Part shown: positions 1 through 64,000 of the stretch, piece after piece
How positions within the stretch are numbered: position 1 is the stretch's first letter
How the letters are laid out: every line of letters starts with the position of its first letter
NCBI GenBank assembly: GCA_947034895.1
Contig: OX344763.1
Coordinates: 48,297,025 to 48,361,024 of the forward strand
Source: Rhytidiadelphus loreus
Lineage: Eukaryota > Streptophyta > Bryopsida > Hypnales > Hylocomiaceae
Reading direction: 5' to 3'
DNA length: 64,000 bases
Made by a program: the position numbers and the translations under genes
Notes under the pieces: generated by a model
Seen by the model: only the letters and a program-made list of their open reading frames with translations
The model's database searches: none
What the model was told of the DNA's origin: nothing

Positions 1-469
1 TCTCTGTCGACTACATGTACTCTAACTACTAGACTGTAACATCACCTCGTACTACTTCAGTCGTTGCGACACTATCCTTGCTATCTAATGAGCACGACTT
101 GAGCTCTACAACACAGACCTTATCACAACTAGAAGCTTTGTATTTTAGGGAAAGGGAGACAAAGAGAACTTCATCTTCTTCAAATGCCACACTATGGCAA
201 CATGTGGCCCACACCTACAAGTTTGCCAGAGATTGCCTTATCCGACTGTAATGGGCGTACTACACAACATGTGCCATTCAACAATAAAGTGGGCAAAATT
301 AGGATTACCCTCCTGAAAGGGCACAATGCAATGACACTACATAGTAGAACCTTCGAAGTGAGGGCATCCGAAGGCCTTGAACTATAATAAGATATATACA
401 TGTGGCCGAGGATTCACTTCTATTGGAATTTCTATATTTCGAAACGAAAAAAAAACGAGGGGGACATAG
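1..469. other. Left edge, no gene recognised
   Basis: Only short overlapping open frames with no family resemblance are present. I see no repeat or signal I can defend. Confidence 0.4.
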
Positions 470-850
470 AGGGGGGTTGACTCGGTCAGCTGTGTAGGGG
501 TTGCCCAACCTCTTGAATTGGGCAGGGGGGCAAGTAGGGCACCCAATCGAACTGGGTAGCGACGGTGGGTAGCAGCGGTTGAAGGTGGGGGATTAAGTCC
601 ATCTAGACGGACAAGATTGGGGGCCCAGCCCACTGACTTGGACGGGGGGGCGGGTACGGTTTTAGGGAGGGTTGCATAGCTCGTCGAGTTGTCAAAGGGA
701 AAGGGGCTGTTAAGTCCGTTGAATTGGATATGGGGGGCTCCCCAGCTCAACGAGGTGGGCAAAGGGAGGAGGGGCTGTCCACCCAATTGAACTGAGCAAG
801 GAGGGCGGTTTAGGTGGTTTAGCTCGAGGTCGGTCATGTATAGGGGGGTG
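470..850. repeat. Degenerate G-rich interspersed motif array
   Basis: A loose unit resembling TTGAACTGGGCAGGGGGGC recurs with variable spacing, for example near 511, 548, 636, 715 and 790. The long frames over it on the minus strand are low-complexity products of the repeat, not genes. It resembles in style the GC-rich arrays that flank transposon genes elsewhere in the window, but the motif is different. Which gene or element it belongs to is not clear. Confidence 0.5.
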
Positions 851-1414
851 TAATGATCGGAAAGGGAGTTTTTGGGTGTTGGGTGAGGGTATACAAGAAG
901 GGTGGTAGTGTGAACATAAAAATAAGTATATAAACAACATCAGGTACTTCTCAGAAATAAAACCTTCTAATAGGCTAATGACCATGCTAATAGAATTTCC
1001 TATCGTTGTAGTGGATGGAAGGGTTATTTTAAACATCCTTTTTACATTAGAATTCATACACACATTACACTTGAAATTTGGATGTGCATAGAGGTCAGTC
1101 CATGTTGTTTGAAAATTCATTGATAGAATTTCCATTTGTTGTGTAGACAAACACTTATTTTGAGGGTTTAGGTTTCTCAACTTTGGTGGAAGCAAGCAAG
1201 GATAGAAATGAAATGGACAAGAGGGTCAAGTCACTTGATTACATACATAGAAACGAAATGCAATTAGGGTCTAAGAGGACGGCACATTCTTTTGGAAATA
1301 TTGCGAGGCTAATGATATGCAAGTAGTGGCCCTTGTAGTCTCACTACATATTCATTCAAGAGCACGGTAAACACGAAGAGTACTCCTGTTCCGAAAACAA
1401 CAACTAAACCTTCA
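851..1414. other. No gene recognised
   Basis: This mixed-composition stretch lies downstream of the MULE/SWIM-like pseudogene. It could hold its 3' flank, but I see no supportable feature. Confidence 0.4.
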
Positions 1415-3713
1415 CTAAATATAACTTAATATTCCACTGAGAAGAACTGCCTTCACTTCAATAAAACTGAAGCTCGCAGCATGAATAAAGGCATCAGAAT
1501 CTGCTTGTAGATTGCAGATGACTGTAAAAACAAAGTACAGATGTTTGCAATTTGCCCACGTTCCACGTTTCCCTAAGCACTTCAATTTCATCTCCTTGAA
1601 ATTAGGGCTGGTACAATCGGGAAATGACAAAATCATGAGCATATACTTCTCCGTTCGAGGCTGCACACCGGATATGGGGGAAATTATGCAACCAAATCTT
1701 GGATGAGGGACCATGGTCACCCTTTCTATGCGTGCATTTAAAGTCAATGACGAAGCACAGTTGTTCTGATGCTTAACGGTTGGAGCCTTCGGATTTCGTC
1801 TAATAACCTTTCCAGCACGAGTTGTCGGATACACATCTGGATTAGGTGGAACAAGATAGGCATGTACCGATTCGATTCTTCCTTCTCCACCAAAAAGTCT
1901 ACGCGGTGAAATAACTTGCTATTGTGGAAGTTGGAAACCGGCCGCCTCAAGCGATAAAATCTCGGCTTTTGATAGTTTGGTACCCATTAGAACGGGCCAA
2001 ATAGACGGAACAGGTGGTACAGATAACACCCACTTCCGTCGATATCCCTTCACGCAACGTTCGATGTCGTCGTTACAAAAAAAGAATTGCATACGATCAT
2101 TACAATTTTTTCTATAATTGACCATCATACCTGTATATGTTGGCGCTGCTGTAGGTTGATTGTTTTGGACAATTTGAGCAGTACACTTCTTCTTTGTAAT
2201 TGCTTGGTCGGCAAAGCATGCCTTTGCGGACGTTTTGGGTAATCTAGCAATATGCCATTGGGTTTCGTCGCACATGCTCTCTTGGATACATGACACGTGA
2301 GTAGACCGGTGAGTACATTCAGGTTCCAAATTTTGAACATTTCCCATGACATACTGCATTTCCACATCCACGCTTGGAGCGTCATCTTCCCTAATGGAAT
2401 TCAGAGGAGCTGCACTTGTTGACGCTCTTGAGGCTCTCGTCTGAATGCGGGGATGTGAAAAATTTACTTTATCCGGCCTATGAGAATCCTGCTCGCATCC
2501 TAGTGGCATTTCTGCCTTGCGCTTGTGAGACCCGAAGACTTCCTCACCTTCAAGTTGAGGCTCCCTATTCACAAACTCCTCAACTTCATGAATGCTTGAA
2601 ATAGCTTCCGCCAAGGCCTTAGGATTCCCAGTTCGTTCTACTGACCTTTGTGCAACACGAAGCATTAGTTCTTCCTTCCCCGGACCGGTTCCCCCTTGAT
2701 TACCCTTTAGATATTGATAATACCTCACCATCTGCATGAAAGCTCGAACAAAATCATCTACTGTGGCAATGTACAAATCGGTTCCTCGATTGCCAGATTG
2801 CTGCAGCCATTTATTGTGTACTGTCTCTACAAGGTTGCAAGAGGGCATCTCCGCAAGCTCGATTTCATTTCGATCCTGAATAATCAATACCAAATACTGA
2901 CATGAGATGTTGGAACAGAAATCATCCTCAAAGCATTAACAATGACAAATAATCAGTGATGGACTGGAATAGAGATGCAGACGACTATCCACCGCTTTGG
3001 AGAAATTGTGAGAACATGAAGTTTCAGAAGTCCATAATGAGTTTCTAGTGTAAGGCCCATTCGGTATCGGCTAGGCATTTCGGAAGCACCAATGCATGCA
3101 TACATTGCTCGTTACTAAATAGTCAAAGTGCATTGACAATAAATAAAACCACAGGAATTCAATAAGTACCAAAGAAATAATACATTGGGTAGTTCAAGAT
3201 GAAGAAGCATAAAGCCGAACGAGATTGAAGAAATATTTCAAATAAAAGTGATAAGACTTGAGAACATACGAGTTGCAGAAAGCCGCCCCATTGGCGATAA
3301 CGAAAATGCCAAAATGACAGCCACAGGTCTAATCGGCATTTTCCTTCTTCGCAAGTGGCACTTGAGGACAACCACCACGATCTAATGGCAAGGTACCTCG
3401 ATTCATATTCATCCGGAGAAGTGGCGTTCTTGTATTGTTTGCATAGCAGTCGATGCTGATCTTGCAAGTCTCCTCGGATGTCAGCCTTTGTATGCTTTTC
3501 CATCGACTGTGTCCAATGGAAGAGGCATGTTCTTTCGTGGTTTTCCATTGCCTCGCTACTATCTCCCGATCCATAGATGGTCCTCACAGCATTCCAATTC
3601 GCCTGTGCACTATCAGCCATAAATCCCTTGAATTGGGTGTTGACGACACCGTGTTGCTCTAAAATCGAATTCAAATTCCTCCAGAACAGAATTTGGGCTG
3701 ATGTGTCCTCCAA
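1415..3713 (-). pseudogene. MULE-like transposase with SWIM-type zinc finger, 5'-truncated
   Basis: The gene is read on the minus strand. The upstream exon ends at a GT donor (3,269). An intron runs to an AG acceptor (2,876) and keeps the frame at phase 0. The second exon continues to 1,415. The first exon has a DDE-like stretch around FMADSAQANW and a CLFHWTQSMEKH segment. The second opens with EMPSCNLVETVHNKWLQQSG and ends with a SWIM-like finger (CTSPNF followed by ANCKHLYFVF). This order suits a Mutator-like transposase, which would act on DNA in the nucleus. One in-frame TAG lies at 1,919-1,921. Coding similarity stops at 3,713, where element L begins, and I find no upstream part on the other side of L. 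MULE assignment is by motif recognition only; a host SWIM-domain protein is possible. Confidence 0.55.
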
Positions 3714-3714
3714 T

Positions 3715-3723
3715 CAGGGTTGT
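3715..3723. repeat. Left terminal inverted repeat of element L
   Basis: CAGGGTTGT matches the reverse complement of 26,367-26,375 exactly. The next bases diverge, but both ends become rich in GACGTC and CGTCGCG within the first 110 bases. Confidence 0.7.
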
Positions 3724-3824
3724 CTTGTCTGACACATTTTTGGGTTTAGGCGTCGTGTATGACGTCTGACGTCGCGTGTTGCGTGTCACGAAGTGTCGAG
3801 TTTACTTGACATCACGTCGCGGAG

Positions 3825-3844
3825 GGGGTAAAAAATTTTACCCC
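3825..3844. repeat. Subterminal stem-loop, left end
   Basis: Nine-base arms GGGGTAAAA and TTTTACCCC flank a two-base spacer. The site lies 110 bases inside the left terminus. The corresponding R sequence near 46,830 has decayed from a perfect palindrome. Confidence 0.6.
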
Positions 3845-3903
3845 ATGGTAAATAGATTTTGCCTACGTGGCAGGGCTTCAGAACTGACGTGGACAGCCAG
3901 CGT

Positions 3904-4262
3904 GGGCGACTGCGGGTGTGGGCGCGTGCAGGTCTGCCTTGGGCGACCTCGGGTGGAAAAATTGAGGCGACTACGGGTGAAGGGGCGACTGCGGGTCTGG
4001 GGCGCTAGGGCGACTTCGGGTGAAGGGGCGACCGCGGGTGGAAAAAATAGAGGTGACTGCGGGTTTAGGCTTGAAGGCGATTGCGGGTGAGTGGGCGACT
4101 GCGGGTCAGGGACTTTAGGGCGACTTCGGGTGAAGGGGCGACCGCGGCTTCGGGTACTGAGGGCGACCGCGGGTCTGACAGGTAGGGGCGACTGCGGGTT
4201 ACAGGACGACTGCGGATCGGAGCAGCAGACAGCGACCGCGTGTTCTAGGGCGACCGCAGGTT
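3904..4262. repeat. Left terminal GGGCGACYGCGGGTC array
   Basis: About fifteen near-copies of the core read on the plus strand, that is inward from the left end. Variation falls mostly at CpG or CHG positions (CCGC, CTGC, CTTC, CAGC). Subterminal motif arrays bind transposase in Ac/Ds-type hAT elements; the same role here is inference. Confidence 0.8.
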
Positions 4263-4782
4263 CAGTTTAGGATTTCAGTTTGGCATATTCAGTCTTTGAA
4301 GTAACACGTCACATAGGTGTTTTATAAGCGCAGAATTAGGTGCTACGTTATATTGGGGTTTACAATTTACAAGTGCAAATAATAGAGCCCATGAAATGTA
4401 AATTGGACAAACTTCTCTAATCCCAAAAATTCACCCAGTATAAGGCCACAATAATAATGTCAACAACGATTATATTAATTAGTCATCGATATTGCTTTGA
4501 GGCGGACTTCAAATGTAGCCATACTTGCATTGCACTTTTATAACCACGTTGCAGTCATCACCTAACTGCCTACCAATTAGAACTCAACATATATTTTAAA
4601 ACCGGTAATCTGTCCCTCACTCTAATATGCTCATATGCTTGATGAAGCATTACAAAATCCTTACACATCAGGATGAAGGCTCAAAGCTTGAACTACAAAG
4701 ATTTGTTACCTAACATATAAGCTAAAACCTTATAACTATAATTATAACTATAACTATAATTATTGTCTACTTCTCTAGTACT
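4263..4782. other. 3' flank of transposase gene A
   Basis: AT-rich sequence runs between the terminal array and the stop codon of A, ending in short TATAACTATAAT-like repeats (4,730-4,765). No gene is seen. The region is conserved in R at 45,899-46,420. Confidence 0.6.
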
Positions 4783-7700
4783 CTAGTCACCAGGCGTGAA
4801 TGTGGAATCGCTCGGCACCTCATCAGCATTAGGGTCTGTATCTTCGTAAGACTCTTCGTTGCTCCTATTGTCGCCCGAGCTTTCGATTTCATCATCTTCC
4901 CTTGTTACTACTTCGATTTGTACCTCACGCTCTACCTCTGAGTTCAGATTTCGAACTTCTGTATCTACACCACTGAACCCTTCAGTTTGCACAAGCCGTT
5001 TCGTGAGCCTCAACGCATCCGTAGTTCCATCCATGTTGGATGCAGGGTGTCGCCCTCCTCTACTTGATTGTCCAACATTCTGGGTGGAACATCCCACTCC
5101 AATGGTACACTGTTGGACAATTTGAGTGGGTCGTTTAGGATTTCGAGGTCCCCTCTCGTCAACCCTCCTAATACGCCTTTTCTGGCCTCTATTGTTGCGC
5201 CCCTGGATTCCTAATGATGATTCGCCAGGGCTAGACACGGATGAAGGTTGAGTGGGTTGTGGAGCTGAGCCGTGAACCTCTTCATCAATCGTCCGTAGAG
5301 CACCTCCACGCACCGGTGGCCTTGTTGGAAGGGTTGGGATAGACCTCCTCACTGTTGCCACATTTGTAGTCGTCTCTAGATTCAACGGCACATTCCGACT
5401 TCGATTCATAACATATGCCAATGGCACATCATCATCATCATCTGTAGTAACAGTTGTTCCGAGGATAGATGCGTTCAATACAACGGGATTTGGTATTCCC
5501 TCGTGTACAACTTCATTGACTTCGATGGCCTCTTCTTCATGTTCGCTTCTCATTGGAACTTGTACACTGCTTCTTAAATTGCGGGCCATATTTGGAGACG
5601 AACTAGTTGATATTGGAGATCTAGCTTCTTCCTCTACGGGTGCCATGGGAATAGGTACGCCTTCGTCGTTGTTGTCGGGGGTGCTTTCCCTCCTCAGTGA
5701 TGCATGTGCCGGCGAAATTGCATCCATATTGTGCACGACGTTCTGCGGTGGACTGCGTACAGGTGAATTTCCCGGAGAAACATACCCATCGTCACTAAAA
5801 TCAAATGTATTCCCGTATATTGGTCGTGGAGGACTATGTGGCGGCCTAACCATTGCATTCCAAGGATTGTTGCGCAACCGATCCTCTTCATCCCTGCGGT
5901 TCTCGCGTTCTCTCATAAAATCAGGAACAACGTCGTCTTCTTCCCCTGAAGACAAAGGCCCATCACGCTCGTCCTCATCGTCTCCATCTGCAAGCATCTG
6001 GTCGTAAAAAATGGCTGGGTTGTGTCCACGTTTTTGACGTTCAAGTTTGTTGTTCGCGTAGATATACACCAATGTCTCTGCCTTTGTCGTGGCCAAGCAG
6101 TTTCGCACTTTATTGTGCACAAAGGAATACATGCTCCAATTCCTTTCACACGAAGATGCAGAGCACGTCAAACCGAGAATTCGCTTTGCAATTTTTGGAA
6201 GAGCATTGCCCCCCACACGATTCCACCATTGATGAGGCAATAATTGACATTCAATGATATTGGGAGCCTCATGTAAAGGATTGAATGCACCTGTCTTCTC
6301 TTCAAATTGAGTTAGCTCCTGCATTACTTCCACCACTGACACGTTCAATGGTACGCTCAGTTTTCGTATGACTCGATTCAAAGCTCCCTTCGCGTAGCCA
6401 TTGTTATGAATAGCCTCCACGTCACTCAAGTATGGATTTAGTAGTGCCCCCGCATAGTGTAGGTCAGTAATCATCAACTTCCAGCGAGCATCAAATTGTT
6501 TCTCATATTGTGTTGCCACCACTGGATCAAGGAAAAATGGAGCATTCTTGAGAGAATAAATGTGCTCCTTCAAGGCTGTCATCATTACTAAAGCTTTCGG
6601 CATTGCCAGGACTTTTCCATCAAAATGACGAAGACAAAGCAGCACGGGCTCTACCATATGGAGGAAATTGTCATACTGAACCCAGAACTCTTCTGAACGG
6701 ATATCTTGCCTTGCAAGTTTGGCCTTGCCCATAATGAAATGTCCATTTTTGCAGTTTTGCAAACTCAACTCGAACGTCATGTATATCCAGTGTCACGTTG
6801 TGCACTGCTTGCTTGCAGTCTACCAAACGATCAATCATCAAGAAATTTGCGGCAAAACGTGTTTTGCTTGGAAGTCTCAACACTTTGTTTGGTGAAAATC
6901 TCCGAAACAACGCCAAAGTATGTTGGTATTTCTTGATGAACTTCACAATTGATGAAGCCTTTTTTACCAACTCCTTTACTCTCTGATCCTTTCCCAAGTC
7001 TTCTAAGAGTAAGTCCAAAATGTGTGCCGCACAACCCTGCCTATAAATCTGAGGGTACCTTTCTTCCAACCTTGCCATCGCCCCCGTCATGACTGCAGCA
7101 TTGTCCGTACACAATTGCACAATGTTGGTAGGCCCAACTTCCTCAATGTATTGTGCCATCATCTCAATCGTGTAAGATATATCCTTCTTCTCCCCAGTAC
7201 TATCCACTGATCCCAAAAAGACATCCCCGGCGGGACACACTAACATCATATTTAGTAATGGCCGCGAATTAGTATCGGACCAACCATCTGAACAAATTGT
7301 CGCTCCATATTGACTTATTGAAACCCTCGTCCGCTCCGAGACCATGGCTTCAACCGATGCCTTCTTAACATCTATCATTTTTGTGTGAATCGCATTATAC
7401 GGTGGCGGTTGGTACACGAATCCAACTGTTGCAGTTTGTTTAACAGCATTCACGAAGGCCGGGTGGCGCACAACATTAAATGAAATGTTCGCCTCGTAAA
7501 AGAAAGAAGCCCACAACCTATCCAACTCTTGTCTGCGGCCCGTCTGTAATGATTCATCCATGCTTCTTTGTTGAGAAACAGATGGCATGTTCCTCCTTCT
7601 CTCAAGCGTTGTTCCAGTAGAATCTACTGAATCAGGCGTAGGATTTGGTCTTGCATTTGATTCAAAGGGATTGAGAGACCCTTCTTCTTCGACATCCAAC

Positions 7701-8053
7701 GCAGGTGCGACCATAGACTCTGCAACATTAACTGGTGCATCATGTCTAGCCGGTGCATCATACATCTCTTCGTAACTCATGGACCTTGGAACTTGCCCCT
7801 CGCCAGTCCGAAACTTTTCTCGTACAATTCTAGGGATCTCCTTACAACGCTCCGATGTAGTCGAGCCGCCATAGCCAAAGTGAATCAATACTCTCTTTCG
7901 TACAAATGCTTTGCTCCACCCACAAAACACGCATTTTCGAGCATGGGGGGAATTATCAATTGGGGTACACGGTACTAGCCAAGGGTCCCAATCCTTTGTG
8001 GACCTCCGCGTATCATTCATGGTCCCCCCCCTCCCAACACCTTGTCCAGCCAT
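4783..8053 (-). pseudogene. hAT-family transposase A (DUF659-like), frameshifted
   Basis: The ATG at 8,053 opens MAGQGVGRGG; the same frame runs to about 6,790 and then continues in another frame to 4,783. Near residue 41 is a BED-like finger (C41-x2-C44-x13-H58-x11-C70). A DUF659-like core follows with acidic sites in TICSDGWSD and LCTDNAAVM, then CAAHILDLLLEDL. The C-terminal dimerisation region contains SSCERNWSMYSFVHNKVRN. A long acidic, serine-rich tail ends at a TAG after TFTPGD. Compared with copy R, five bases (GAGAC) are missing near 6,790, which breaks the frame. The protein would cut and join element ends in the nucleus. Its promoter side faces the array at 8,364. R carries a differently damaged copy, so neither is intact here. 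Confidence 0.85.
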
Positions 8054-8363
8054 GTAGTAGATCAACACTGGGTCTTCAAAGAAAATGACTACAATAATCA
8101 CACTAATACTATGGAAGATGTAATGACAAAGCAACCCGCTTAGAGTGGTCTTGTAAACCCTTCTAAACACGGTTGTTGCCCTCCGAAGAAGTTAAACGTC
8201 CGCATGAAGCCTCTTTCGAAGGTCCAAGACAAGAGTTTTATCAACGGAGCCAAGGTGATAAAACAAGGGGTACCCCTAGAACTTTATACAAGAAAACTCC
8301 TTGGACCCGCGATCGCCCCATGAGAGAATGCGGGTCCAAAAACCTGAAATCAGTTAGGTGATG

Positions 8364-8548
8364 GGCGACTGCAGGTCCAAGATTGGGCGACAGCGGGTCC
8401 AGGAGTGGGCGACTGCGGGTCCAGAAGTGGGCGCCATGGGTCCAGGAGTGGGCGACTGCGGGTCCAAAAGTGGGCGCCACGGGTCCAGTAATGGGCGACT
8501 GTGGGTCTAGATACAGGCGACTGCGGGTCCAGGAACGGGCGATTGCCA
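8364..8548. promoter_or_regulatory. Motif array upstream of transposase A
   Basis: The array is a near-tandem run of 21-22 base units, GGGCGACTGCGGGTCCAGGA followed by GT, alternating with a shorter GGGCGCCAYGGGTCC form. It reads on the plus strand, away from the minus-strand gene A. The spacing of about two helical turns is visible only here. Regulatory function is inferred from position. Confidence 0.7.
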
Positions 8549-9024
8549 TTTGTTTGGATAATTCTTGCATCCCCTGGGGTAATTTGGGGCCTATAATTGA
8601 AACTATGAATTTAGAATTTCCACAAAAAAAATAAGCCTTGAAAATAAAAAATTCTAGTGTTTGCCCTAGAGTGGCAATGAGTAGGTCAATTCACCCTAGC
8701 CGTGACAATTGCTCTGAACTTCAATAACAAGTTCTTTTCCAATCCGGCAAGTTTTGAATTTTCCTTTTTTTTTTAATTCTCTTTTAATTCCGAAAGTCCG
8801 AACTCCCAAGGTCATTTTCCTGCCAAAATTCCTAGAATATTCAAGTATTCACAACATTGCAAACATAAATAACCAAAAATTCATATCTATATTTATGTAC
8901 TCTTGTCAAGGAACTACATAGAATTCAATGTGCTTGCATTGGAATGTTTAAAATGGATAATATCCTTTTATATATACATAAGATGGAATATACATAGTCT
9001 TCAAAAATGTGCTAAAAATGAAAA
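8549..9024. other. Spacer between array of A and 3' end of B
   Basis: No gene is seen. The sequence is AT-rich and conserved in R (40,963-41,480). It probably holds the B terminator region. Confidence 0.5.
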
Positions 9025-10632
9025 TCATTCAACATCCATTTTGGCCTTTTCTTTGCGGTCATGAGCCTCACGTTCCATCTCATACAAGACTTTCCTACCT
9101 TCCAACTGCAAATTCCTAAGGTATCGGTCATCCTTCCCCAACTTCTTTTCCAACCAAAATTGCTTGTATGATTTTTGGAACTTCAAAAGCGCCTTCAGTG
9201 CATCCCGATATTCTTCCAATTTTGGATCCAATGACAAAGAAACCCCAAGCTTCTTTTTCAAGTCAACTACTTCCGTAAGAGACAATGCTTGTTTAGTAGC
9301 CACGTCTTTCCAACCACACATTTCTGCAACACGGTCAAGGGGGGCTTTGTCCTTTAATGCTTTCAAGGAATTTAATCTTGATCGTGCTTCTTCCACCCCT
9401 CGCTTCTCCAAGTCTATCTGATCTTCCTCCAGCTTGCATGCTTCCATAATTTTGGCAAGCCGTTCTTTTGCAAACTCATTGCTAGAAGAACTAGATCCTC
9501 CAGCATGCCGAGAAGAGAATCTAAGGTAAAATGCTTCCAAGTCTAAAATCTTTGTTATTTGCGTTGACAAAAGAACTTGCCGACTTTCAAGTTCAGCACG
9601 TAAGCTATTCACAATATCTCCACTCAAAGTTTGCGTTTCTTGATTGCGAAGCTTCTCACATTCTAGATGCTTTTCATCCAACTCATTTAGAAGCTTCTTG
9701 AGTTGAGCTTTGTAAACAACTTTGGTGTCCAACATTACTGTGTCAGGGACAGTTCCATCTTCAACAAATTCCTCACTTCGGTACATGTCATCAACACAAT
9801 CCAATTGGAACAAAGAAGGCTTCACATCTTCTTCTGTTTCCATCTCTGTCCAAAAAACATCATCTTCTGCTTCTTGCATGCATGCAAGCACATACTGCAA
9901 AACTTCGTCTTCTTCAGTGCGAGGGACTGTAATCGGATTCACCATAGCAAGAGGCAAAATATCAAGATTTTGTGGTTGCCTAGCTGGTTCACCCTCTTCT
10001 TCCATTCTCGGGGGAGGTAAATTTTGTGAAGTAGAAGCCACCATCGCCATGTTTTGGGGCTGCATTGGAGGGTCTTCACCAAGGTTGTCTTCCTCTCCCG
10101 AAGATGAATTAGATGACGTCCAATGAAACTGCTCATCGGGCACTCCCTCCTTCAAGTTTTTCTTCTAGCCTAGCCCTTCACGTGGATTGGCAGATAGAGC
10201 CGCCCTTGGGATGTCTTTTGTCGGTGGAAGGCGAGCATGCTTCACTCCCTTGATTGAACTCCAATCCACGCTTCGAAACAAAATGAGTTCCGCATACACC
10301 ATTGCACATATGAAATACGGGACTTCGCTCCTGGGCACTGAATATGTGCCATACAAGTATCGATAAATTTCGATACAACGTTGTACAAATGCATCATTAC
10401 GACATGGATGCAAATTGGCCGTATTGTTGTGCCGATTCGTGTAGTGCCGATGATAGGGGAATAACTTGTCGATGTGGCACCATCCCACGAAGGACTTACA
10501 AGTCTTGGCGGTCCAGTGGCCCATAATTCGATCCCAACCTCGGTAGGCCACACACGCTGGGTCCAAAAGGATGCGTCGTTGCCTAGGGTGCATGGCTCCT
10601 TTTGCCTTGGTCTTCTTCTTGTGGTTCGCCAT
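9025..10632 (-). pseudogene. Coiled-coil protein B of the CHIxKLFP family, one in-frame TAG
   Basis: The frame opens at the ATG at 10,632 (MANHKKKTKAKG) and stays open to 9,025, about 535 codons, except for a TAG at 10,165-10,167. The basic N-terminus is followed by a conserved domain of about 130 residues with FVGWCHIDKLFPYHRH, a CIEIYRYLYGTYS-like segment and MVYAELILFRSVDWSSIK. Then comes an acidic, serine-rich linker (FHWTSSNSSSGEED) and a long C-terminal coiled coil (about residues 280-535). D and E share this plan. I do not know the family and assign no biochemical function. Upstream lie a duplicated CCCTAAACCGC motif, a shared promoter-like block and a motif array. In R only the last 105 codons or so survive (40,647-40,962). 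The TAG sits between domain and linker, so a truncated domain-only product is possible. Confidence 0.65.
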
Positions 10633-10667
10633 TGGAGATGCTCTTGAGATTTGGGGCAAGGAATCTA

Positions 10668-10735
10668 AACTTAACCCTAAACCGCAAAGTATTATTTAGC
10701 TAAACTTAACCCTAAACCGCAAAGTATTATCTAGC
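10668..10735. promoter_or_regulatory. Duplicated telo-box-like leader motif of B
   Basis: Two direct copies of TTAACCCTAAACCGCAAAGT lie just upstream of the B start. The same core, CCCTAAACCGCAWAGTA, occurs just upstream of D in the opposite gene orientation. AAACCCTAA-type telo boxes are known near plant transcription starts; that role here is inference. Confidence 0.5.
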
Positions 10736-10807
10736 GATTAGTGAGTGATGGAGTAAAATCAAGAACATGAGCCACATGTAAGTGAAACTCAAAACCCAAG
10801 CTCCCGG

Positions 10808-10846
10808 GCACGCAATCAGCCACTGTAAAGTAGGTGAAAGGCAGAA
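10808..10846 (-). promoter_or_regulatory. Shared promoter-like block of B
   Basis: In gene direction this reads TGCCTTTCACCTAC, then about seven bases, then GTGGCTGATTGCGTGC. Near-identical blocks precede G, C and D at similar distance from the array. Such conservation in otherwise unlike leaders suggests a core promoter or transcription start. Confidence 0.55.
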
Positions 10847-10898
10847 CGCAGCAAGAAGGGAAAGTGGCGAAGTCGGGTGGGGAGACAGCTAATTAACC

Positions 10899-11205
10899 CG
10901 CAATCGCCCTGGGGCGAGTTCGGGAAGGGGCGCGTGCAGGTCTGAGAGCGACCGCGGGTAGGGTGACTGCGGGTCTAAGGGGCCGACTGCAAAGGCGACT
11001 GCGGGTCTGGGGCTACTGGGGATGGGCGACCGCGGGTCGAAGGCTATAGAAGTACTGGGGTCCTGCGCGACTGCGGGTAGGGCGACTGCGGGTCTGGGGC
11101 TACTGGGGATGGGCGACCGCGTTTGGGGCACCACAGAGTAATTTCTGGACCCCTACAATGGGGCGACCGCGGGTAGGGCGACCGCGGGTGGGCGACTGCG
11201 GGTAC
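10899..11205. promoter_or_regulatory. Motif array upstream of B
   Basis: Around ten GCGACYGCGGGT cores read on the plus strand, away from the minus-strand gene B. Part of the array is itself duplicated: a segment beginning GACTGCGGGTCTGGGGCTAC recurs near 10,998 and 11,091. Confidence 0.7.
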
Positions 11206-12468
11206 AGGGCGGGATTTTGAATTTCTGAACCTCTAAGACTTTCACTTTGAAGTTCTCTTACACAAAATTGTGGACATAAATTTTAGTTATCAATGCACTT
11301 CATAAAAATGTATTGCACCTTTTCATCTTTTATTTAAAAATTTGGGTTATGCATCTTTAGCCATTTTATTAATTATTGTTGCAACTTATTAGATTTGACA
11401 TGCAAAAAGAGGATTCCCACCCTAACATCACTTCTGCAATTTCAATAAGAAAATAATCAAACATAAGAAATTTACCATCCATGATTCACATGGTTGCGTT
11501 TTATTTTCCAATGCAATCTCTATTATGTTTAGTTTGAATTTGTATGGTGAATCCATTATAAAACAAGATCCAACTATGAAGAATGTGGGATTCTTGATCA
11601 ATGTAGACCACTTTCGGAGAGCTCCAAAAGAAGGGGTTTGGGAATTGAGGAATAAATACCTTTTATTCATTTATGGTCAAGTGTGATTGACACATTATAA
11701 ATTGCGTGAGAGAACAAAACTCAATATAATCAATTATACAATGCATAGGATAGGTGTAGTAAGATGGTTGTTCAAATATCTCATAAGGATTGGGTGTGAC
11801 AGCATGAGCTCCCATATAACTTTCATCATGTGCTTCATCAAGCACCGTGAAGGTGTAGTTGGGAACTAATTGTCACAATTAATTGTCATAGCTATTTCCC
11901 AGCTGATTTCATGGTTTTGTTCAAATTTTATTTATCTGTACATTCATAGGTATCCAAACAATAAAACTTGTTTCATATTAATTAAAAGTGTAGCCATCAT
12001 ATTTACAAACAAAGGGATTAAATCAAGGGCATACATTTGTACATTTTCAATATTTGGGGATTTCAAACTTGTGAACCAAGAATAACAAGCCACAACATTT
12101 ATGGGTATATATTTTATTGGGGGGGTCACATTTATGGGTATATATTTTTTGGGAGGGGTCACATATGTAAATCATTAAAGTATTGGGCACTAATCAATTA
12201 AACATTCATATACCATGGACTGTTTAGCAAAATATGATCATCCATCTGAGATAAACAATCCATGCATTGTTTAGCAAAATCATAGTATAGAAATGTAAAA
12301 TGAAGTTCTTTGTCAAGCACATTGCTATTTCACATGTCTAGTATGACTTTAGTACTATTATCTTCATAAATAACTTATTTCTTTTTATGATCCCAACTCA
12401 AAAATCAAAATAGGGTCTTATGCCATGGTACAAGGCTGCCGTTTGATGCACCACAACAATGTCTCTAG
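11206..12468. other. AT-rich spacer between B array and gene G
   Basis: No gene is recognised. A short direct repeat of CATTTATGGGTATATATTTT lies at about 12,097-12,160, and a GTTTAGCAAAAT pair lies near 12,220 and 12,275. This part of L has no counterpart in R, which is deleted here. Confidence 0.4.
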
Positions 12469-13790
12469 TCACAAACGATTTGTCCGTGGCACAAGGTTGT
12501 CCAAGTTTGCGCGAGCTTGGTTTAACCTATTATTGGTCTGCTCAAAGATATCCGTGGTGTTGATTTGCACGCTCAGAGATTGTGTAAATGCGCGTTCCGT
12601 CCCGTGCTCATCATCCTAAGGTGGAATTGTCATTAGTACATATGATATTCACAGAATGGGGTACAAACAATACTAACCTAGCAAGTATATTAACTCGTGT
12701 TGTGGTATTGCACTAACCTTAATGAGTTGTAACAACAAGCATCCATTCTGAGACTCAAAAAGTTTCTCGACATCCTCAAATTCTTCTAATAAAGCTCTGC
12801 ATCTCCCGGACCCCCATATCAATGAATATTAAAACATAACAACTACATATGGGTATTTTTAACATATAATCTTATAATACAAGTTCTATACTAGAACAAC
12901 CGAACCTGAGGTTTGTGCAATCTTTTCCTTGCCGAACCCACACATATTCTTCCATCATGGCCCACCCCTCCCTAATGGCCTCATCAAATTTGGCTCCCCA
13001 AACAATATCGCGTGTGTTTTGTATCAAACACATCACTCGTCCTGCAGCAAATAAGCACTAATAGTGAGATGAAATGTCCACCACCAACTATCCAACTAGA
13101 AATGTTCATTAATACATGTTCATTTCATTATTCAAGGATTCAAATCACCTATACAAAATGAAGGGCAATATTTTACTCACCCATTTTGCTGGCTTGGAAA
13201 TGGCCTTTGGACTCATTGCATTGGCCATAATGAGCAAAGCAATACAATTTGTAGCCTTTCCAAAAGTCCTTAATCCTATTTCAAAGATCACAAATCAATT
13301 CCAATAGAATAATCATTGTCATGGTGATTCTCCCACCTATTAAAAAGACATTGTCTACAATACAAGTGGATGACAATAAGGAAGTCAAAGGCAAACTAAA
13401 CAAATTTTTACCGGAAATATTCATGGTCGAGAATAATTATGACTTCCTCTGAGCACTTGCTAAATAGGACACCTGCCATTAAGCCTGTAAGGAGCCAAAT
13501 AACTAATCATTAGCAATGCAAGAAGATTAAATTTGAATAGGCTACATAACAATTGAGGCCCCCCTACGTTACTATAACACCCAAAAATGAAAGAGAATCA
13601 ATGAAGAACCAAATGAATCATTTTCATTTGAATTGCTAATTGTTTTAAATGTGAATTTAGTGTACCCTTTTTCGGTGACTTCACACCCATTTGTGTGTGC
13701 ATCCTTATTATTCAACAACTTTGCCACAATGAATGCAATTGCCGTTTCAAGGCCCTCTACATTAAATGGCTTTGATATTCTCACTATCCT
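12469..13790 (-). CDS. Spliced gene G, unknown protein
   Basis: Minus-strand exons join in frame at GT..AG borders: 13,412-13,484, 13,181-13,275, 12,906-13,041, 12,718-12,802 and 12,469-12,615 (stop TGA at 12,469-12,471). Phases agree at every junction, for example SKMG joined to RVMCLIQ. A further 5' exon at about 13,660-13,790 (SKPFNVEGLETAIAFIV) is likely, but its junction does not fit cleanly and the start codon is not placed. The product includes DFWKGYKLYCFAHYGQC, ARALLEEF-like helical text and a polar C-terminus (QINTTDIFEQTNNRLNQARA). I recognise no family. It is the only multi-intron gene in the element and is divergent from the kinase. The shared promoter-like block and an array lie upstream, as for the other cargo genes. 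R lacks it entirely. Confidence 0.55.
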
Positions 13791-13898
13791 AAACTAATGG
13801 AAAAGATTTTGGGTTCATTGAAGTATACAAGAAGTGTCTGCTGTATTGTTGGCTGTTTGTGGGAAACCAAAAAAACCACGAGACCTCCACAACATTGG

Positions 13899-13930
13899 GC
13901 CCACATTCAGCCACTACAAGGTAGGTGAAC
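13899..13930 (-). promoter_or_regulatory. Shared promoter-like block of G
   Basis: In gene direction GTTCACCTACCTTGTAGTGG is followed by CTGAATGTGGGC. It matches the blocks upstream of B, C and D, including the spacing between the two halves. Confidence 0.5.
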
Positions 13931-13987
13931 TACAAGGCGCAGTTATGAAAATTATGGACCACAGGCTGGAATAGCCCATGAAATACT

Positions 13988-14699
13988 CGCGGTCGCCAGG
14001 GGCGCATGCGCTAATCCTAACACGGATACTAGGACGACAGCGCATGGGGCGACTGCGCATGGGGCGACTGCGCGTGGGGCGACCGCGGGTCCGGTCCAAG
14101 GATCCCTCGCGTCTTTCAAGGGCGACCTCGGGTGAGGGCGACCTCGGATCAGGGCGACCTTGGGTCAGGGCAACCTCGGGTCCTTGAGGGGGAAACACAT
14201 TTCAAAATCCCCCCTCCATCAGGGCGACTGCGCATAGGGGGCGACTGCAGGTCAAGGAGAAAATGCAAACTCCTTGACCCGCAGTCGCCCCCTACGCGCA
14301 GTTGCCCATATGGAAGGGGAGGGAGACACCAAATACTTTTTCGCCCTCTATCAGGGCGACTGTGCGTAGAGGCGACTGCGGGTCAAGGTGGGAGACACCA
14401 AAAATTTTGAAAATGCAATCTCCCCCCTTCCATCAAGGCGACTGCGTGTAGGGGGTGACTGCGGGTCAAGGTGGGAGCAACCTAACTATTTCAAAATGCA
14501 ATCTCCCCCCTTCAATCAGGGCGACTGCGCGTAGGGGGCGAGTGCGGGTCAAGGTGGGAGACACCAGAAATTTCGAAAATGCAATCTCCCCCCTTCCATC
14601 AGGGCGACTACGCGTAGGGGGCGACTGCGGGTCCCCAGATCACTTCCAAAATCAGACCTGGGGTTCTAGGGCGACTGCGCTTTGGGCGACTGCGGGTAT
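13988..14699. promoter_or_regulatory. Long motif array upstream of G
   Basis: GGGCGACTGCGCRTAGGGGG and GCGACTGCGGGTCAAGG units alternate. They are separated by repeats of a spacer containing CAATCTCCCCCCTTCCATCA, so this part is a higher-order tandem repeat of about 110 bases. Most copies read on the plus strand, away from gene G. One pair at 14,277-14,305 is inverted. Confidence 0.7.
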
Positions 14700-14700
14700 G

Positions 14701-15250
14701 GGCATGTTTCACAAGATTAATTTTTTTTTTGGGACCCCTCTCCCTTATTGTTTCTAATGCCCTTTAATCATATGTTACTTCCTCCATTTTGTTTACAAAT
14801 TCAACAAGACAAACGAATCCTAGATTTTGCATTAGCTCTCCAACACTCCTTTGGCAAAAAGTTCCAAATGAAAGTTTTATATACATTCTAATAGTGGGGA
14901 GGTGTAATTAGATTTATTTGGGCATGATTCACGAGATGGTGTTTTTTTTGGGACCTCTCCCTTATTGTTTCTAATTCCCTTTAATCATATGTTACTTCCT
15001 CCATTTTGTTTACAAATTCAACAAGACAAACAAATCCTAGGTTTTGCATTAGCTCTCCAACACTCCTTTGGCAAGAAGTTCCAAATGAAAGTTTTATATA
15101 CATTCTAATAGTGGGGAGGTGTAATTAGATTTATTTGGGCATGATTCACGAGATGGTGTTTTTTTTGGGACCTCTCCCTTATTGTTTCTAATTCCCTTTA
15201 ATCATATGTTACTTCCTCCATTTTGTTTACAAATTCAACAAGACAAAAAA
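14701..15250. repeat. Tandem repeat, about 218-base unit, 2.5 copies
   Basis: Starts of the unit (GGGCATGATTCACGAGATGG and variant) lie at about 14,700, 14,920 and 15,137. The second and third copies are nearly identical. It sits between the divergent arrays of G and C. Confidence 0.85.
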
Positions 15251-15361
15251 GACATGATTCTGTTTTAGGTCTAAAACACTACATCTCGTGTAGGATGTGT
15301 AAGTATTTTATGTAGGTTTAAGGATTTGATTCTAGATAAAAGTTGTATTATTGTTTTCCAA

Positions 15362-15395
15362 GGTCTAGGGTCTAGGGTTTAGGGTTTGGGAAACC
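15362..15395. repeat. Short telomere-like repeat
   Basis: TCTAGGGTCTAGGGTTTAGG followed by GTTTGGG resembles the plant TTTAGGG repeat. It may be a promoter telo-box cluster rather than a former chromosome end. Confidence 0.5.
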
Positions 15396-15554
15396 CTTCA
15401 CATTGTGAGAATAATTCTTCCATTGCCTTGCTATGTCTTTGATATGAACTGACGCCTAACATTTATTACCAATTTTGGATGTGAGATAAGGAAAAATCAA
15501 TTAGAATATGTTGCAGATGCTAATTAGTGTTGGGTCAGATTGGTTGTTGGTTTA

Positions 15555-15872
15555 GGGCGACCTCGGGTCAGGGGCGACCGCGGGTCATCGACGAAGCAAA
15601 AAACACATTTGAATCAGGGCGACTACGCGTAGGGGGCGACTACGGGTTGAAGAGACTTCTTTGTGGGCGACCGCGTGTGCAAGTTTTGGGATGGTTTAGT
15701 TGGTACCCGCGGTCGCCCATGATCCGCACTCGCCTTTGATGCGCAGTCGCCCATTTCAGCGCTCCAAAAACGCGCAGTCGTCCATTCCCGCTGTCTTTAG
15801 ACCCGCAGTCGCCCCCTCCCAACCCGCAGTCACCCAAATGCACGCGTCCTGAGGCGACTTCGGGTACTTAAG
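15555..15872. promoter_or_regulatory. Motif array upstream of kinase C, with orientation switch
   Basis: From 15,555 to about 15,680 cores read GGGCGACC on the plus strand, continuing the direction of the G array. From about 15,705 they switch to ACCCGCGGTCGCCC, so the kinase-proximal copies point away from the kinase. A last inverted copy, GGCGACTTCGGGTAC, lies next to AAGCGTT, and the same junction (GGCGACCTCGGGTAC, CAGCGTT) precedes D at 19,780. Confidence 0.7.
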
Positions 15873-15915
15873 CGTTAGCCCCACTTTCGATTCTCACCTT
15901 ACTTTAGCCTTACGC

Positions 15916-15953
15916 ACTGTCTTTCACCTACCTTCAGGTGGCTGGATGCGTGC
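15916..15953 (+). promoter_or_regulatory. Shared promoter-like block of kinase C
   Basis: ACTGTCTTTCACCTACCTTC is followed by AGGTGGCTGGATGCGTGC. It is the same two-part block as at B, D and G and lies about 90 bases before the start codon. Confidence 0.55.
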
Positions 15954-16044
15954 CCGTGGGCTGGGGTTTCAATTGGGGGTGGAATTGTTACCCTTTCAAT
16001 CTACGAATTTTGAACTACGGTTTTGAATTGTTCCTAAGTACAAC

Positions 16045-17637
16045 ATGGCTTTTCCACATGAAGGCAACACTACAAGGAGAAAGTCTTTATGGGATCTGGA
16101 CCCTGATGATCCAATTTTTTTCGAGGTTCCGATAGCTGTAAATGAAAACGAAGAAGGAGGGAGTCAAGAGCGACGGAAGGGCAAGAAGCAGAGGTCAGCA
16201 CATGACAAGGACTCCAACTATCCTCCCCCGAGTTATACCCGATATGCATATGAAGCGTGTCTCCAGTGGTACGCAGGGAAAAGTGTACAATTCTTGGAGG
16301 CAAGCTATTTGAGGTGTCCTACAACTGGTAGTGTGGCCTTGCCAAACGATTTACAAGCACGGATTTTAACCAAGCTAAAGGGATCCGATGATTTCGTAGA
16401 CATTGACTTGACATATTCTTCGAGACTATTTGAATGGCTTGATAACACATTGAAAGCGGTGATGTTCAATACCAAGAAATTGATGGAGGAACATCGACCG
16501 TTTCTTCCGATAGTAGAGGAATCAGAAGACATCAAGGCATTCCGCCAAAAAATGGAGTGGTGGTCCAGCGTAGTGAAGAAATTGGCAAGAGGCTCGGCAA
16601 GGGGTTTTAAGTGGAAAAATGCAGCGGTGCAGGCAGCATTTGCACGAGATGGTGGATTGTGTATCACGTGGATCCCCGATACGGCGAAAGTGGTGCCCCT
16701 TAGTGCTTTTGAACGTGAAGGGGGGTATGCAAAAGTGCGTAAGGTACGCATTGAAGGAATGGATACAATTCCAAGCTACATCGCTTTTGCTGGGAAAGTA
16801 TCCAAGGCAATAAACCCGCGCGAGGGGAGAGCGCAACGATCCATGGAGGCCCTTGCATGCCCCTTGAACCACCCTGGCATCATTAAGTTTTTTGCCATTC
16901 ATTCTCGCACGAATGAAGCGTACACTTTGTGGTGGAATGGGGGCCATTTGAATGAGTTGAGGCATTTAGATCGTTCTGTATCACCAATCATTGACTGGCA
17001 TGAAATGCAAAAAGCCACAAGACTTCCTGAAGAGAAACAAAAAGAACTTGGTCTCTTCCGAAGGCACAAGGCAAAGTTGGCATGGGCTTTAGTATATGTG
17101 ACAAATCTCATGCACAAGTGCCGCGTGCTACACAATGACTTGTCTCCCATGAACATCATGTTGCATTTTCCGGATTATTCAAACGACATAATCAACATTG
17201 AAATTTGTGATTTTGGAATATCAAGTCGTTTTGACGAAAACGTGCCTTCACATTTTCGAAAGCCATCTGAGGCCGAGAGGGATCAATACCGAGAAGGTCG
17301 TTGGTGGGTTGCCCCGGAGTTGTTTTATGCATATGGACCTCCAAATTCCGATACAAGCATACCGATCATGCAACAACGGTATAAATATACGCAACAGTCA
17401 GACTCGTATTCTATTGGGAAGTTGACCGAATGGATGAGAATTGGTGATATGGTCGATTGGGACAAGGATTTGTTCAAGACTTGCGAGGGATCAATGTACT
17501 TCGGAATGAAGTTGTGTGAACTCGTGAACCCTGACCCAAAGAAGAGACCAACATGTATAGAGATTATAAATTCCCTTATGTCTCCACCATGGTCCATGAT
17601 GCCCCCTGAATTGGTGTTCCGAGACTCACCTTTGTAA
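16045..17637 (+). CDS. Protein kinase C, intact cargo gene
   Basis: A single 530-codon frame starts at the ATG in AACATGGCTTTTCC and ends TAA with a following TAG. Residues 1-210 are unlike a kinase. The kinase domain spans about 215-525: glycine loop near 224-234 (REGGYAKVRKV), candidate lysine K251 in AGKVSK, catalytic loop HNDLSPMN (D365, N370), CDFG (D389) and a WVAPE motif (E425). These are the residues needed for phosphotransfer, so it is predicted active. Several distantly similar kinase genes are, to my knowledge, found in plant repeat families; the substrate is unknown. It is divergent from G and preceded by array and promoter-like block. It has no premature stop, unlike most neighbours. 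R keeps only its C-terminal third (36,348-36,655, 40,575-40,647). Confidence 0.85.
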   Translation: MAFPHEGNTTRRKSLWDLDPDDPIFFEVPIAVNENEEGGSQERRKGKKQRSAHDKDSNYPPPSYTRYAYEACLQWYAGKSVQFLEASYLRCPTTGSVALPNDLQARILTKLKGSDDFVDIDLTYSSRLFEWLDNTLKAVMFNTKKLMEEHRPFLPIVEESEDIKAFRQKMEWWSSVVKKLARGSARGFKWKNAAVQAAFARDGGLCITWIPDTAKVVPLSAFEREGGYAKVRKVRIEGMDTIPSYIAFAGKVSKAINPREGRAQRSMEALACPLNHPGIIKFFAIHSRTNEAYTLWWNGGHLNELRHLDRSVSPIIDWHEMQKATRLPEEKQKELGLFRRHKAKLAWALVYVTNLMHKCRVLHNDLSPMNIMLHFPDYSNDIINIEICDFGISSRFDENVPSHFRKPSEAERDQYREGRWWVAPELFYAYGPPNSDTSIPIMQQRYKYTQQSDSYSIGKLTEWMRIGDMVDWDKDLFKTCEGSMYFGMKLCELVNPDPKKRPTCIEIINSLMSPPWSMMPPELVFRDSPL

Positions 17638-19400
17638 TAGGATAGTCTAGAGCAAGACTTTAGTGCTACAAGCAATGAGCTTGGTGGCCAATTATGTGTT
17701 GCTTACTTTGTAATATTTTCCTATATTATATGAAGCAATTTTATGCCACGCACATTGTCTTTAGAAAAACAATTACTCAATGGGCTATTTGTCAAATTGT
17801 ATATATTGAATATGGCCTTTTACACATTGTTATGCAAAGTGTAACAACTTTTGAATTCAAATGTTCTTGGTCCTTTTTGATTCCGTAGTATATAATGGAC
17901 GCAAGGAAAATAAGAAAATGAAAATAAATTAGTTGGTAATTGATGTTGAAGACTTGTATTATTTCTTGAATAAAATGTGCTAGTATGCACTTGAAAGGAG
18001 TTTTACTTTCATGGTCATTGAATTCAAATAGTTGTTTTTTCAATCCCTAAAAAAATGTAAGCCATACATCATTTACATTCTCTTATTATTTTTTCTATTT
18101 CCAAAAATAAAAGCAAGTTGGTTTTTTTTTCCTATTTATTCTAATTCAAATATAGGAAACATACATTTTAGACTTTTTTAGACTTTTCCTTTTTATTCGT
18201 ACTTTACCTATTTCAAAATAGATGAGAGATGTTTTTATTTATTTATTTAACCTTTTTCGCTTTCTTCCTATTTATTTTATTTGGAAAAAGGAAGTTCATT
18301 GACTTCTTGCGACCCCCTTTTTTTTTTGAGACAATGAAACAAGAGTGGATATTGCAAAAAAGATATGTAGCCATAATCTTTGTCATTTATTAAACACGCA
18401 ATTCGAGAAAACTTGGATGAATTCAATAATAAATGTAAATCTGGTTTTACCATATATATTATTCCTAGTAGCATAATGTTTTCCTACCATATTCTTTTTT
18501 TTGGTATATGTCATCCAAATTGATAAAAACACACATTCTTTCATAGATGGTTGGAGTATGATATAAGTCCAACAATGATTTTCATTTATAGATTTGTGTC
18601 CGTACAAGAAATTTAGTTATTAGGCATGTAATTTACCAAAATTAGTGTGTGTAACATAGTATGTAATTTGAGTCTACATCCAAAAGTACATAATGAACAT
18701 CTCATGTCAAAACAATTACAAAGACATTATTGTTACAATTGCAATGGTTAATACTTAATAATCATAACATTGGTTATTAACAATTGAATTAGTTATTAAC
18801 AATAAAATTAGTCATTAACAATGAAATTAGTCATTTACAATAAAATTAAGAATTAACAATGAAATTAATTAATAACAAAAAAATTGGTTAACAACAACTT
18901 CTTCTAAAACAATTGCAAAGATTTAACTTTTGTTCAGATAATCAATAATGAATCCATTTGTACCACAACCCACCTCAACCCTAATGGCTCCCCAAATATA
19001 GTATAAAGTATAAACTAGTATTCCATAAATTTTGCAACACAAATGGGATTGAGCTCACAATCCTTTTTTTTCCCCTTGCGATTTGGTGCTCAAAAGCAAC
19101 AAAAAATTTAGGCTAGCTATAAGCTATAGGAATTTTTTAGGAAAATTTTGGATGAAATTGCTAGAAAAACTTCAACTTCTAGAAAAGTCTTCGATGAAAT
19201 CGCCACAATGTAAATGAAAATAGAATTTTAGATACTTAGTATCACATTTTCTATCCAGTACGTGGATGAATGTTGAAGCTTGGAGCCCCTCCGTAACATT
19301 TAGTATCGCCACTTTCCCAGCGCAAGGAAAAATGGAAAAAAATATTACAATCTATAAACATGTACTAAGAAGGAAAAGAAAAGTCCATGCATTAATAGAT
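17638..19400. other. AT-rich spacer between kinase and D
   Basis: No gene is recognised. The stretch is well conserved in R (34,593-36,347), including a region whose 64-residue chance translation (17,694-17,888) is identical in both copies. Long T and A runs are present. Confidence 0.5.
18773..18895. repeat. Short AT tandem repeat
   Basis: Units like TTAACAATGAAATTAGTCA repeat about six to seven times with a period of 18-20. The inverted counterpart in R is at about 35,098-35,222. Confidence 0.75.
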
Positions 19401-19401
19401 G

Positions 19402-19818
19402 GACCCGCGGTCGCCTGGGACCCGAGGTCGCCCAAGACCCGCTGTCGCCCAGGACTCGCTGTCGCCCAGGACCCGCGGTCGCCTTCGCAAAGTGGACCCG
19501 TGGTCGTCCTGGACCCGCGGTCGCCTAGGACCCGCAGTTGCCCTGGACCCGAAGTCGCCCTGGACCCGCGGTTGCCCACTCGCCCGGGCTCCTTCGACCC
19601 GCGGTCGCGTTGGAGCACCTGTCCAGACCCGTAGTCGCCCCACTCTAGGACCCGCGGTCGCCCTGGAGCACTTGCGCTGACCCGCAGTCGCCCCACTTCC
19701 GGACCCGCGGTCGCCCTGGAGCACTGGGCTGACCCGCACTTGCCCCACTTCAGGACCCGCACGCGCCCCAGGGGCGACCTCGGGTACATCAGCGTTCTCC
19801 TCCACCCGCAGTCGCCAT
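19402..19818. promoter_or_regulatory. Motif array upstream of D
   Basis: About twenty ACCCGCGGTCGCC cores at roughly 17-25 base spacing read toward gene D, so GGGCGAC points away from it. The array ends with the inverted GGCGACCTCGGGTAC copy near 19,777. Confidence 0.8.
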
Positions 19819-19842
19819 TAAATTTTCCCTGGCATTCTGCGC

Positions 19843-19878
19843 ACTGCCTTTCACCTACTGACGTGGCTGAATGCGTGC
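19843..19878 (+). promoter_or_regulatory. Shared promoter-like block of D
   Basis: ACTGCCTTTCACCTACTGAC is followed by GTGGCTGAATGCGTGC. It is the best-preserved example of the block found at B, C and G. The copy in R lies at 34,228-34,263. Confidence 0.55.
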
Positions 19879-20033
19879 ACAGAAGCTAGGGGTTTGAGTT
19901 GTGGGGGGGGATTTTTGTCCCTTTGCACAGCTCATTTTATTCACGCTTGGATGACATAGGGTGTTTCACGAGAACATTGTATTTTTGTAAATGTTAAATG
20001 TGATAGGATTACGTTTAGCATTTTTTACACCTA

Positions 20034-20059
20034 CGGTTTAGGCTTGCAACCCTAAACCG
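20034..20059. promoter_or_regulatory. Telo-box-like inverted repeat in D leader
   Basis: CGGTTTAGG and CCTAAACCG face each other across a short spacer, about 40 bases before the D start codon. Its core matches the duplicated leader motif of B. Confidence 0.45.
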
Positions 20060-20100
20060 CATAGTACTTAGTTGGCTACTTTTGAGACGAAGTGATCGTT

Positions 20101-21588
20101 ATGGAGGGTGAGGACTCTCAACCGCCACATGGTATGTCAAGATACCGACTTCGGCTCAACAAAAAGGCGGTTCGTGACAAGGATCGTAAAAGGAGCGGCA
20201 AACCTCGCAAGAAGCGTGTACCCATCTTGTTGCATCCAAAGATGAAGGCCTTTTTGGGATGGGAAGTAGAACCAGAGCCTTGGACATATGAAACTGTAAA
20301 CAAATATGTGGATTGGTGCCACATCAACAAGTTGTTCCCGTTTTGGCGACACCCTTTGCACGTGAAGTCTAATAAGGCAAATTTGGCTTACTGCAAGAGT
20401 GTTGTCTTCCAGCGAAGGTGTTTGGAGGTATGGCAGCAACTCTATTTGGAGTCCCAGCCTTATCGAAATGACAACTTCTCTTTCTATCTTGTGCAAATGG
20501 TGTACGTTGAAGTTCAATTGAAGAAAAAGGTAGATTGGACAACCTTGAAGGAGCTTCCTATCGGTGACCGCCCGGACACACCGATAGTGCTGGATGAAGA
20601 AGGACTTCTTCAAGCAAATCAGAAGCTTTTAGAGGCAAAGCCTGGCAAGTTGGTAGTTGGTGATGACCAAGTTCAATGGTCTTCAACTTCTAGCTCAGAT
20701 GAGCACACTCACGAATACAATGGATATTCTTTTGAGAGTGACGACGAAGACATTGGCAAAGAAAAACAAGAGGCGGCTGAAGACGTTCAAGTTGACAAGA
20801 AGGGCAAGAGGAAGCTTGAGGAGCCGCAATCATTGTCCAAGATTCAAAAGCAAAGCGAAGATGTTCATGTACCGATCAATGTGGACCGTTCTGGTGCAAA
20901 CAGTGGGTCTAGCGGAAGTAGTGACAATGATTCGGAAGACAATTTGGAGATGTTGGGCACTAAGATCGAAAGTGCACGAGCATCTTTGACTTCAACAGTA
21001 GCGGATCTTATGAATTTGAAAGAGAAGGTACAACATCTTCTAGTGAATCCAACTGTTGTGAATGGGTTGAAGGAGTTAGAGGCGACTGAAAATGCCGTTG
21101 CTGAAAATGAGAAGATTTACTCTAAGTTAAACAAAAGTAGAGTAAATTATTTCAAGAAGATCGAAGACGGGCGAGCACACATTTCCGATGATTTAGCGGT
21201 GCTTCAAAATAAACTTGATCTTTTGCAACGTGATAAATGGTCCCATCAAAGCGAAAGGAGAAGCTTGAATCTTCAAATACGTGAGCTAGAGATGGAATAT
21301 TATGATGATGCCTTAAAAGAAGCCAAAAAAGAGGGCATCTTGGCTTTAGCTCCGGATTATGGTAGCAATACAAAAGAAAGAGCAACGCTTTTTTATTTGG
21401 TGAAGCTACTGGAGAAAAAACAAGAGTTGTTGCACGAGGGCATATTGGACTTGGAGCGCCACATCCGGTTTTTTAAGGAATGGTGCAAGTGGGCCTATGA
21501 AGGCATAGGTGCCACCCGTGCGGAACTTCAAAGAATGAGACCGGAGCCCAAAGAAAGTGACTTTGTGAATAGTGAAAAAAATGCTTAG
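20101..21588 (+). CDS. Coiled-coil protein D of the CHIxKLFP family, intact
   Basis: The ATG at 20,101 (MEGEDSQPPHG) opens an uninterrupted 495-codon frame. A basic stretch (about 15-40, KDRKRSGKPRKKR) could be a nuclear signal. The conserved domain follows (about 45-165): WEVEPEPW, YVDWCHINKLFPFWRH, ANLAYCKSVVFQRRCLEVWQ, MVYVEVQLKKKVDWTTLKE. A serine/acid-rich linker (WSSTSSSDEHTHE) leads to a coiled coil from about 290 to 480. B and E are its paralogs inside the element and F is one outside. I recognise no catalytic residues; a DNA-binding or assembly role is speculation. D converges on E, and their 3' flanks are inverted relatives of each other. The R copy is broken, so D is the reference for the family. 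Confidence 0.8.
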   Translation: MEGEDSQPPHGMSRYRLRLNKKAVRDKDRKRSGKPRKKRVPILLHPKMKAFLGWEVEPEPWTYETVNKYVDWCHINKLFPFWRHPLHVKSNKANLAYCKSVVFQRRCLEVWQQLYLESQPYRNDNFSFYLVQMVYVEVQLKKKVDWTTLKELPIGDRPDTPIVLDEEGLLQANQKLLEAKPGKLVVGDDQVQWSSTSSSDEHTHEYNGYSFESDDEDIGKEKQEAAEDVQVDKKGKRKLEEPQSLSKIQKQSEDVHVPINVDRSGANSGSSGSSDNDSEDNLEMLGTKIESARASLTSTVADLMNLKEKVQHLLVNPTVVNGLKELEATENAVAENEKIYSKLNKSRVNYFKKIEDGRAHISDDLAVLQNKLDLLQRDKWSHQSERRSLNLQIRELEMEYYDDALKEAKKEGILALAPDYGSNTKERATLFYLVKLLEKKQELLHEGILDLERHIRFFKEWCKWAYEGIGATRAELQRMRPEPKESDFVNSEKNA

Positions 21589-23259
21589 TGGTTGGATCTA
21601 GTGTGGTAGAAAAAAACAATTTGGCCTTCCAATTTTTGATTTTCCAAAGGTTTTGTGGAATAAAGAAATTCACACCTTTGTTTTTGAAATGTACATATGT
21701 TTTTATTATATTTTGAATACGAGGGCTATGAATTTGGTGTCTTTGCAAGAATGGATGTCAGAGATGGTACCTACGGGCTGAAATTTGGGACTGAATTTTT
21801 GAAACTTTATTTGAAGATAGAAAAAACGATTACCTTTGTGGTAATATAACTTTTTTTCCAATCGGTGCCCGGGAACAAAAGTTATGCCCATATAGTCCAA
21901 ACTCCAAAGCAGGGGAGAATGGGCAGCAAAAAAATGTGACAAGCATTTGAATTTATTTTTCTAAGTTTTTTTCCTCATAGATTATAATTTTGTCTATCCG
22001 GAAAGCTTTTTTTCATTTCATTTGGATTTTTTATGAGAAAGTTATGGACAATCTTGTTTATTGGGCAATTAGAGCTTCTGGTGGGAAAAATACCTTGTAA
22101 GATTAATTTAGGAACGCAATTTTGGCAATTGTTCAAGAAAAGAAGTTTGACATGGTTTAGTTTGCTTGCTAGAACAATCTGACTGTGGGGATTAGTGCAT
22201 TTTAATTCTATCTTAGAAAGAAAATAGATTTTCATTCAATCTCATATGTACTTCTATTCTACAATTTTTTTAAGAATGAAAATTAAGTTTTTTTGAAAAC
22301 CTTTTTTTTATTTAGACTCTCAACTCAATTCTCCACTATATTTGTTTAAAGCTCAAAACTCTGTAGTGCAAGAAATTAAAGTGAAAAATGTTAAAAGTCA
22401 AATAATGTAGTCCAGCAATGTGCTGAAAAAATTGTTTTTTTCACTCTAAATGCGGATATCTTGCAATCTGTAAGATGAAAAATTCAGAAATTTTTTCCAC
22501 ACATTGTCATACTAGTAAGGTGTAAGATCCTATGGTTATGTGTGGGAAAAAAACAATTTTCAAAAACAATTTTGGATACTTTAAGAAATTGTTGAGTAGA
22601 AGTAGGTAAGATGTAGTTGTAAAATTTAAATAATGAATATCTCTAAAATGAAATGAAAATGGTGAGAGTGTGCTATCAAGTGAAGTTAACTATGTGACCG
22701 GACCTAATTTTTTTTTAGATTGTAGAAATTGCCTGGAGAAACAAATCCTACAAGCAACTTTTAAAAGAAGAAGCTGTAGACTCAAGTTGCCCGCCAAAGA
22801 AAATGGTCCATAACTTTCTCATAAAAAATCTGAATGGAATGAATCAAATTTTTCCATGTAAACCAAAACATGTTGTATGAGAAAAAAATCCAAAAGGAAA
22901 AAATTCATTAAAAGATTTGAAGATAGCAATTTTGTGGGGACCGTGTATGGAATCATTGTGCGAGGCATTACAACAAATGTATTTGCATTTCACCAATTAC
23001 ATTTTAGGCTACAAATGTATAAGTATGCCCAAACCTTCAAAACCAAAGCAATAGAAGGTTGTTGTCCATAAGCATAGTAGTACAATACACAGCCAAGGCG
23101 GTATAGTTTTAGAAGCCAACATCTGAACCCTAACTTTTGCTAGAGTACTACATTGTGCAAGTATGGATATGCTACTGCCCTTATACTATGGGCCTTACAT
23201 CTTGTATACTACTACGATCAACTAGAACCACCGTTGAAGTAAGTATCTCATAGAAATAT
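21589..23259. other. Convergent spacer between D and E with inverted repeat
   Basis: No gene is seen. A segment at about 21,975-22,090 (TTTTTATGAGAAAGTTATGG) is repeated inverted at about 22,780-22,880. Since D and E are convergent paralogs, this looks like their related 3' flanks. Confidence 0.6.
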
Positions 23260-25785
23260 TTAGTTCAAGTCCATTGGATTGTTATGAGAACCACTCGGTG
23301 CACCTTGTTCGTAATCATTGGACTCTCCAACAACGAGTTTCTTCTTAGCACGAGTCCTTGAAGCAGGTCCATCTGCTTGTAAAATAGATTCCAAGACATT
23401 GGAGTTCTTGAAAGCTTCAAGTGTCCTTTTAGTTTGCGGAGAGTGTAACTCCAATAGATAATCGAGTGCTTGGCTTTGATAATAAGGCCCGTATGTTGAG
23501 TCGAGGTAAGCCATACTATTCAAGTCTTCTGGAGTGGCATTTTCATCACGATTAGCCCCTTGTTCACCTTCAAAATTCCAACGGTGTCCTTCCGGATGAG
23601 CACCCTACTTGAAGGTTTGGGATGTCTTATCAAAATATCCACCAAGGCATTGAAAAAAAAAAAACCTCTTCCCTGCATTGAGAGCTCCTTTTCCCATAAG
23701 GTTGAATGCCACTCTTAGAATTTCACGCGGGTCTGTTTCCCAATTCAATTGTGAGGCAGCAGCTCCCATTTCTTGATTATGTAGGCCTTCTCGCCAACTC
23801 CAAAGCAAGTCTCGTTCCCAAAATCGTGTCTCTACCGTCATGTCTCTATTGTGTTTCCAAGAAGGTGGCATGTAAGTCATCAAGTTGAACATGGTATACA
23901 AGCAATCATGGAATGGTGCTGCACAAATCACACATCGTCGTCTAATCAGACATTGAGTGATGAGACACTAAGGATGGTACACATGTGTACATGATCCAAG
24001 TGCCCATCTTCCTTCTGGCCCAAATTGTTCTAGACATATAGGGCATTTGGTATGATCCAAGACGAAATGAGCTGGCTTTGGCCACAATAGACTTTGGTCT
24101 TTTTCGTTGAAGTGACTAGACATCTGATTTCCATGGTCCCAACCATTTTGTGTCCAGTCTATGACATTTTTTTCCGCCACGTCAAGCATGGACATGTTAT
24201 CCGGAAACATGTCCTCCATCAATGCCCATGATGTCAATCCATTCTCTCGTTTAGGGGCATTTGCTACAAAGTTCTTTGAAACTTTGTCTAGCTCTTTCGC
24301 AACTTGTTGAGATCGATCCACGGAGAGAATGCATGCGACCTTCCAATGATAGTATGTCGCTGCCAACACTGCCAACTTCTCTCGAAGCATTCTATTTTCC
24401 TCAGCCAAATCAAGTTCCTTTGATGATTGTAGATGTGGAATGACAGGAAACGAAAGTGAATCCTGAGTCCCTTGCAAACCATCAACGTGCGGATTGATAG
24501 TATCTTTTGAGACGAACGGAAGCAGTGCCATTGGAAGAATTGAAGAACGCTTTGTACGCTTCGTACGCTTGGCAGAAGGAGAAAGGTGAATGACATCGCT
24601 GGTGAGGTCCCCAACAACCTTGTCCAAGTGATGTGGATCCTGCTCAACAAAGGTTTCGTCCATGTCCGACAATGTGAAAGTCTGACGCTCTTTTTCTCGA
24701 AGGTCTTGTAATTCTTTGGATTGTTGAGAAATGAGAGCATTTTTTTGTTCACATGTAGACCGCCATTTCTTCACATCACCTTTTAAGGTTGCAATTTGTG
24801 CATCCTTGGTCATCAAGAGGTCGAGAGCCTTCGCCAACGTCATCGCATTGTGAACAATATTAGATTCAGACTATGGAATGGGAATGTGACTTGTGGCACA
24901 TACGGGTGAGTCGTCACTTAAAGCAATGTCGAAGACGTTGCTGGCGTCTTGTCGTGGCAAGATTGGAGTCGCAATTGTGGTTGAGGCTGATGCCAATCTA
25001 ATTTTCGTGGTGGACCGTCGCACCTTCGCAGGATGTTTCATCTTCTTTCCCCGCGATGATGAAGCGGCTTGAACATTTGGATCTGGAACTGGAACTGGAA
25101 CTTTGACGGGGGTGATAATCTGCTCCTTCACTCGTACAAGCTTAGGAATCCGTGTGCCATCTGAATCATTATCCTCTTTTGATTCTTCCATGTTCACCTC
25201 TTGAGTTTCTTTGTTTTGTAGATCACTTCGAAAAGGCCCAAGTCCACCCTCCGGAAATTTGAGAACCCCTCTTGGAATTATTCCAACTTCTGGACGCTCC
25301 ACGTAGGTACTTTCTTTAATCGTGGTCCAGTCAACTTGTTTGTTCAAGGCGACCTCAGCATAGGCACCTCTAGCAATGAACAAAGGGGCCTCATTCCTAT
25401 CTACAAAAGGGTTTTTGTAGAGGACTTGCCACAATTCTAAACACCTTCGTATGAAAGCTGGATTTTCACAATACTTCAAATTTGCCTTGTTATTGTGTCG
25501 GTTGTGATGATGGCGCCATGCTGGAAAGAACTTCCCGATGTGATACCATTCAATGTAGTCTTCGCACACCTGCATACTCCAAGGCTCTGGCTCCTCGTTC
25601 CACTCTTTGAAAGCTAGGTGGTTATCATTGTTCAACACATGCCATCGCTTCTTGTGAATGTTACCCCTCCTTTTTCTAGTCTTGTCTTTGGCAGCCTTTC
25701 TAATTGCACCAGGAGTGCGTATTGTGGAAAATCCCGGAAGGGACCCATCACTGCTACCTCCAGTTGCCATGAGATTTGCGGACAT
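23260..25785 (-). pseudogene. RING-H2 protein E of the CHIxKLFP family, three in-frame TAGs
   Basis: One frame of about 840 codons runs from 25,785 (MSANLMATGG) to TAA at 23,260. R lacks the first ATG but keeps the second (M6, at 25,770), which may be the true start. The only interruptions are TAGs at 24,871, 23,968 and 23,605. The conserved domain (WEEPEPW-like start, YIEWYHIGKFFPAWRH, CLELWQVLYKNP, VDWTTIKES) lies at about 50-175. A coiled coil and lysine-rich linker follow. Near residue 580 is a RING-H2 finger, CPICLEQF to HVYHP and on to RRRCVIC: C-x2-C-x14-C-x-H-x2-H-x2-C-x10-C-x2-C. The second TAG falls inside the finger at the H-x2-C gap. Such fingers usually recruit ubiquitin-conjugating enzymes. 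R shares the last two TAGs but reads CAG at the first. Confidence 0.7.
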
Positions 25786-25924
25786 CGCAAAATTGTAAGA
25801 ACCAAATGATAGCAAAAAATAGTATATATATTATCCAAAAGGGTCACGCATGCAGCCAACAAAGGTTGCAAGACAGAAAGCCTCAATGGAAAATGAAGGT
25901 GATAGCATGATGATGGGCTACTGG

Positions 25925-25932
25925 CTATATAG
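25925..25932 (-). promoter_or_regulatory. TATA-like box of E
   Basis: CTATATAG lies about 140 bases before the E start. It is kept in R as CTATATAT at 28,182-28,189. Confidence 0.45.
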
Positions 25933-26228
25933 GGCGAGTGACTTCGGTCTAGGGGGGTGAGTACGGATAGGGCAACTGCGTATCCAGCGACTTCGGGTCT
26001 GGGTAGGGCGACAGCGGGTCTCGAGAGGGCGACAGCGGGTCCAAATTGGGCGACTTCGGGTCTACCACCGGGTCTAGGTACCTTTTGCGCACCCGCGGTC
26101 ACCCACACAAGAACACTTCCTGAACCCGCGGTTTCCCTGCCAAACCCGCAGTCGCCCACCCGCAGTCGCCCTCGTCCACCCGTAGTCGCCCCTACCCGCA
26201 CTCTCCTACCCGTACGCGCCCTCCAGTT
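25932..26228. promoter_or_regulatory. Array upstream of E and right terminal array of L
   Basis: To about 26,085 the cores read GGGCGACAGCGGGTC on the plus strand, away from gene E. From about 26,095 they read ACCCGCAGTCGCCC, that is inward from the right element end. The switch point separates a promoter array from a terminal array. Confidence 0.75.
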
Positions 26229-26230
26229 TG

Positions 26231-26260
26231 CCAAGTGGATGCCATGTGGCATCCACTTGG
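26231..26260. repeat. Subterminal hairpin, right end of L
   Basis: Fourteen-base perfect arms (CCAAGTGGATGCCA) flank a TG spacer. The site is conserved in R around 27,692-27,721. Confidence 0.75.
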
Positions 26261-26327
26261 AGGGGGGTAATTTCCTGTAAAGTCAAAGGTAAATTTGACT
26301 TTTCGTGACGTCGCGCGGGCTCTACTA

Positions 26328-26343
26328 GACGTCGCGCGACGTC
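26328..26343. repeat. Perfect 16-base palindrome near right terminus
   Basis: GACGTCGCGCGACGTC lies about 32 bases inside the element end. In R it is GACGTCGCACGACGTC. It may be a transposase or host-factor site. Confidence 0.65.
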
Positions 26344-26366
26344 TGTCTATCGCGCTGTCGCAGCGA

Positions 26367-26375
26367 ACAACCCTG
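26367..26375. repeat. Right terminal inverted repeat of L
   Basis: ACAACCCTG is the reverse complement of the left end CAGGGTTGT. The matching end of R begins at 27,575 as TAGGATTGT. Confidence 0.7.
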
Positions 26376-26889
26376 CTCTAAACTAAGTCCCTAAAATGAA
26401 AACTTGTTGAATTAGTCAAAATCCAACAGCCGTCCGCCACCCGCCTCTAATTTCGATGCTGCCCGTCCGCCTGTCGTAGGTTGCTGTCCGCGATTTCGTC
26501 ATTGCTGTCCACCTGTCGCCGGTCGCCGTCTGCGATTTCGACGTTGCCGTCCGTATTTCCGTTCTTAGCACCGTTGGGGCTTTAGAAATGTTTTTGTTTT
26601 TGCTGCTCAACGGTCATGAGGAATGGGCTTGATCTGAATTCTATAAGTTCTTAGAATTTCAAACTAACAAGCACTCCTGAGAAACTGAACGCTAAGATTT
26701 CTAAGGGCTAGGAGCTGCAATTTATTTTGTGTCCCTTGCTTGGTAATGCATAGTTCAGTGGACAGGAGGGCTTTGATTTCCAAGGCTTCATTCACACATT
26801 TTTTCTAATATTTTTTACAAATCTTATCCAACGGTTACATTTTTAATTTGAATCCAATATACAGAATCAGAGGTGATCACTATAAGCAA
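26376..26889. other. 5' part of the hAT2 element with CGTCCGC-type array
   Basis: Cores such as CCGTCCGCC, TGTCCGCGATTTCG and CCGTCTGCGATTTCG cluster at about 26,428-26,570. The same style of array follows hAT2 at 49,740-49,890, so both belong to hAT2. A weak match to its right end (GTTGAATTAGTCAAAATCC) near 26,406 may mark its left terminus. Confidence 0.45.
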
Positions 26890-27574
26890 GGATTGGTCTT
26901 CTTGGTATGGCTTCCCGGAGGTTGGTAAAGTGCAATGCCGGTTTTGCAACTTGTTGTTTGCCAAGAAAGTAAGCCGGATGTTTAGCCATTTAGGATACCA
27001 AGGCACATCGGGGTCTTGTGACAAAGGAATTAGCCTTTGTTAAAAAATGACATCTCAAGTTCGAGCTTTATTTTTGGGTTGCCAGGGGGCAATCCCACGA
27101 AGATCGGCTCTAAACAATGTGGATGGCAGTGGCACACCTATGGCTATGCGGGAATGCGATAATTCAAATGGAAGAAACATGACACGGTCTACACATTCCG
27201 ACTCATGCACTACACCGGAGAATTTGGATCCATTGTCTTCTGAAGTGAACTTAAGTACACAAAGATCAAGTGAACGTGGTACTTTGCGGGGATCAATTAG
27301 TAGGCCTTTGATTAGTCAAAAGGAAAGTAGTCTGGTGAATGGATTTGAAGAAGCAAAGAAACGCAAGTTGAATGCGGTGTAGGCCAATTTCTTTTATGCT
27401 GCAAACATACCATTTGTTGTTGCGAGGAACCCAGCATTCAAAGAAGTGGTGAAGAGAACAGTCGAGTTTCAACAGCCTTATATCCCACCGTCATATCACG
27501 ACTTACACCATAAATTGCTTGACCAAGCAAAGGCAGACATTGAGGTCAATCTCTAAAAGCGGACCGAACACAGC
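26890..27574 (+). pseudogene. hAT2 transposase, N-terminal piece
   Basis: Read on the plus strand, KDWSSWYGF leads into a BED-like finger (VQCRFCNLLFAKK, then FSHLGYQG and a later C), the same layout as transposase A. A TAA at 27,041 and a TAG near 27,380 interrupt it. ANFFYAANIPFVVARNPAF and QQPYIPPSYHDLHHKLLDQ align in order with the A segment FFYEANISFNVVRHPAF. The gene is cut at 27,574 by element R and resumes at 46,882 with KFGATLSIDGWTS. It is therefore a second hAT family used as an insertion target. Confidence 0.75.
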
Positions 27575-27732
27575 TAGGATTGTTCGCTGCGACAGCGTGA
27601 CACCGCGACAGACAGACGTCGCACGACGTCTAGTAGAGCCCGCGCGACGTCACGAAAAGTCAAATTTACCTTTACAGGAAATTACCCCCCTCCAGGTGGA
27701 TGCCACATGGCATCCACTTGGCAAACTGGAGG

Positions 27733-28170
27733 GCGCGTACGGGTAGGAGAGTGCGGGTAGGGGCGACTTCGGGTGGGTGACTACGGGTGGACGAGGACGA
27801 CTGCGGGTGGGCGACTTTAGGTAGAGGAGGGCGACAACGTATAGGCGATTGCAAGTGGAGGAGTGCGGGTGGAGGAGGCGACAGCGGATGGGCGATTGCT
27901 GTTTTAGGAAGGAGACCGCGGGTAAGCGACTGCGGGTTTGGGAGGGAGACCGCGGATTCAGGAAGTAGTCTTGGGTGGGCGACTGCGGGTTCAGGAAGTG
28001 GTCTTAGGTGGGTGACCGCGGGTGCTGAAAAGGTACCTAGACCCAGTGGTGGACCCGAAGTCGCCCAATTTGGACCCGCTGTCGCCCGACCTATACCCGA
28101 AGTCGCCCACGTTGGACCCGCAGTCGCTGGATACGCAGTTGCCCTATCCGTACTCGCCCCCCTAAACCGA
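27733..28170. promoter_or_regulatory. R copy of terminal array and array upstream of E'
   Basis: Inward GGGCGAC-type cores run to about 28,035, with more decay than in L. From 28,063 they switch to ACCCGAAGTCGCCC toward E'. The layout is the mirror image of 25,932-26,228. Confidence 0.75.
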
Positions 28171-28343
28171 AGTCACTCGCCCTATATATCCAGTAGCCCA
28201 TCATCATGCTATCACCTTCATTTTCTATTGAGGCTTTCTGTCTTGCAACCTTTGTTGGCTGCATGCGTGACCCTTTTGGATAATATATATACTATTTTTT
28301 GCTATCATTTGGTTCTTACAATTTTGCGACGTCCGCAAATCTC

Positions 28344-30841
28344 ATGGCGATTGGAGGTAGTAGTGATGGGTCCCTTCCGGGGTTTTCCATTGTACGCACT
28401 CCTGGTGCAATTAGAAAGGCTGCCAAAGACAAGACTAGAAAAAGGAGGGGTAACATTCACAAGAAGCGATGGCATGTGTTGAACAATGATAACCACCTAG
28501 CTTTCAAAGAGTGGAACGAGGAGCCAGAGCCATGGAGTATGCAGGTGTGCGAAGATTACATTGAATGGTGTCACATCGGGAAGTTCTTTCCGGCATGGCG
28601 CCATCATCACAACCGACACAATAACAAGGCAAATTTGAAGTATTGTGAAAATCCAGCTTTCATACGAAGGTGTTTAGAATTGTGGCAAGTCCTCTACAAA
28701 AACCCTTTTGTAGATAGGAATGAGGCCCCTTTGTTCATTGCTAGAGGTGCCTATGCTAAGGTCGCCTTGAACAAACAAGTTGACTGGACTACCATCAAGG
28801 AAAGTACCTACGTGGAACGTCCAGAAGTTGAAATAATTCCAAGAGGAGTTCTGGATTCCCAGAGGGTGGACTTGGGCCTTTTCGAAGTGATCCACAAAAC
28901 AAAGAAACTCAAGAGGTGAACATGGAAGAATCAAAAGAGGATAATGATTCAGATGGCACACGGATTCCTAAGCTTGTACGAGTGAAGGAGCAGATTATCA
29001 CCCCCGTCAAAGTTCTAGTTCCAACTGTTCAAGCCACTTCATCATCACGGGGAAAGAAGATGAAACATCCCGCCAAGGTGCGACGGTCCACCACGAAAAT
29101 TAGATTGGCATTAGCCTCAACCACAATTGCGGCTCCAATCTTGCCACCACAAGACGCCAACAACGTCTTCGACTTTGCTTTAAGTGACGACTCACCTGTA
29201 TGTGCCACAAGTCATATTCCCATTCTACAGTCTGAATCTAATGTTGTTCACAATGCGATGACATTGGCGAAGGCTCTCGACCTCTTGAAGACCAAGGATG
29301 CACAAATTGCAACCTTAAAAGGTGATGTGAAGAAATGGCGGTCTACATGTGAACAAAAAAATGCTCTCATTTCTCAACAATCCAAAGAATTACAAGGCCT
29401 TCAAGAAAAAGAGCGTCAGACTTTCACATTGTCGGACATAGACGACACCTTTGTTGAGCAGGATCCACATCACTTGGACAAGGTTGTTGGGGACCTCACC
29501 AGCGATGTCATTCACCTTTCTCCTTCTGCCAAGCGTACGAAGCGTACAAAGCGTTCTTCAATTCTTCCAATGGCACTGCTTCCGTTCGTCTCAAAAGATA
29601 CTATCAATCCGCACGTTGATGGTTTGCAAGGGACTCAGGATTCACTTTCGTTTCCTGTCATTCCACATCTACAATCATCAAAGGAACTTGATTTGGCTGA
29701 GGAAAATAGAATGCTTCGAGAGAAGTTGGCAGTGTTGGCAGCGACATACTATCATTGGAAGGTCGCATGCATTCTCTCCGCGGATCGATCTCAACAAGTT
29801 GCGAAAGAGCTAGACAAAGTTTCAAAGAACTTTGTAGCAAATGCCCCTAAACGAGAGAATGGATTGACATCATGGGCATTGATGGAGGACATGTTTCCGG
29901 ATACCATATCCATGCTTGACGTGGCGGAAAAAAATGTCATAGATTGGACACAAAATGGTTGGGACCATGGAAATCAGATGTCTAGTCACTTCAACGAAAA
30001 AGACCAAAGTCTATTATGGCCAAAGCCAGCTCATTTTGTCTTGGATCATACCAAATGCCCTATATGTCTAGAACAATTTGGGCCAGAAGGAGGATGGGCA
30101 CTTGGATCATGTACACATGTGTACCATCCTTAGTGTCTCATCACCCAATGTTTGATTAGACGACGATGTGTAATTTGTTCAACACCATTCCATGATTGCT
30201 TGTATACCATGTTCAACTTGATGACTTACATGCCACCTTCTTGGAAACACAATAGAGACACGATGGTAGAGACACGATTTTCGGGACGAGACTTGCTTTG
30301 GAGTTGGTGAGAAGGCCTACGTGATCAAGAAATGGGAGCTGCTGCCTCACAATTGAATTGGGAAACGGACCCGCGTGAAATTCTAAGAGTGGCATTCAAC
30401 TTTATAGAAAAAGGAGCTCACAATGCAGGGAAGAGGGCGTTTTTTTTTCAATGCCTTGGTGGATATTTTGATAAGACATCCCAAACCTTCAAGTAGGGTG
30501 CTCATCCGGAAGGACACCGTTGGAATTTTGAAGGTGAACAAGGGGCTAATCGTGATGAAAATGCCACTCCAGAAGACTTGAATAGTATGGCTTACCTCGA
30601 CTCAACATACGGGCCTTATTACCAAAGTCAAGCGCTCGATTATCTGTTGGAGTTACACTCTCCGCAAACTAAAAGGACACTTGAAGCTTTCAAGAACTCC
30701 AATGTCTTGGAATCTATTTTACAAGCAGATGGACCTGCTTCAAGGACTCGTGCTAAGAAGAAACTCGTTGTTGGAGAGTCCAATGATTACGAACAAGGTG
30801 CAACAAGTGGTTCTCAAAACAATCCAATGGACTTGAACTAA
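28344..30841 (+). pseudogene. RING-H2 protein E', damaged copy of E
   Basis: The frame starts at the ATG at 28,344 (MAIGGSSDG), the second methionine of E. A one-base loss near 28,860 shifts the frame after the conserved domain (IIPRGVL). Reading resumes in the E frame at 28,916-30,133 (MEESKEDNDSD to HVYHP). It has CAG where E has the TAG at 24,871. It shares the TAG inside the RING finger and the TAG after TFK, and adds a TGA at the E codon CGA (SWREG). The last piece, 30,578-30,841, matches E residue for residue apart from two changes. E and E' are therefore independently decaying copies of a gene already carrying two TAGs. Confidence 0.8.
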
Positions 30842-32516
30842 ACATTTCTATGAGATATTTACTTCAACGGTGGTTCTAGTTGATCGTAGTAGTATACAAG
30901 ATGTAAGGCCCATAGTATAAGGGCAGTAGCATATCCATACTTGCACAATGTAGTACTCTAGCAAGAGTTAGGGTTCAGATGTTGGCTTCTAAAACTATAC
31001 CGCCTTGGCTGTGTATTGTACTACTATGCTTATGGACAACAACCTTCTATTGCTTTGGTTTTGAAGGTTTGGGCATACTTATACATTTGTAGCCTAAAAT
31101 GTAATTGGTGAAATGCAAATACATTTGTTGTAGTGCCTCGCACAATGATTCCATACACAGTCCCCACAAAATTGCAATCTTCAAATCTTTTAATGAATTT
31201 TTTCCTTTTGGATTTTTTTCTCATACATTATGTTTTTGTTTACATGGAAAAATTTGATAAATTCCATTCAGATTTTTTATGAGAAAGTTATGGACCATTT
31301 GGTTTGGCGGGCAACTTGAGTCTACAACTTCTCCTTTTAAAAGTTGCTTGTAGGATTTGTTTCTCCAGGCAATTTCTACAATCTAAAAAAAAAATTAGTT
31401 CCAGTCACATAGTTAACTTCACTTGATAGCACACTTTCACCATTTTCATTCCATTTTAGAGACATTCATTATTTAAATTTTACAACTAGATCTTACCTAC
31501 TTCTACTCAACAATTTTTTAAACTATCCAAAATATTTTTTGAAAATTGTGGTTTTCCCACATATAACCATAGGATCTTACACCTTACTAGTATTAAAATG
31601 TGTGGAAAAAATTTCAGAATTTTTCATCTTACAGATTGCAAGATATCCGCATTTAAAGTGAAAAAAACAATTTTTTCAGCACATTGCTGGACTACATTAT
31701 TTGACTTTTAACATTTTTCACTTTAATTTCTTGCACTACAGAGTTTTGAGCTTTAAACGAATATAGTGGAGAATTGAGTTGAGAGTCTAAGTACAAAAAC
31801 GGTTTTCAAAAAAACTTAATTTTCATTCTTAAAAAAATTGTAGAATAGAAGTACATACGAGGTTGAATGAAAATCTATTTTCTTTCTAAGATAGAATTAA
31901 AATGCACTAATCCCCACAGTCAGATTGTTCTAGCAAGCAAACTAAACCATGTCAAACTTCTTTTCTTGAACAATTGCCAAAATTGCGTTCCTAAATTAAT
32001 CTTACAAGGTATTTTTTCCACCAAAAGCTCTAAGTGCCCAATAAACAAGATTGTCCATAACTTTCTCATAAAAAATCCAAATGAAATGAAAAAAAGCTTT
32101 CCGGATAGACAAAATTATAATCTATGAGGGAAAAAAATTTAGAAAAATAAATTCAAATGCTTGTCACATTTTTTTGCTGCCCGTTCTCCCTTGCTTTGGA
32201 GTTTGGACTATATGGGCATAATTTTTGTTCCCGGGCACCGATTGGAAAAAAAGTTATATTGCCACAAAGGTAATCATTTTTTCTATCTTCAAATAAAGTT
32301 TCAAAAATTCAGTCCAAAATTTCAGCCCGTAGGTACCATCTCTGACATCCATTCTTGCAAAGACACCAAATTCATTGCCCTCATATTCAAAATATAATAA
32401 AAAACATATGTACATTTCAAAGACAAAGGTGTGAACATATTTATTCCACAAAACCTTTAGAAAATTAAAAATTGGAAGGCCAAAATGTTTTGTTTCCACC
32501 ACACTAGATCCAACCA
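30842..32516. other. Spacer between E' and D' in R
   Basis: This is the reverse complement of 21,589-23,259, including the inverted pair of 3'-flank segments (about 31,200-31,330 and 32,030-32,140). No gene is seen. Confidence 0.6.
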
Positions 32517-34006
32517 CTAAGCACTTTTTTCACTATTCACAATGTCACCTTCTTTGGGCTCCGGTCCCATTCTTTGAAGTTCCGCACAGGTGGCACCTAT
32601 GGCTTTTACATTCCACTTGCGCCATTCCTTAAAAAAACGGATGTGGCACTCCAAATCCAATATGTCCTCGTGCAACAACTCTTGTTTTTTCTCCAGTAGC
32701 TTCACCAAATAAAAAAGCGTTGCTCTTTCTTCTGTATTACTACCATAATCCGGAGCTAAAGCCAAGATGCCCTCTTTTTTGGCTTCTTTTAGGGCATCAT
32801 CATAATATTTCATCTCTAGCTCACGTATTTGAAGATTCAAGCTTCTCCTTTCGCTTTGATGGGACCATTTCTTACGTTGCAAAAGATCAAGTTTATTTTG
32901 AAGCACCGCTAAGTCATCGGAAATGTGTGCACGCCCCTCTTCGATCTTCTTGAAATAATTTATTCTACTTTTGTTTAACTTAGAGTAAATCTTCTCATTT
33001 TCAGCAATGGCGTTTTCAGTCGCCTCTAATTCCTTCTTCAACCCATCCACAACAGTTGGATTCACTAGAAGATGATGTACTTTCTCTTTCAAATTCAATA
33101 GATCCGCTACTGTTGAAATCAAAGCTACTCGTGCACTTTCGATCTTAGTGCACAACATCTCCAAATTGTCTTCCGAACCATTGTCACTACTTTCGCTAGC
33201 CCCACTGTTTGCACCAGAACGGTCCACATTCATCGGTACATGAACATCTAAGCCTTCTTTTTCTAATCTTAGACAATGATTGCGGCTCCTCAAGCTTCCT
33301 CTTTCCCTTCTTGTCAACTTGAACATCCTCGGCTGCCTCTTGTTTTTCTTTGCCAATGTCTTCGTCGTCACTCTCAAAAGAATATCCATCGTATTCATGA
33401 GTGTGCTCATTTGAGCTAGAAGTTGAAGACCATTGAACTTGGTCATCACCAACTACCAACTTGCCAAGCTTCGCCTCTAAAAGCTTCTGATTTGCTTAAA
33501 GAAGTCCTTCTTCATCCAGCACTATCGGTGTGTCCGGGCGGTCACCGATAGGAAGCTCCTTCAAGGTTGTCCAATCTACCTTTTTCTTCAATTGAACTTC
33601 AACGTACACCATTTGCACAAGATAGAAAGAGAAGTTGTCATTTCGATAAGGCTGGGACTCCAAATAGAGTTGCTGCCATACCTCCAAACACCTTCGCTGG
33701 AAGACAACACTCTTGCAGTAAGCCAAATTTGCCTTATTAGACTTCACGTGCAAAGTGTGGCCAAAACGGGAACAACTTGTTGATGTGGCACCAATCCACA
33801 TATTTGTTTACAGTTTCATATGTCCAAGGCTCTGGTTCTGCTTCCCATTCCAAAAAAGCCTTCATCTTTGGATGCAACAAGATGGGTACCTACTTCTTGC
33901 GAGGTTTGCCGCTCCTTTTACGATCCTTGTCACAAACCGCCTTTTTGGTGAGCCGAAGTCGGTATCTTGACATACCATGTGGCGGTTGAGAGTCCTCACC
34001 CTCCAT
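32517..34006 (-). pseudogene. Coiled-coil protein D', damaged copy of D
   Basis: Aligned with D from the start codon at 34,006. Two bases are missing in the segment after NKLFPFW (about 33,760), shifting the frame inside the conserved domain. CAA to TAA at about 33,498 interrupts the segment after VLDEEGLL. A further shift lies near 33,240. The coiled coil (32,517-33,240) remains open and closely similar to D, ending EKSA. It is not expected to make a full-length protein. Confidence 0.85.
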
Positions 34007-34227
34007 AACGATCACTTCGTCTCAAAAATAGCCAACTAAGTACTATGTGGTTTAGGGTTGCAAGCCTAAACCGTAGGTGTAAGAAATGCTAAATGTAATC
34101 CTATCACATTTAACATTTACAAAAATACAATGTTCTCGGAAAACACCCTATGTCATCCAAGTGCGAATAAAATGAGCCGTGCAAAGGGACAAAAATCCCC
34201 CTCACAACTCAAACCCCTAGCTTCTGT

Positions 34228-34263
34228 GCATGCATTCAGCCACGTCAGCAAGTGAAAGGCAGT
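34228..34263 (-). promoter_or_regulatory. R copy of the shared promoter-like block (D')
   Basis: In gene direction this is ACTGCCTTTCACTTGCTGAC followed by GTGGCTGAATGCATGC. It is the inverted counterpart of 19,843-19,878 with a few transitions. Confidence 0.5.
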
Positions 34264-34290
34264 GCGCAGAATGCCAGGGCAAATGAAAGT

Positions 34291-34592
34291 GGCGACTTCG
34301 GGTGGAGGAGAACGTTGATGTACCCGAGGTCGCCCCTGGGGCGCATGTGGGTCCAGAAGTGGGGCGAGTGCGGGTCACTGGAAGTGCACAAGGGCGACCG
34401 CGGGTCCTAAAGTGGGGCGAGTGCGGGTTTGGACAGGTGCTCCAACGCGACCGCGGGTCTAAGGAGCCCAGGCGAGTAGGCAACCGCGGGTCCTAGGCGA
34501 CTGCGGGTCCTGGGCGACCACAGGTCCAAGATGACTTCCGATCCACTTTGCAAAGGCAACCTTGGGTCCCAAGCGACCGCGGGTCTATCTAT
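34291..34592. promoter_or_regulatory. R copy of the array upstream of D'
   Basis: GGGCGACCGCGGGTCC cores on the plus strand point away from the minus-strand D'. It is shorter than the L array by several units, so copy number has changed since the two elements separated. Confidence 0.75.
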
Positions 34593-36347
34593 TAATGCAT
34601 GGACTTTTCTTTTCTTTCTTAGTACATGTTTATAGATTGTGATATTTTTTTTTTTCATTTTTCCTTGCGTTGGGAAAGTGGCGATATTAAATGTTAGGGG
34701 GGTGCTCCAAGCTTCAACATTCATCCACGTACTGGATAGAAAATGTGATACTATGTATCTATAATTCTATTTTCATTTACATTGTGGTGATTTTATCGAA
34801 GATTTTTCTAGAAGTTGAAGTTTTTCTAGAAATTTCATCCAAAATTTTCCTAAAAAATTCCTATAGCTTGTAGCTGGCCTAAATTTTTTGTTGCTTTTGA
34901 GCACCAAATCGCTAGGGGAAAAAAACGGATTGTGAGCTCAATCCCATTTGTGTTGCAAAATTTATGGAATACTAGTTTAAACTTTATAATATATTTGGGG
35001 AGCCATTAGGGTTGAGGTGGGTTGTGGTACAAATGGATTCCTTATTGATTATCTGAACAGAAGTTAAATCTTTACAATTGTTTTAAAAGAAGTTGTTGTT
35101 AACCAATTTTATTGTTATTAATTAATTTCATTGTTATTTATTAATTTTATTGTAAATGACTAATTTCATTGTTAATGACTAATTTTATTGTTAATAACTA
35201 ATTCAATTGTTAATAACCAATGTTATGATTATTAACCATTGCAATTGTAACAATAATGTCCTTGTAATTGTTTTGACATGAGATGTTCATTTAATTATTT
35301 TTGGATGTAGACTCAAATTACATACTATGTTATAGACACTAATTCTGGTAAATTACATGCCTAATAGCAAAATTTCTTGTACGGACACAAATTTATAAAT
35401 GAAAGTCATTGTTGGACTTATATCATACTCCAACCATCTAAAAAAGAATGTGTGTTTTTATCAATTTGGATGACATATACCAAAAAAAAGAATATGGTAG
35501 GGAAACATTATGCTACTAGAAATAATATATATGATAAAACTAGATTTACATTTATTATTGAATTCATTCAAGTTTTCTCGAATTGCGTGTTTAATAAATG
35601 ACAAATTATGGGGCTACATATCTTCTTTGCAATATCAACTCTTGTTTCATTGTCCAAAAAAACAAAATGGTGGCAAGAAGTCAATGAACTTTCTTTTTTC
35701 CAAATAGAAAAAATAGGAAGAGAGCGAAAAAGGTTAAATAAATAAATAAAAACATCTCTCATCTATTTTGAAATAGGTAAAATACGAATAAAAAGGAAAA
35801 GTATAAAAAAGTATAAAATTTATTTTTCCTATATTTGAATTAGAATAAATAGGAAAAAAAACCCAACTTGCTTTTATTTTTTGGGAATAGAGAAAATAAT
35901 AAGAGAATGTAAATGATATATGACTTACATTTTGGAGGGGATTGAAAGCACAACTATTTGAATTCAATGACCATGGAAGTAAAACTCATTTCAATTGCAT
36001 ACTAGCACGTTTTACTCGAGAAATGATACAAGTCTTCAACATCAATTACCAACTAATTTATTTTCATTTTCTTATTTTCCTTGCGTCCATTATATACTAC
36101 GGAATCAAAAAAGACCAAGAACATTTGAATTCAAAAGTTGTTACACTTTGCATAACAATGTGTAAAAGGCCATATTCAATATATACAATTTGACAAATAG
36201 CCCATTGAGTAATTGTTTTTCTAAAGACAATGTGCGTGGCATAAAATTGCTTCATATAGTATAGGAAAATATTACAAAGTAAGCAACACATAATTGGCCA
36301 CCAAGCTCATTGCTTGTAGCACTAAAGTCTTGCTCTAGACTATCCTA
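34593..36347. other. AT-rich spacer in R
   Basis: This is the reverse complement of 17,638-19,400, including the short AT tandem repeat at about 35,098-35,222. No gene is seen. Confidence 0.5.
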
Positions 36348-37291
36348 TTACAAAGGTGAGTCTCGGAACACCAATTCAGGGGGCATCATGGACCATGGTG
36401 GAGACATAAGGGAATTTATAATCTCTATACATGTTGGTCTCTTCTTTGGGTCAGGGTTCACGAGTTCACACAACTTCATTCCGAAGTACATTGATCCCTC
36501 GCAAGTCTTGAACAAATCCTTGTCCCAATCGACCATATCACCAATTCTCATCCATTCGGTCAACTTCCCAATAGAATACGAGTCTGACTGTTGCGTATAT
36601 TTATACCGTTGTTGCATGATCGATATGCTCGTATCGGAATTTGGAGGTCCATATGTGTGGGAACCTGAAAATGAAAATAGGAAGTAGTTACTAGGAAATT
36701 CAGATAAAGGGATAAGTTTTGATATATTTTTTTCGTTTCAAAAAGGAAAAGTTGAATATGTTATCAAAATTAAGGCTTAGTCAATAGGGCAGTGAAACTA
36801 AATAGATAATTTAGTTAAGGAAACTCTTAAGTTTTCTAGTTTGCCAAGAAACCGGAACCGGATGAGGAATCTGGATTCTACTTATGGATCATTAGAAATA
36901 CCGGAGTGGGAACTGGAGACGTATCGGAAGGCAATGGGAACACTATCGGCATCCAGTTGGACGATTCCTGGGCCCAACGGATTCCTCGGAAATGACGGAG
37001 GACCGTTCAACGGTCAGATTTTCCGGGTTTTCCGCGAAAACGGTTATTTGGCCAAACTGCCAAACCTAACGACGTGGAGCGGGAGTAGGAAAGAGAAGGG
37101 CTAGGGGTTACACCCCACAATCTCATTTCTTGTTTCTCATTCTACTAGAGCGCGCAGAGCAGAGAGCTTTGAGTTGGAGGAAGGAGTTCCCTGTTTTCGG
37201 ATCCTGTCGTGAGGAAAGAGACCGGTTGTTTGAGGAAGAACTTTTGAGCTGAGAAAGTAAGGTTGGAGTGTGAGTACTACCTCTGAGAGCT

Positions 37292-39224
37292 ATGGCGAAG
37301 GCGGAGGGGAGTGGCGCTGCAAATCTGAAGTTCAAGACTGTCTATCCGGCCATCCCGAAAGATGAAAAGGAGAGGAAGCAACTGAATGCGGATTTGGGAC
37401 AACTTGGATGCAGCGGATTCTTGCGTTGACCCTGGAGTTTGAGGGACGACAACATGATCCGGGAACTGATGGAGAAGTAGTCCAACGAGTGGCACAAGAC
37501 GATCCGGGCGTTGCCAAGCCAGTGGACGATCGACTTGTGGAAGAGGACCTATGACTTTCCGCGCGCTAGAGAAGGGATGGCATCCCGGACGGACAAGTAT
37601 GTAGAAGGTAAATTCGTGAACCCTCCACACCTAAAGGATGGCTACTCTGTAGCGGATTGTAGGGACCCCAAAGAGAGGAGGTTGCTAGAGTATTTGGTCC
37701 CCATCCTATATCCGGAAAGGCCAAACCGGATTACAGTGACTTGGGCCAATACAGTTTTTGGGGCATTGAGTGGAGAGAGGAATGTGTGTTGGGCGGAAAT
37801 CATAAAGAACCTAGTGAGCAAAATGGTTTCCTCCTTGGGAAATACCAAGTCCACTTCCATTGGGCCATTCCTTTTCCACTTGTATGACCACCTAGGAACA
37901 CTTAGGAGTGGAGAGAAGGTAGCATACAAGGCCGCCGCCACTATGGTGAAACTTAACATTACTCCACCTCGGGAAGCGGAATCTGAGGATAGGAAGGAAC
38001 AACCAGAAGAGGATTCTGAGAGAGAGTCTTTAGAGAGGCATAGAGCGTCATCAGAGAGAAGGAAGAATACTGAGAGGATCTCAGCCTCTGAAAAGAGGAA
38101 AGGACCCCAGGAAGAGGAGAGACAATCCGACAGACCGGAAACGGGAAGACGGGATTCACTGGGGAGGGTAATTGAGGATCTGGAGAGGATCCAAGAGAAG
38201 GTTGACACGGAGAGAGGAGTAGTCCGGAATCTATGCGGGTTGCTAGGAGGGATCGAGGTGTCTGACCTCGGAGAGAAGATAGAGGATCTACTCCGGTCAA
38301 AGGAATCCCAGAAATGGGAGGATAGGGTTGAGGAACTGACTGAGAAGAATGAGGCGCTTCAACGTCAGTTAGATAAGAAGTCAAAACAGAGTGTGGATGA
38401 GAAAAAACTTTCCTCAGAGCTGGGAATCACGCTTAAGCAAATGCGCAACTTTGTAGAAGTTTCCGGGGACGTGGTGAGCAAGGCCAAGATGTTTGACGAA
38501 GAAATCCACAAGGCCGGCAATGAGGCAGCAGTGAAGTTAGTGACAGTATTAGCTGAGTACTCAGAGGTGATGGAGAAACTCTTGTACGAGATCTGAGACG
38601 TTCTCCAACGTACTGGTCACTCACTATCCGGATCCGCGAGAGGAGGAGAAAGATAGCCCGAGGAAGGATACTACCCCGACTTCAAAGACATTCGAAATGT
38701 CTCCACTTGCACCTGTGAAGCCTAGAGACAAGACGGAGAAGGAGAAGACTCCATCAAGGAAGGCTCCCAAACTGAATCTGGGGAAGGGAGAAGGGTCTAC
38801 ACTTGGATCCGGATCCAAGATTCAGACCCGGAAGTCTGGATCAGACTTTGGTACACCCTAGAGCACGAGCTCGAGACCATCACCAAAGGTACCCAGCACG
38901 ATAAAGAAGAAATCTACGCCCAAGCGAGCAAGGGAGGATTCCCCCATCAGTCAACAATCGGAGGAGGATAAGTCGCCGAGCAATTCTAAGGAAGAAGGCA
39001 GCCAGTCAGAACCCGGATCCGATCTGGACGAAGACCAGAAATCGGGATCGGAAAAAGACTCCGATACGATCCGCATCTCTCCCGCGAGCTTCAAGGAAAA
39101 GACTCAGACGCCGTCAAAGAAGAAAGCGCTAGTTGGTGGAAAGGCATCAGCAAGTAGAAAACAGCCACCTAGGAAAGGATCCGCCAAGCATGAGGAACCT
39201 TCTCCTAAGCGGCCTAAGAAGTAG
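37292..39224 (+). pseudogene. Insertion-encoded coiled-coil protein, possibly plant-transposon type
   Basis: The ATG at 37,292 (MAKAEGSGAAN) opens a frame that reaches 38,596 with a TGA at 37,427 and a TAG at 37,478. It then shifts near 38,593 and runs to 39,224, with a TAG at 38,859. An N-terminal globular part (about 60-210) contains WTIDLWKRTYDFPRAREGM and PERPNRITVTWANTVFGAL, reminiscent of the putative plant transposon protein domain. A highly charged region and coiled coil follow (RQLDKKSKQS), then a basic serine-rich tail ending in a nuclear-signal-like KRPKK. There is no zinc knuckle, protease or reverse transcriptase. Homology is a weak impression; the function is unknown. Confidence 0.55.
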
Positions 39225-40574
39225 GTAGGAAATTTCATAGTTAGGCGTAGGTCAATGGACCAAAAATCTAAGTTTTTGGTAGGTAGGAAGCTACTAGTTA
39301 GCTGCTTTTAAGTTGGATGCACCTGGACATCCGGATCCGGATTTTTAGGATCTGAGATCCACTTTTTGCGGAAGTTGCCGCATGGTGGGAAGTCAACGGG
39401 TGGTGGATAAGGAATGACACCTGTCATTCTCCTATCCTTTGCTTTATTCCCTAGGGACCTTTAGGGTTTCCTTTGGGTTGGTATTTAGGGGCTACCTTTG
39501 ATGGTAGCCGGGGGCATCATTTCACTTTTGTTTTTATTTCCTTTATGCAAAATTTCAGATTTCCATTCTATCATGTGCTAAGTCTGAAAAGTCTTGGTAT
39601 TGTGCTGGTGGGCTTGGGGTGTTGAATCATCACTTGTCCAAGGTAGCTGTGTTTGCAAGGATAGAGAATAAAAGTGAGTCCCCGGATTCTGTTTGAATCC
39701 GATTCCGGAAACTAAAGTGGGTTGGTAAGAGGATTACGTGTATTGGAAGGACTTTGAGTATCATCTGATTGCCTTAGGAACTTCTGTGTGGGATAGCCAC
39801 TCCTAGGTTGGATGAGATCTGGTAGCGACTAGTCTTGGGTCAATTGAAGAGTTGAGAGGTCCTGCTGTACCCGGAAGGAGGAATTAAATTGGTATTTTGA
39901 ACCTTTCAATTATCCGGTTCCAAGCTCTACCTAGGGATCCGGATTTAGATAGAATCTGTCGTTGTAGTATTGAGAGGTTGGTGAGGATTCCTTGCATGAC
40001 CTACTGGACTGGATCCACATCCGGATCAGTTGTGAGGGAATAATTGCTACCTATTGTGTGTCTTGTGTTTTGTTGGTTAAAGTGAAACTTCAGTCACTCT
40101 AAAACTTTGAAGGGTAGGATTTACGTGTCCTTCCAGAATCCCAAGAGCAGACCCCTCTGAGATAGAGGTTAAACTTCATACTTTGGTTACGGAAGATTGC
40201 TAGATACGGATCCGAACCCGGAAGAAGAACAGAATTACGACACTCCTTCCGGTTCCGCATACGTCTAGCTAGACATTCTTTTATTTTCTTGGATAGGGAG
40301 AGGAACATAATTATGACACTCCTCCTTGTTTCAAGATGGTGTTTCGGTTGTGGGATTTGAGGGGAAATAGGTTTAGTGATAGTTGGCGAGTTTAAACCAT
40401 TTCCAATCTCAGATCCGGTTATAGTGTGTTTTTGTGGGCTTCCGAATCTGAATCCGGTCAGCCTCAGGAAACTACGGATAAATCTCTAGGGAACGATACA
40501 CGAGTCATCCTAAAAGTGTTTTTAGTCATTTTTAAACGCTTACTAGGACAATTGTGTTTTCTTGTGCTACGACA
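39225..40574. other. 3' flank of the insertion-encoded gene
   Basis: No gene is seen. CCGGATCC-like motifs recur at irregular spacing (39,330; 39,940; 40,017; 40,208; 40,410). A pair of GGAACATAATTATGACACTC-like and AGAACAGAATTACGACACTC-like segments lies at 40,223 and 40,302. Confidence 0.5.
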
Positions 40575-40646
40575 ATATGCATAAAACAACTCCGAGGCAA
40601 CCCACCAACGACCTTCTCGGTATTGATCCCTCTCGGCCTCAAATGG

Positions 40647-40962
40647 CCTTGACCGTGTTGTAGAAATGTGTGGTTGGAAAGACGTGGCTACTAAACAGGC
40701 ATTGTCTCTTATAGAAGTAGTTGACTTGAAAAAGAAGCTTGGGGTTTCTTTGTCCTTGGATCCAAAATTGGAAGAACATCGGGATACACTGAAGGTGCTT
40801 TTGAAGTTCCAAAAATCTTTCAAGCAATTTTGGTTGGCAGAGAAGTTGAAAAAGGATGACCGATACTTTAGGATTTTGCTATTGGAAGGTAGGAAAGTCT
40901 TGTATGAGATGGAATGTGAGGCTCATGACCGCAAAGAAAAGGGCAAAATGGATGTTGAATGA
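40647..40962 (+). pseudogene. Gene B' remnant, C-terminal coiled coil only
   Basis: The plus strand encodes the last 105 codons or so of B (DRVVEMCGWKDVATKQALSL to KGKMDVE). A CAG to TAG change sits at the codon before EMCGW, where B has GCA/CAG context. The upstream part of B is removed by the 7.9 kb deletion, whose other side lies in the kinase. Confidence 0.8.
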
Positions 40963-41525
40963 TTTTCCTTTTTAGCACATTTTTGAGGACTATGTATATT
41001 CCATATTATGTATATATAAAAGGATATTATCCATTTTGAACATTCCAATGCAAGCAAATTGAATTCTATGTATTTCCTTGACAAGAGTACATGAATATAG
41101 ATATGAATTTTTGGTTATTTATGTTTGCAAAATTGTGAATACTTGAATACTCTAGGAATTTTGGCAGGAAAATGGCCTTAGGAGTTCGGACTTTAGGAAT
41201 TAAAAGAGAATTAAAAAAAAAGGACAATTCAAAACTTGCCGGATTGGAAATGAACTTATTGTTGAAGTTGAGAGCAATTGTCACGGCTAGGGTGAATTGA
41301 CCCACTCATTGCCACTCCAGGGCAAACACTAGAATTTTTTATTTTCAAGGCTTAATTGTTTTTGGAAATTATGAATTCATAGTTTCAATTATAGGCCCCA
41401 AATTATTCTAGGGAGTTGCAAGAATTATAAAAAAAAATGGCACAACATGGGGGCTATTTTGTCAAACCTAAGCTGACTGGGGCAATGAGGGGGTTAATTC
41501 TCTACCCTAGGCAAGGCCTCTCTGT
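40963..41525. other. Spacer between B' remnant and A' array
   Basis: This is the reverse complement of 8,549-9,024 plus a short extra AT-rich segment. No gene is seen. Confidence 0.5.
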
Positions 41526-41778
41526 CGCCTCACAGAGGACCCGGGGTCGCCCTTGTACCCACAGTCACCCGTAAGACCCGCAGTTGCTCGTTCTTGGACC
41601 CGCAGTCGCCTATTCCACAACCTGCAGTTGCCTATTCTTGGACCCGCAGTGGCCCATTCCTGGACCCGTGGCGTCCAATTCTGGACCCGTGGCACCCATC
41701 ACCCACAGTCGCCCTTCACCTGACTTATTTCAGGTTTTTGGACCCGCATTCTCTCATGGGGCGACCGCGGGTCCAAGG
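41526..41778. promoter_or_regulatory. R copy of the array upstream of A'
   Basis: ACCCGCAGTCGCCC cores read toward A', the mirror image of 8,364-8,548. Several cores have lost CpGs (CAGTTGCC, CAGTGGCC). Confidence 0.7.
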
Positions 41779-42022
41779 AGTTTTGTTGTATAAAGGTCTA
41801 GGGGTACCCCTTGTTTTATCACCTTGGCTCTGTTGATAAAACTCTTGTCTTGGACCTTTGAAAGAGGCTTCATGCGGACGTTTAACTTCTTCGGAGGGCA
41901 GCAACCGTGTTTAGAAGGGTTTACAAGACCACTCTAAGCGGGTTGCTTTGTCATTACATCTTCCATAGTATTAGTGTGATTATTATAGTCATTTTTTTTG
42001 AATACCCAACGTTGATCTACTG

Positions 42023-45000
42023 CATGGCTGGACAAGGTGTTGGGAGGGGGGGACCATGAATGATACGCGGAGGTCCACAAAAGATTGGGACCCTTGGCTA
42101 GTACCGTGCACCCCAACTGATAATTCCCCCCATGCTCGAAAATGCGTGTTTTGTGGGTGGAGCAAAGCATTTGTACGGAAGAGAACATTGATTCATTTTG
42201 GCTATGGCGGCTCGACTACATCGGAGCGTTGTAAGGAGATCCCTAGAATTGTACGAGAAAAGTTTAGGACTGGCGAGGGGCAAGTTCCAAGGTCCATGAG
42301 TTACGAAGAGATGTATGATGCACTGACTAGACATGATGCACTAGTTATTGTTGCAGAGTCTATTGTCCCACCTGCGTTGGATGTCGAAGAAGAAGGGTCT
42401 CTCAATCCCTTTGAATCAAATGCAAGACCAAATCCTACGTCTGATTCAGTAGATTCTACTGGAACAACGCTTGAGAGAAGGAGGAACATGCCATCTGTTT
42501 CTCAACAAAGAAGCATGGATGAATCATTACAGACGGGCCGCAGACAAGAGTTGGATAGGTTGTGGGCTTCTTTCTTTTACGAGGCGAAAATTTCATTCAA
42601 CGTTGTGCGCCATCCAGCCTCCGTGAATGCTGTTAAACAAACTGCAGCAGCAAAATTCATGTACCAACTGCCATCGTATAATGCGATTCGCACAAAAATG
42701 ATAGATGTTAAGAAGGCATCGGTTGAAGCCATGGTCTCGGAGCGGACGAGGGTTTCAATAAGTCAGTATGGAGCGACAATTTGTTTAGATGGTTGGTCCG
42801 ATACTAATTTGCGTCCGTTATTGAATATGATGTTGGTGTGTCCCGTCGAGGATGTCTTTTTAGGATCAGTGGATAGTACTGGGGAGAAGAAGGATATATC
42901 TTACACAACTGAGACGATGGCACAATACATTGAGGAAGTTGGGCCTACCAACGTTGTACAATTGTGTACGGACAATGCTGCAGTCATGACGGGGGCGATG
43001 GCAAAGTTGGAAGAAAGGTACCCTCACATTTATAGGCAGGGTTGTGCGGCACACATTTTGGACTTACTTTTAGAAGACTGGTGAAAGGATTAGAGAATAA
43101 AGGAGTTGGTAAAAAAGGCTTCATCAATTGTGAAGTTCATCAAGAAATACCAACATACTTTGGCGTTGTTTCGGAGGTTTTCACCAAACAAAGTGTTGAG
43201 ACTTCCAAGCAAAACACGTTTTGCCACAAATTTCTTGATGATTGATCGTTTGGTAGACTGCAAGCAAGCAGTGCACAACGTGACACTGGATGAGACATAC
43301 ATGACGTTCGAGTTGAGTTTGCAAAACCGCAAAAATGGACATTTCATTATGGGCAAGGCCAAATTTGCAAGGCAAGGTATCTGTTCAGAAGAGTTTTGGG
43401 TTCAGTGCGACAATTTCCTCCATATGGTAGAGCCCGTAACACGTTCAATGGTAGAGCCCGTATTGCTTTGTCTTCGTCATTTTGATGGAAAAGTGCCAGC
43501 AATGCCGAAAGCTTTAGTAATGATGACAGCCTTGAAGGAGCACGTTTATTCTCTCAAGAATGCTCCATTTTTCCTTGATCCAGTGGTGGCAACACAATAT
43601 GAGAAACAATTTGATGCTCGCTGGAAGTTGATGATTACTGACCTACACTATGCGGAGGCACTGCTAAATCCATACTTAAGTGACGTGGAGGCTATTCATA
43701 ACAATGGCTACGCGAAGGGAGCTTTGAATCGAGTCATACGAAAACTGAGCGTACCATTGAACGTGTTAGTGGTGGAAGCAATGCAGGAGCTAACTCAATT
43801 TGAAGAAAAGACCCCGGGGAGGACACTCCCTATGTTTTAGCAAACTACGTGCGGCGGAAAAAGTAAAACAAGTAATACACCTTAAAATTTAATTTCTTTT
43901 TCAAAAAAAAAATTATGGATAGATTTTACTACTTTATAAGTTTATGTTTTGAATTATTGGTATTTTTTTGTGCTAATAGTAATTAGTTATAAATTTTTGA
44001 AGAAAAAAGATACACTGTAAAGCTGAAAATAACTTTCACACCTCTATATTATATAAGAAAAAAAATTTGAAAAATGAAAAAAAAATTATATAGAATAGCT
44101 TTCTATTGAAAGTTTATTTTGGTTGAATATTGATGCAATAGTCATCTTCATGTGAGCTCTATAAATATTTTAGTTGGAGAACATGCCATTTTAGTTCATT
44201 TTTCAACCCTTTCTAGACAATATATCTTATGTTATTTGGAATTGAATTTTTTGTCAATAGAAACCTTTAGTCATTGTTAAACAAAGCTCAAAATTTTAGA
44301 ATGAAATTATAGTTTATTCAAGGTGAATTACATGAATTACTTTTTCCACCGCCGCACGTAGTTACCCCAAATGTAGTGAGAGTGTCCTCCCCTAGGAGAA
44401 GACAGGTGCATTCAATCCTTTACATGAGGCTCCCAATATCATTGAATGTCAATTATTGCCTCATTAATGGTGGAATCGTGTGGGGGGCAATGCTCTTCCA
44501 AAAATTGCAAAGCGAATTCTCGGTTTGATGTGCTCTACAAGGAATTGGAGCATGTATTCCTTTGTGCACAATAAAGTGTGAAACCGCTTGGCCACGACAA
44601 AGGCGGAGACATTGGTGTATAACTACGCAAACAGCAAACTTGAATGTCAAAAACGTGGACACAACCCAGCCATTTTTTGCAACCAGATGCTTGCAGATGG
44701 AGATGATGAGGACAAATGTGATGGGCCTTTGTCTTCAGGGGAAGAAGACGATGTTCCAGATTTTATGAGAGAACGCCAGAACCGCAGGGATGAAGAGGAT
44801 CGGTTGCGCAACAATCCTTAGAATGCAATGGTTCGGCCACCACCTAGTCCTTTACGACCAATATACGGGAATACATTTGACTTTAGTGACGATGGGTATG
44901 TTTCTCCTAGAAATTCACTTGTACGAAGTCCACCGCGGAACGTCGTGCACACTATGGATGCAATTTCGCCGGCACATGCATCACAGAAGAGGGAAAGCAC

Positions 45001-45898
45001 CTCCGACAATAACGACGAAGGCGTACCTATTCCCATGGCACCCGTAGAGGAAGAAGCTAGATCTCCAATATCAACTAGTTCGCCTTCGAATATGGCCCGC
45101 AATTTAAGAAGCAGTGTACAAGTTCCAATGAGAAGCGGACATGAAGAAGAGGCCATCGAAGTCAATGAAGTTGTACATGAGGGAATACCAAATCCCGTTG
45201 TATTGAACGCATCTACCCTCGGAACAACTGTTACTACAAATGATGATGATGATGTGCTATTGGCATATGTTATGAATCGAAGTCGGAATGTGCCGTTGAA
45301 TCCAGAGACAACTACAAATGTAGCAAAAGTGAGGAGGTCTATCCCAACCCTTCCAACAAGGGAACTAGTGCATGGAGGTGCTCTACAAACGATTGATGAA
45401 GAGATTCACGGCTCAACTCCACAACCCACTCAACTTTCATCCGTGTCTAGCCCTAGCGAATCATCATTAGGAATCCAGGGGCGCAACAATAGAGGCCAGA
45501 AAAGGCGTATTAGGAGGGTTGACAAGAGGGGACCTCAAAACCTTAAGCAACCCACTCAAATTGTCCAATGGTGTACCATTGGAGAGGGATGTTCCACCCG
45601 GAATGTTAGACAATCAAGTAGAGGAGGGCGACATCCTGCATCCAACATGGATGGAACTACGGATGCGTTGAGGCTCACGAAAAGACTTGTGCAAACTGAA
45701 GGCTTACATGGTGTAGACACAAAAATTCGAAATCTGAACTTAGAGGTAGAGCGTGAGGTACATATTGAAGTAGTAACAAGGGAAGATGATGAAATCGAGA
45801 GCTCGGGCGACAATAGGAGCAACGAAGAGTCTTACGAAGATACAGACCCTAATGCTGATGAGGTGCCGAGCGATTCCACATTCACGCCTGGTGACTAG
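42023..45898 (+). pseudogene. hAT transposase A', damaged copy of A
   Basis: The copy of the A start codon is at about 42,024, but a G run one base shorter puts it out of frame; MNDTRRSTK at 42,056 is in frame. The BED-like finger and the DUF659-like core are present to LLLEDW. A TGA at 43,082 and a TAG at 43,091 follow, the latter matching CAG in A. The five-base deletion of A is absent here (VTLDETYMTFEL reads through). A MITE at 43,813-44,396 splits the gene before the dimerisation region, which then decays (TGG to TGA, a lost codon near 44,490). The acidic tail from 44,828 to 45,898 is open and ends DSTFTPGD as in A. Confidence 0.85.
43813..44396. mobile_element. hAT-type MITE inside A'
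   Basis: This 584-base AT-rich insertion has inverted ends CCCGGGGAGGACACTC and, on the other strand, CTAGGGGAGGACACTC. Inner repeats ACTACGTGCGGCGG also face each other. It is flanked by GAAAAGAC (43,805-43,812) and GAGAAGAC (44,397-44,404), an 8-base duplication with one change. Gene A is uninterrupted at this point. It has no coding capacity and must have been moved by a hAT transposase of another family. Confidence 0.85.
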
Positions 45899-46419
45899 AG
45901 TACTAGAAAAGTAAACAATAATTATAGTTATAAGGTTTTAGCTTATATGTTTGGTAGCGAATCTTTGTAGTTCAAGCTTTGAGCCTTCATCCTGATGAGT
46001 AAGGATTTTGTAGTGCTTCATCAAGCATATGAGCATATTAGAGTGAGGGACAGATTACCGGTTTTAAAATATATGTTGAGTTCTAATTGGTAGGCAGTTA
46101 GGTGATGACTGCAACGAGGTTATAAAAGTGCAATGCAAGTACAACTACATTTGAAGTACAACTACATTTGAAGTCCACCTCAAAGCAATATCGATGACTT
46201 ATTAATATAATTGTTGTTGACATTATTATTGTGGCCTTATAGTGGGTGAATTTTTGGAATTAGAGAAGTTTTGTCCAATTTACATTTCATGTGCTCTATT
46301 ATTTGCACTTGTAAATTGTAAACCCCAATATAATGTAGCACCTAATTCTACGCTTATAGAACAGCTTTGTGACGTGTTACTTCAAAGACTGAATATGCCA
46401 AACTGAAATCCTAAACTGA
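45899..46419. other. 3' flank of A' in R
   Basis: This is the reverse complement of 4,263-4,782. It has a local direct duplication of GTACAACTACATTTGAAGT near 46,138-46,175 that is not in L. No gene is seen. Confidence 0.6.
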
Positions 46420-46765
46420 ACCTGCGGTCGCTGTCTGCTACTCCGAAACGCAGTCGCCCTGTAACCCGAAGTCGCCCCTACCTGTCGGACCCACGGTCGC
46501 CCTTAGTACCCAAAGCCGCGGTCGCCCCTTCACCCGAAGTCGCCCACTCACCCGTAGTCGCCTCCAACCCTAAACCCGCAGTCACCTCTATTTTTTCCAC
46601 CCGAGGTCGCCCCTTCACCCGAAGTCGCCCCAACGCCCCAGACCGGTAGTCGCCCCTTCACCTGCAGTCGCCTTACACTCTAAACCCGCAGTCGCCTCAA
46701 TTTCTCCACCCGAGGTTGCCCAAGGCAGACTTGCACGCGCCCACATCCGCAGTCGCCTACGCTGG
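46420..46765. repeat. Outer terminal array of R
   Basis: ACCCGAAGTCGCCCC and CCCGCAGTCGCC cores mirror the left terminal array of L (3,904-4,262). They point inward from the lost terminus. Confidence 0.75.
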
Positions 46766-46881
46766 CTGTCCACGTCAGTTCCGAAGCCCTGCCACGTAGG
46801 CAAAATCTATTTACCATGGGATAAGTTTTTTTACCCCTCCGCGACGCGATGTCAAGTAAACTCGACACTTGGTGACACAAC

Positions 46882-49470
46882 ATTAGGAAGTTTGGAGCAA
46901 CATTGTCTATTGATGGATGGACCTCAGTTACAAATCGGCCGTTAATAAATGCCATACTCGTGTCTTCTGTGGGTGAGCAGTTTTTGGGATCAGTGGATAC
47001 CACAGGGCACGAAAAAAATGCAATGTACTTGATTGGCATACTTGAGAGATTCATAGAACAAGTAGGCCCCAACAATGTGGTGCAAGTGAGTACAGATAAT
47101 GTGTCATTGAACCCTGCAGCATGGAATTTGATATCTAGTAAATATCCCCACATTTTTTTTCAAGGTTGTGTGGTGCACGCCCTAAATTTGTTGCTGAAAG
47201 ATTGAGGGAATGAACAATGGATTGAAGAGGTTGTGGAAAATGCCCATATCGTGGTGAAATTCTTCAAGAAGCGGCACATGCCACTTGCAATATTTCGGAA
47301 GTACTCACCGAAGTATAATTTGTTGATGGTGGTAGAAACAAGGTTTGCCTCTAATTACAACATGATTGGGCATATGTTGAAGGTCAATGGGAAGTTGCAA
47401 CAAACGGTGACGGACCCGCAATGGGATGAATACGCAAGGAAGTTTGGGTGGAACTCCAAATCCTGCAATGAATGTCGGATGGTAAAGAAGATAATTTTGA
47501 GCGAGCATTTTTGGCGCCGTTGTCAAAATTTCAAAGACTTGTCGGCTCCAGTTGTAAATGATCTACATGACTTGGATGCAAAGAGGCCATGCATGGGCAA
47601 GGTGTTGCATATAATGAGGAAATTAGATAAACATGTCCTCTCTTTAGATAAACCGCCTTTTTGTTTATCCTCAGACCTTGCCATTTCACTAGTGCAACCA
47701 TATTATGCTCGATAAGAATTGGTGGAGACCGATCTACATTATGCAAGAGCTTTGTGGAACCCCTACCTTCTTGAAGATCAAGAGCTAGCTGACGACCAAG
47801 ATGCAATGGATGCATGCAAGCATGTTCTTATAAAAATTTACAAACAAGGGGAGTACACCTTGGTCGTGAAAGAATTTGTAGCCTTCCGCCATAGGAAACC
47901 TCCATTTCACAACATGTTGAATCCGGATGAGCAACAATTGTCGGCGCACGCTTGGTGGGATTTTGAAGGTGCATGTGGGAAGCTCATTGCTCCAATTGCT
48001 ACGAGGATTTTGGCCCAACTGGTATCTTCGTCTTTATGTGAACGAAATTGGAATAGCTATTCATTTGTTCACAACAAATTTCGAAACAAGTTGAAGCCAC
48101 AGAGAGCCCAAGATTTGGTGTATGTGTACACCAATTCCAAAGTCCTTTTTGCATCAAAAGAAAACAATGAGAAGAAGTGGTACACTAAGAACGTGGAGTC
48201 AGAAGATTCTATGTCGGAAGACGAGCGTGATGAAGATGGTGAAGATGGTGATTCTCTATTCGATGACGAAGATGCTATGAACGATGACATCACCAATTTG
48301 GATGATGAGCCGCTCCGGAGCCCAAATTGGAACAATGATGACGGGGATAGAAATGCGGAAGACATTTACAACTTTCCATTGGATGAGGACAATTGTGAAT
48401 ATGATGAAGGTGGCCCTTCTGTAGCTAAATTTGTAGATGGAACCGGGTTGTTGACTAGCGAAAGGATTCTAGCAAATACAGAGGACACTCATGTACAAAT
48501 AGTGGAGGAAAATGAGGCAATGTTTGTCAATGATTGCATCCTCCAAACGGATGAAGTGATTCCAATTCTTGAGAGTCTACCCATGACAATGGCACTTGTA
48601 GAAGAAAATCCTGAAGTCAATGACATGGGAGAATGTGGGGTGAAGTCTGACATGAATGTGGATAATACAAGTGTGGAATGTGTGGAAGTACCATCGAATG
48701 TAGATGCACATGTGACGGAGTTTGGTCGCCCAATGCTAGTTCACAACGTCGAAGCCCAGAAGCAGATTGTGCAAGATCTCTAATTACGACCACGTAGCGA
48801 TCGTCCATCAACACTACATACAAGAGGTAGTACAACTTTGAATGGTCCCGGAAGCTCAAGATTCGGAAAACAAGTTGAGAAACATTTGAGCAGTCCGACC
48901 GGAGTGCACTTTTGTGTCAATCCAGATCCATTCACTTTATCATGTAGCGATGATGAGAAGGACGAGACATTGGCATCAATGTTTGGTCAATGTTCTAGCC
49001 AAACAAAACGTGACTTTTTCAAATCGTCTGATGGAACATTGCATCAGGTGAATGGAGCAAAGATACACAATCAAGAAGGATTGCAAGCAAGACCACCAAT
49101 GGTGAAAGAGTCCCACAAAGCTCGAAAGAAAAGATTAATGAAGGTTTTGGCAATCTCCCCATCAAAGAGACCAAATCTTGGTAAAACCCCTCTTGATGTA
49201 TGTCAACTAATTTCAGCGAGGAAATTAAAACCGATTCATGGCCTTAAAGAAGGCATAGGAAAGTCTATACTAAGAGCCAAAAAGGAGAAGAGGAAGGGCC
49301 TACCAACAAGGTCAGTCACATCTAAGCAAGTACAAGGAGGGGCAATTGTACAATCTTCATCAGAGGATATGAAAAAGTCAGACAACGATGAAGATGAAGA
49401 TTCTGGATGGGATACTAGAGGTCATAGTAGTAGGGCAAAGGTGAAAGGAGATAATGATTACCAGCCTTAG
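46882..49470 (+). pseudogene. hAT2 transposase, C-terminal piece
   Basis: The gene resumes after R with HNIRKFGATLSIDGWTS. The core continues with VGPNNVVQVSTDN and CVVHALNLLLKD, then a TGA near 47,203. Later frames carry VVKFFKKRHMPLAIFRKYSP and, after a TAA near 47,714, LVETDLHYARALWNPYL. The dimerisation region reads SSSLCERNWNSYSFVHNKFR. A long acidic and basic tail continues past a TAA at 48,781 to the stop at 49,470 (GDNDYQP). The domain order matches transposase A, but identity is low, so this is a separate hAT family. It forms one gene with 26,890-27,574, split by R. Confidence 0.8.
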
Positions 49471-49737
49471 GGATTAAAGGAATGTATAATTCATTATTCA
49501 AGTGTTCATGATACATTGGTACATGGAAGCATGTAACAACAATTTATTATTTGAACCTATCATTTTAATGCACGTGAACTTAATGATGTTCAAAATATCA
49601 TCAAGGTTTTTTTGTTTTTCAATAGTCAAGCACTATTGACTGAAATTACATTGTGTGCATCATTTTCTGCATCAAGTATTACATATTGAAATGTAATAGT
49701 ATAATGCATCAAATTTGGCTTCATGTATAGTTCTTTT
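49471..49737. other. 3' flank of hAT2
   Basis: AT-rich sequence with no gene. Confidence 0.5.
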
Positions 49738-49890
49738 ATGGATGTCCGCCCGTCCGCGTCATCCGTCCGCGCCATCTGCCTCTTCTGTTCGCCATCCGCA
49801 CCTTCCGTTCGCGGTCTGCGGTTTCCGTCCACCGTCCGCGCCTTCCGTCCGCCCGTCCACGCTGACCGCTCGTCCGCGTCGTCCGAACGG
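49738..49890. repeat. CGTCCGC-type subterminal array of hAT2
   Basis: GTCCGCGYC, CCGTCCGCGCC and GTCCGCCCGTCC cores are packed at about 8-16 base spacing. The counterpart lies upstream of hAT2 at 26,428-26,570. Confidence 0.65.
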
Positions 49891-49977
49891 CCGACGGATG
49901 TCGTCAACATCGTTTGCTCGTTCCGAAAATCTGGACGTTCAAAAAATGGACGTGATTTTGCCCGGATGTTGAAATTC

Positions 49978-49987
49978 GTCAACCTTG
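49978..49987. repeat. Right terminus of the hAT2 element
   Basis: Read inward this is CAAGGTTGACGAATTTCAAC, followed by ATCCGGGCAAAATCACGTCC. The end at 58,620 reads CAGGGTTGACGAATTGCAAC, followed by GTCCAGGGCAAAATCACGTCC with the same spacing. Coding text of gene H starts immediately outside. Confidence 0.6.
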
Positions 49988-51558
49988 AGCACAGGCCCTC
50001 CACTTCGTTGAGAAACACGAGACCCTCTGTGATTTCAACGTTGACTTTGCAACCTACTCCGCGGGGAAAAATGATCGTCTGGGGGACATATCAACAGCAA
50101 AAACCTCGAAGAAAGTGTTGTTGATGTTCTTCCCAAATCCACGGAATGCTACGCAAATTCATATTCCACCTGAATTTGAATGTCCTGACACTGCACGGTA
50201 CATGAAAGCACGTGTCTACAGTGAGTTGGAGTACCGCATTTACAATACCGAGTTGTGGATGGAATTTTATCTGTGGCTCGTGAAAGCGTTCTGCAATCCG
50301 GGACAATGTCTGTTCTTAGGATTTAAGGAAGGGAAACTGACTTGTGCGGCCATGGTAAGAATATACATTCCCATTCAACTCGACTCGAGCTGAATTACAG
50401 TTGTGCATTGCTTTGTAGTCAACTCTGTTGCATGGTATTTGGACTTCACCGTTTAGCTCGAGTCGCGCTAATTTGTCACATCATTTGCTTGACATTTTGC
50501 CTTCTCATGTTTTGTTGGTGGCAGATGAATTGCATGGACGTTCTAGCTTCTGGGATTTCAGAAGATTCGGATTGGTGGGAAGAAATCTGTACAAAGGCCT
50601 TGACACTGGATAAACAAGATTTCTTGGAGGGCGGGTACCCATTGAGTTCTGCAATCTTATCCCTCTGGATAGGCTCCCAAACGCCCTTTTTGTCGAAGAG
50701 GAAGCTCAGGTCCAGCCAAGACTCGCCCGGGAGTCTGCAGAGAATGAAAGCACCTATCATCATTGAGGATGGTGAGGAAGAGTCCGAGGATGACGAGGAA
50801 GAGGAAGAAGATCTTGCCTTTGGCGATGATGGTGGGCTCGAGTTGCTGTAGACACCAACTAGTCGTTCGGTTCTAGAAGTGCCTGGATTGTCGGGTTGCT
50901 CTTTGTTACCATCGATTGGGCAGACGCTGGGACACCAACCCCATCTAGTCGACCGCAGAAGAAAAGGAAGAAGGATACAATTGCTAGTGTTGTGCAGCGG
51001 ATGGCAGACATTTCAGAGAGGACCATGGAGTCACTGGCCCTCTTGAAGCAATAGTAGGAAATTGCACAGAAGCAAATAGAGCTGGCAATTGCTACTCTCA
51101 GAGCAGACCAAATGAGAGAGTAGGAACATAACTTGGAGGTACAGAGGAGAAATCAGGAATGGATGCAAGAGGAGTCCAGAATAAATTGCGAGTTTCTTCA
51201 ATCCATTCTCATTGGTCAAAATGTCCAGCTGATTGCATCCATTCCACCAACTCCCGAGTCTCTCCAATTACTATTTGGTGGTTAGGCCTTGGGGTCAAAC
51301 GTTAGCGGCGCATTTAGTCTTGTTGAGCCCATTCCCGCCTGCCCGCCTCTGCTTGCTGGCGCACCGATATCTGCTCCTCTTCCACCACCTAAGATTCAAG
51401 ACCCTCCTATCGAGAGTCCCAACGCAGACACGGCTCCGGAATCGGCACCGATCGATGTTGCGGAGGTTGGGCACAACCTGACTGTAGATGCTTCCGAGGT
51501 TGAACTTGAAAGTGATTCCCAGCCCTCCGGAGATCCACCAGCAGGTTGTGCCCAATGA
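49988..51558 (+). pseudogene. Gene H, spliced unknown gene cut by hAT2
   Basis: An open frame begins right at the hAT2 boundary (AQALHFVEKHETLCDFNVDF), so the 5' part lies beyond the insertion or is lost. It runs through YMKARVYSELEYRIYNTELW and GQCLFLGFKEGKLTCAAM to a GT donor after 50,354. A GT..AG intron ends at about 50,523, and MNCMDVLASGISEDSDWWEE continues in phase to an acidic tail (50,851). A second frame (50,930-51,558) gives KKRKKDTIASVVQRMADIS, a coiled coil, and a proline-rich end (PPPKIQDPPIESP). Its only interruptions are TAGs at 51,052, 51,055, 51,121 and 51,283. I recognise no family. Palindromic AGCTCGAGTCGAGCT-like motifs lie in the intron and just after the end. Confidence 0.5.
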
Positions 51559-53770
51559 TTACTTCTTGTTTGCTTTCTGTAGATTCAGCTCGACTTGAGT
51601 TGATTCGCATGATAGAGACGTAGGTGTAGATTTTTTGTAGATACATGACTCATTTTGGGCGGAGCAATACTTTGTAGTGGTGTCAACCGTAGAGTTGAAT
51701 GCATCTGTACTCAATTTTTTGTTGTAAATATACGTGATTGTAGTCTAGCTTTTTAGTTTTTATAGAACTTTTTCGATTTCCTATGACATTTCCTATATTA
51801 TTTATATATATTTTGAGTATTTAGTGTTAAAATAGTCCAAAGTTCACTAAAAGTTCCAAAAAGTCAAAAGATACTTTGGTTTATAGTAGAAACAATAGTT
51901 AAAAGAAAAAGTCAAAAAGTTAAAGAAAAGAAGAAAGATAAAGAAAAATCAAGAAAAAAAGAAAAAAAACTATAGTTATAGAGGTGCGAGAAGAACGACA
52001 CACCGATTGTGAAGCATTCCGCGACTCCCCTGATCACCCCTAGATTTCTGATTTAATCCCTCCCTTCTCTCTTAATTTCCACCCTATGCTATTCATTCTT
52101 TTCGACTCTATAGTGCTGTACCTGTGCGTTTTCTTTGCGTGATAATTTATAATAAAAAATTTAAGTGTGTATGTCTCCTGTTGTAAATTGTGATTCAATG
52201 TTGAGTTTGACTGTAAAGTTTGAGTGGTTGCTGGTTGACTTGAGAATTCGAGTGTGTGAATTCGGTGAGAATTTGGAGAAGCTTTGGTGGATGCGAGTGG
52301 CGAGATTGTGAGGAGATTGAACGAGAGCCGAGGCCAGTCAGAGGTCAAAGGGGTCGGAAGCATCTCGATGAGGCAAAGCAACACCGAGTTGCTGTATCGG
52401 TGAGTTACGGTTTCGGGAAATTGGATTCCGATTAGGAAGGTCGGTTGTTGGGGGACGTGTGACCGCTCTCGTGATTGTGAGATTGTTCGGGTTGATCAGG
52501 CTGTGCTACGGGGAGTTGGGACACGACGCTGAGCTAGGTTGGTGGAATGAAATTCAAACCCAATTTGGTGATCCTCCGTGTGATTCTCGTGTGTGATTGA
52601 TCGTTAAGAGAGTGAAATCGTTAATGAGTGTGAAATTTGCCTGATTACTGTGGGGAAATTGCCAATTTGGTGGAATTCGATCAAGCTGTGAATCTGATTA
52701 GGGATTTGGGCTTTCGGCGTGGAGAATCTTGAAGGTGAATCGACAAATAAAAATTTGAATACAACCAAGAACTTGTGAGATCACAAAATGTGTGGAGAAA
52801 TTCTATAGAATTAAGTGAGAATTCGAGGGATTAAAAAAAAACAGTCGCCAAAGCTGCTGCTTCAAGCCGCGAAGTACAGACACGCTGGACGACAGAGCGA
52901 CGATGGCGAGACAGGTCGCGGCAGAAGACGGGACTGGTCCTCGTTGATACTGAACGGGTTGAGACCCGACGGTCATAAGTGTCGGATATCGGACGCGGGT
53001 ATTGGTGACCGGGATAAGGGTATCAACCGGGTATCTACTAGGGTATCGTTCGGTTACCGCACAGGCTTGGGTCCTCGGGGTTTTGGGTTGTAAAACAAAG
53101 TTTGGAAGCTTTAAACTAATCGTTCAATTAAAACAAATTTAAAATAAGGCCCAAATTTTTCGAACGACCCTTTGGGCCGTACCCCTAGTTTAGGTAGAGT
53201 TATTAGTACTTATTAGTTTGTTAGTAAATGTTTTAATTCTATATATTGTATTGATTTGGGATTGTAGGTGGTTGCTAATCCTTGATATTGGCCATATTGT
53301 CCTAGAGCTTTGGGGGTGACTTTTTTGTAAGTATATCCTAAACCCTTAAACTCTAAATCTTTTGAAATATTAAATATGTATATTTGTACTAGTTTCAAAA
53401 TACTATAGTAGGCTGAACTGAGGTCAAGTCCTGCATTGCATCCATACACAAGTCAGTCCACCCTGAACTATTGTCAAGAACTATTGTCATAAGCCCTAGA
53501 ACACTAGATAGGACAGGGACATGCATGATGAGTCTTTTATCTTATAATGGACTATTGAGTGTTTCTTGGGGTATTTCGTGGGAATAAGAATGAATTTTTA
53601 TCCTATTTTCAAAACTTAAGTACATAGTGACATTTGAACATACTACACTAACTTTACATAGATCATTCCCTGGTGTTTGAACTTGGTAGCGTTTGGAATA
53701 GGGATTCCAAAAACCTAACTATAGTGATTCTCACGAAAATTTCATTCCTCCATTTTTAAACGTAGGCCTC
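51559..53770. other. Long stretch without recognisable gene
   Basis: Contents are an AAAG-rich tract (51,840-51,980), G-rich sequence with many GTGAGATTG-like words (52,250-52,700) and a GC-rich patch (52,850-53,060). I see no supportable coding region; the few frames are short and lack family features. Confidence 0.4.
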
Positions 53771-54927
53771 GTGAATCCCCTCGTCTTGTCTCAACCTCCT
53801 CTAACTCCCACCCCACAATCTCTTACACAATCGCTTCCGGACAATCAAGCCCTGGATGACACCGTAGGCAACGTTGATCTGTCCGTCCAAGTCAGAGGAG
53901 AAATGTCGGTCTCGGATGCTACGATTGCCAGTCCTGATGTGGATGAACAACCATTGGATTCTACACGACGAAAGGTAGACTGTGCTTCCTCTAGTTTCAT
54001 AGACTTGCATAAATTATGGATGAGTTTTCCTTTGTTGTCCACATGGGTCATTAAGAACTGTCTTCTGAGGTTCGCAATGAGCCAGTACCACCATCATAAC
54101 TGGCTGCGAGTGTGTCCGTTTGTTATCAGGAATCTGATCCTACGTTAGCTCGTGAGGGAACGTCCAAGGCCGTCCACCGTCCATTGAGGTCTAGGGTGCC
54201 TGAGAAGCGGATCAACATTGTTCTGGACCTCAATGGAATTCTCTGTGTCTGCGAGGATTGGAAGTCCAAAGGGGCTTTCAAGTAGTTTATCCATCGCTTG
54301 GAGCCACACTCTACCACAGTTCCCGCCATTGTGGGACCGAAGGGGGTGTTTGTCCGACCGAATTGCTCTATGTTTCTCATGAGTTAGAGAAAATAGCAAA
54401 TGTTTCAGTGTGGACCTCCATGAAAAAATCCACCGCTGATGAAATTTGCAATCACCTATTCTGAGATGGAGGAATGTCGTTCCTCGTCCTCGGGCAGGAC
54501 TCGTGCAAGACAGTTCAGTGCAAGGATAGAACGGGACAGTGGATTCCGTATAAGGAACCGGACACTAATAAAAACCTATTCTTGAAAAACCTGGATGTGC
54601 TTCTTGGTGACTCACGGGGGACCTTTAGCCTCGAGAATACTGTCATTGTAGATGACAGTCCATGGAAGCACGTCATGAACCGGCCGGAGAATGTCATATT
54701 GTCCGACTCTTGGAAGTAATCAAGGGAATGGAGACAAGGACACGTTCCACATTAACGTCCTGTTGCCTTGGTTCCAACGATTGCACGTCAGTCGTGAAAA
54801 AGGGCTAAAGTCGTTCCGCGTAAGTAGCACGGGGAGAATCGGGAGAACAATGCTGTGCAAGGAAAGGGGTCGACGAGAGTACGAGAAGCTTATGGAGGTG
54901 GTGCGAGGGATGTCTAGTGTTAGTTAG
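53771..54927 (+). pseudogene. FCP1/SCP-like HAD phosphatase relic
   Basis: A proline and serine-rich leader exon (53,771 to about 53,975, VLSQPPLTPTPQSLTQSLP) appears to splice to an exon starting near 54,131. The phosphatase part has motif I INIVLDLNGILCVC, a SVWTSMKKSTADEICNHLF segment with motif II, then DSCKTVQCKDR and motif III/IV VIVDDSPWKHVMNRPENVIL. These are the hallmarks of NLI-interacting or CTD-type phosphatases, with DLNG in place of DLDE as in several plant members. TAG at 54,283 interrupts AFK-FIH. Frame shifts lie near 54,350, 54,465 and 54,716, and the end reads YEKLMEVVRG. The enzyme would dephosphorylate serine or threonine residues, but this copy is dead. It sits between H and I with similar motif-bearing spacers. 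Confidence 0.6.
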
Positions 54928-55158
54928 CCGAGAGGTATGTAGTTTAGCTCAGGTCGAGCTTATTTGTATCATTCTCAAAAACAGACGTTCAACAATCAAT
55001 TATTCTCTGTATTTTAGCGCGGGTCGATCTAAATTGTAGCTCTCGGGACCTTCACATGAATGAAACCCATTTCACCTTGACTTTGCTTTGAGCTCTCAAT
55101 TCTACTTTCGTCCTTATGTGAGCATGTAAGGTTTCTAATATCTTATTTTCTTATTGCA
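54928..55158. other. Spacer or intron with palindromic motif copies
   Basis: TTTAGCTCAGGTCGAGCTTA (about 54,941) and TTTAGCGCGGGTCGATCTAA (about 55,013) are related to the motif in the H intron. The stretch begins near a GTATGT and ends in a T-rich tract, so it may be an intron joining the phosphatase frame to gene I. Confidence 0.45.
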
Positions 55159-55684
55159 ATGGAAGAACAACGACGCGTCTACAGGGACGACTCACAATTT
55201 CACTTGTCAGGTGTCCGCAGACTCCATCTGGGACTATGGACAATATGTAGTCTTGAGTACGGGAAATTTCTTGGGGACGGTACAAATTGCCAATTCTACT
55301 ATGGATTTCTCGTTGAAGCCCACTGAGGATGGGGTGGTTGACAGCCCCTTGGATCGGAAGCCGCGCATGCCGGTGTCGTGCTCGCCTTCTCCGCTACGCT
55401 CAAGGGAACCAAGACTTTCCTCACATTCACCGTCGGCCTTGGATAAGGGGACGCAGAGGAAGTTGTACAAGGATGCAAACTATCCTATCTCTTCGTCAGA
55501 GGCAAAGATAGAGGTCTTGAATGAAGCAATTGAGGCGGACATTCCTGTGCCCGTCATTCTACCCACGATTCCATGTCCCCATGCTCCTATTCTAGTGAAG
55601 CGGTTCAAGAGAAAACATGACGGACCCTCGTCTAGCAAGTGCTCGACTCCAAGCTGGGATTCCTGGGAACAGAGGTCATTATAG
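55159..55684 (+). pseudogene. Gene I, unknown nuclear-type protein, frameshifted
   Basis: The ATG at 55,159 opens MEEQRRVYRDDSQFHLSGVR and the frame closes near 55,322. The likely continuation, one frame over, runs to 55,684: DGVVDSPLDRKPRMP, a serine/proline-rich region, then ILVKRFKRKHDGPSSS, which looks like a nuclear signal. No family is recognised. It may be a separate gene or the last exon of the phosphatase transcript. Confidence 0.4.
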
Positions 55685-57064
55685 GAACAACGAAGGAGAC
55701 AATTCCATGAAGAAGGTGGGAACAACAAACAATATAGTCGGGGACCAGAAATTCTGAAGGCCTTGGAGAAAATGAAGAGTATATCACAAAGTTAGAATTT
55801 GTCTACACTAGAAGTCATGATAAATGTATATTGTAGAGTGGACACAATCAACTATTTTCGAATGGTTCTTAGTTCTGAGGCATTGCCACTTACATAGTCA
55901 GGAAGTATATCTAGAGTGTAATCGATGTAGGTAGCGACAATCCAACTAACATAAAAGACATGATGCCTAGAGATTGTATTAGATCCATTCGATGCAATCT
56001 GTTCAATTTTGACAGATTTGGTAGTCTAGGTTCCTTGTTTTCTTTGATTGTGATGGCCTTGTGAGTAGGACCTCAAAATGATGAGGCCGTAGATATAGGA
56101 GAAGGTACTGGATGATGGGTTCCGAAGTACATCTGAGCACAAGATTTGTAGAGACCTAAACATCTAGGCGTCGCTCTTAACAACTCCATGAGCAGGCAAT
56201 CCGAACTACCATGCGTGAAATTGCCATTCGAGGAACTCCAGAGTGGCGCCTTGATGTTTTCGGTTCTATGATTTTGTTGCTTACATCTATGTCGGGGATC
56301 ATCGTCTAGTTCCTTCTCCAATAACCATGGCCCCTTCGTTTGAAGCTTCTACTCACAAGGCCAACATAGTTGGAGACGATGAGGTCCTTCACTAGCTGCC
56401 AAAAAAGTGACGCTAGGCATCACTAGTACATATAGTTGTATATAGCGAGTGCATATGACAAGTCGGTACTTGAAGTCTGAAGCTGTGTTGGAGACTTTGT
56501 AGAAAGGATCTTGGGTAGAGGGCATCCAATGATTGTAAGAGTCATGTAGGCCTTCAAATGAGCTAATTCTATAGTGAAGTCGAACTCTAGGAAGCAAAAA
56601 TATGAGAATCCATACAAACAATTCCCAGTATGGCCATTGAGAATGACGCTCACTCCTTGCGCTTCACATAACGCAATGTTTGAGGGTCACTCTCAATGGA
56701 CATGTCAGGGAATCGTTTCTATGGAATATCGTACTTTTGCTTCCTTCAATTCGCCTCTGCTATGGAATTAATTGGTTTGGAGACCTTCCTTTCTACTTTA
56801 TGATGTTTGTGGATGCCGTAGAGGGTGAATGCATGTATTTTGACAAGAAAAGTGTACACATCCTATAAATTTGTGAATTCAATAATGATATTATATAAAA
56901 GAGTTATTATATATGCTTCCAATTTCTAAATATAGCACTTCAATATGTGTTTTATGGTTCATTGCATTGCTGATTTAGTTATATTTAATAGTGACTTCTC
57001 TTAAATTTATGATCTCTAGTGAGTGCCACGCTCTCATTTCAATAGAAATCTCCCATTTTAATGA
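55685..57064. other. No gene recognised
   Basis: Short frames on both strands show no family I can name. An old degraded retroelement is possible, but I cannot show one. Confidence 0.4.
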
Positions 57065-57385
57065 ATATAGTGTTAGACCCCAACCCCGACGTTGGACCCC
57101 TGACCCAGGTAGCTGATACCCCGACCCCGTGAACTCCAGGCCCCAACCTTGTGACTGAGACCCCACCCCTGGCAGCTGAAACCCCAACCCTGTGATTGGA
57201 GGCCCCAATCCCAACAGCTGCACCTCGACCCCGTAAACTACAGACCCCACCCCCCGGCAATTGAAACCCCAACCCTACGACTGGAGGCCCGACCCCGGCA
57301 ACTGGACCTTGGCCCCGCAACTGGAGACCCCAATCCAGCAGTTGGGCTCTGCCCGTGACTAATATCCAACCCTGCGACCGAAAAC
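57065..57385. repeat. GACCCC-rich interspersed motif array
   Basis: Units like CCCCAACCCTGTGACTGGAG and CCCCGACCCCGGCAACTG alternate about a dozen times. Frames across it are low-complexity (glycine, leucine, proline) and are not genes. No adjacent gene is evident to which it could belong. Confidence 0.7.
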
Positions 57386-58619
57386 TCAACCTTTTGGTTT
57401 GGATTTAGCAAAAAAAACAAACGGCTATCAACTAAACTTTGACGATGGCTAAAGTGCTAGACTCCCCTAAACTTGAGTAACCGTTTAGGATGCTAAACTT
57501 TGAATAGTTTCCAAATGTTTTGGAAACTAAACTTTGGAACTAACCAAGGAGAAAGTGCAAGGCTTTGCCGTCAATTTGGTTTTAATACCAAATTTAGGAC
57601 TGCCGTCCCCTAGAGGTTCAAAGCTCCGCCGTTTGGTGAATTTTTAACACACAATTTAGGACTAAACTTGGACAAGGAAAGGTGGGGTTTGGTTGCCCCA
57701 AGGGGAACTACCCCACTCTTTTCCAAACATAGACGGAAAGACTTGGTTAAATGAAAAATAAGAGACTTGGTTAGTGACAGAAGTGTAGAGAACACGTGGT
57801 TAGCAAAAGGAAGGTTAGTATCACATGGAAGACATAAAACTAGAGGCCCCCCAAAGCAGCATGGCCAAGGTACGGTGGAGGGTGGCTCTAGGGTTAGTAC
57901 GAGACACACAAGAAGGACGGTTGGAGATACTTGGATAGAAGTAAGACCTCAAAGAACATGCAAGAGTTACAAAGGCAAGAAAGAAGGACCCCCCACGGAT
58001 TTTCAACACTAAAAATGAAACAACAAAAAGGAGCAAAGTACTCCAAAAACACCGTAGGGAGTTTTGGCAAACACCAAAACATAAAAAGAGGTTGGACCTA
58101 GGGACCCAAAACAAGTATTGAGGGTGTTTTGGGAGGGAGAAGGTCCCCCTTTTATAGGTTTCCAAGGGCCCACCCACCCCCCTCAACTAGTAATCTCATC
58201 CATTTGGATTTTCATCCTTATCTTTTGAGATTTTCACCTAATTTTGGATTTTACGCTGGTCCTAACTTCTAACTTTTGGATTTTAACTCCGAATTGCAAA
58301 CGGATTGCGCCAATGGCTTCAAAAGGCCATTTTTAGTCTATAAGACCCTCTACCCCCTATTTCTATTGCGAAAAATCCATCGGAAACTAGCGCCAACTAG
58401 AGCCAATTAAAAGGGTAAAAAACTAACTTTTGGAGTTTACCTTTTTGGGCCTGGGTAAGTAGCTAGCATTGTTGGGGAGGCTCTAGGGAGTAAGAAAAGA
58501 CTCCTTGATGTCTTTGTTCCAACTTCGTACGCTCACGGGACGCCGGTCAACCCCGCGAAGATCTTGCCATAATTAATAATTGGGGAATGTTGATGATTTC
58601 GGCTGCCTCCCGCTATCGG
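57386..58619. other. No gene recognised
   Basis: A short internal repetition of CTAAACTTTG (57,430-57,540) is visible. Otherwise this is mixed-composition DNA without a supportable feature. Confidence 0.4.
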
Positions 58620-58940
58620 CAGGGTTGACGAATTGCAACGTCCAGGGCAAAATCACGTCCATTTTTCGGACGTCCGAACGTCCGGACGCACAGACGATGT
58701 GGACGGCGACCATCGGATGGCACCTGTTGGACGTTCAGACAGTGCGGACGGGCAGTCGGCACGGGTAAGCGGACGGCCATCGCGGACGGGCGGACGGGTG
58801 GACAGCCATCGCAGACGCGAGGACGACCCGGTCGGCACGGACGGCGCGGTCAGCGCGAATGGCCATCGCAGACAGGCGGACGACGTGGTCGACGCGGTTG
58901 GCCATTGCGGACGGGCGGACGGCGTGGACGGGCCCGACCA
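58620..58940. mobile_element. hAT-type terminus and CGTCCGC/GGACGG array
   Basis: CAGGGTTGACGAATTGCAAC at 58,620 closely matches the inverted right end of hAT2 (49,987), including the inner GGGCAAAATCACGTCC. A dense GGACGGGCGGAC array follows to about 58,930. It is the left end of a related element, probably non-autonomous; I could not find the other end. Confidence 0.55.
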
Positions 58941-58941
58941 C

Positions 58942-59800
58942 AGTAAAGTGCCATAAAACATGATTTTCAAACCTCTTTTACGCATAGTAAAATGACTTTC
59001 TTTAAAAAACTTTTAACTACAAAAAGGTTGAAAATGAAGCCAAGTTCTACCTCCGACATTCCGTTCCAAGTTTCAACCTTCCAACAAAAAGATATGAACC
59101 ATTTTCTAAGGCTGTGCTTGAAAATGGTCAAAAAAATTCCGTCCGCTCCTCCGACCCGCCGTCTACCCTTTCGGACGGCCCGTCCGACCCTCTGTCGACC
59201 GTAGTAAAATGCCATAAAACATGATTTTTAGAGCTCTTTTACACATAGTAAAATGTCTTTTTTCAAAAAACTTTGAACAACAAAAACGTTGGAAATGAAG
59301 CCAAGTTCCAACTCCAAGAATCCGTTTTAAGTTTCAACCTTCCAGCAAAAAGTTATATACCATTTTCTAAGGCTGTTTTTGAAAATGGCCAAAAAAACGC
59401 CGTCCTCTCCTCCGACTCCCATCCACCCATCTCACCACCCAAAAAACCCTTCCAGTCTCCAATCCTCCATCCGCCCTTCCCACCCGCCGTCCACTCCTCC
59501 AACCCGCCGTCCGACCCTCTGCCGACCGCAGTAAAATGTCTTAAAACATGATTTTTAGACCTGTTTTACGCATAGTAAATGTCTTTTTTCAAAAAACTTT
59601 GAACTACAAAAACGTTGGAAATGAAGCCAAGTTCCACCTCCAAGAATCCATTTTAAGTTTCAACCTTCCAGAAAAAAGTTATAGACCATTTTCTAAGGCT
59701 GTTTTTGATAATAGCCAAAAAAACGATGTCTTCTACTCCTCTCCTCCGACCCCCCGTTCGCCATCTAACCACTCGTCCGCCTATTGTACCTTCCATCCAA
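58942..59800. repeat. Three tandem copies of a 260-330 base unit
   Basis: Units start at about 58,942, 59,203 and 59,530 with AGTAAAATGCCATAAAACAT. Each contains TTTCAACCTTCCARCAAAAA and ACCATTTTCTAAGGCTGT and ends in a CCGTCCGAC-like patch. Similarity is high between copies two and three. Confidence 0.85.
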
Positions 59801-59956
59801 TTGTATTGTATTGATGAATTTTAAAAAGTACAGATTCGCTTTTCCAAACTTCTATTTAATACTACAAAGTACAAACATTGTATATAGCATTTATGTATAC
59901 AAAGGAAGGATAATCCAAGTTAAACTTTCACACATTGAAATATGCACTATAATTGT

Positions 59957-60000
59957 TATACCCTAAACCCTAAATCTTAAACCCTAGACCCTAAACCTTG
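59957..60000. repeat. Interstitial telomere-like repeat
   Basis: TACCCTAAACCCTAAATCTT and AAACCCTAGACCCTAAACC resemble degenerate plant telomere units in CCCTAAA orientation. Confidence 0.7.
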
Positions 60001-60864
60001 AATTTTACATTAGTGAACAAACACATTGCTTTAATGTGCAAAATATGTTTGACTTCTAATTCCCTTAAAATGTGATTATCATGATGTACTACATATGGAT
60101 TTTTGCATAGTTCATAAGCTTATTCATATATGTTGTCAACATGTTCTTGGTATTTTCTACATCAATTATGATGTGCCAATTTACAAATATCAAACATACA
60201 ATTATAATTTGAAGTTTTTTTTTCTTTAAGTTTTGTTGTAAAATGCATTAATAGTTTCAAACATCAAAGTATACATAGTACAAGCAATTATATTATTTTA
60301 TAATTGTATTACAAGATGCTACAAAAAATGCTTTAAATATTTTAATGTAATTTAATGTTGTTCAAGATTAAATATTGCATTTATACAACAAAAATATTAT
60401 TGAAGTTGTTTTCCTACACCCTTATACCTATAAATTGTAAATCGTCAACTATATATCTCATATGAAAAATATTAGTGCTTGAATAGTTTAAAACATAACC
60501 GACCTTTGTCGAACATGAATACATGATGGCCCCTCATATGATCCCTTCAATACTTTTGGGTTCCTTATTTTTACTTAAGAAGATTGAATTGATCATTATT
60601 TAATTAGACAAGAGATTTTATTGCAATTATATTGTGGAAGATCTAGCATGCTTGGTTAATTATATATATTACTAAAAGTCAAACTATATAGTTTTTGACT
60701 TTTAATCCAATCAATATTGTATTCTTCAAGGTTTTAAATTACGGAATTTTCTATAAAATCATTTGTAAATGCATTATTTTATAGTATTTCTTCAATTCTT
60801 TGGTTATAAGTTTGTGGTAGACATTTCTATTTCTATTTGTACTTATGTCTTCGGTTTTGTTAAT
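60001..60864. other. AT-rich stretch downstream of F
   Basis: No gene is seen. The sequence is strongly AT-rich, like the spacers of the giant element. Confidence 0.5.
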
Positions 60865-61721
60865 TTATATTGATAGTAGTATTGAATTTTCTATAAGCCA
60901 TTCAATTGTAGCATTTGCTCTTGCAACTTTGTCTTCATCCATGTCTTCTCGCGACGAGGAAGAGGGGGCAACTTCTTTCACAAGGTCGTGCTTGTTTGGA
61001 GCAATGCTTTGCTCACCCGTGATTGGTACATGAACCGAGGTGGGTAAACAAGTCTCCGGATCCTTGAAATTGACCTTCCAAAATACACCTCCCGAAGAGG
61101 CATTGGTGGCCTCCGCTCCTAGTTGTGTGGGGTCCAACTGTATTGCGTTGCCTACACCCTGTGAAACCTTCATTGTAGGCGTTCTAGTATTTTTGAATAC
61201 TATTTTAGATTCAGCCGTTTGTGCCCCGTGGTTGTATAAATCGGGAATATCCTTTTGATTTTTCGGAAGTTGAAGCGGCAATTGCGATGTCGTTGGAAAC
61301 GTGCTCCAATCCACCTTCCGACCCAATATGAGTTCTGCATACACCATAGATGCCGTGCTGTAATTTATGTATCCTTTACTCCTTGCCTTCTTGCCGAAGA
61401 GGACCTTCCACACCTCGTCCGATTGATGTACAAAATGACTATCCTTGCAAGTCCACGGCTTACAATTGAAATATCTTGTGTGGGCTGCGTGGAAATCCCG
61501 AGGCCACAACTTGTCAATGTGGTACATTTTGACAAATGTTTGCACATTTTAGAGCTCCAATATTCGGCCTCCACTTTCTCCCAGTCAGGCTCCGCTTTGA
61601 TGTTCGGATCATCTAAAATGTCATACTGCAACGCATGTCCGGCCCCCCTTGTTTTAATTTTCTTCGGTGGAGGTTGTGTTGAAGTCGTCCCAATAGCCCC
61701 TCCATCACCTTCCACGGCCAT
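60865..61721 (-). pseudogene. Gene F, CHIxKLFP family member outside the giant elements
   Basis: The ATG at 61,721 opens MAVEGDGGAIGTTSTQPPPK with PDWEKVEAEYW, matching the EPEPW region of D and E. A shift near 61,548 moves the frame. The conserved domain then reads FVKMYHIDKLWPRDFHAAHT, SDEVWKVLFGKKARSKGY and MVYAELILGRKVDWSTF. The product continues through a threonine/serine-rich linker (IQLDPTQLGAEATNASSGG) and stops at 60,865, with no long coiled coil visible. It is more distant from B, D and E than they are from each other. A GGCCGTCGGATC array lies upstream, so the gene-plus-array layout of the giant element recurs with a different motif. Confidence 0.6.
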
Positions 61722-61929
61722 GCTTGGTACTTTGAATTGAAGAGCAATTCAAAGTAAAAAATTCGGTCAATTGAAATATACGTGTAGGTAATTTAAATCT
61801 ACCAAAGTCACACCGTAATAAAATATGTTGGACCCCTTCTCTCCACCAAGTAAGAGCAACTAGCGCCAGAGGCAACAGCAACACATCTGACTTGGCAAGT
61901 TTGGAGAGAAGAAGTGAAAAGAAATGAAG

Positions 61930-62320
61930 GGCCCGTCCGATCATATAGCCATCCGAAACCAACCCTAATACCGGTTCGGTTCCGGACCGCGATCCGTCCG
62001 ACTTTGGGCTGTCGGATCGGTCCTGGTCGTCCAATTGGGCGGACCGAACAGGCCATCGCCGTCCAATCAGGCCGTCGGAAGAGGCCGTCCGATGAGGGCG
62101 TCGGAAGAGGCCGTCGGATCCGACGTCACCGGCCGATGAGGCCGTCGGATCGAACGCTGCCGTCGGATTGAAGACGCCGGGGCCGTCAGATCGGGCCATC
62201 GGAAGACCAAGTTTCGGAGTCGCCTGCGCCCGATTAGACGGACCGAACAGGCCGTGGCCGTCGAATCAGGCCGTCAGATGGATTTTAGGTCTTCATGTCT
62301 CCGATCAGGCCATCGTCTCC
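61930..62320. promoter_or_regulatory. GGCCGTCGGATC array upstream of F
   Basis: About fifteen cores such as GGCCGTCGGAAGAGGCCGTC, GGCCGTCGGATCG and GACGGACCGAACAGGCC occur on both strands. The position relative to F matches that of the GGGCGAC arrays relative to B, D and E. Confidence 0.65.
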
Positions 62321-62490
62321 TCTGCACGGACCTGCTGAATTGTCATCCGCCAGCTGTATACGCACTGTTCAAACAACGGATCCTTGAAATAGTTAAATCA
62401 CTGTAAAGAATGATCAATGTAATGTAGAAAGCATCCAATGTGTGAAAGCTTATTGTTCATTTTCTTCCCTACATTGTGAGACTGTTTTTA

Positions 62491-62531
62491 ATGCTAAACC
62501 CTAGACCCTAAACCCTAAACCCTAAACCCTA
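62491..62531. repeat. Interstitial telomere-like repeat
   Basis: TAAACCCTAGACCCTAAACC continues into three perfect CCCTAAA units. It has the same orientation as 59,957-60,000, and the two bracket gene F. Confidence 0.8.
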
Positions 62532-63689
62532 CAAATTATTAAATTTCCATATAAAATATTCACGTGCTCAACAAAAAATTGGTGCAGCATGCGGCATCAC
62601 TTTTACGATTTCACCGAGTATTCCCACCATCCCAATATCCACTAGTAGCAATTTTGGCTCGCCCTCTATACATGGTTACATGGATACATAATTACATTGC
62701 AATTTGAAGACATTTATTTTTTTGGATCCACAAAGTACATGACTTCTTCTATGATTTTAAGATATGATTTAAAAAGTCAATGTGGAAATGTTGGTTGAAA
62801 TGTAATTTGAATGTAGAAACCATTGTGTAATTGATCCATTGAACTTGTAGTCTACATGTGATAATTTAAATGTACTATACACGTGAACCTTGTCGACTAA
62901 TTAGTTATTCATTTCTATGTTTTCGGGTATGAATTATTACATGGCACCGTGGAAATTGCAGAAGTGAAAGGTTGTCCCACAAAATTGACAATTGAATATG
63001 ATGATCACTCATGTACAAGAATTAATAGAAGGAGAACATCACATATGATCATTTGAAAGTTTTTTATTTACTTGTAAAATGTACTACTCATTCATGAATT
63101 CATGACATTGTAATATGGAAAATTTGAACCATATACCCTATATTGATATATTTTTTCATTTCATTGAGAAGGGGGAGAGAGGGGCCAACTTTAAGGCCTT
63201 CACCAATTTTTCTAAACTTGAATTCATTAATCTATTAATTTAGGTTTCATTAATTATATGTATGACGAAATGTTAAGCTTTCATACCTTGCAGTATTGCA
63301 CAAAAATATATTATATTATAGAATTATGGATAATCTCTTTATTCAAAGTTCTAGCCTATTAGAGCATGTTCTTGAGTGTTGCCAAAATAAATCTATAAAT
63401 CTTTAGAGTTCATTTCTGCATGCAATTGCTAGTGAGATTGATAACTATTAACTAGAAAAGAAGTACTACAAGTTTTTGTGGAACTGAAAGAGAGTGGGCA
63501 CATTTGAGCAAAAAATAAATATTTCTTCAAATAAATTATTCTAGGTAGTTTTCTACTTTTACATGGTCAACAATTATGGAATCTCTCTTTCTTTACTCAA
63601 AAAATGCAGTTGTAAGTGCCCCATAAGGCCATAACCGTCTTGGGGGGTGCACTTAGTTCTACTATAACAAATCACATGTGAACAAGTGG
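62532..63689. other. AT-rich DNA, no gene recognised
   Basis: No coding region or repeat is supportable. GTAAGTGCCCCATAAGG (about 63,612) may be the end of the following MITE-like sequence. Confidence 0.4.
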
Positions 63690-64000
63690 TTTCTAATAAA
63701 CTATAATTTCAACCTAAAATTTTGAACATTGTTTAATAATGACTATAGCTTTCTATTGCCAAAATTTCCAACTCAAATAAAATATGAAATGATTTCTAGA
63801 AGAGGTTGAAACTTGAAAATGAACTAAAATGGCATGTTTTTCAATTGAAATAATTATAGAGGACACATTTAGATGACCATTGAGTCAATATTCAATTCAA
63901 AATGAGCTTTCAATAATGAGTTATTTTTAGGAATTTTTTGTTCATTTTTTAGACAATTTTTTCTTATATAATAGAGGGGTGTAAAAGCTATTTTTCAGTT
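63690..64000. mobile_element. Partial relative of the 43.8 kb MITE, opposite strand
   Basis: AATAAACTATAATTTCA, TTTTGAACATTGTTTAATAATG and further blocks follow in the same order as the reverse complement of the MITE interior at 44,030-44,300. The end sequence differs from that MITE, so it is a related subfamily. The element runs off the window edge. Confidence 0.65.

What the first reader, a model, noticed from the sequence alone, without database searches (positions are those of the whole stretch)
3715..26375. A 22.7 kb hAT-type element carrying six genes
Seen: matching CAGGGTTGT ends, a hAT transposase and five other genes (kinase, three proteins sharing a domain, one spliced gene), all repeated in a second copy with the same inner boundary. 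Known: hAT elements normally carry one gene in a few kb, with YARGG ends and 8-base duplications. Inference: this is a giant cargo-bearing hAT lineage, comparable in concept to other giant transposons, that I do not recognise as described.
Basis: partly seen in the sequence, partly recalled or inferred. Interest (0 to 1): 0.93.

Follow-up and report, generated by a model that had tools for sequence, protein, structure and literature searches.

The report
Giant six-gene hAT jumping element
A 22.5-kilobase jumping DNA element has moved as one unit in this genome and carries six genes, among them a protein kinase, all behind the same short DNA motif, whereas typical elements of its class are a few kilobases with one gene.

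Summary
The reading holds; one observation needs correcting. Copy 1 (3715-26375) is one unit. Sixteen both-ended family members were checked in the window and its own 407-Mb genome: 9 have perfect 8-bp target duplications (including full-length copies of 22.4 and 22.5 kb), one 7/8, two neighbours have swapped ones, and 4, copy 1 among them, have none. Three insertion sites occur empty with one 8-bp unit. Thirty-eight kinase-B pairs lie 2.2-2.5 kb apart, none otherwise arranged.

Copy 2 is not a full repeat: it lacks the left end, most of A, all of S and most of K, and sits in another hAT transposase gene.

The genes: transposase; A, B, C, sharing a ~145-aa domain unknown to Pfam (C adds a sub-threshold RING match); a kinase; seven-exon S. 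A 13-bp motif clusters upstream of all six and near both ends, in copy 1 never inside a gene. Relatives of K, B and A occur in public data.

I call it a new giant, multi-gene hAT variant. No copy read has an unbroken transposase frame; functions of the extra genes are inferred; within-genome selection tests were inconclusive.

The parts
3715..26375 (+). Copy 1 of the giant hAT element, 22,661 bp
   Evidence: ends; two full-length copies elsewhere about 96% identical end to end with 8/8 target duplications:
3715..3723 (+). Left terminal repeat CAGGGTTGT; the longer left-end 19-mer occurs 561 times exactly in the genome
26367..26375 (-). Right terminal repeat CAGGGTTGT; the longer right-end 23-mer occurs 209 times exactly in the genome
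4783..8053 (-). T: hAT transposase (DUF659 and hAT dimerisation region, long C-terminal tail); split over two frames in copy 1, and in one piece in none of the copies read
9025..10632 (-). A: 535-aa protein, shared domain plus coiled-coil-like region; one stop in copy 1, open in e1, e2, e3, e6, e7
12469..13895 (-). S: seven-exon gene, 214 aa, no Pfam family; exons 13895-13885, 13788-13685, 13484-13412, 13275-13181, 13041-12906, 12796-12718, 12615-12469
   Evidence: open in 6 of 6 copies; splice sites printed; Pfam:
16045..17637 (+). K: 530-aa protein kinase, open here; catalytic Lys, Glu, HND, Asn, Asp (roles assigned from recall) invariant in the 20 sequences aligned
20101..21588 (+). B: 495-aa protein, shared domain plus long helical, coiled-coil-like region, open here
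23263..25770 (-). C: shared domain plus RING-like zinc finger (below Pfam's curated cut-off); stops in copy 1
3904..4261 (+). 13-bp motif GGCGACYDCGGGT, left subterminal cluster
8305..8528 (.). Motif cluster upstream of T
10896..11203 (.). Motif cluster upstream of A
14062..14697 (.). Motif cluster upstream of S
15555..15865 (.). Motif cluster upstream of K
19403..19817 (.). Motif cluster upstream of B
26006..26191 (.). Motif cluster upstream of C, also right subterminal
15925..15980 (+). Shared leader CACCTAC..GTGGCTGRATGCGTGC before K; the same near 19852 (B, +), 13927 (S, -), 10836 (A, -); only its core near 25850 (C, -)
   Evidence: the strict pattern was found before A, S and K but not before B in e1, e2 and e7
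27575..46882 (-). Copy 2, inverted, damaged: no left end, no S, most of A and K missing, ~3.9-kb insertion at 36656-40574
26885..48783 (+). Second, distantly related hAT transposase gene (26-47% identical), split by copy 2; uninterrupted in locus L019:4586-4987

Best explanation
This is a giant cut-and-paste hAT transposon of about 22.5 kb that has transposed as one unit and spread to many sites. SHOWN: common ends, 8-bp target duplications in most copies checked, empty sites, fixed order of the two genes surveyed genome-wide and of all six in the full copies read, copies on five large contigs, shorter derivatives with the same ends. SHOWN: six genes (T, A, S, K, B, C) and a 13-bp motif clustered upstream of every gene and near both ends. 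INFERRED: the transposase cuts at CAGGGTTGT, helped by subterminal motif sites as in other plant hAT elements (recalled); the same motif acts as a shared control site, bound by the transposase or by one of the three shared-domain proteins A, B and C, so that the genes are switched on together and expression is coupled to mobilisation. INFERRED: the kinase and the RING-bearing protein C modify the transposase or host factors to raise transposition or escape silencing. INFERRED: gene-free and S-only derivatives moved by using enzymes made by full copies. The confidence given is for the mobile six-gene unit; the inferred roles I put at about 0.4.
For: Full copies e1 (22,533 bp, TTGAGGAG 8/8) and e2 (22,410 bp, GGCACCTC 8/8), about 96% identical to copy 1 throughout. 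Shorter copies 7 of 7 with 8/8. Empty sites with one 8-bp unit for L044, L047, L048. Linkage: 38 K-B pairs, 0 other arrangements; exact right ends 7.98-9.00 kb from 17 of 41 K and 4.82-5.02 kb from 23 of 47 B, mirror controls 0 of 41 and 0 of 47. Open frames: 63 of 81 scored K loci and 64 of 86 scored B loci have no stop (only best-scoring loci are scored, so biased to intact ones). Relatives elsewhere: K 68, B 8, A 7 proteins; kinase catalytic residues invariant in 20 aligned. One relative of K (P0011) and one of B (P0005) are each listed on a single contig of 6460 bp, possibly the same one (contig names not shown, the listed sources differ). Motif: 46 copies in copy 1, 0 inside the genes that fill 53% of it, 3-11 within 1 kb upstream of each gene, mononucleotide-shuffle mean 0.005. 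Leader core 12-14 of 14 before A, S, K, B and C; 9 of 14 before T.
Against: Of nine both-ended 22-24-kb copies, four have no matching duplication (copy 1 3/8; others 5/8, 4/8, 3/8) and two have it only after swapping with each other. None of the copies read has the transposase in one open frame, and none has all six genes unbroken; introns in T were not excluded. Within-genome pN/pS of the genes (0.33-0.70) is not clearly below off-frame controls (0.38-1.07), so recent selection is not shown. No expression, binding or biochemical data. The shared-domain model is middling (pLDDT 67) and matched no known fold. The leader is the weakest sign: 7% of random 600-bp stretches of copy 1 (some holding true sites) reach 12 of 14, and the strict pattern was not found before B in e1, e2 and e7. 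A, C and T were not surveyed genome-wide.
Confidence: 0.88

Rival explanations
1. Passive capture: an ordinary hAT once swallowed a stretch of host DNA with five host genes and then multiplied; the extra genes are passengers with no role in the element's life. (This would leave the mobile unit itself as described.)
For: Transposition by hAT needs in principle only the transposase (recalled). Within-genome pN/pS is not distinguishable from off-frame controls. Copies without A, K, B and C exist with the same ends and 8/8 duplications.
Against: Three of the genes are diverged paralogues with one domain, all six starts have the same motif clusters and five the same leader core, and relatives of K (25-69% identity), B (41-50%) and A (31-43%) occur in other sequence sets. 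A random host segment would hardly be built from one promoter type.
Confidence: 0.12
2. Chance cluster of several nested elements, each with its own ends.
For: Nesting is common here: copy 2 sits in another hAT gene; L047 sits in S and L048 in T of other copies.
Against: Same content and order in full copies at other sites with 8/8 duplications; 38 K-B pairs and no other arrangement.
Confidence: 0.02
3. A hAT transposon fused to a virus-like or other selfish replicon (in the manner of Teratorn, a piggyBac-herpesvirus fusion; herpesvirus recalled), the extra genes being the replicon's.
For: Several genes with their own regulatory motif, an unusual kinase and a RING protein on one mobile unit.
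Against: No polymerase, capsid, helicase or protease family was named among the proteins given to Pfam (10 of the 14 ORFs of 150 aa or more that one search listed; further proteins); viral contigs gave no relative of K or B.
Confidence: 0.03

Closest known systems
Classical plant hAT elements (Ac/Ds, Tam3, Tag; recalled)
   Same: Transposase with hAT dimerisation region, short imperfect terminal repeats beginning CAGGG, 8-bp duplications, short motifs repeated near the ends, non-autonomous derivatives (the features here).
   Different: About five times longer and six genes instead of one; the repeated motif also stands before every gene.
ToxhAT of fungal wheat pathogens (PMC6737239; passages seen)
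   Same: A 14-kb element with terminal repeats, a hAT transposase gene and other genes, eight in all.
   Different: The passages say that searches of the flanks revealed no target duplications. Here duplications and empty sites are shown and many copies exist; the domains named are different.
En/Spm and Mutator, multi-protein plant DNA transposons (recalled)
   Same: Accessory element-encoded proteins and repeated subterminal protein-binding motifs that couple regulation and transposition.
   Different: Other superfamilies, fewer genes, no kinase.
Starship elements of fungi (search listings and abstract starts only)
   Same: Giant cargo-carrying transposons.
   Different: Classified by a tyrosine recombinase; here a hAT transposase, and the same gene set in the full copies read.
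Teratorn (PMC10175614, abstract start seen)
   Same: A DNA transposon enlarged to a multi-gene unit.
   Different: A 180-kb fusion with a piggyBac-like transposon; no viral core gene was named here by Pfam.

Membership tests
hAT superfamily | hAT transposase with dimerisation region | tested here: met
   PF05699 E 3.2e-5, 24.1 bits against a cut-off of 21.4; PF04937 DUF659 E 3.4e-36
hAT superfamily | 8-bp target site duplication | tested here: met
   16 both-ended copies: 9 at 8/8, 1 at 7/8, 2 swapped between neighbours, 4 without; copies lacking an end (e5, e6, copy 2) not counted (copy 1 by eye)
hAT superfamily | Short terminal inverted repeats beginning YARGG (consensus recalled) | tested here: met
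   CAGGGTTGT at both ends, 9 bp, then diverging
hAT superfamily | Catalytic D, D, E residues | not tested
   DGW, TDNA and CERNWS motifs can be read in the translations but were not aligned to characterised hAT enzymes
hAT superfamily | Precise insertion shown by empty sites | tested here: met
   L044, L047 and L048 sites occur empty with one 8-bp unit; 10 joined sites were compared, counting copy 2's host site, and 6 had no empty counterpart in hand
Starship | Tyrosine-recombinase captain gene as first gene (recalled) | tested here: inconclusive
   No such match among the proteins scanned against Pfam; 4 of 14 ORFs of 150 aa or more and all smaller ones were not scanned
ToxhAT | Its fungal cargo (ToxA and others) | not tested
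   No comparison with ToxhAT sequence was made; only passages of its paper were seen
Eukaryotic protein kinase | Kinase domain with catalytic Lys, Glu, HxD..N, D(F/W)G | tested here: met
   PF00069 E 2.5e-12; K251, E268, HND363-365, N370, D389, G391 invariant in the 20 sequences of alignment A2

The most novel reading that the evidence does not exclude
An old lineage of self-regulating giant hAT transposons that carries its own signalling and ubiquitin-type apparatus: a kinase, a family of new-domain proteins (one with a RING) and a motif-based regulon that runs all six genes and the element ends together, so that these genes are parts of the transposition machinery rather than cargo.
Probability: 0.4. 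Interest if true: 0.93.

Novelty: new variant of a known kind. Interest (0 to 1): 0.82.

Why it matters
hAT elements are a standard example of small one-gene transposons. A 22.5-kb hAT that multiplied with six genes shows that a cut-and-paste transposase can carry a large fixed gene set, and gives an abundant natural system for asking why a transposon keeps a kinase and a RING protein. A pair of copies with swapped duplications suggests that it also rearranges chromosomes. The shared ~145-aa domain has no Pfam or fold match yet.

Tried and rejected
Viral contigs for K and B relatives: none. Species genomes for K: two weak bacterial kinase hits only. Structure of B (pLDDT 50) and of the shared domain (pLDDT 67); the fold searches gave nothing above noise. 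pN/pS among copies: rejected as evidence for selection because off-frame controls gave like values. Explaining copy 1's missing duplication by a swap with another copy: the pattern search did not complete. Transposase search of the genome: unanswered. Papers: nine searches; two of them listed no paper and one search listed 15 of 47; nothing listed describes such an element by its title and abstract start. This covers only the held open-licence library. The 1358 and 2341 first-look candidates for K and B are not confirmed counts and were not used as copy numbers. The protein searches with B and A scored only the 7997 candidates sharing most words, so 8 and 7 are lower bounds. An assembly-duplicate reading was dropped because the flanks differ at each site read and many carry duplications.
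Full report
WHAT IS THERE. The window lies in a 407-Mb genome of 489 contigs (G000:C3:48297025-48361024). Copy 1 runs from 3715 to 26375 with CAGGGTTGT at both ends. A second copy lies inverted at 27575-46882. It is not a full repeat: what copy 1 has at 9340-17259 is absent, so about four fifths of A, all of S and about three quarters of K are missing; a ~3.9-kb sequence is inserted at 36656-40574; its right end reads TAGGATTGT; its left terminus is gone. It was inserted in the transposase gene of another hAT family: its two flanks match adjoining parts of one transposase (residues 19-245 and 245-347 of T), and the uninterrupted site is found in L019 (93% over 402 columns).

ONE MOBILE UNIT. 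The right-end 23-mer occurs 209 times exactly and the left-end 19-mer 561 times; reversed controls gave 0. I fetched six of the eight right-end copies that laid out (those of L003, L004, L005, L006, L008, L010). Two are full length: e1 22,533 bp and e2 22,410 bp, about 96% identical to copy 1 throughout, with perfect 8-bp duplications TTGAGGAG and GGCACCTC. e3 (10.9 kb) and e4 (5.5 kb) are internally deleted, both 8/8. e5 and e6 have lost the left 3-3.6 kb. Six more pairs of ends 22.5-23.7 kb apart were tested at their flanks: one 7/8; two neighbours have duplications that fit only when swapped between them (8/8 and 7/8, compared by eye), as expected after an inversion between two inverted copies; three do not match (5/8, 4/8, 3/8). 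Five short elements were 8/8 in 5 of 5. In all, of 16 both-ended copies, copy 1 included: 9 at 8/8, 1 at 7/8, 2 swapped, 4 without. The misses all fall in the long class.

EMPTY SITES. Ten joined sites were compared with the sequence in hand. For L044, L047 and L048 the same target occurs without insertion and with a single 8-bp unit; that of L044 is a nearby duplicate of its target. Copy 2's host site was found uninterrupted. The other six (e1, e2, e3, e4, L045, L046) had no empty counterpart there; L045 had only a partial 77% match. L047 sits in gene S, and L048 in the transposase gene, of other copies of the element: the family inserts into itself.

GENE ORDER. The genome search scored the best 81 kinase and 86 B loci, all near full length; apart from the window's own they are 95-98% identical to it. 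Thirty-eight pairs, those with both members in the two capped lists, lie 2.19-2.53 kb apart in the same order; no other arrangement within 10 kb was seen. An exact right end lies 7.98-9.00 kb from 17 of 41 kinase loci and 4.82-5.02 kb from 23 of 47 B loci that fall where the list of ends is complete; mirror-side controls were 0 of 41 and 0 of 47. The end was demanded letter for letter, so the rest are not counter-examples. Of 11 kinase loci on the first 76.4 Mb of C1, 5 have an exact left end 10.7-12.2 kb upstream. On that stretch 20 of 40 exact right ends have a properly oriented exact left end within 24 kb: 10 at 5.3-6.6 kb, 4 at 10.9-13.6 kb, 6 at 22.5-23.7 kb; eight more pair only at 30-45 kb and 12 not at all within 60 kb; a left end in the wrong orientation within 25 kb was seen for 7 of 40. 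T, A, C and S were not surveyed genome-wide.

THE SIX GENES. T is a hAT transposase (DUF659, dimerisation region). A, B and C share a ~145-aa domain (pairwise E 3e-27 to 4e-40) that Pfam does not know. C adds a RING-like finger below the curated cut-off. K is a kinase with the catalytic residues invariant in the 20 sequences aligned, far from any solved kinase (best E 3.4e-6). S has seven exons and an open frame in 6 of 6 copies; the splice dinucleotides printed are kept in the five other copies (the donor of exon 2 was afterwards moved by 2 nt and not printed again). In copy 1, T, A and C are broken while K, B and S are open. In none of the copies read is T one open frame, and none has all six genes unbroken. 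Relatives in public protein data: K 68 (25-69% identity), B 8 (41-50%), A 7 (31-43%).

SHARED CONTROL SITES. GGCGACYDCGGGT occurs 46 times in copy 1, never inside the genes that fill 53% of it; 3 to 11 copies lie within 1 kb upstream of each of the six genes, and clusters lie near both ends (10 in the left and 4 in the right 500 bp). The clusters lie at like places in e1, e2 and e7. A leader (CACCTAC..GTGGCTGRATGCGTGC) precedes A, S, K and B of copy 1 in sense orientation; in e1, e2 and e7 the strict pattern was found before A, S and K but not before B. C has the core alone (13 of 14); T has no good match (9 of 14); 7% of random stretches of copy 1 reach 12 of 14, some of them holding true sites.

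DERIVATIVES. e4 and L045 keep the ends and, of the genes, sequence of S only. L044, L046, L047 and L048 share about 240 bp of the left end with the element (88-90%) and, where it was listed, about 200 bp of the right end (L046, L048; 84%); their interiors resemble each other, and one 0.7-kb stretch is 67% like copy 1's 18081-18824. No protein of T, A, K, B or C matched them, nor did S; in L047, the one listed, the only ORF of 100 aa or more is repetitive.

HOW IT MOST LIKELY WORKS. Shown: precise hAT insertion of the whole unit and its derivatives. Inferred: the transposase acts on the ends with the help of subterminal motif sites; the same motif before each gene lets one element protein control all six; K and C modify the transposase or host factors. 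Rivals are passive capture of host genes (0.12, which would leave the mobile unit as described), a viral or other replicon fusion (0.03) and chance nesting (0.02).

AGAINST. Selection on the genes between copies is not shown: pN/pS 0.33-0.70 against 0.38-1.07 in wrong frames. Six of nine full-length copies examined lack a plain duplication at 7/8 or better. No copy read is fully intact. No expression data. Organism unknown.

NOVELTY. By ends, enzyme and duplication it is a hAT. By length, six-gene content and shared control motif it is a variant that none of nine literature searches turned up. ToxhAT (14 kb, eight genes) is the nearest described; its authors report that no duplications were found (passages of PMC6737239).

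Noticed in passing
61243-61545 (-), ORF 60865-61545: A distant member of the shared A/B/C domain (E 1e-13 to A) outside both copies, without the 13-bp motif nearby; possibly from a second giant family.
   Followed up: partly
26885-27574 and 46883-48783: A second hAT family (26-47% identical transposase, hAT dimerisation region E 1.4e-7) with a long C-terminal tail, split by copy 2 and found uninterrupted in L019.
   Followed up: partly
G000:C1:29326233-29348780 and 29373032-29395640: Two inverted full-length copies with swapped target duplications, the mark of a chromosomal inversion between them.
   Followed up: partly
L044, L046, L047, L048: Satellites of 5.4-6.4 kb without the element's genes but with its ends, 8/8 duplications in 4 of 4.
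   Followed up: partly
36656-40574: About 3.9-kb sequence inserted in the kinase remnant of copy 2 with an ORF of 361 aa, retroelement-like by eye only.
   Followed up: no
58935-59742 and 56548-56786: Three nearby copies of a ~220-bp unit and an imperfect (72%) 240-bp inverted self-match outside the elements.
   Followed up: no
43813-44395 and 63695-63994: About 580-bp insertion in copy 2's transposase gene, part of which has a 79% relative at the window's end.
   Followed up: no
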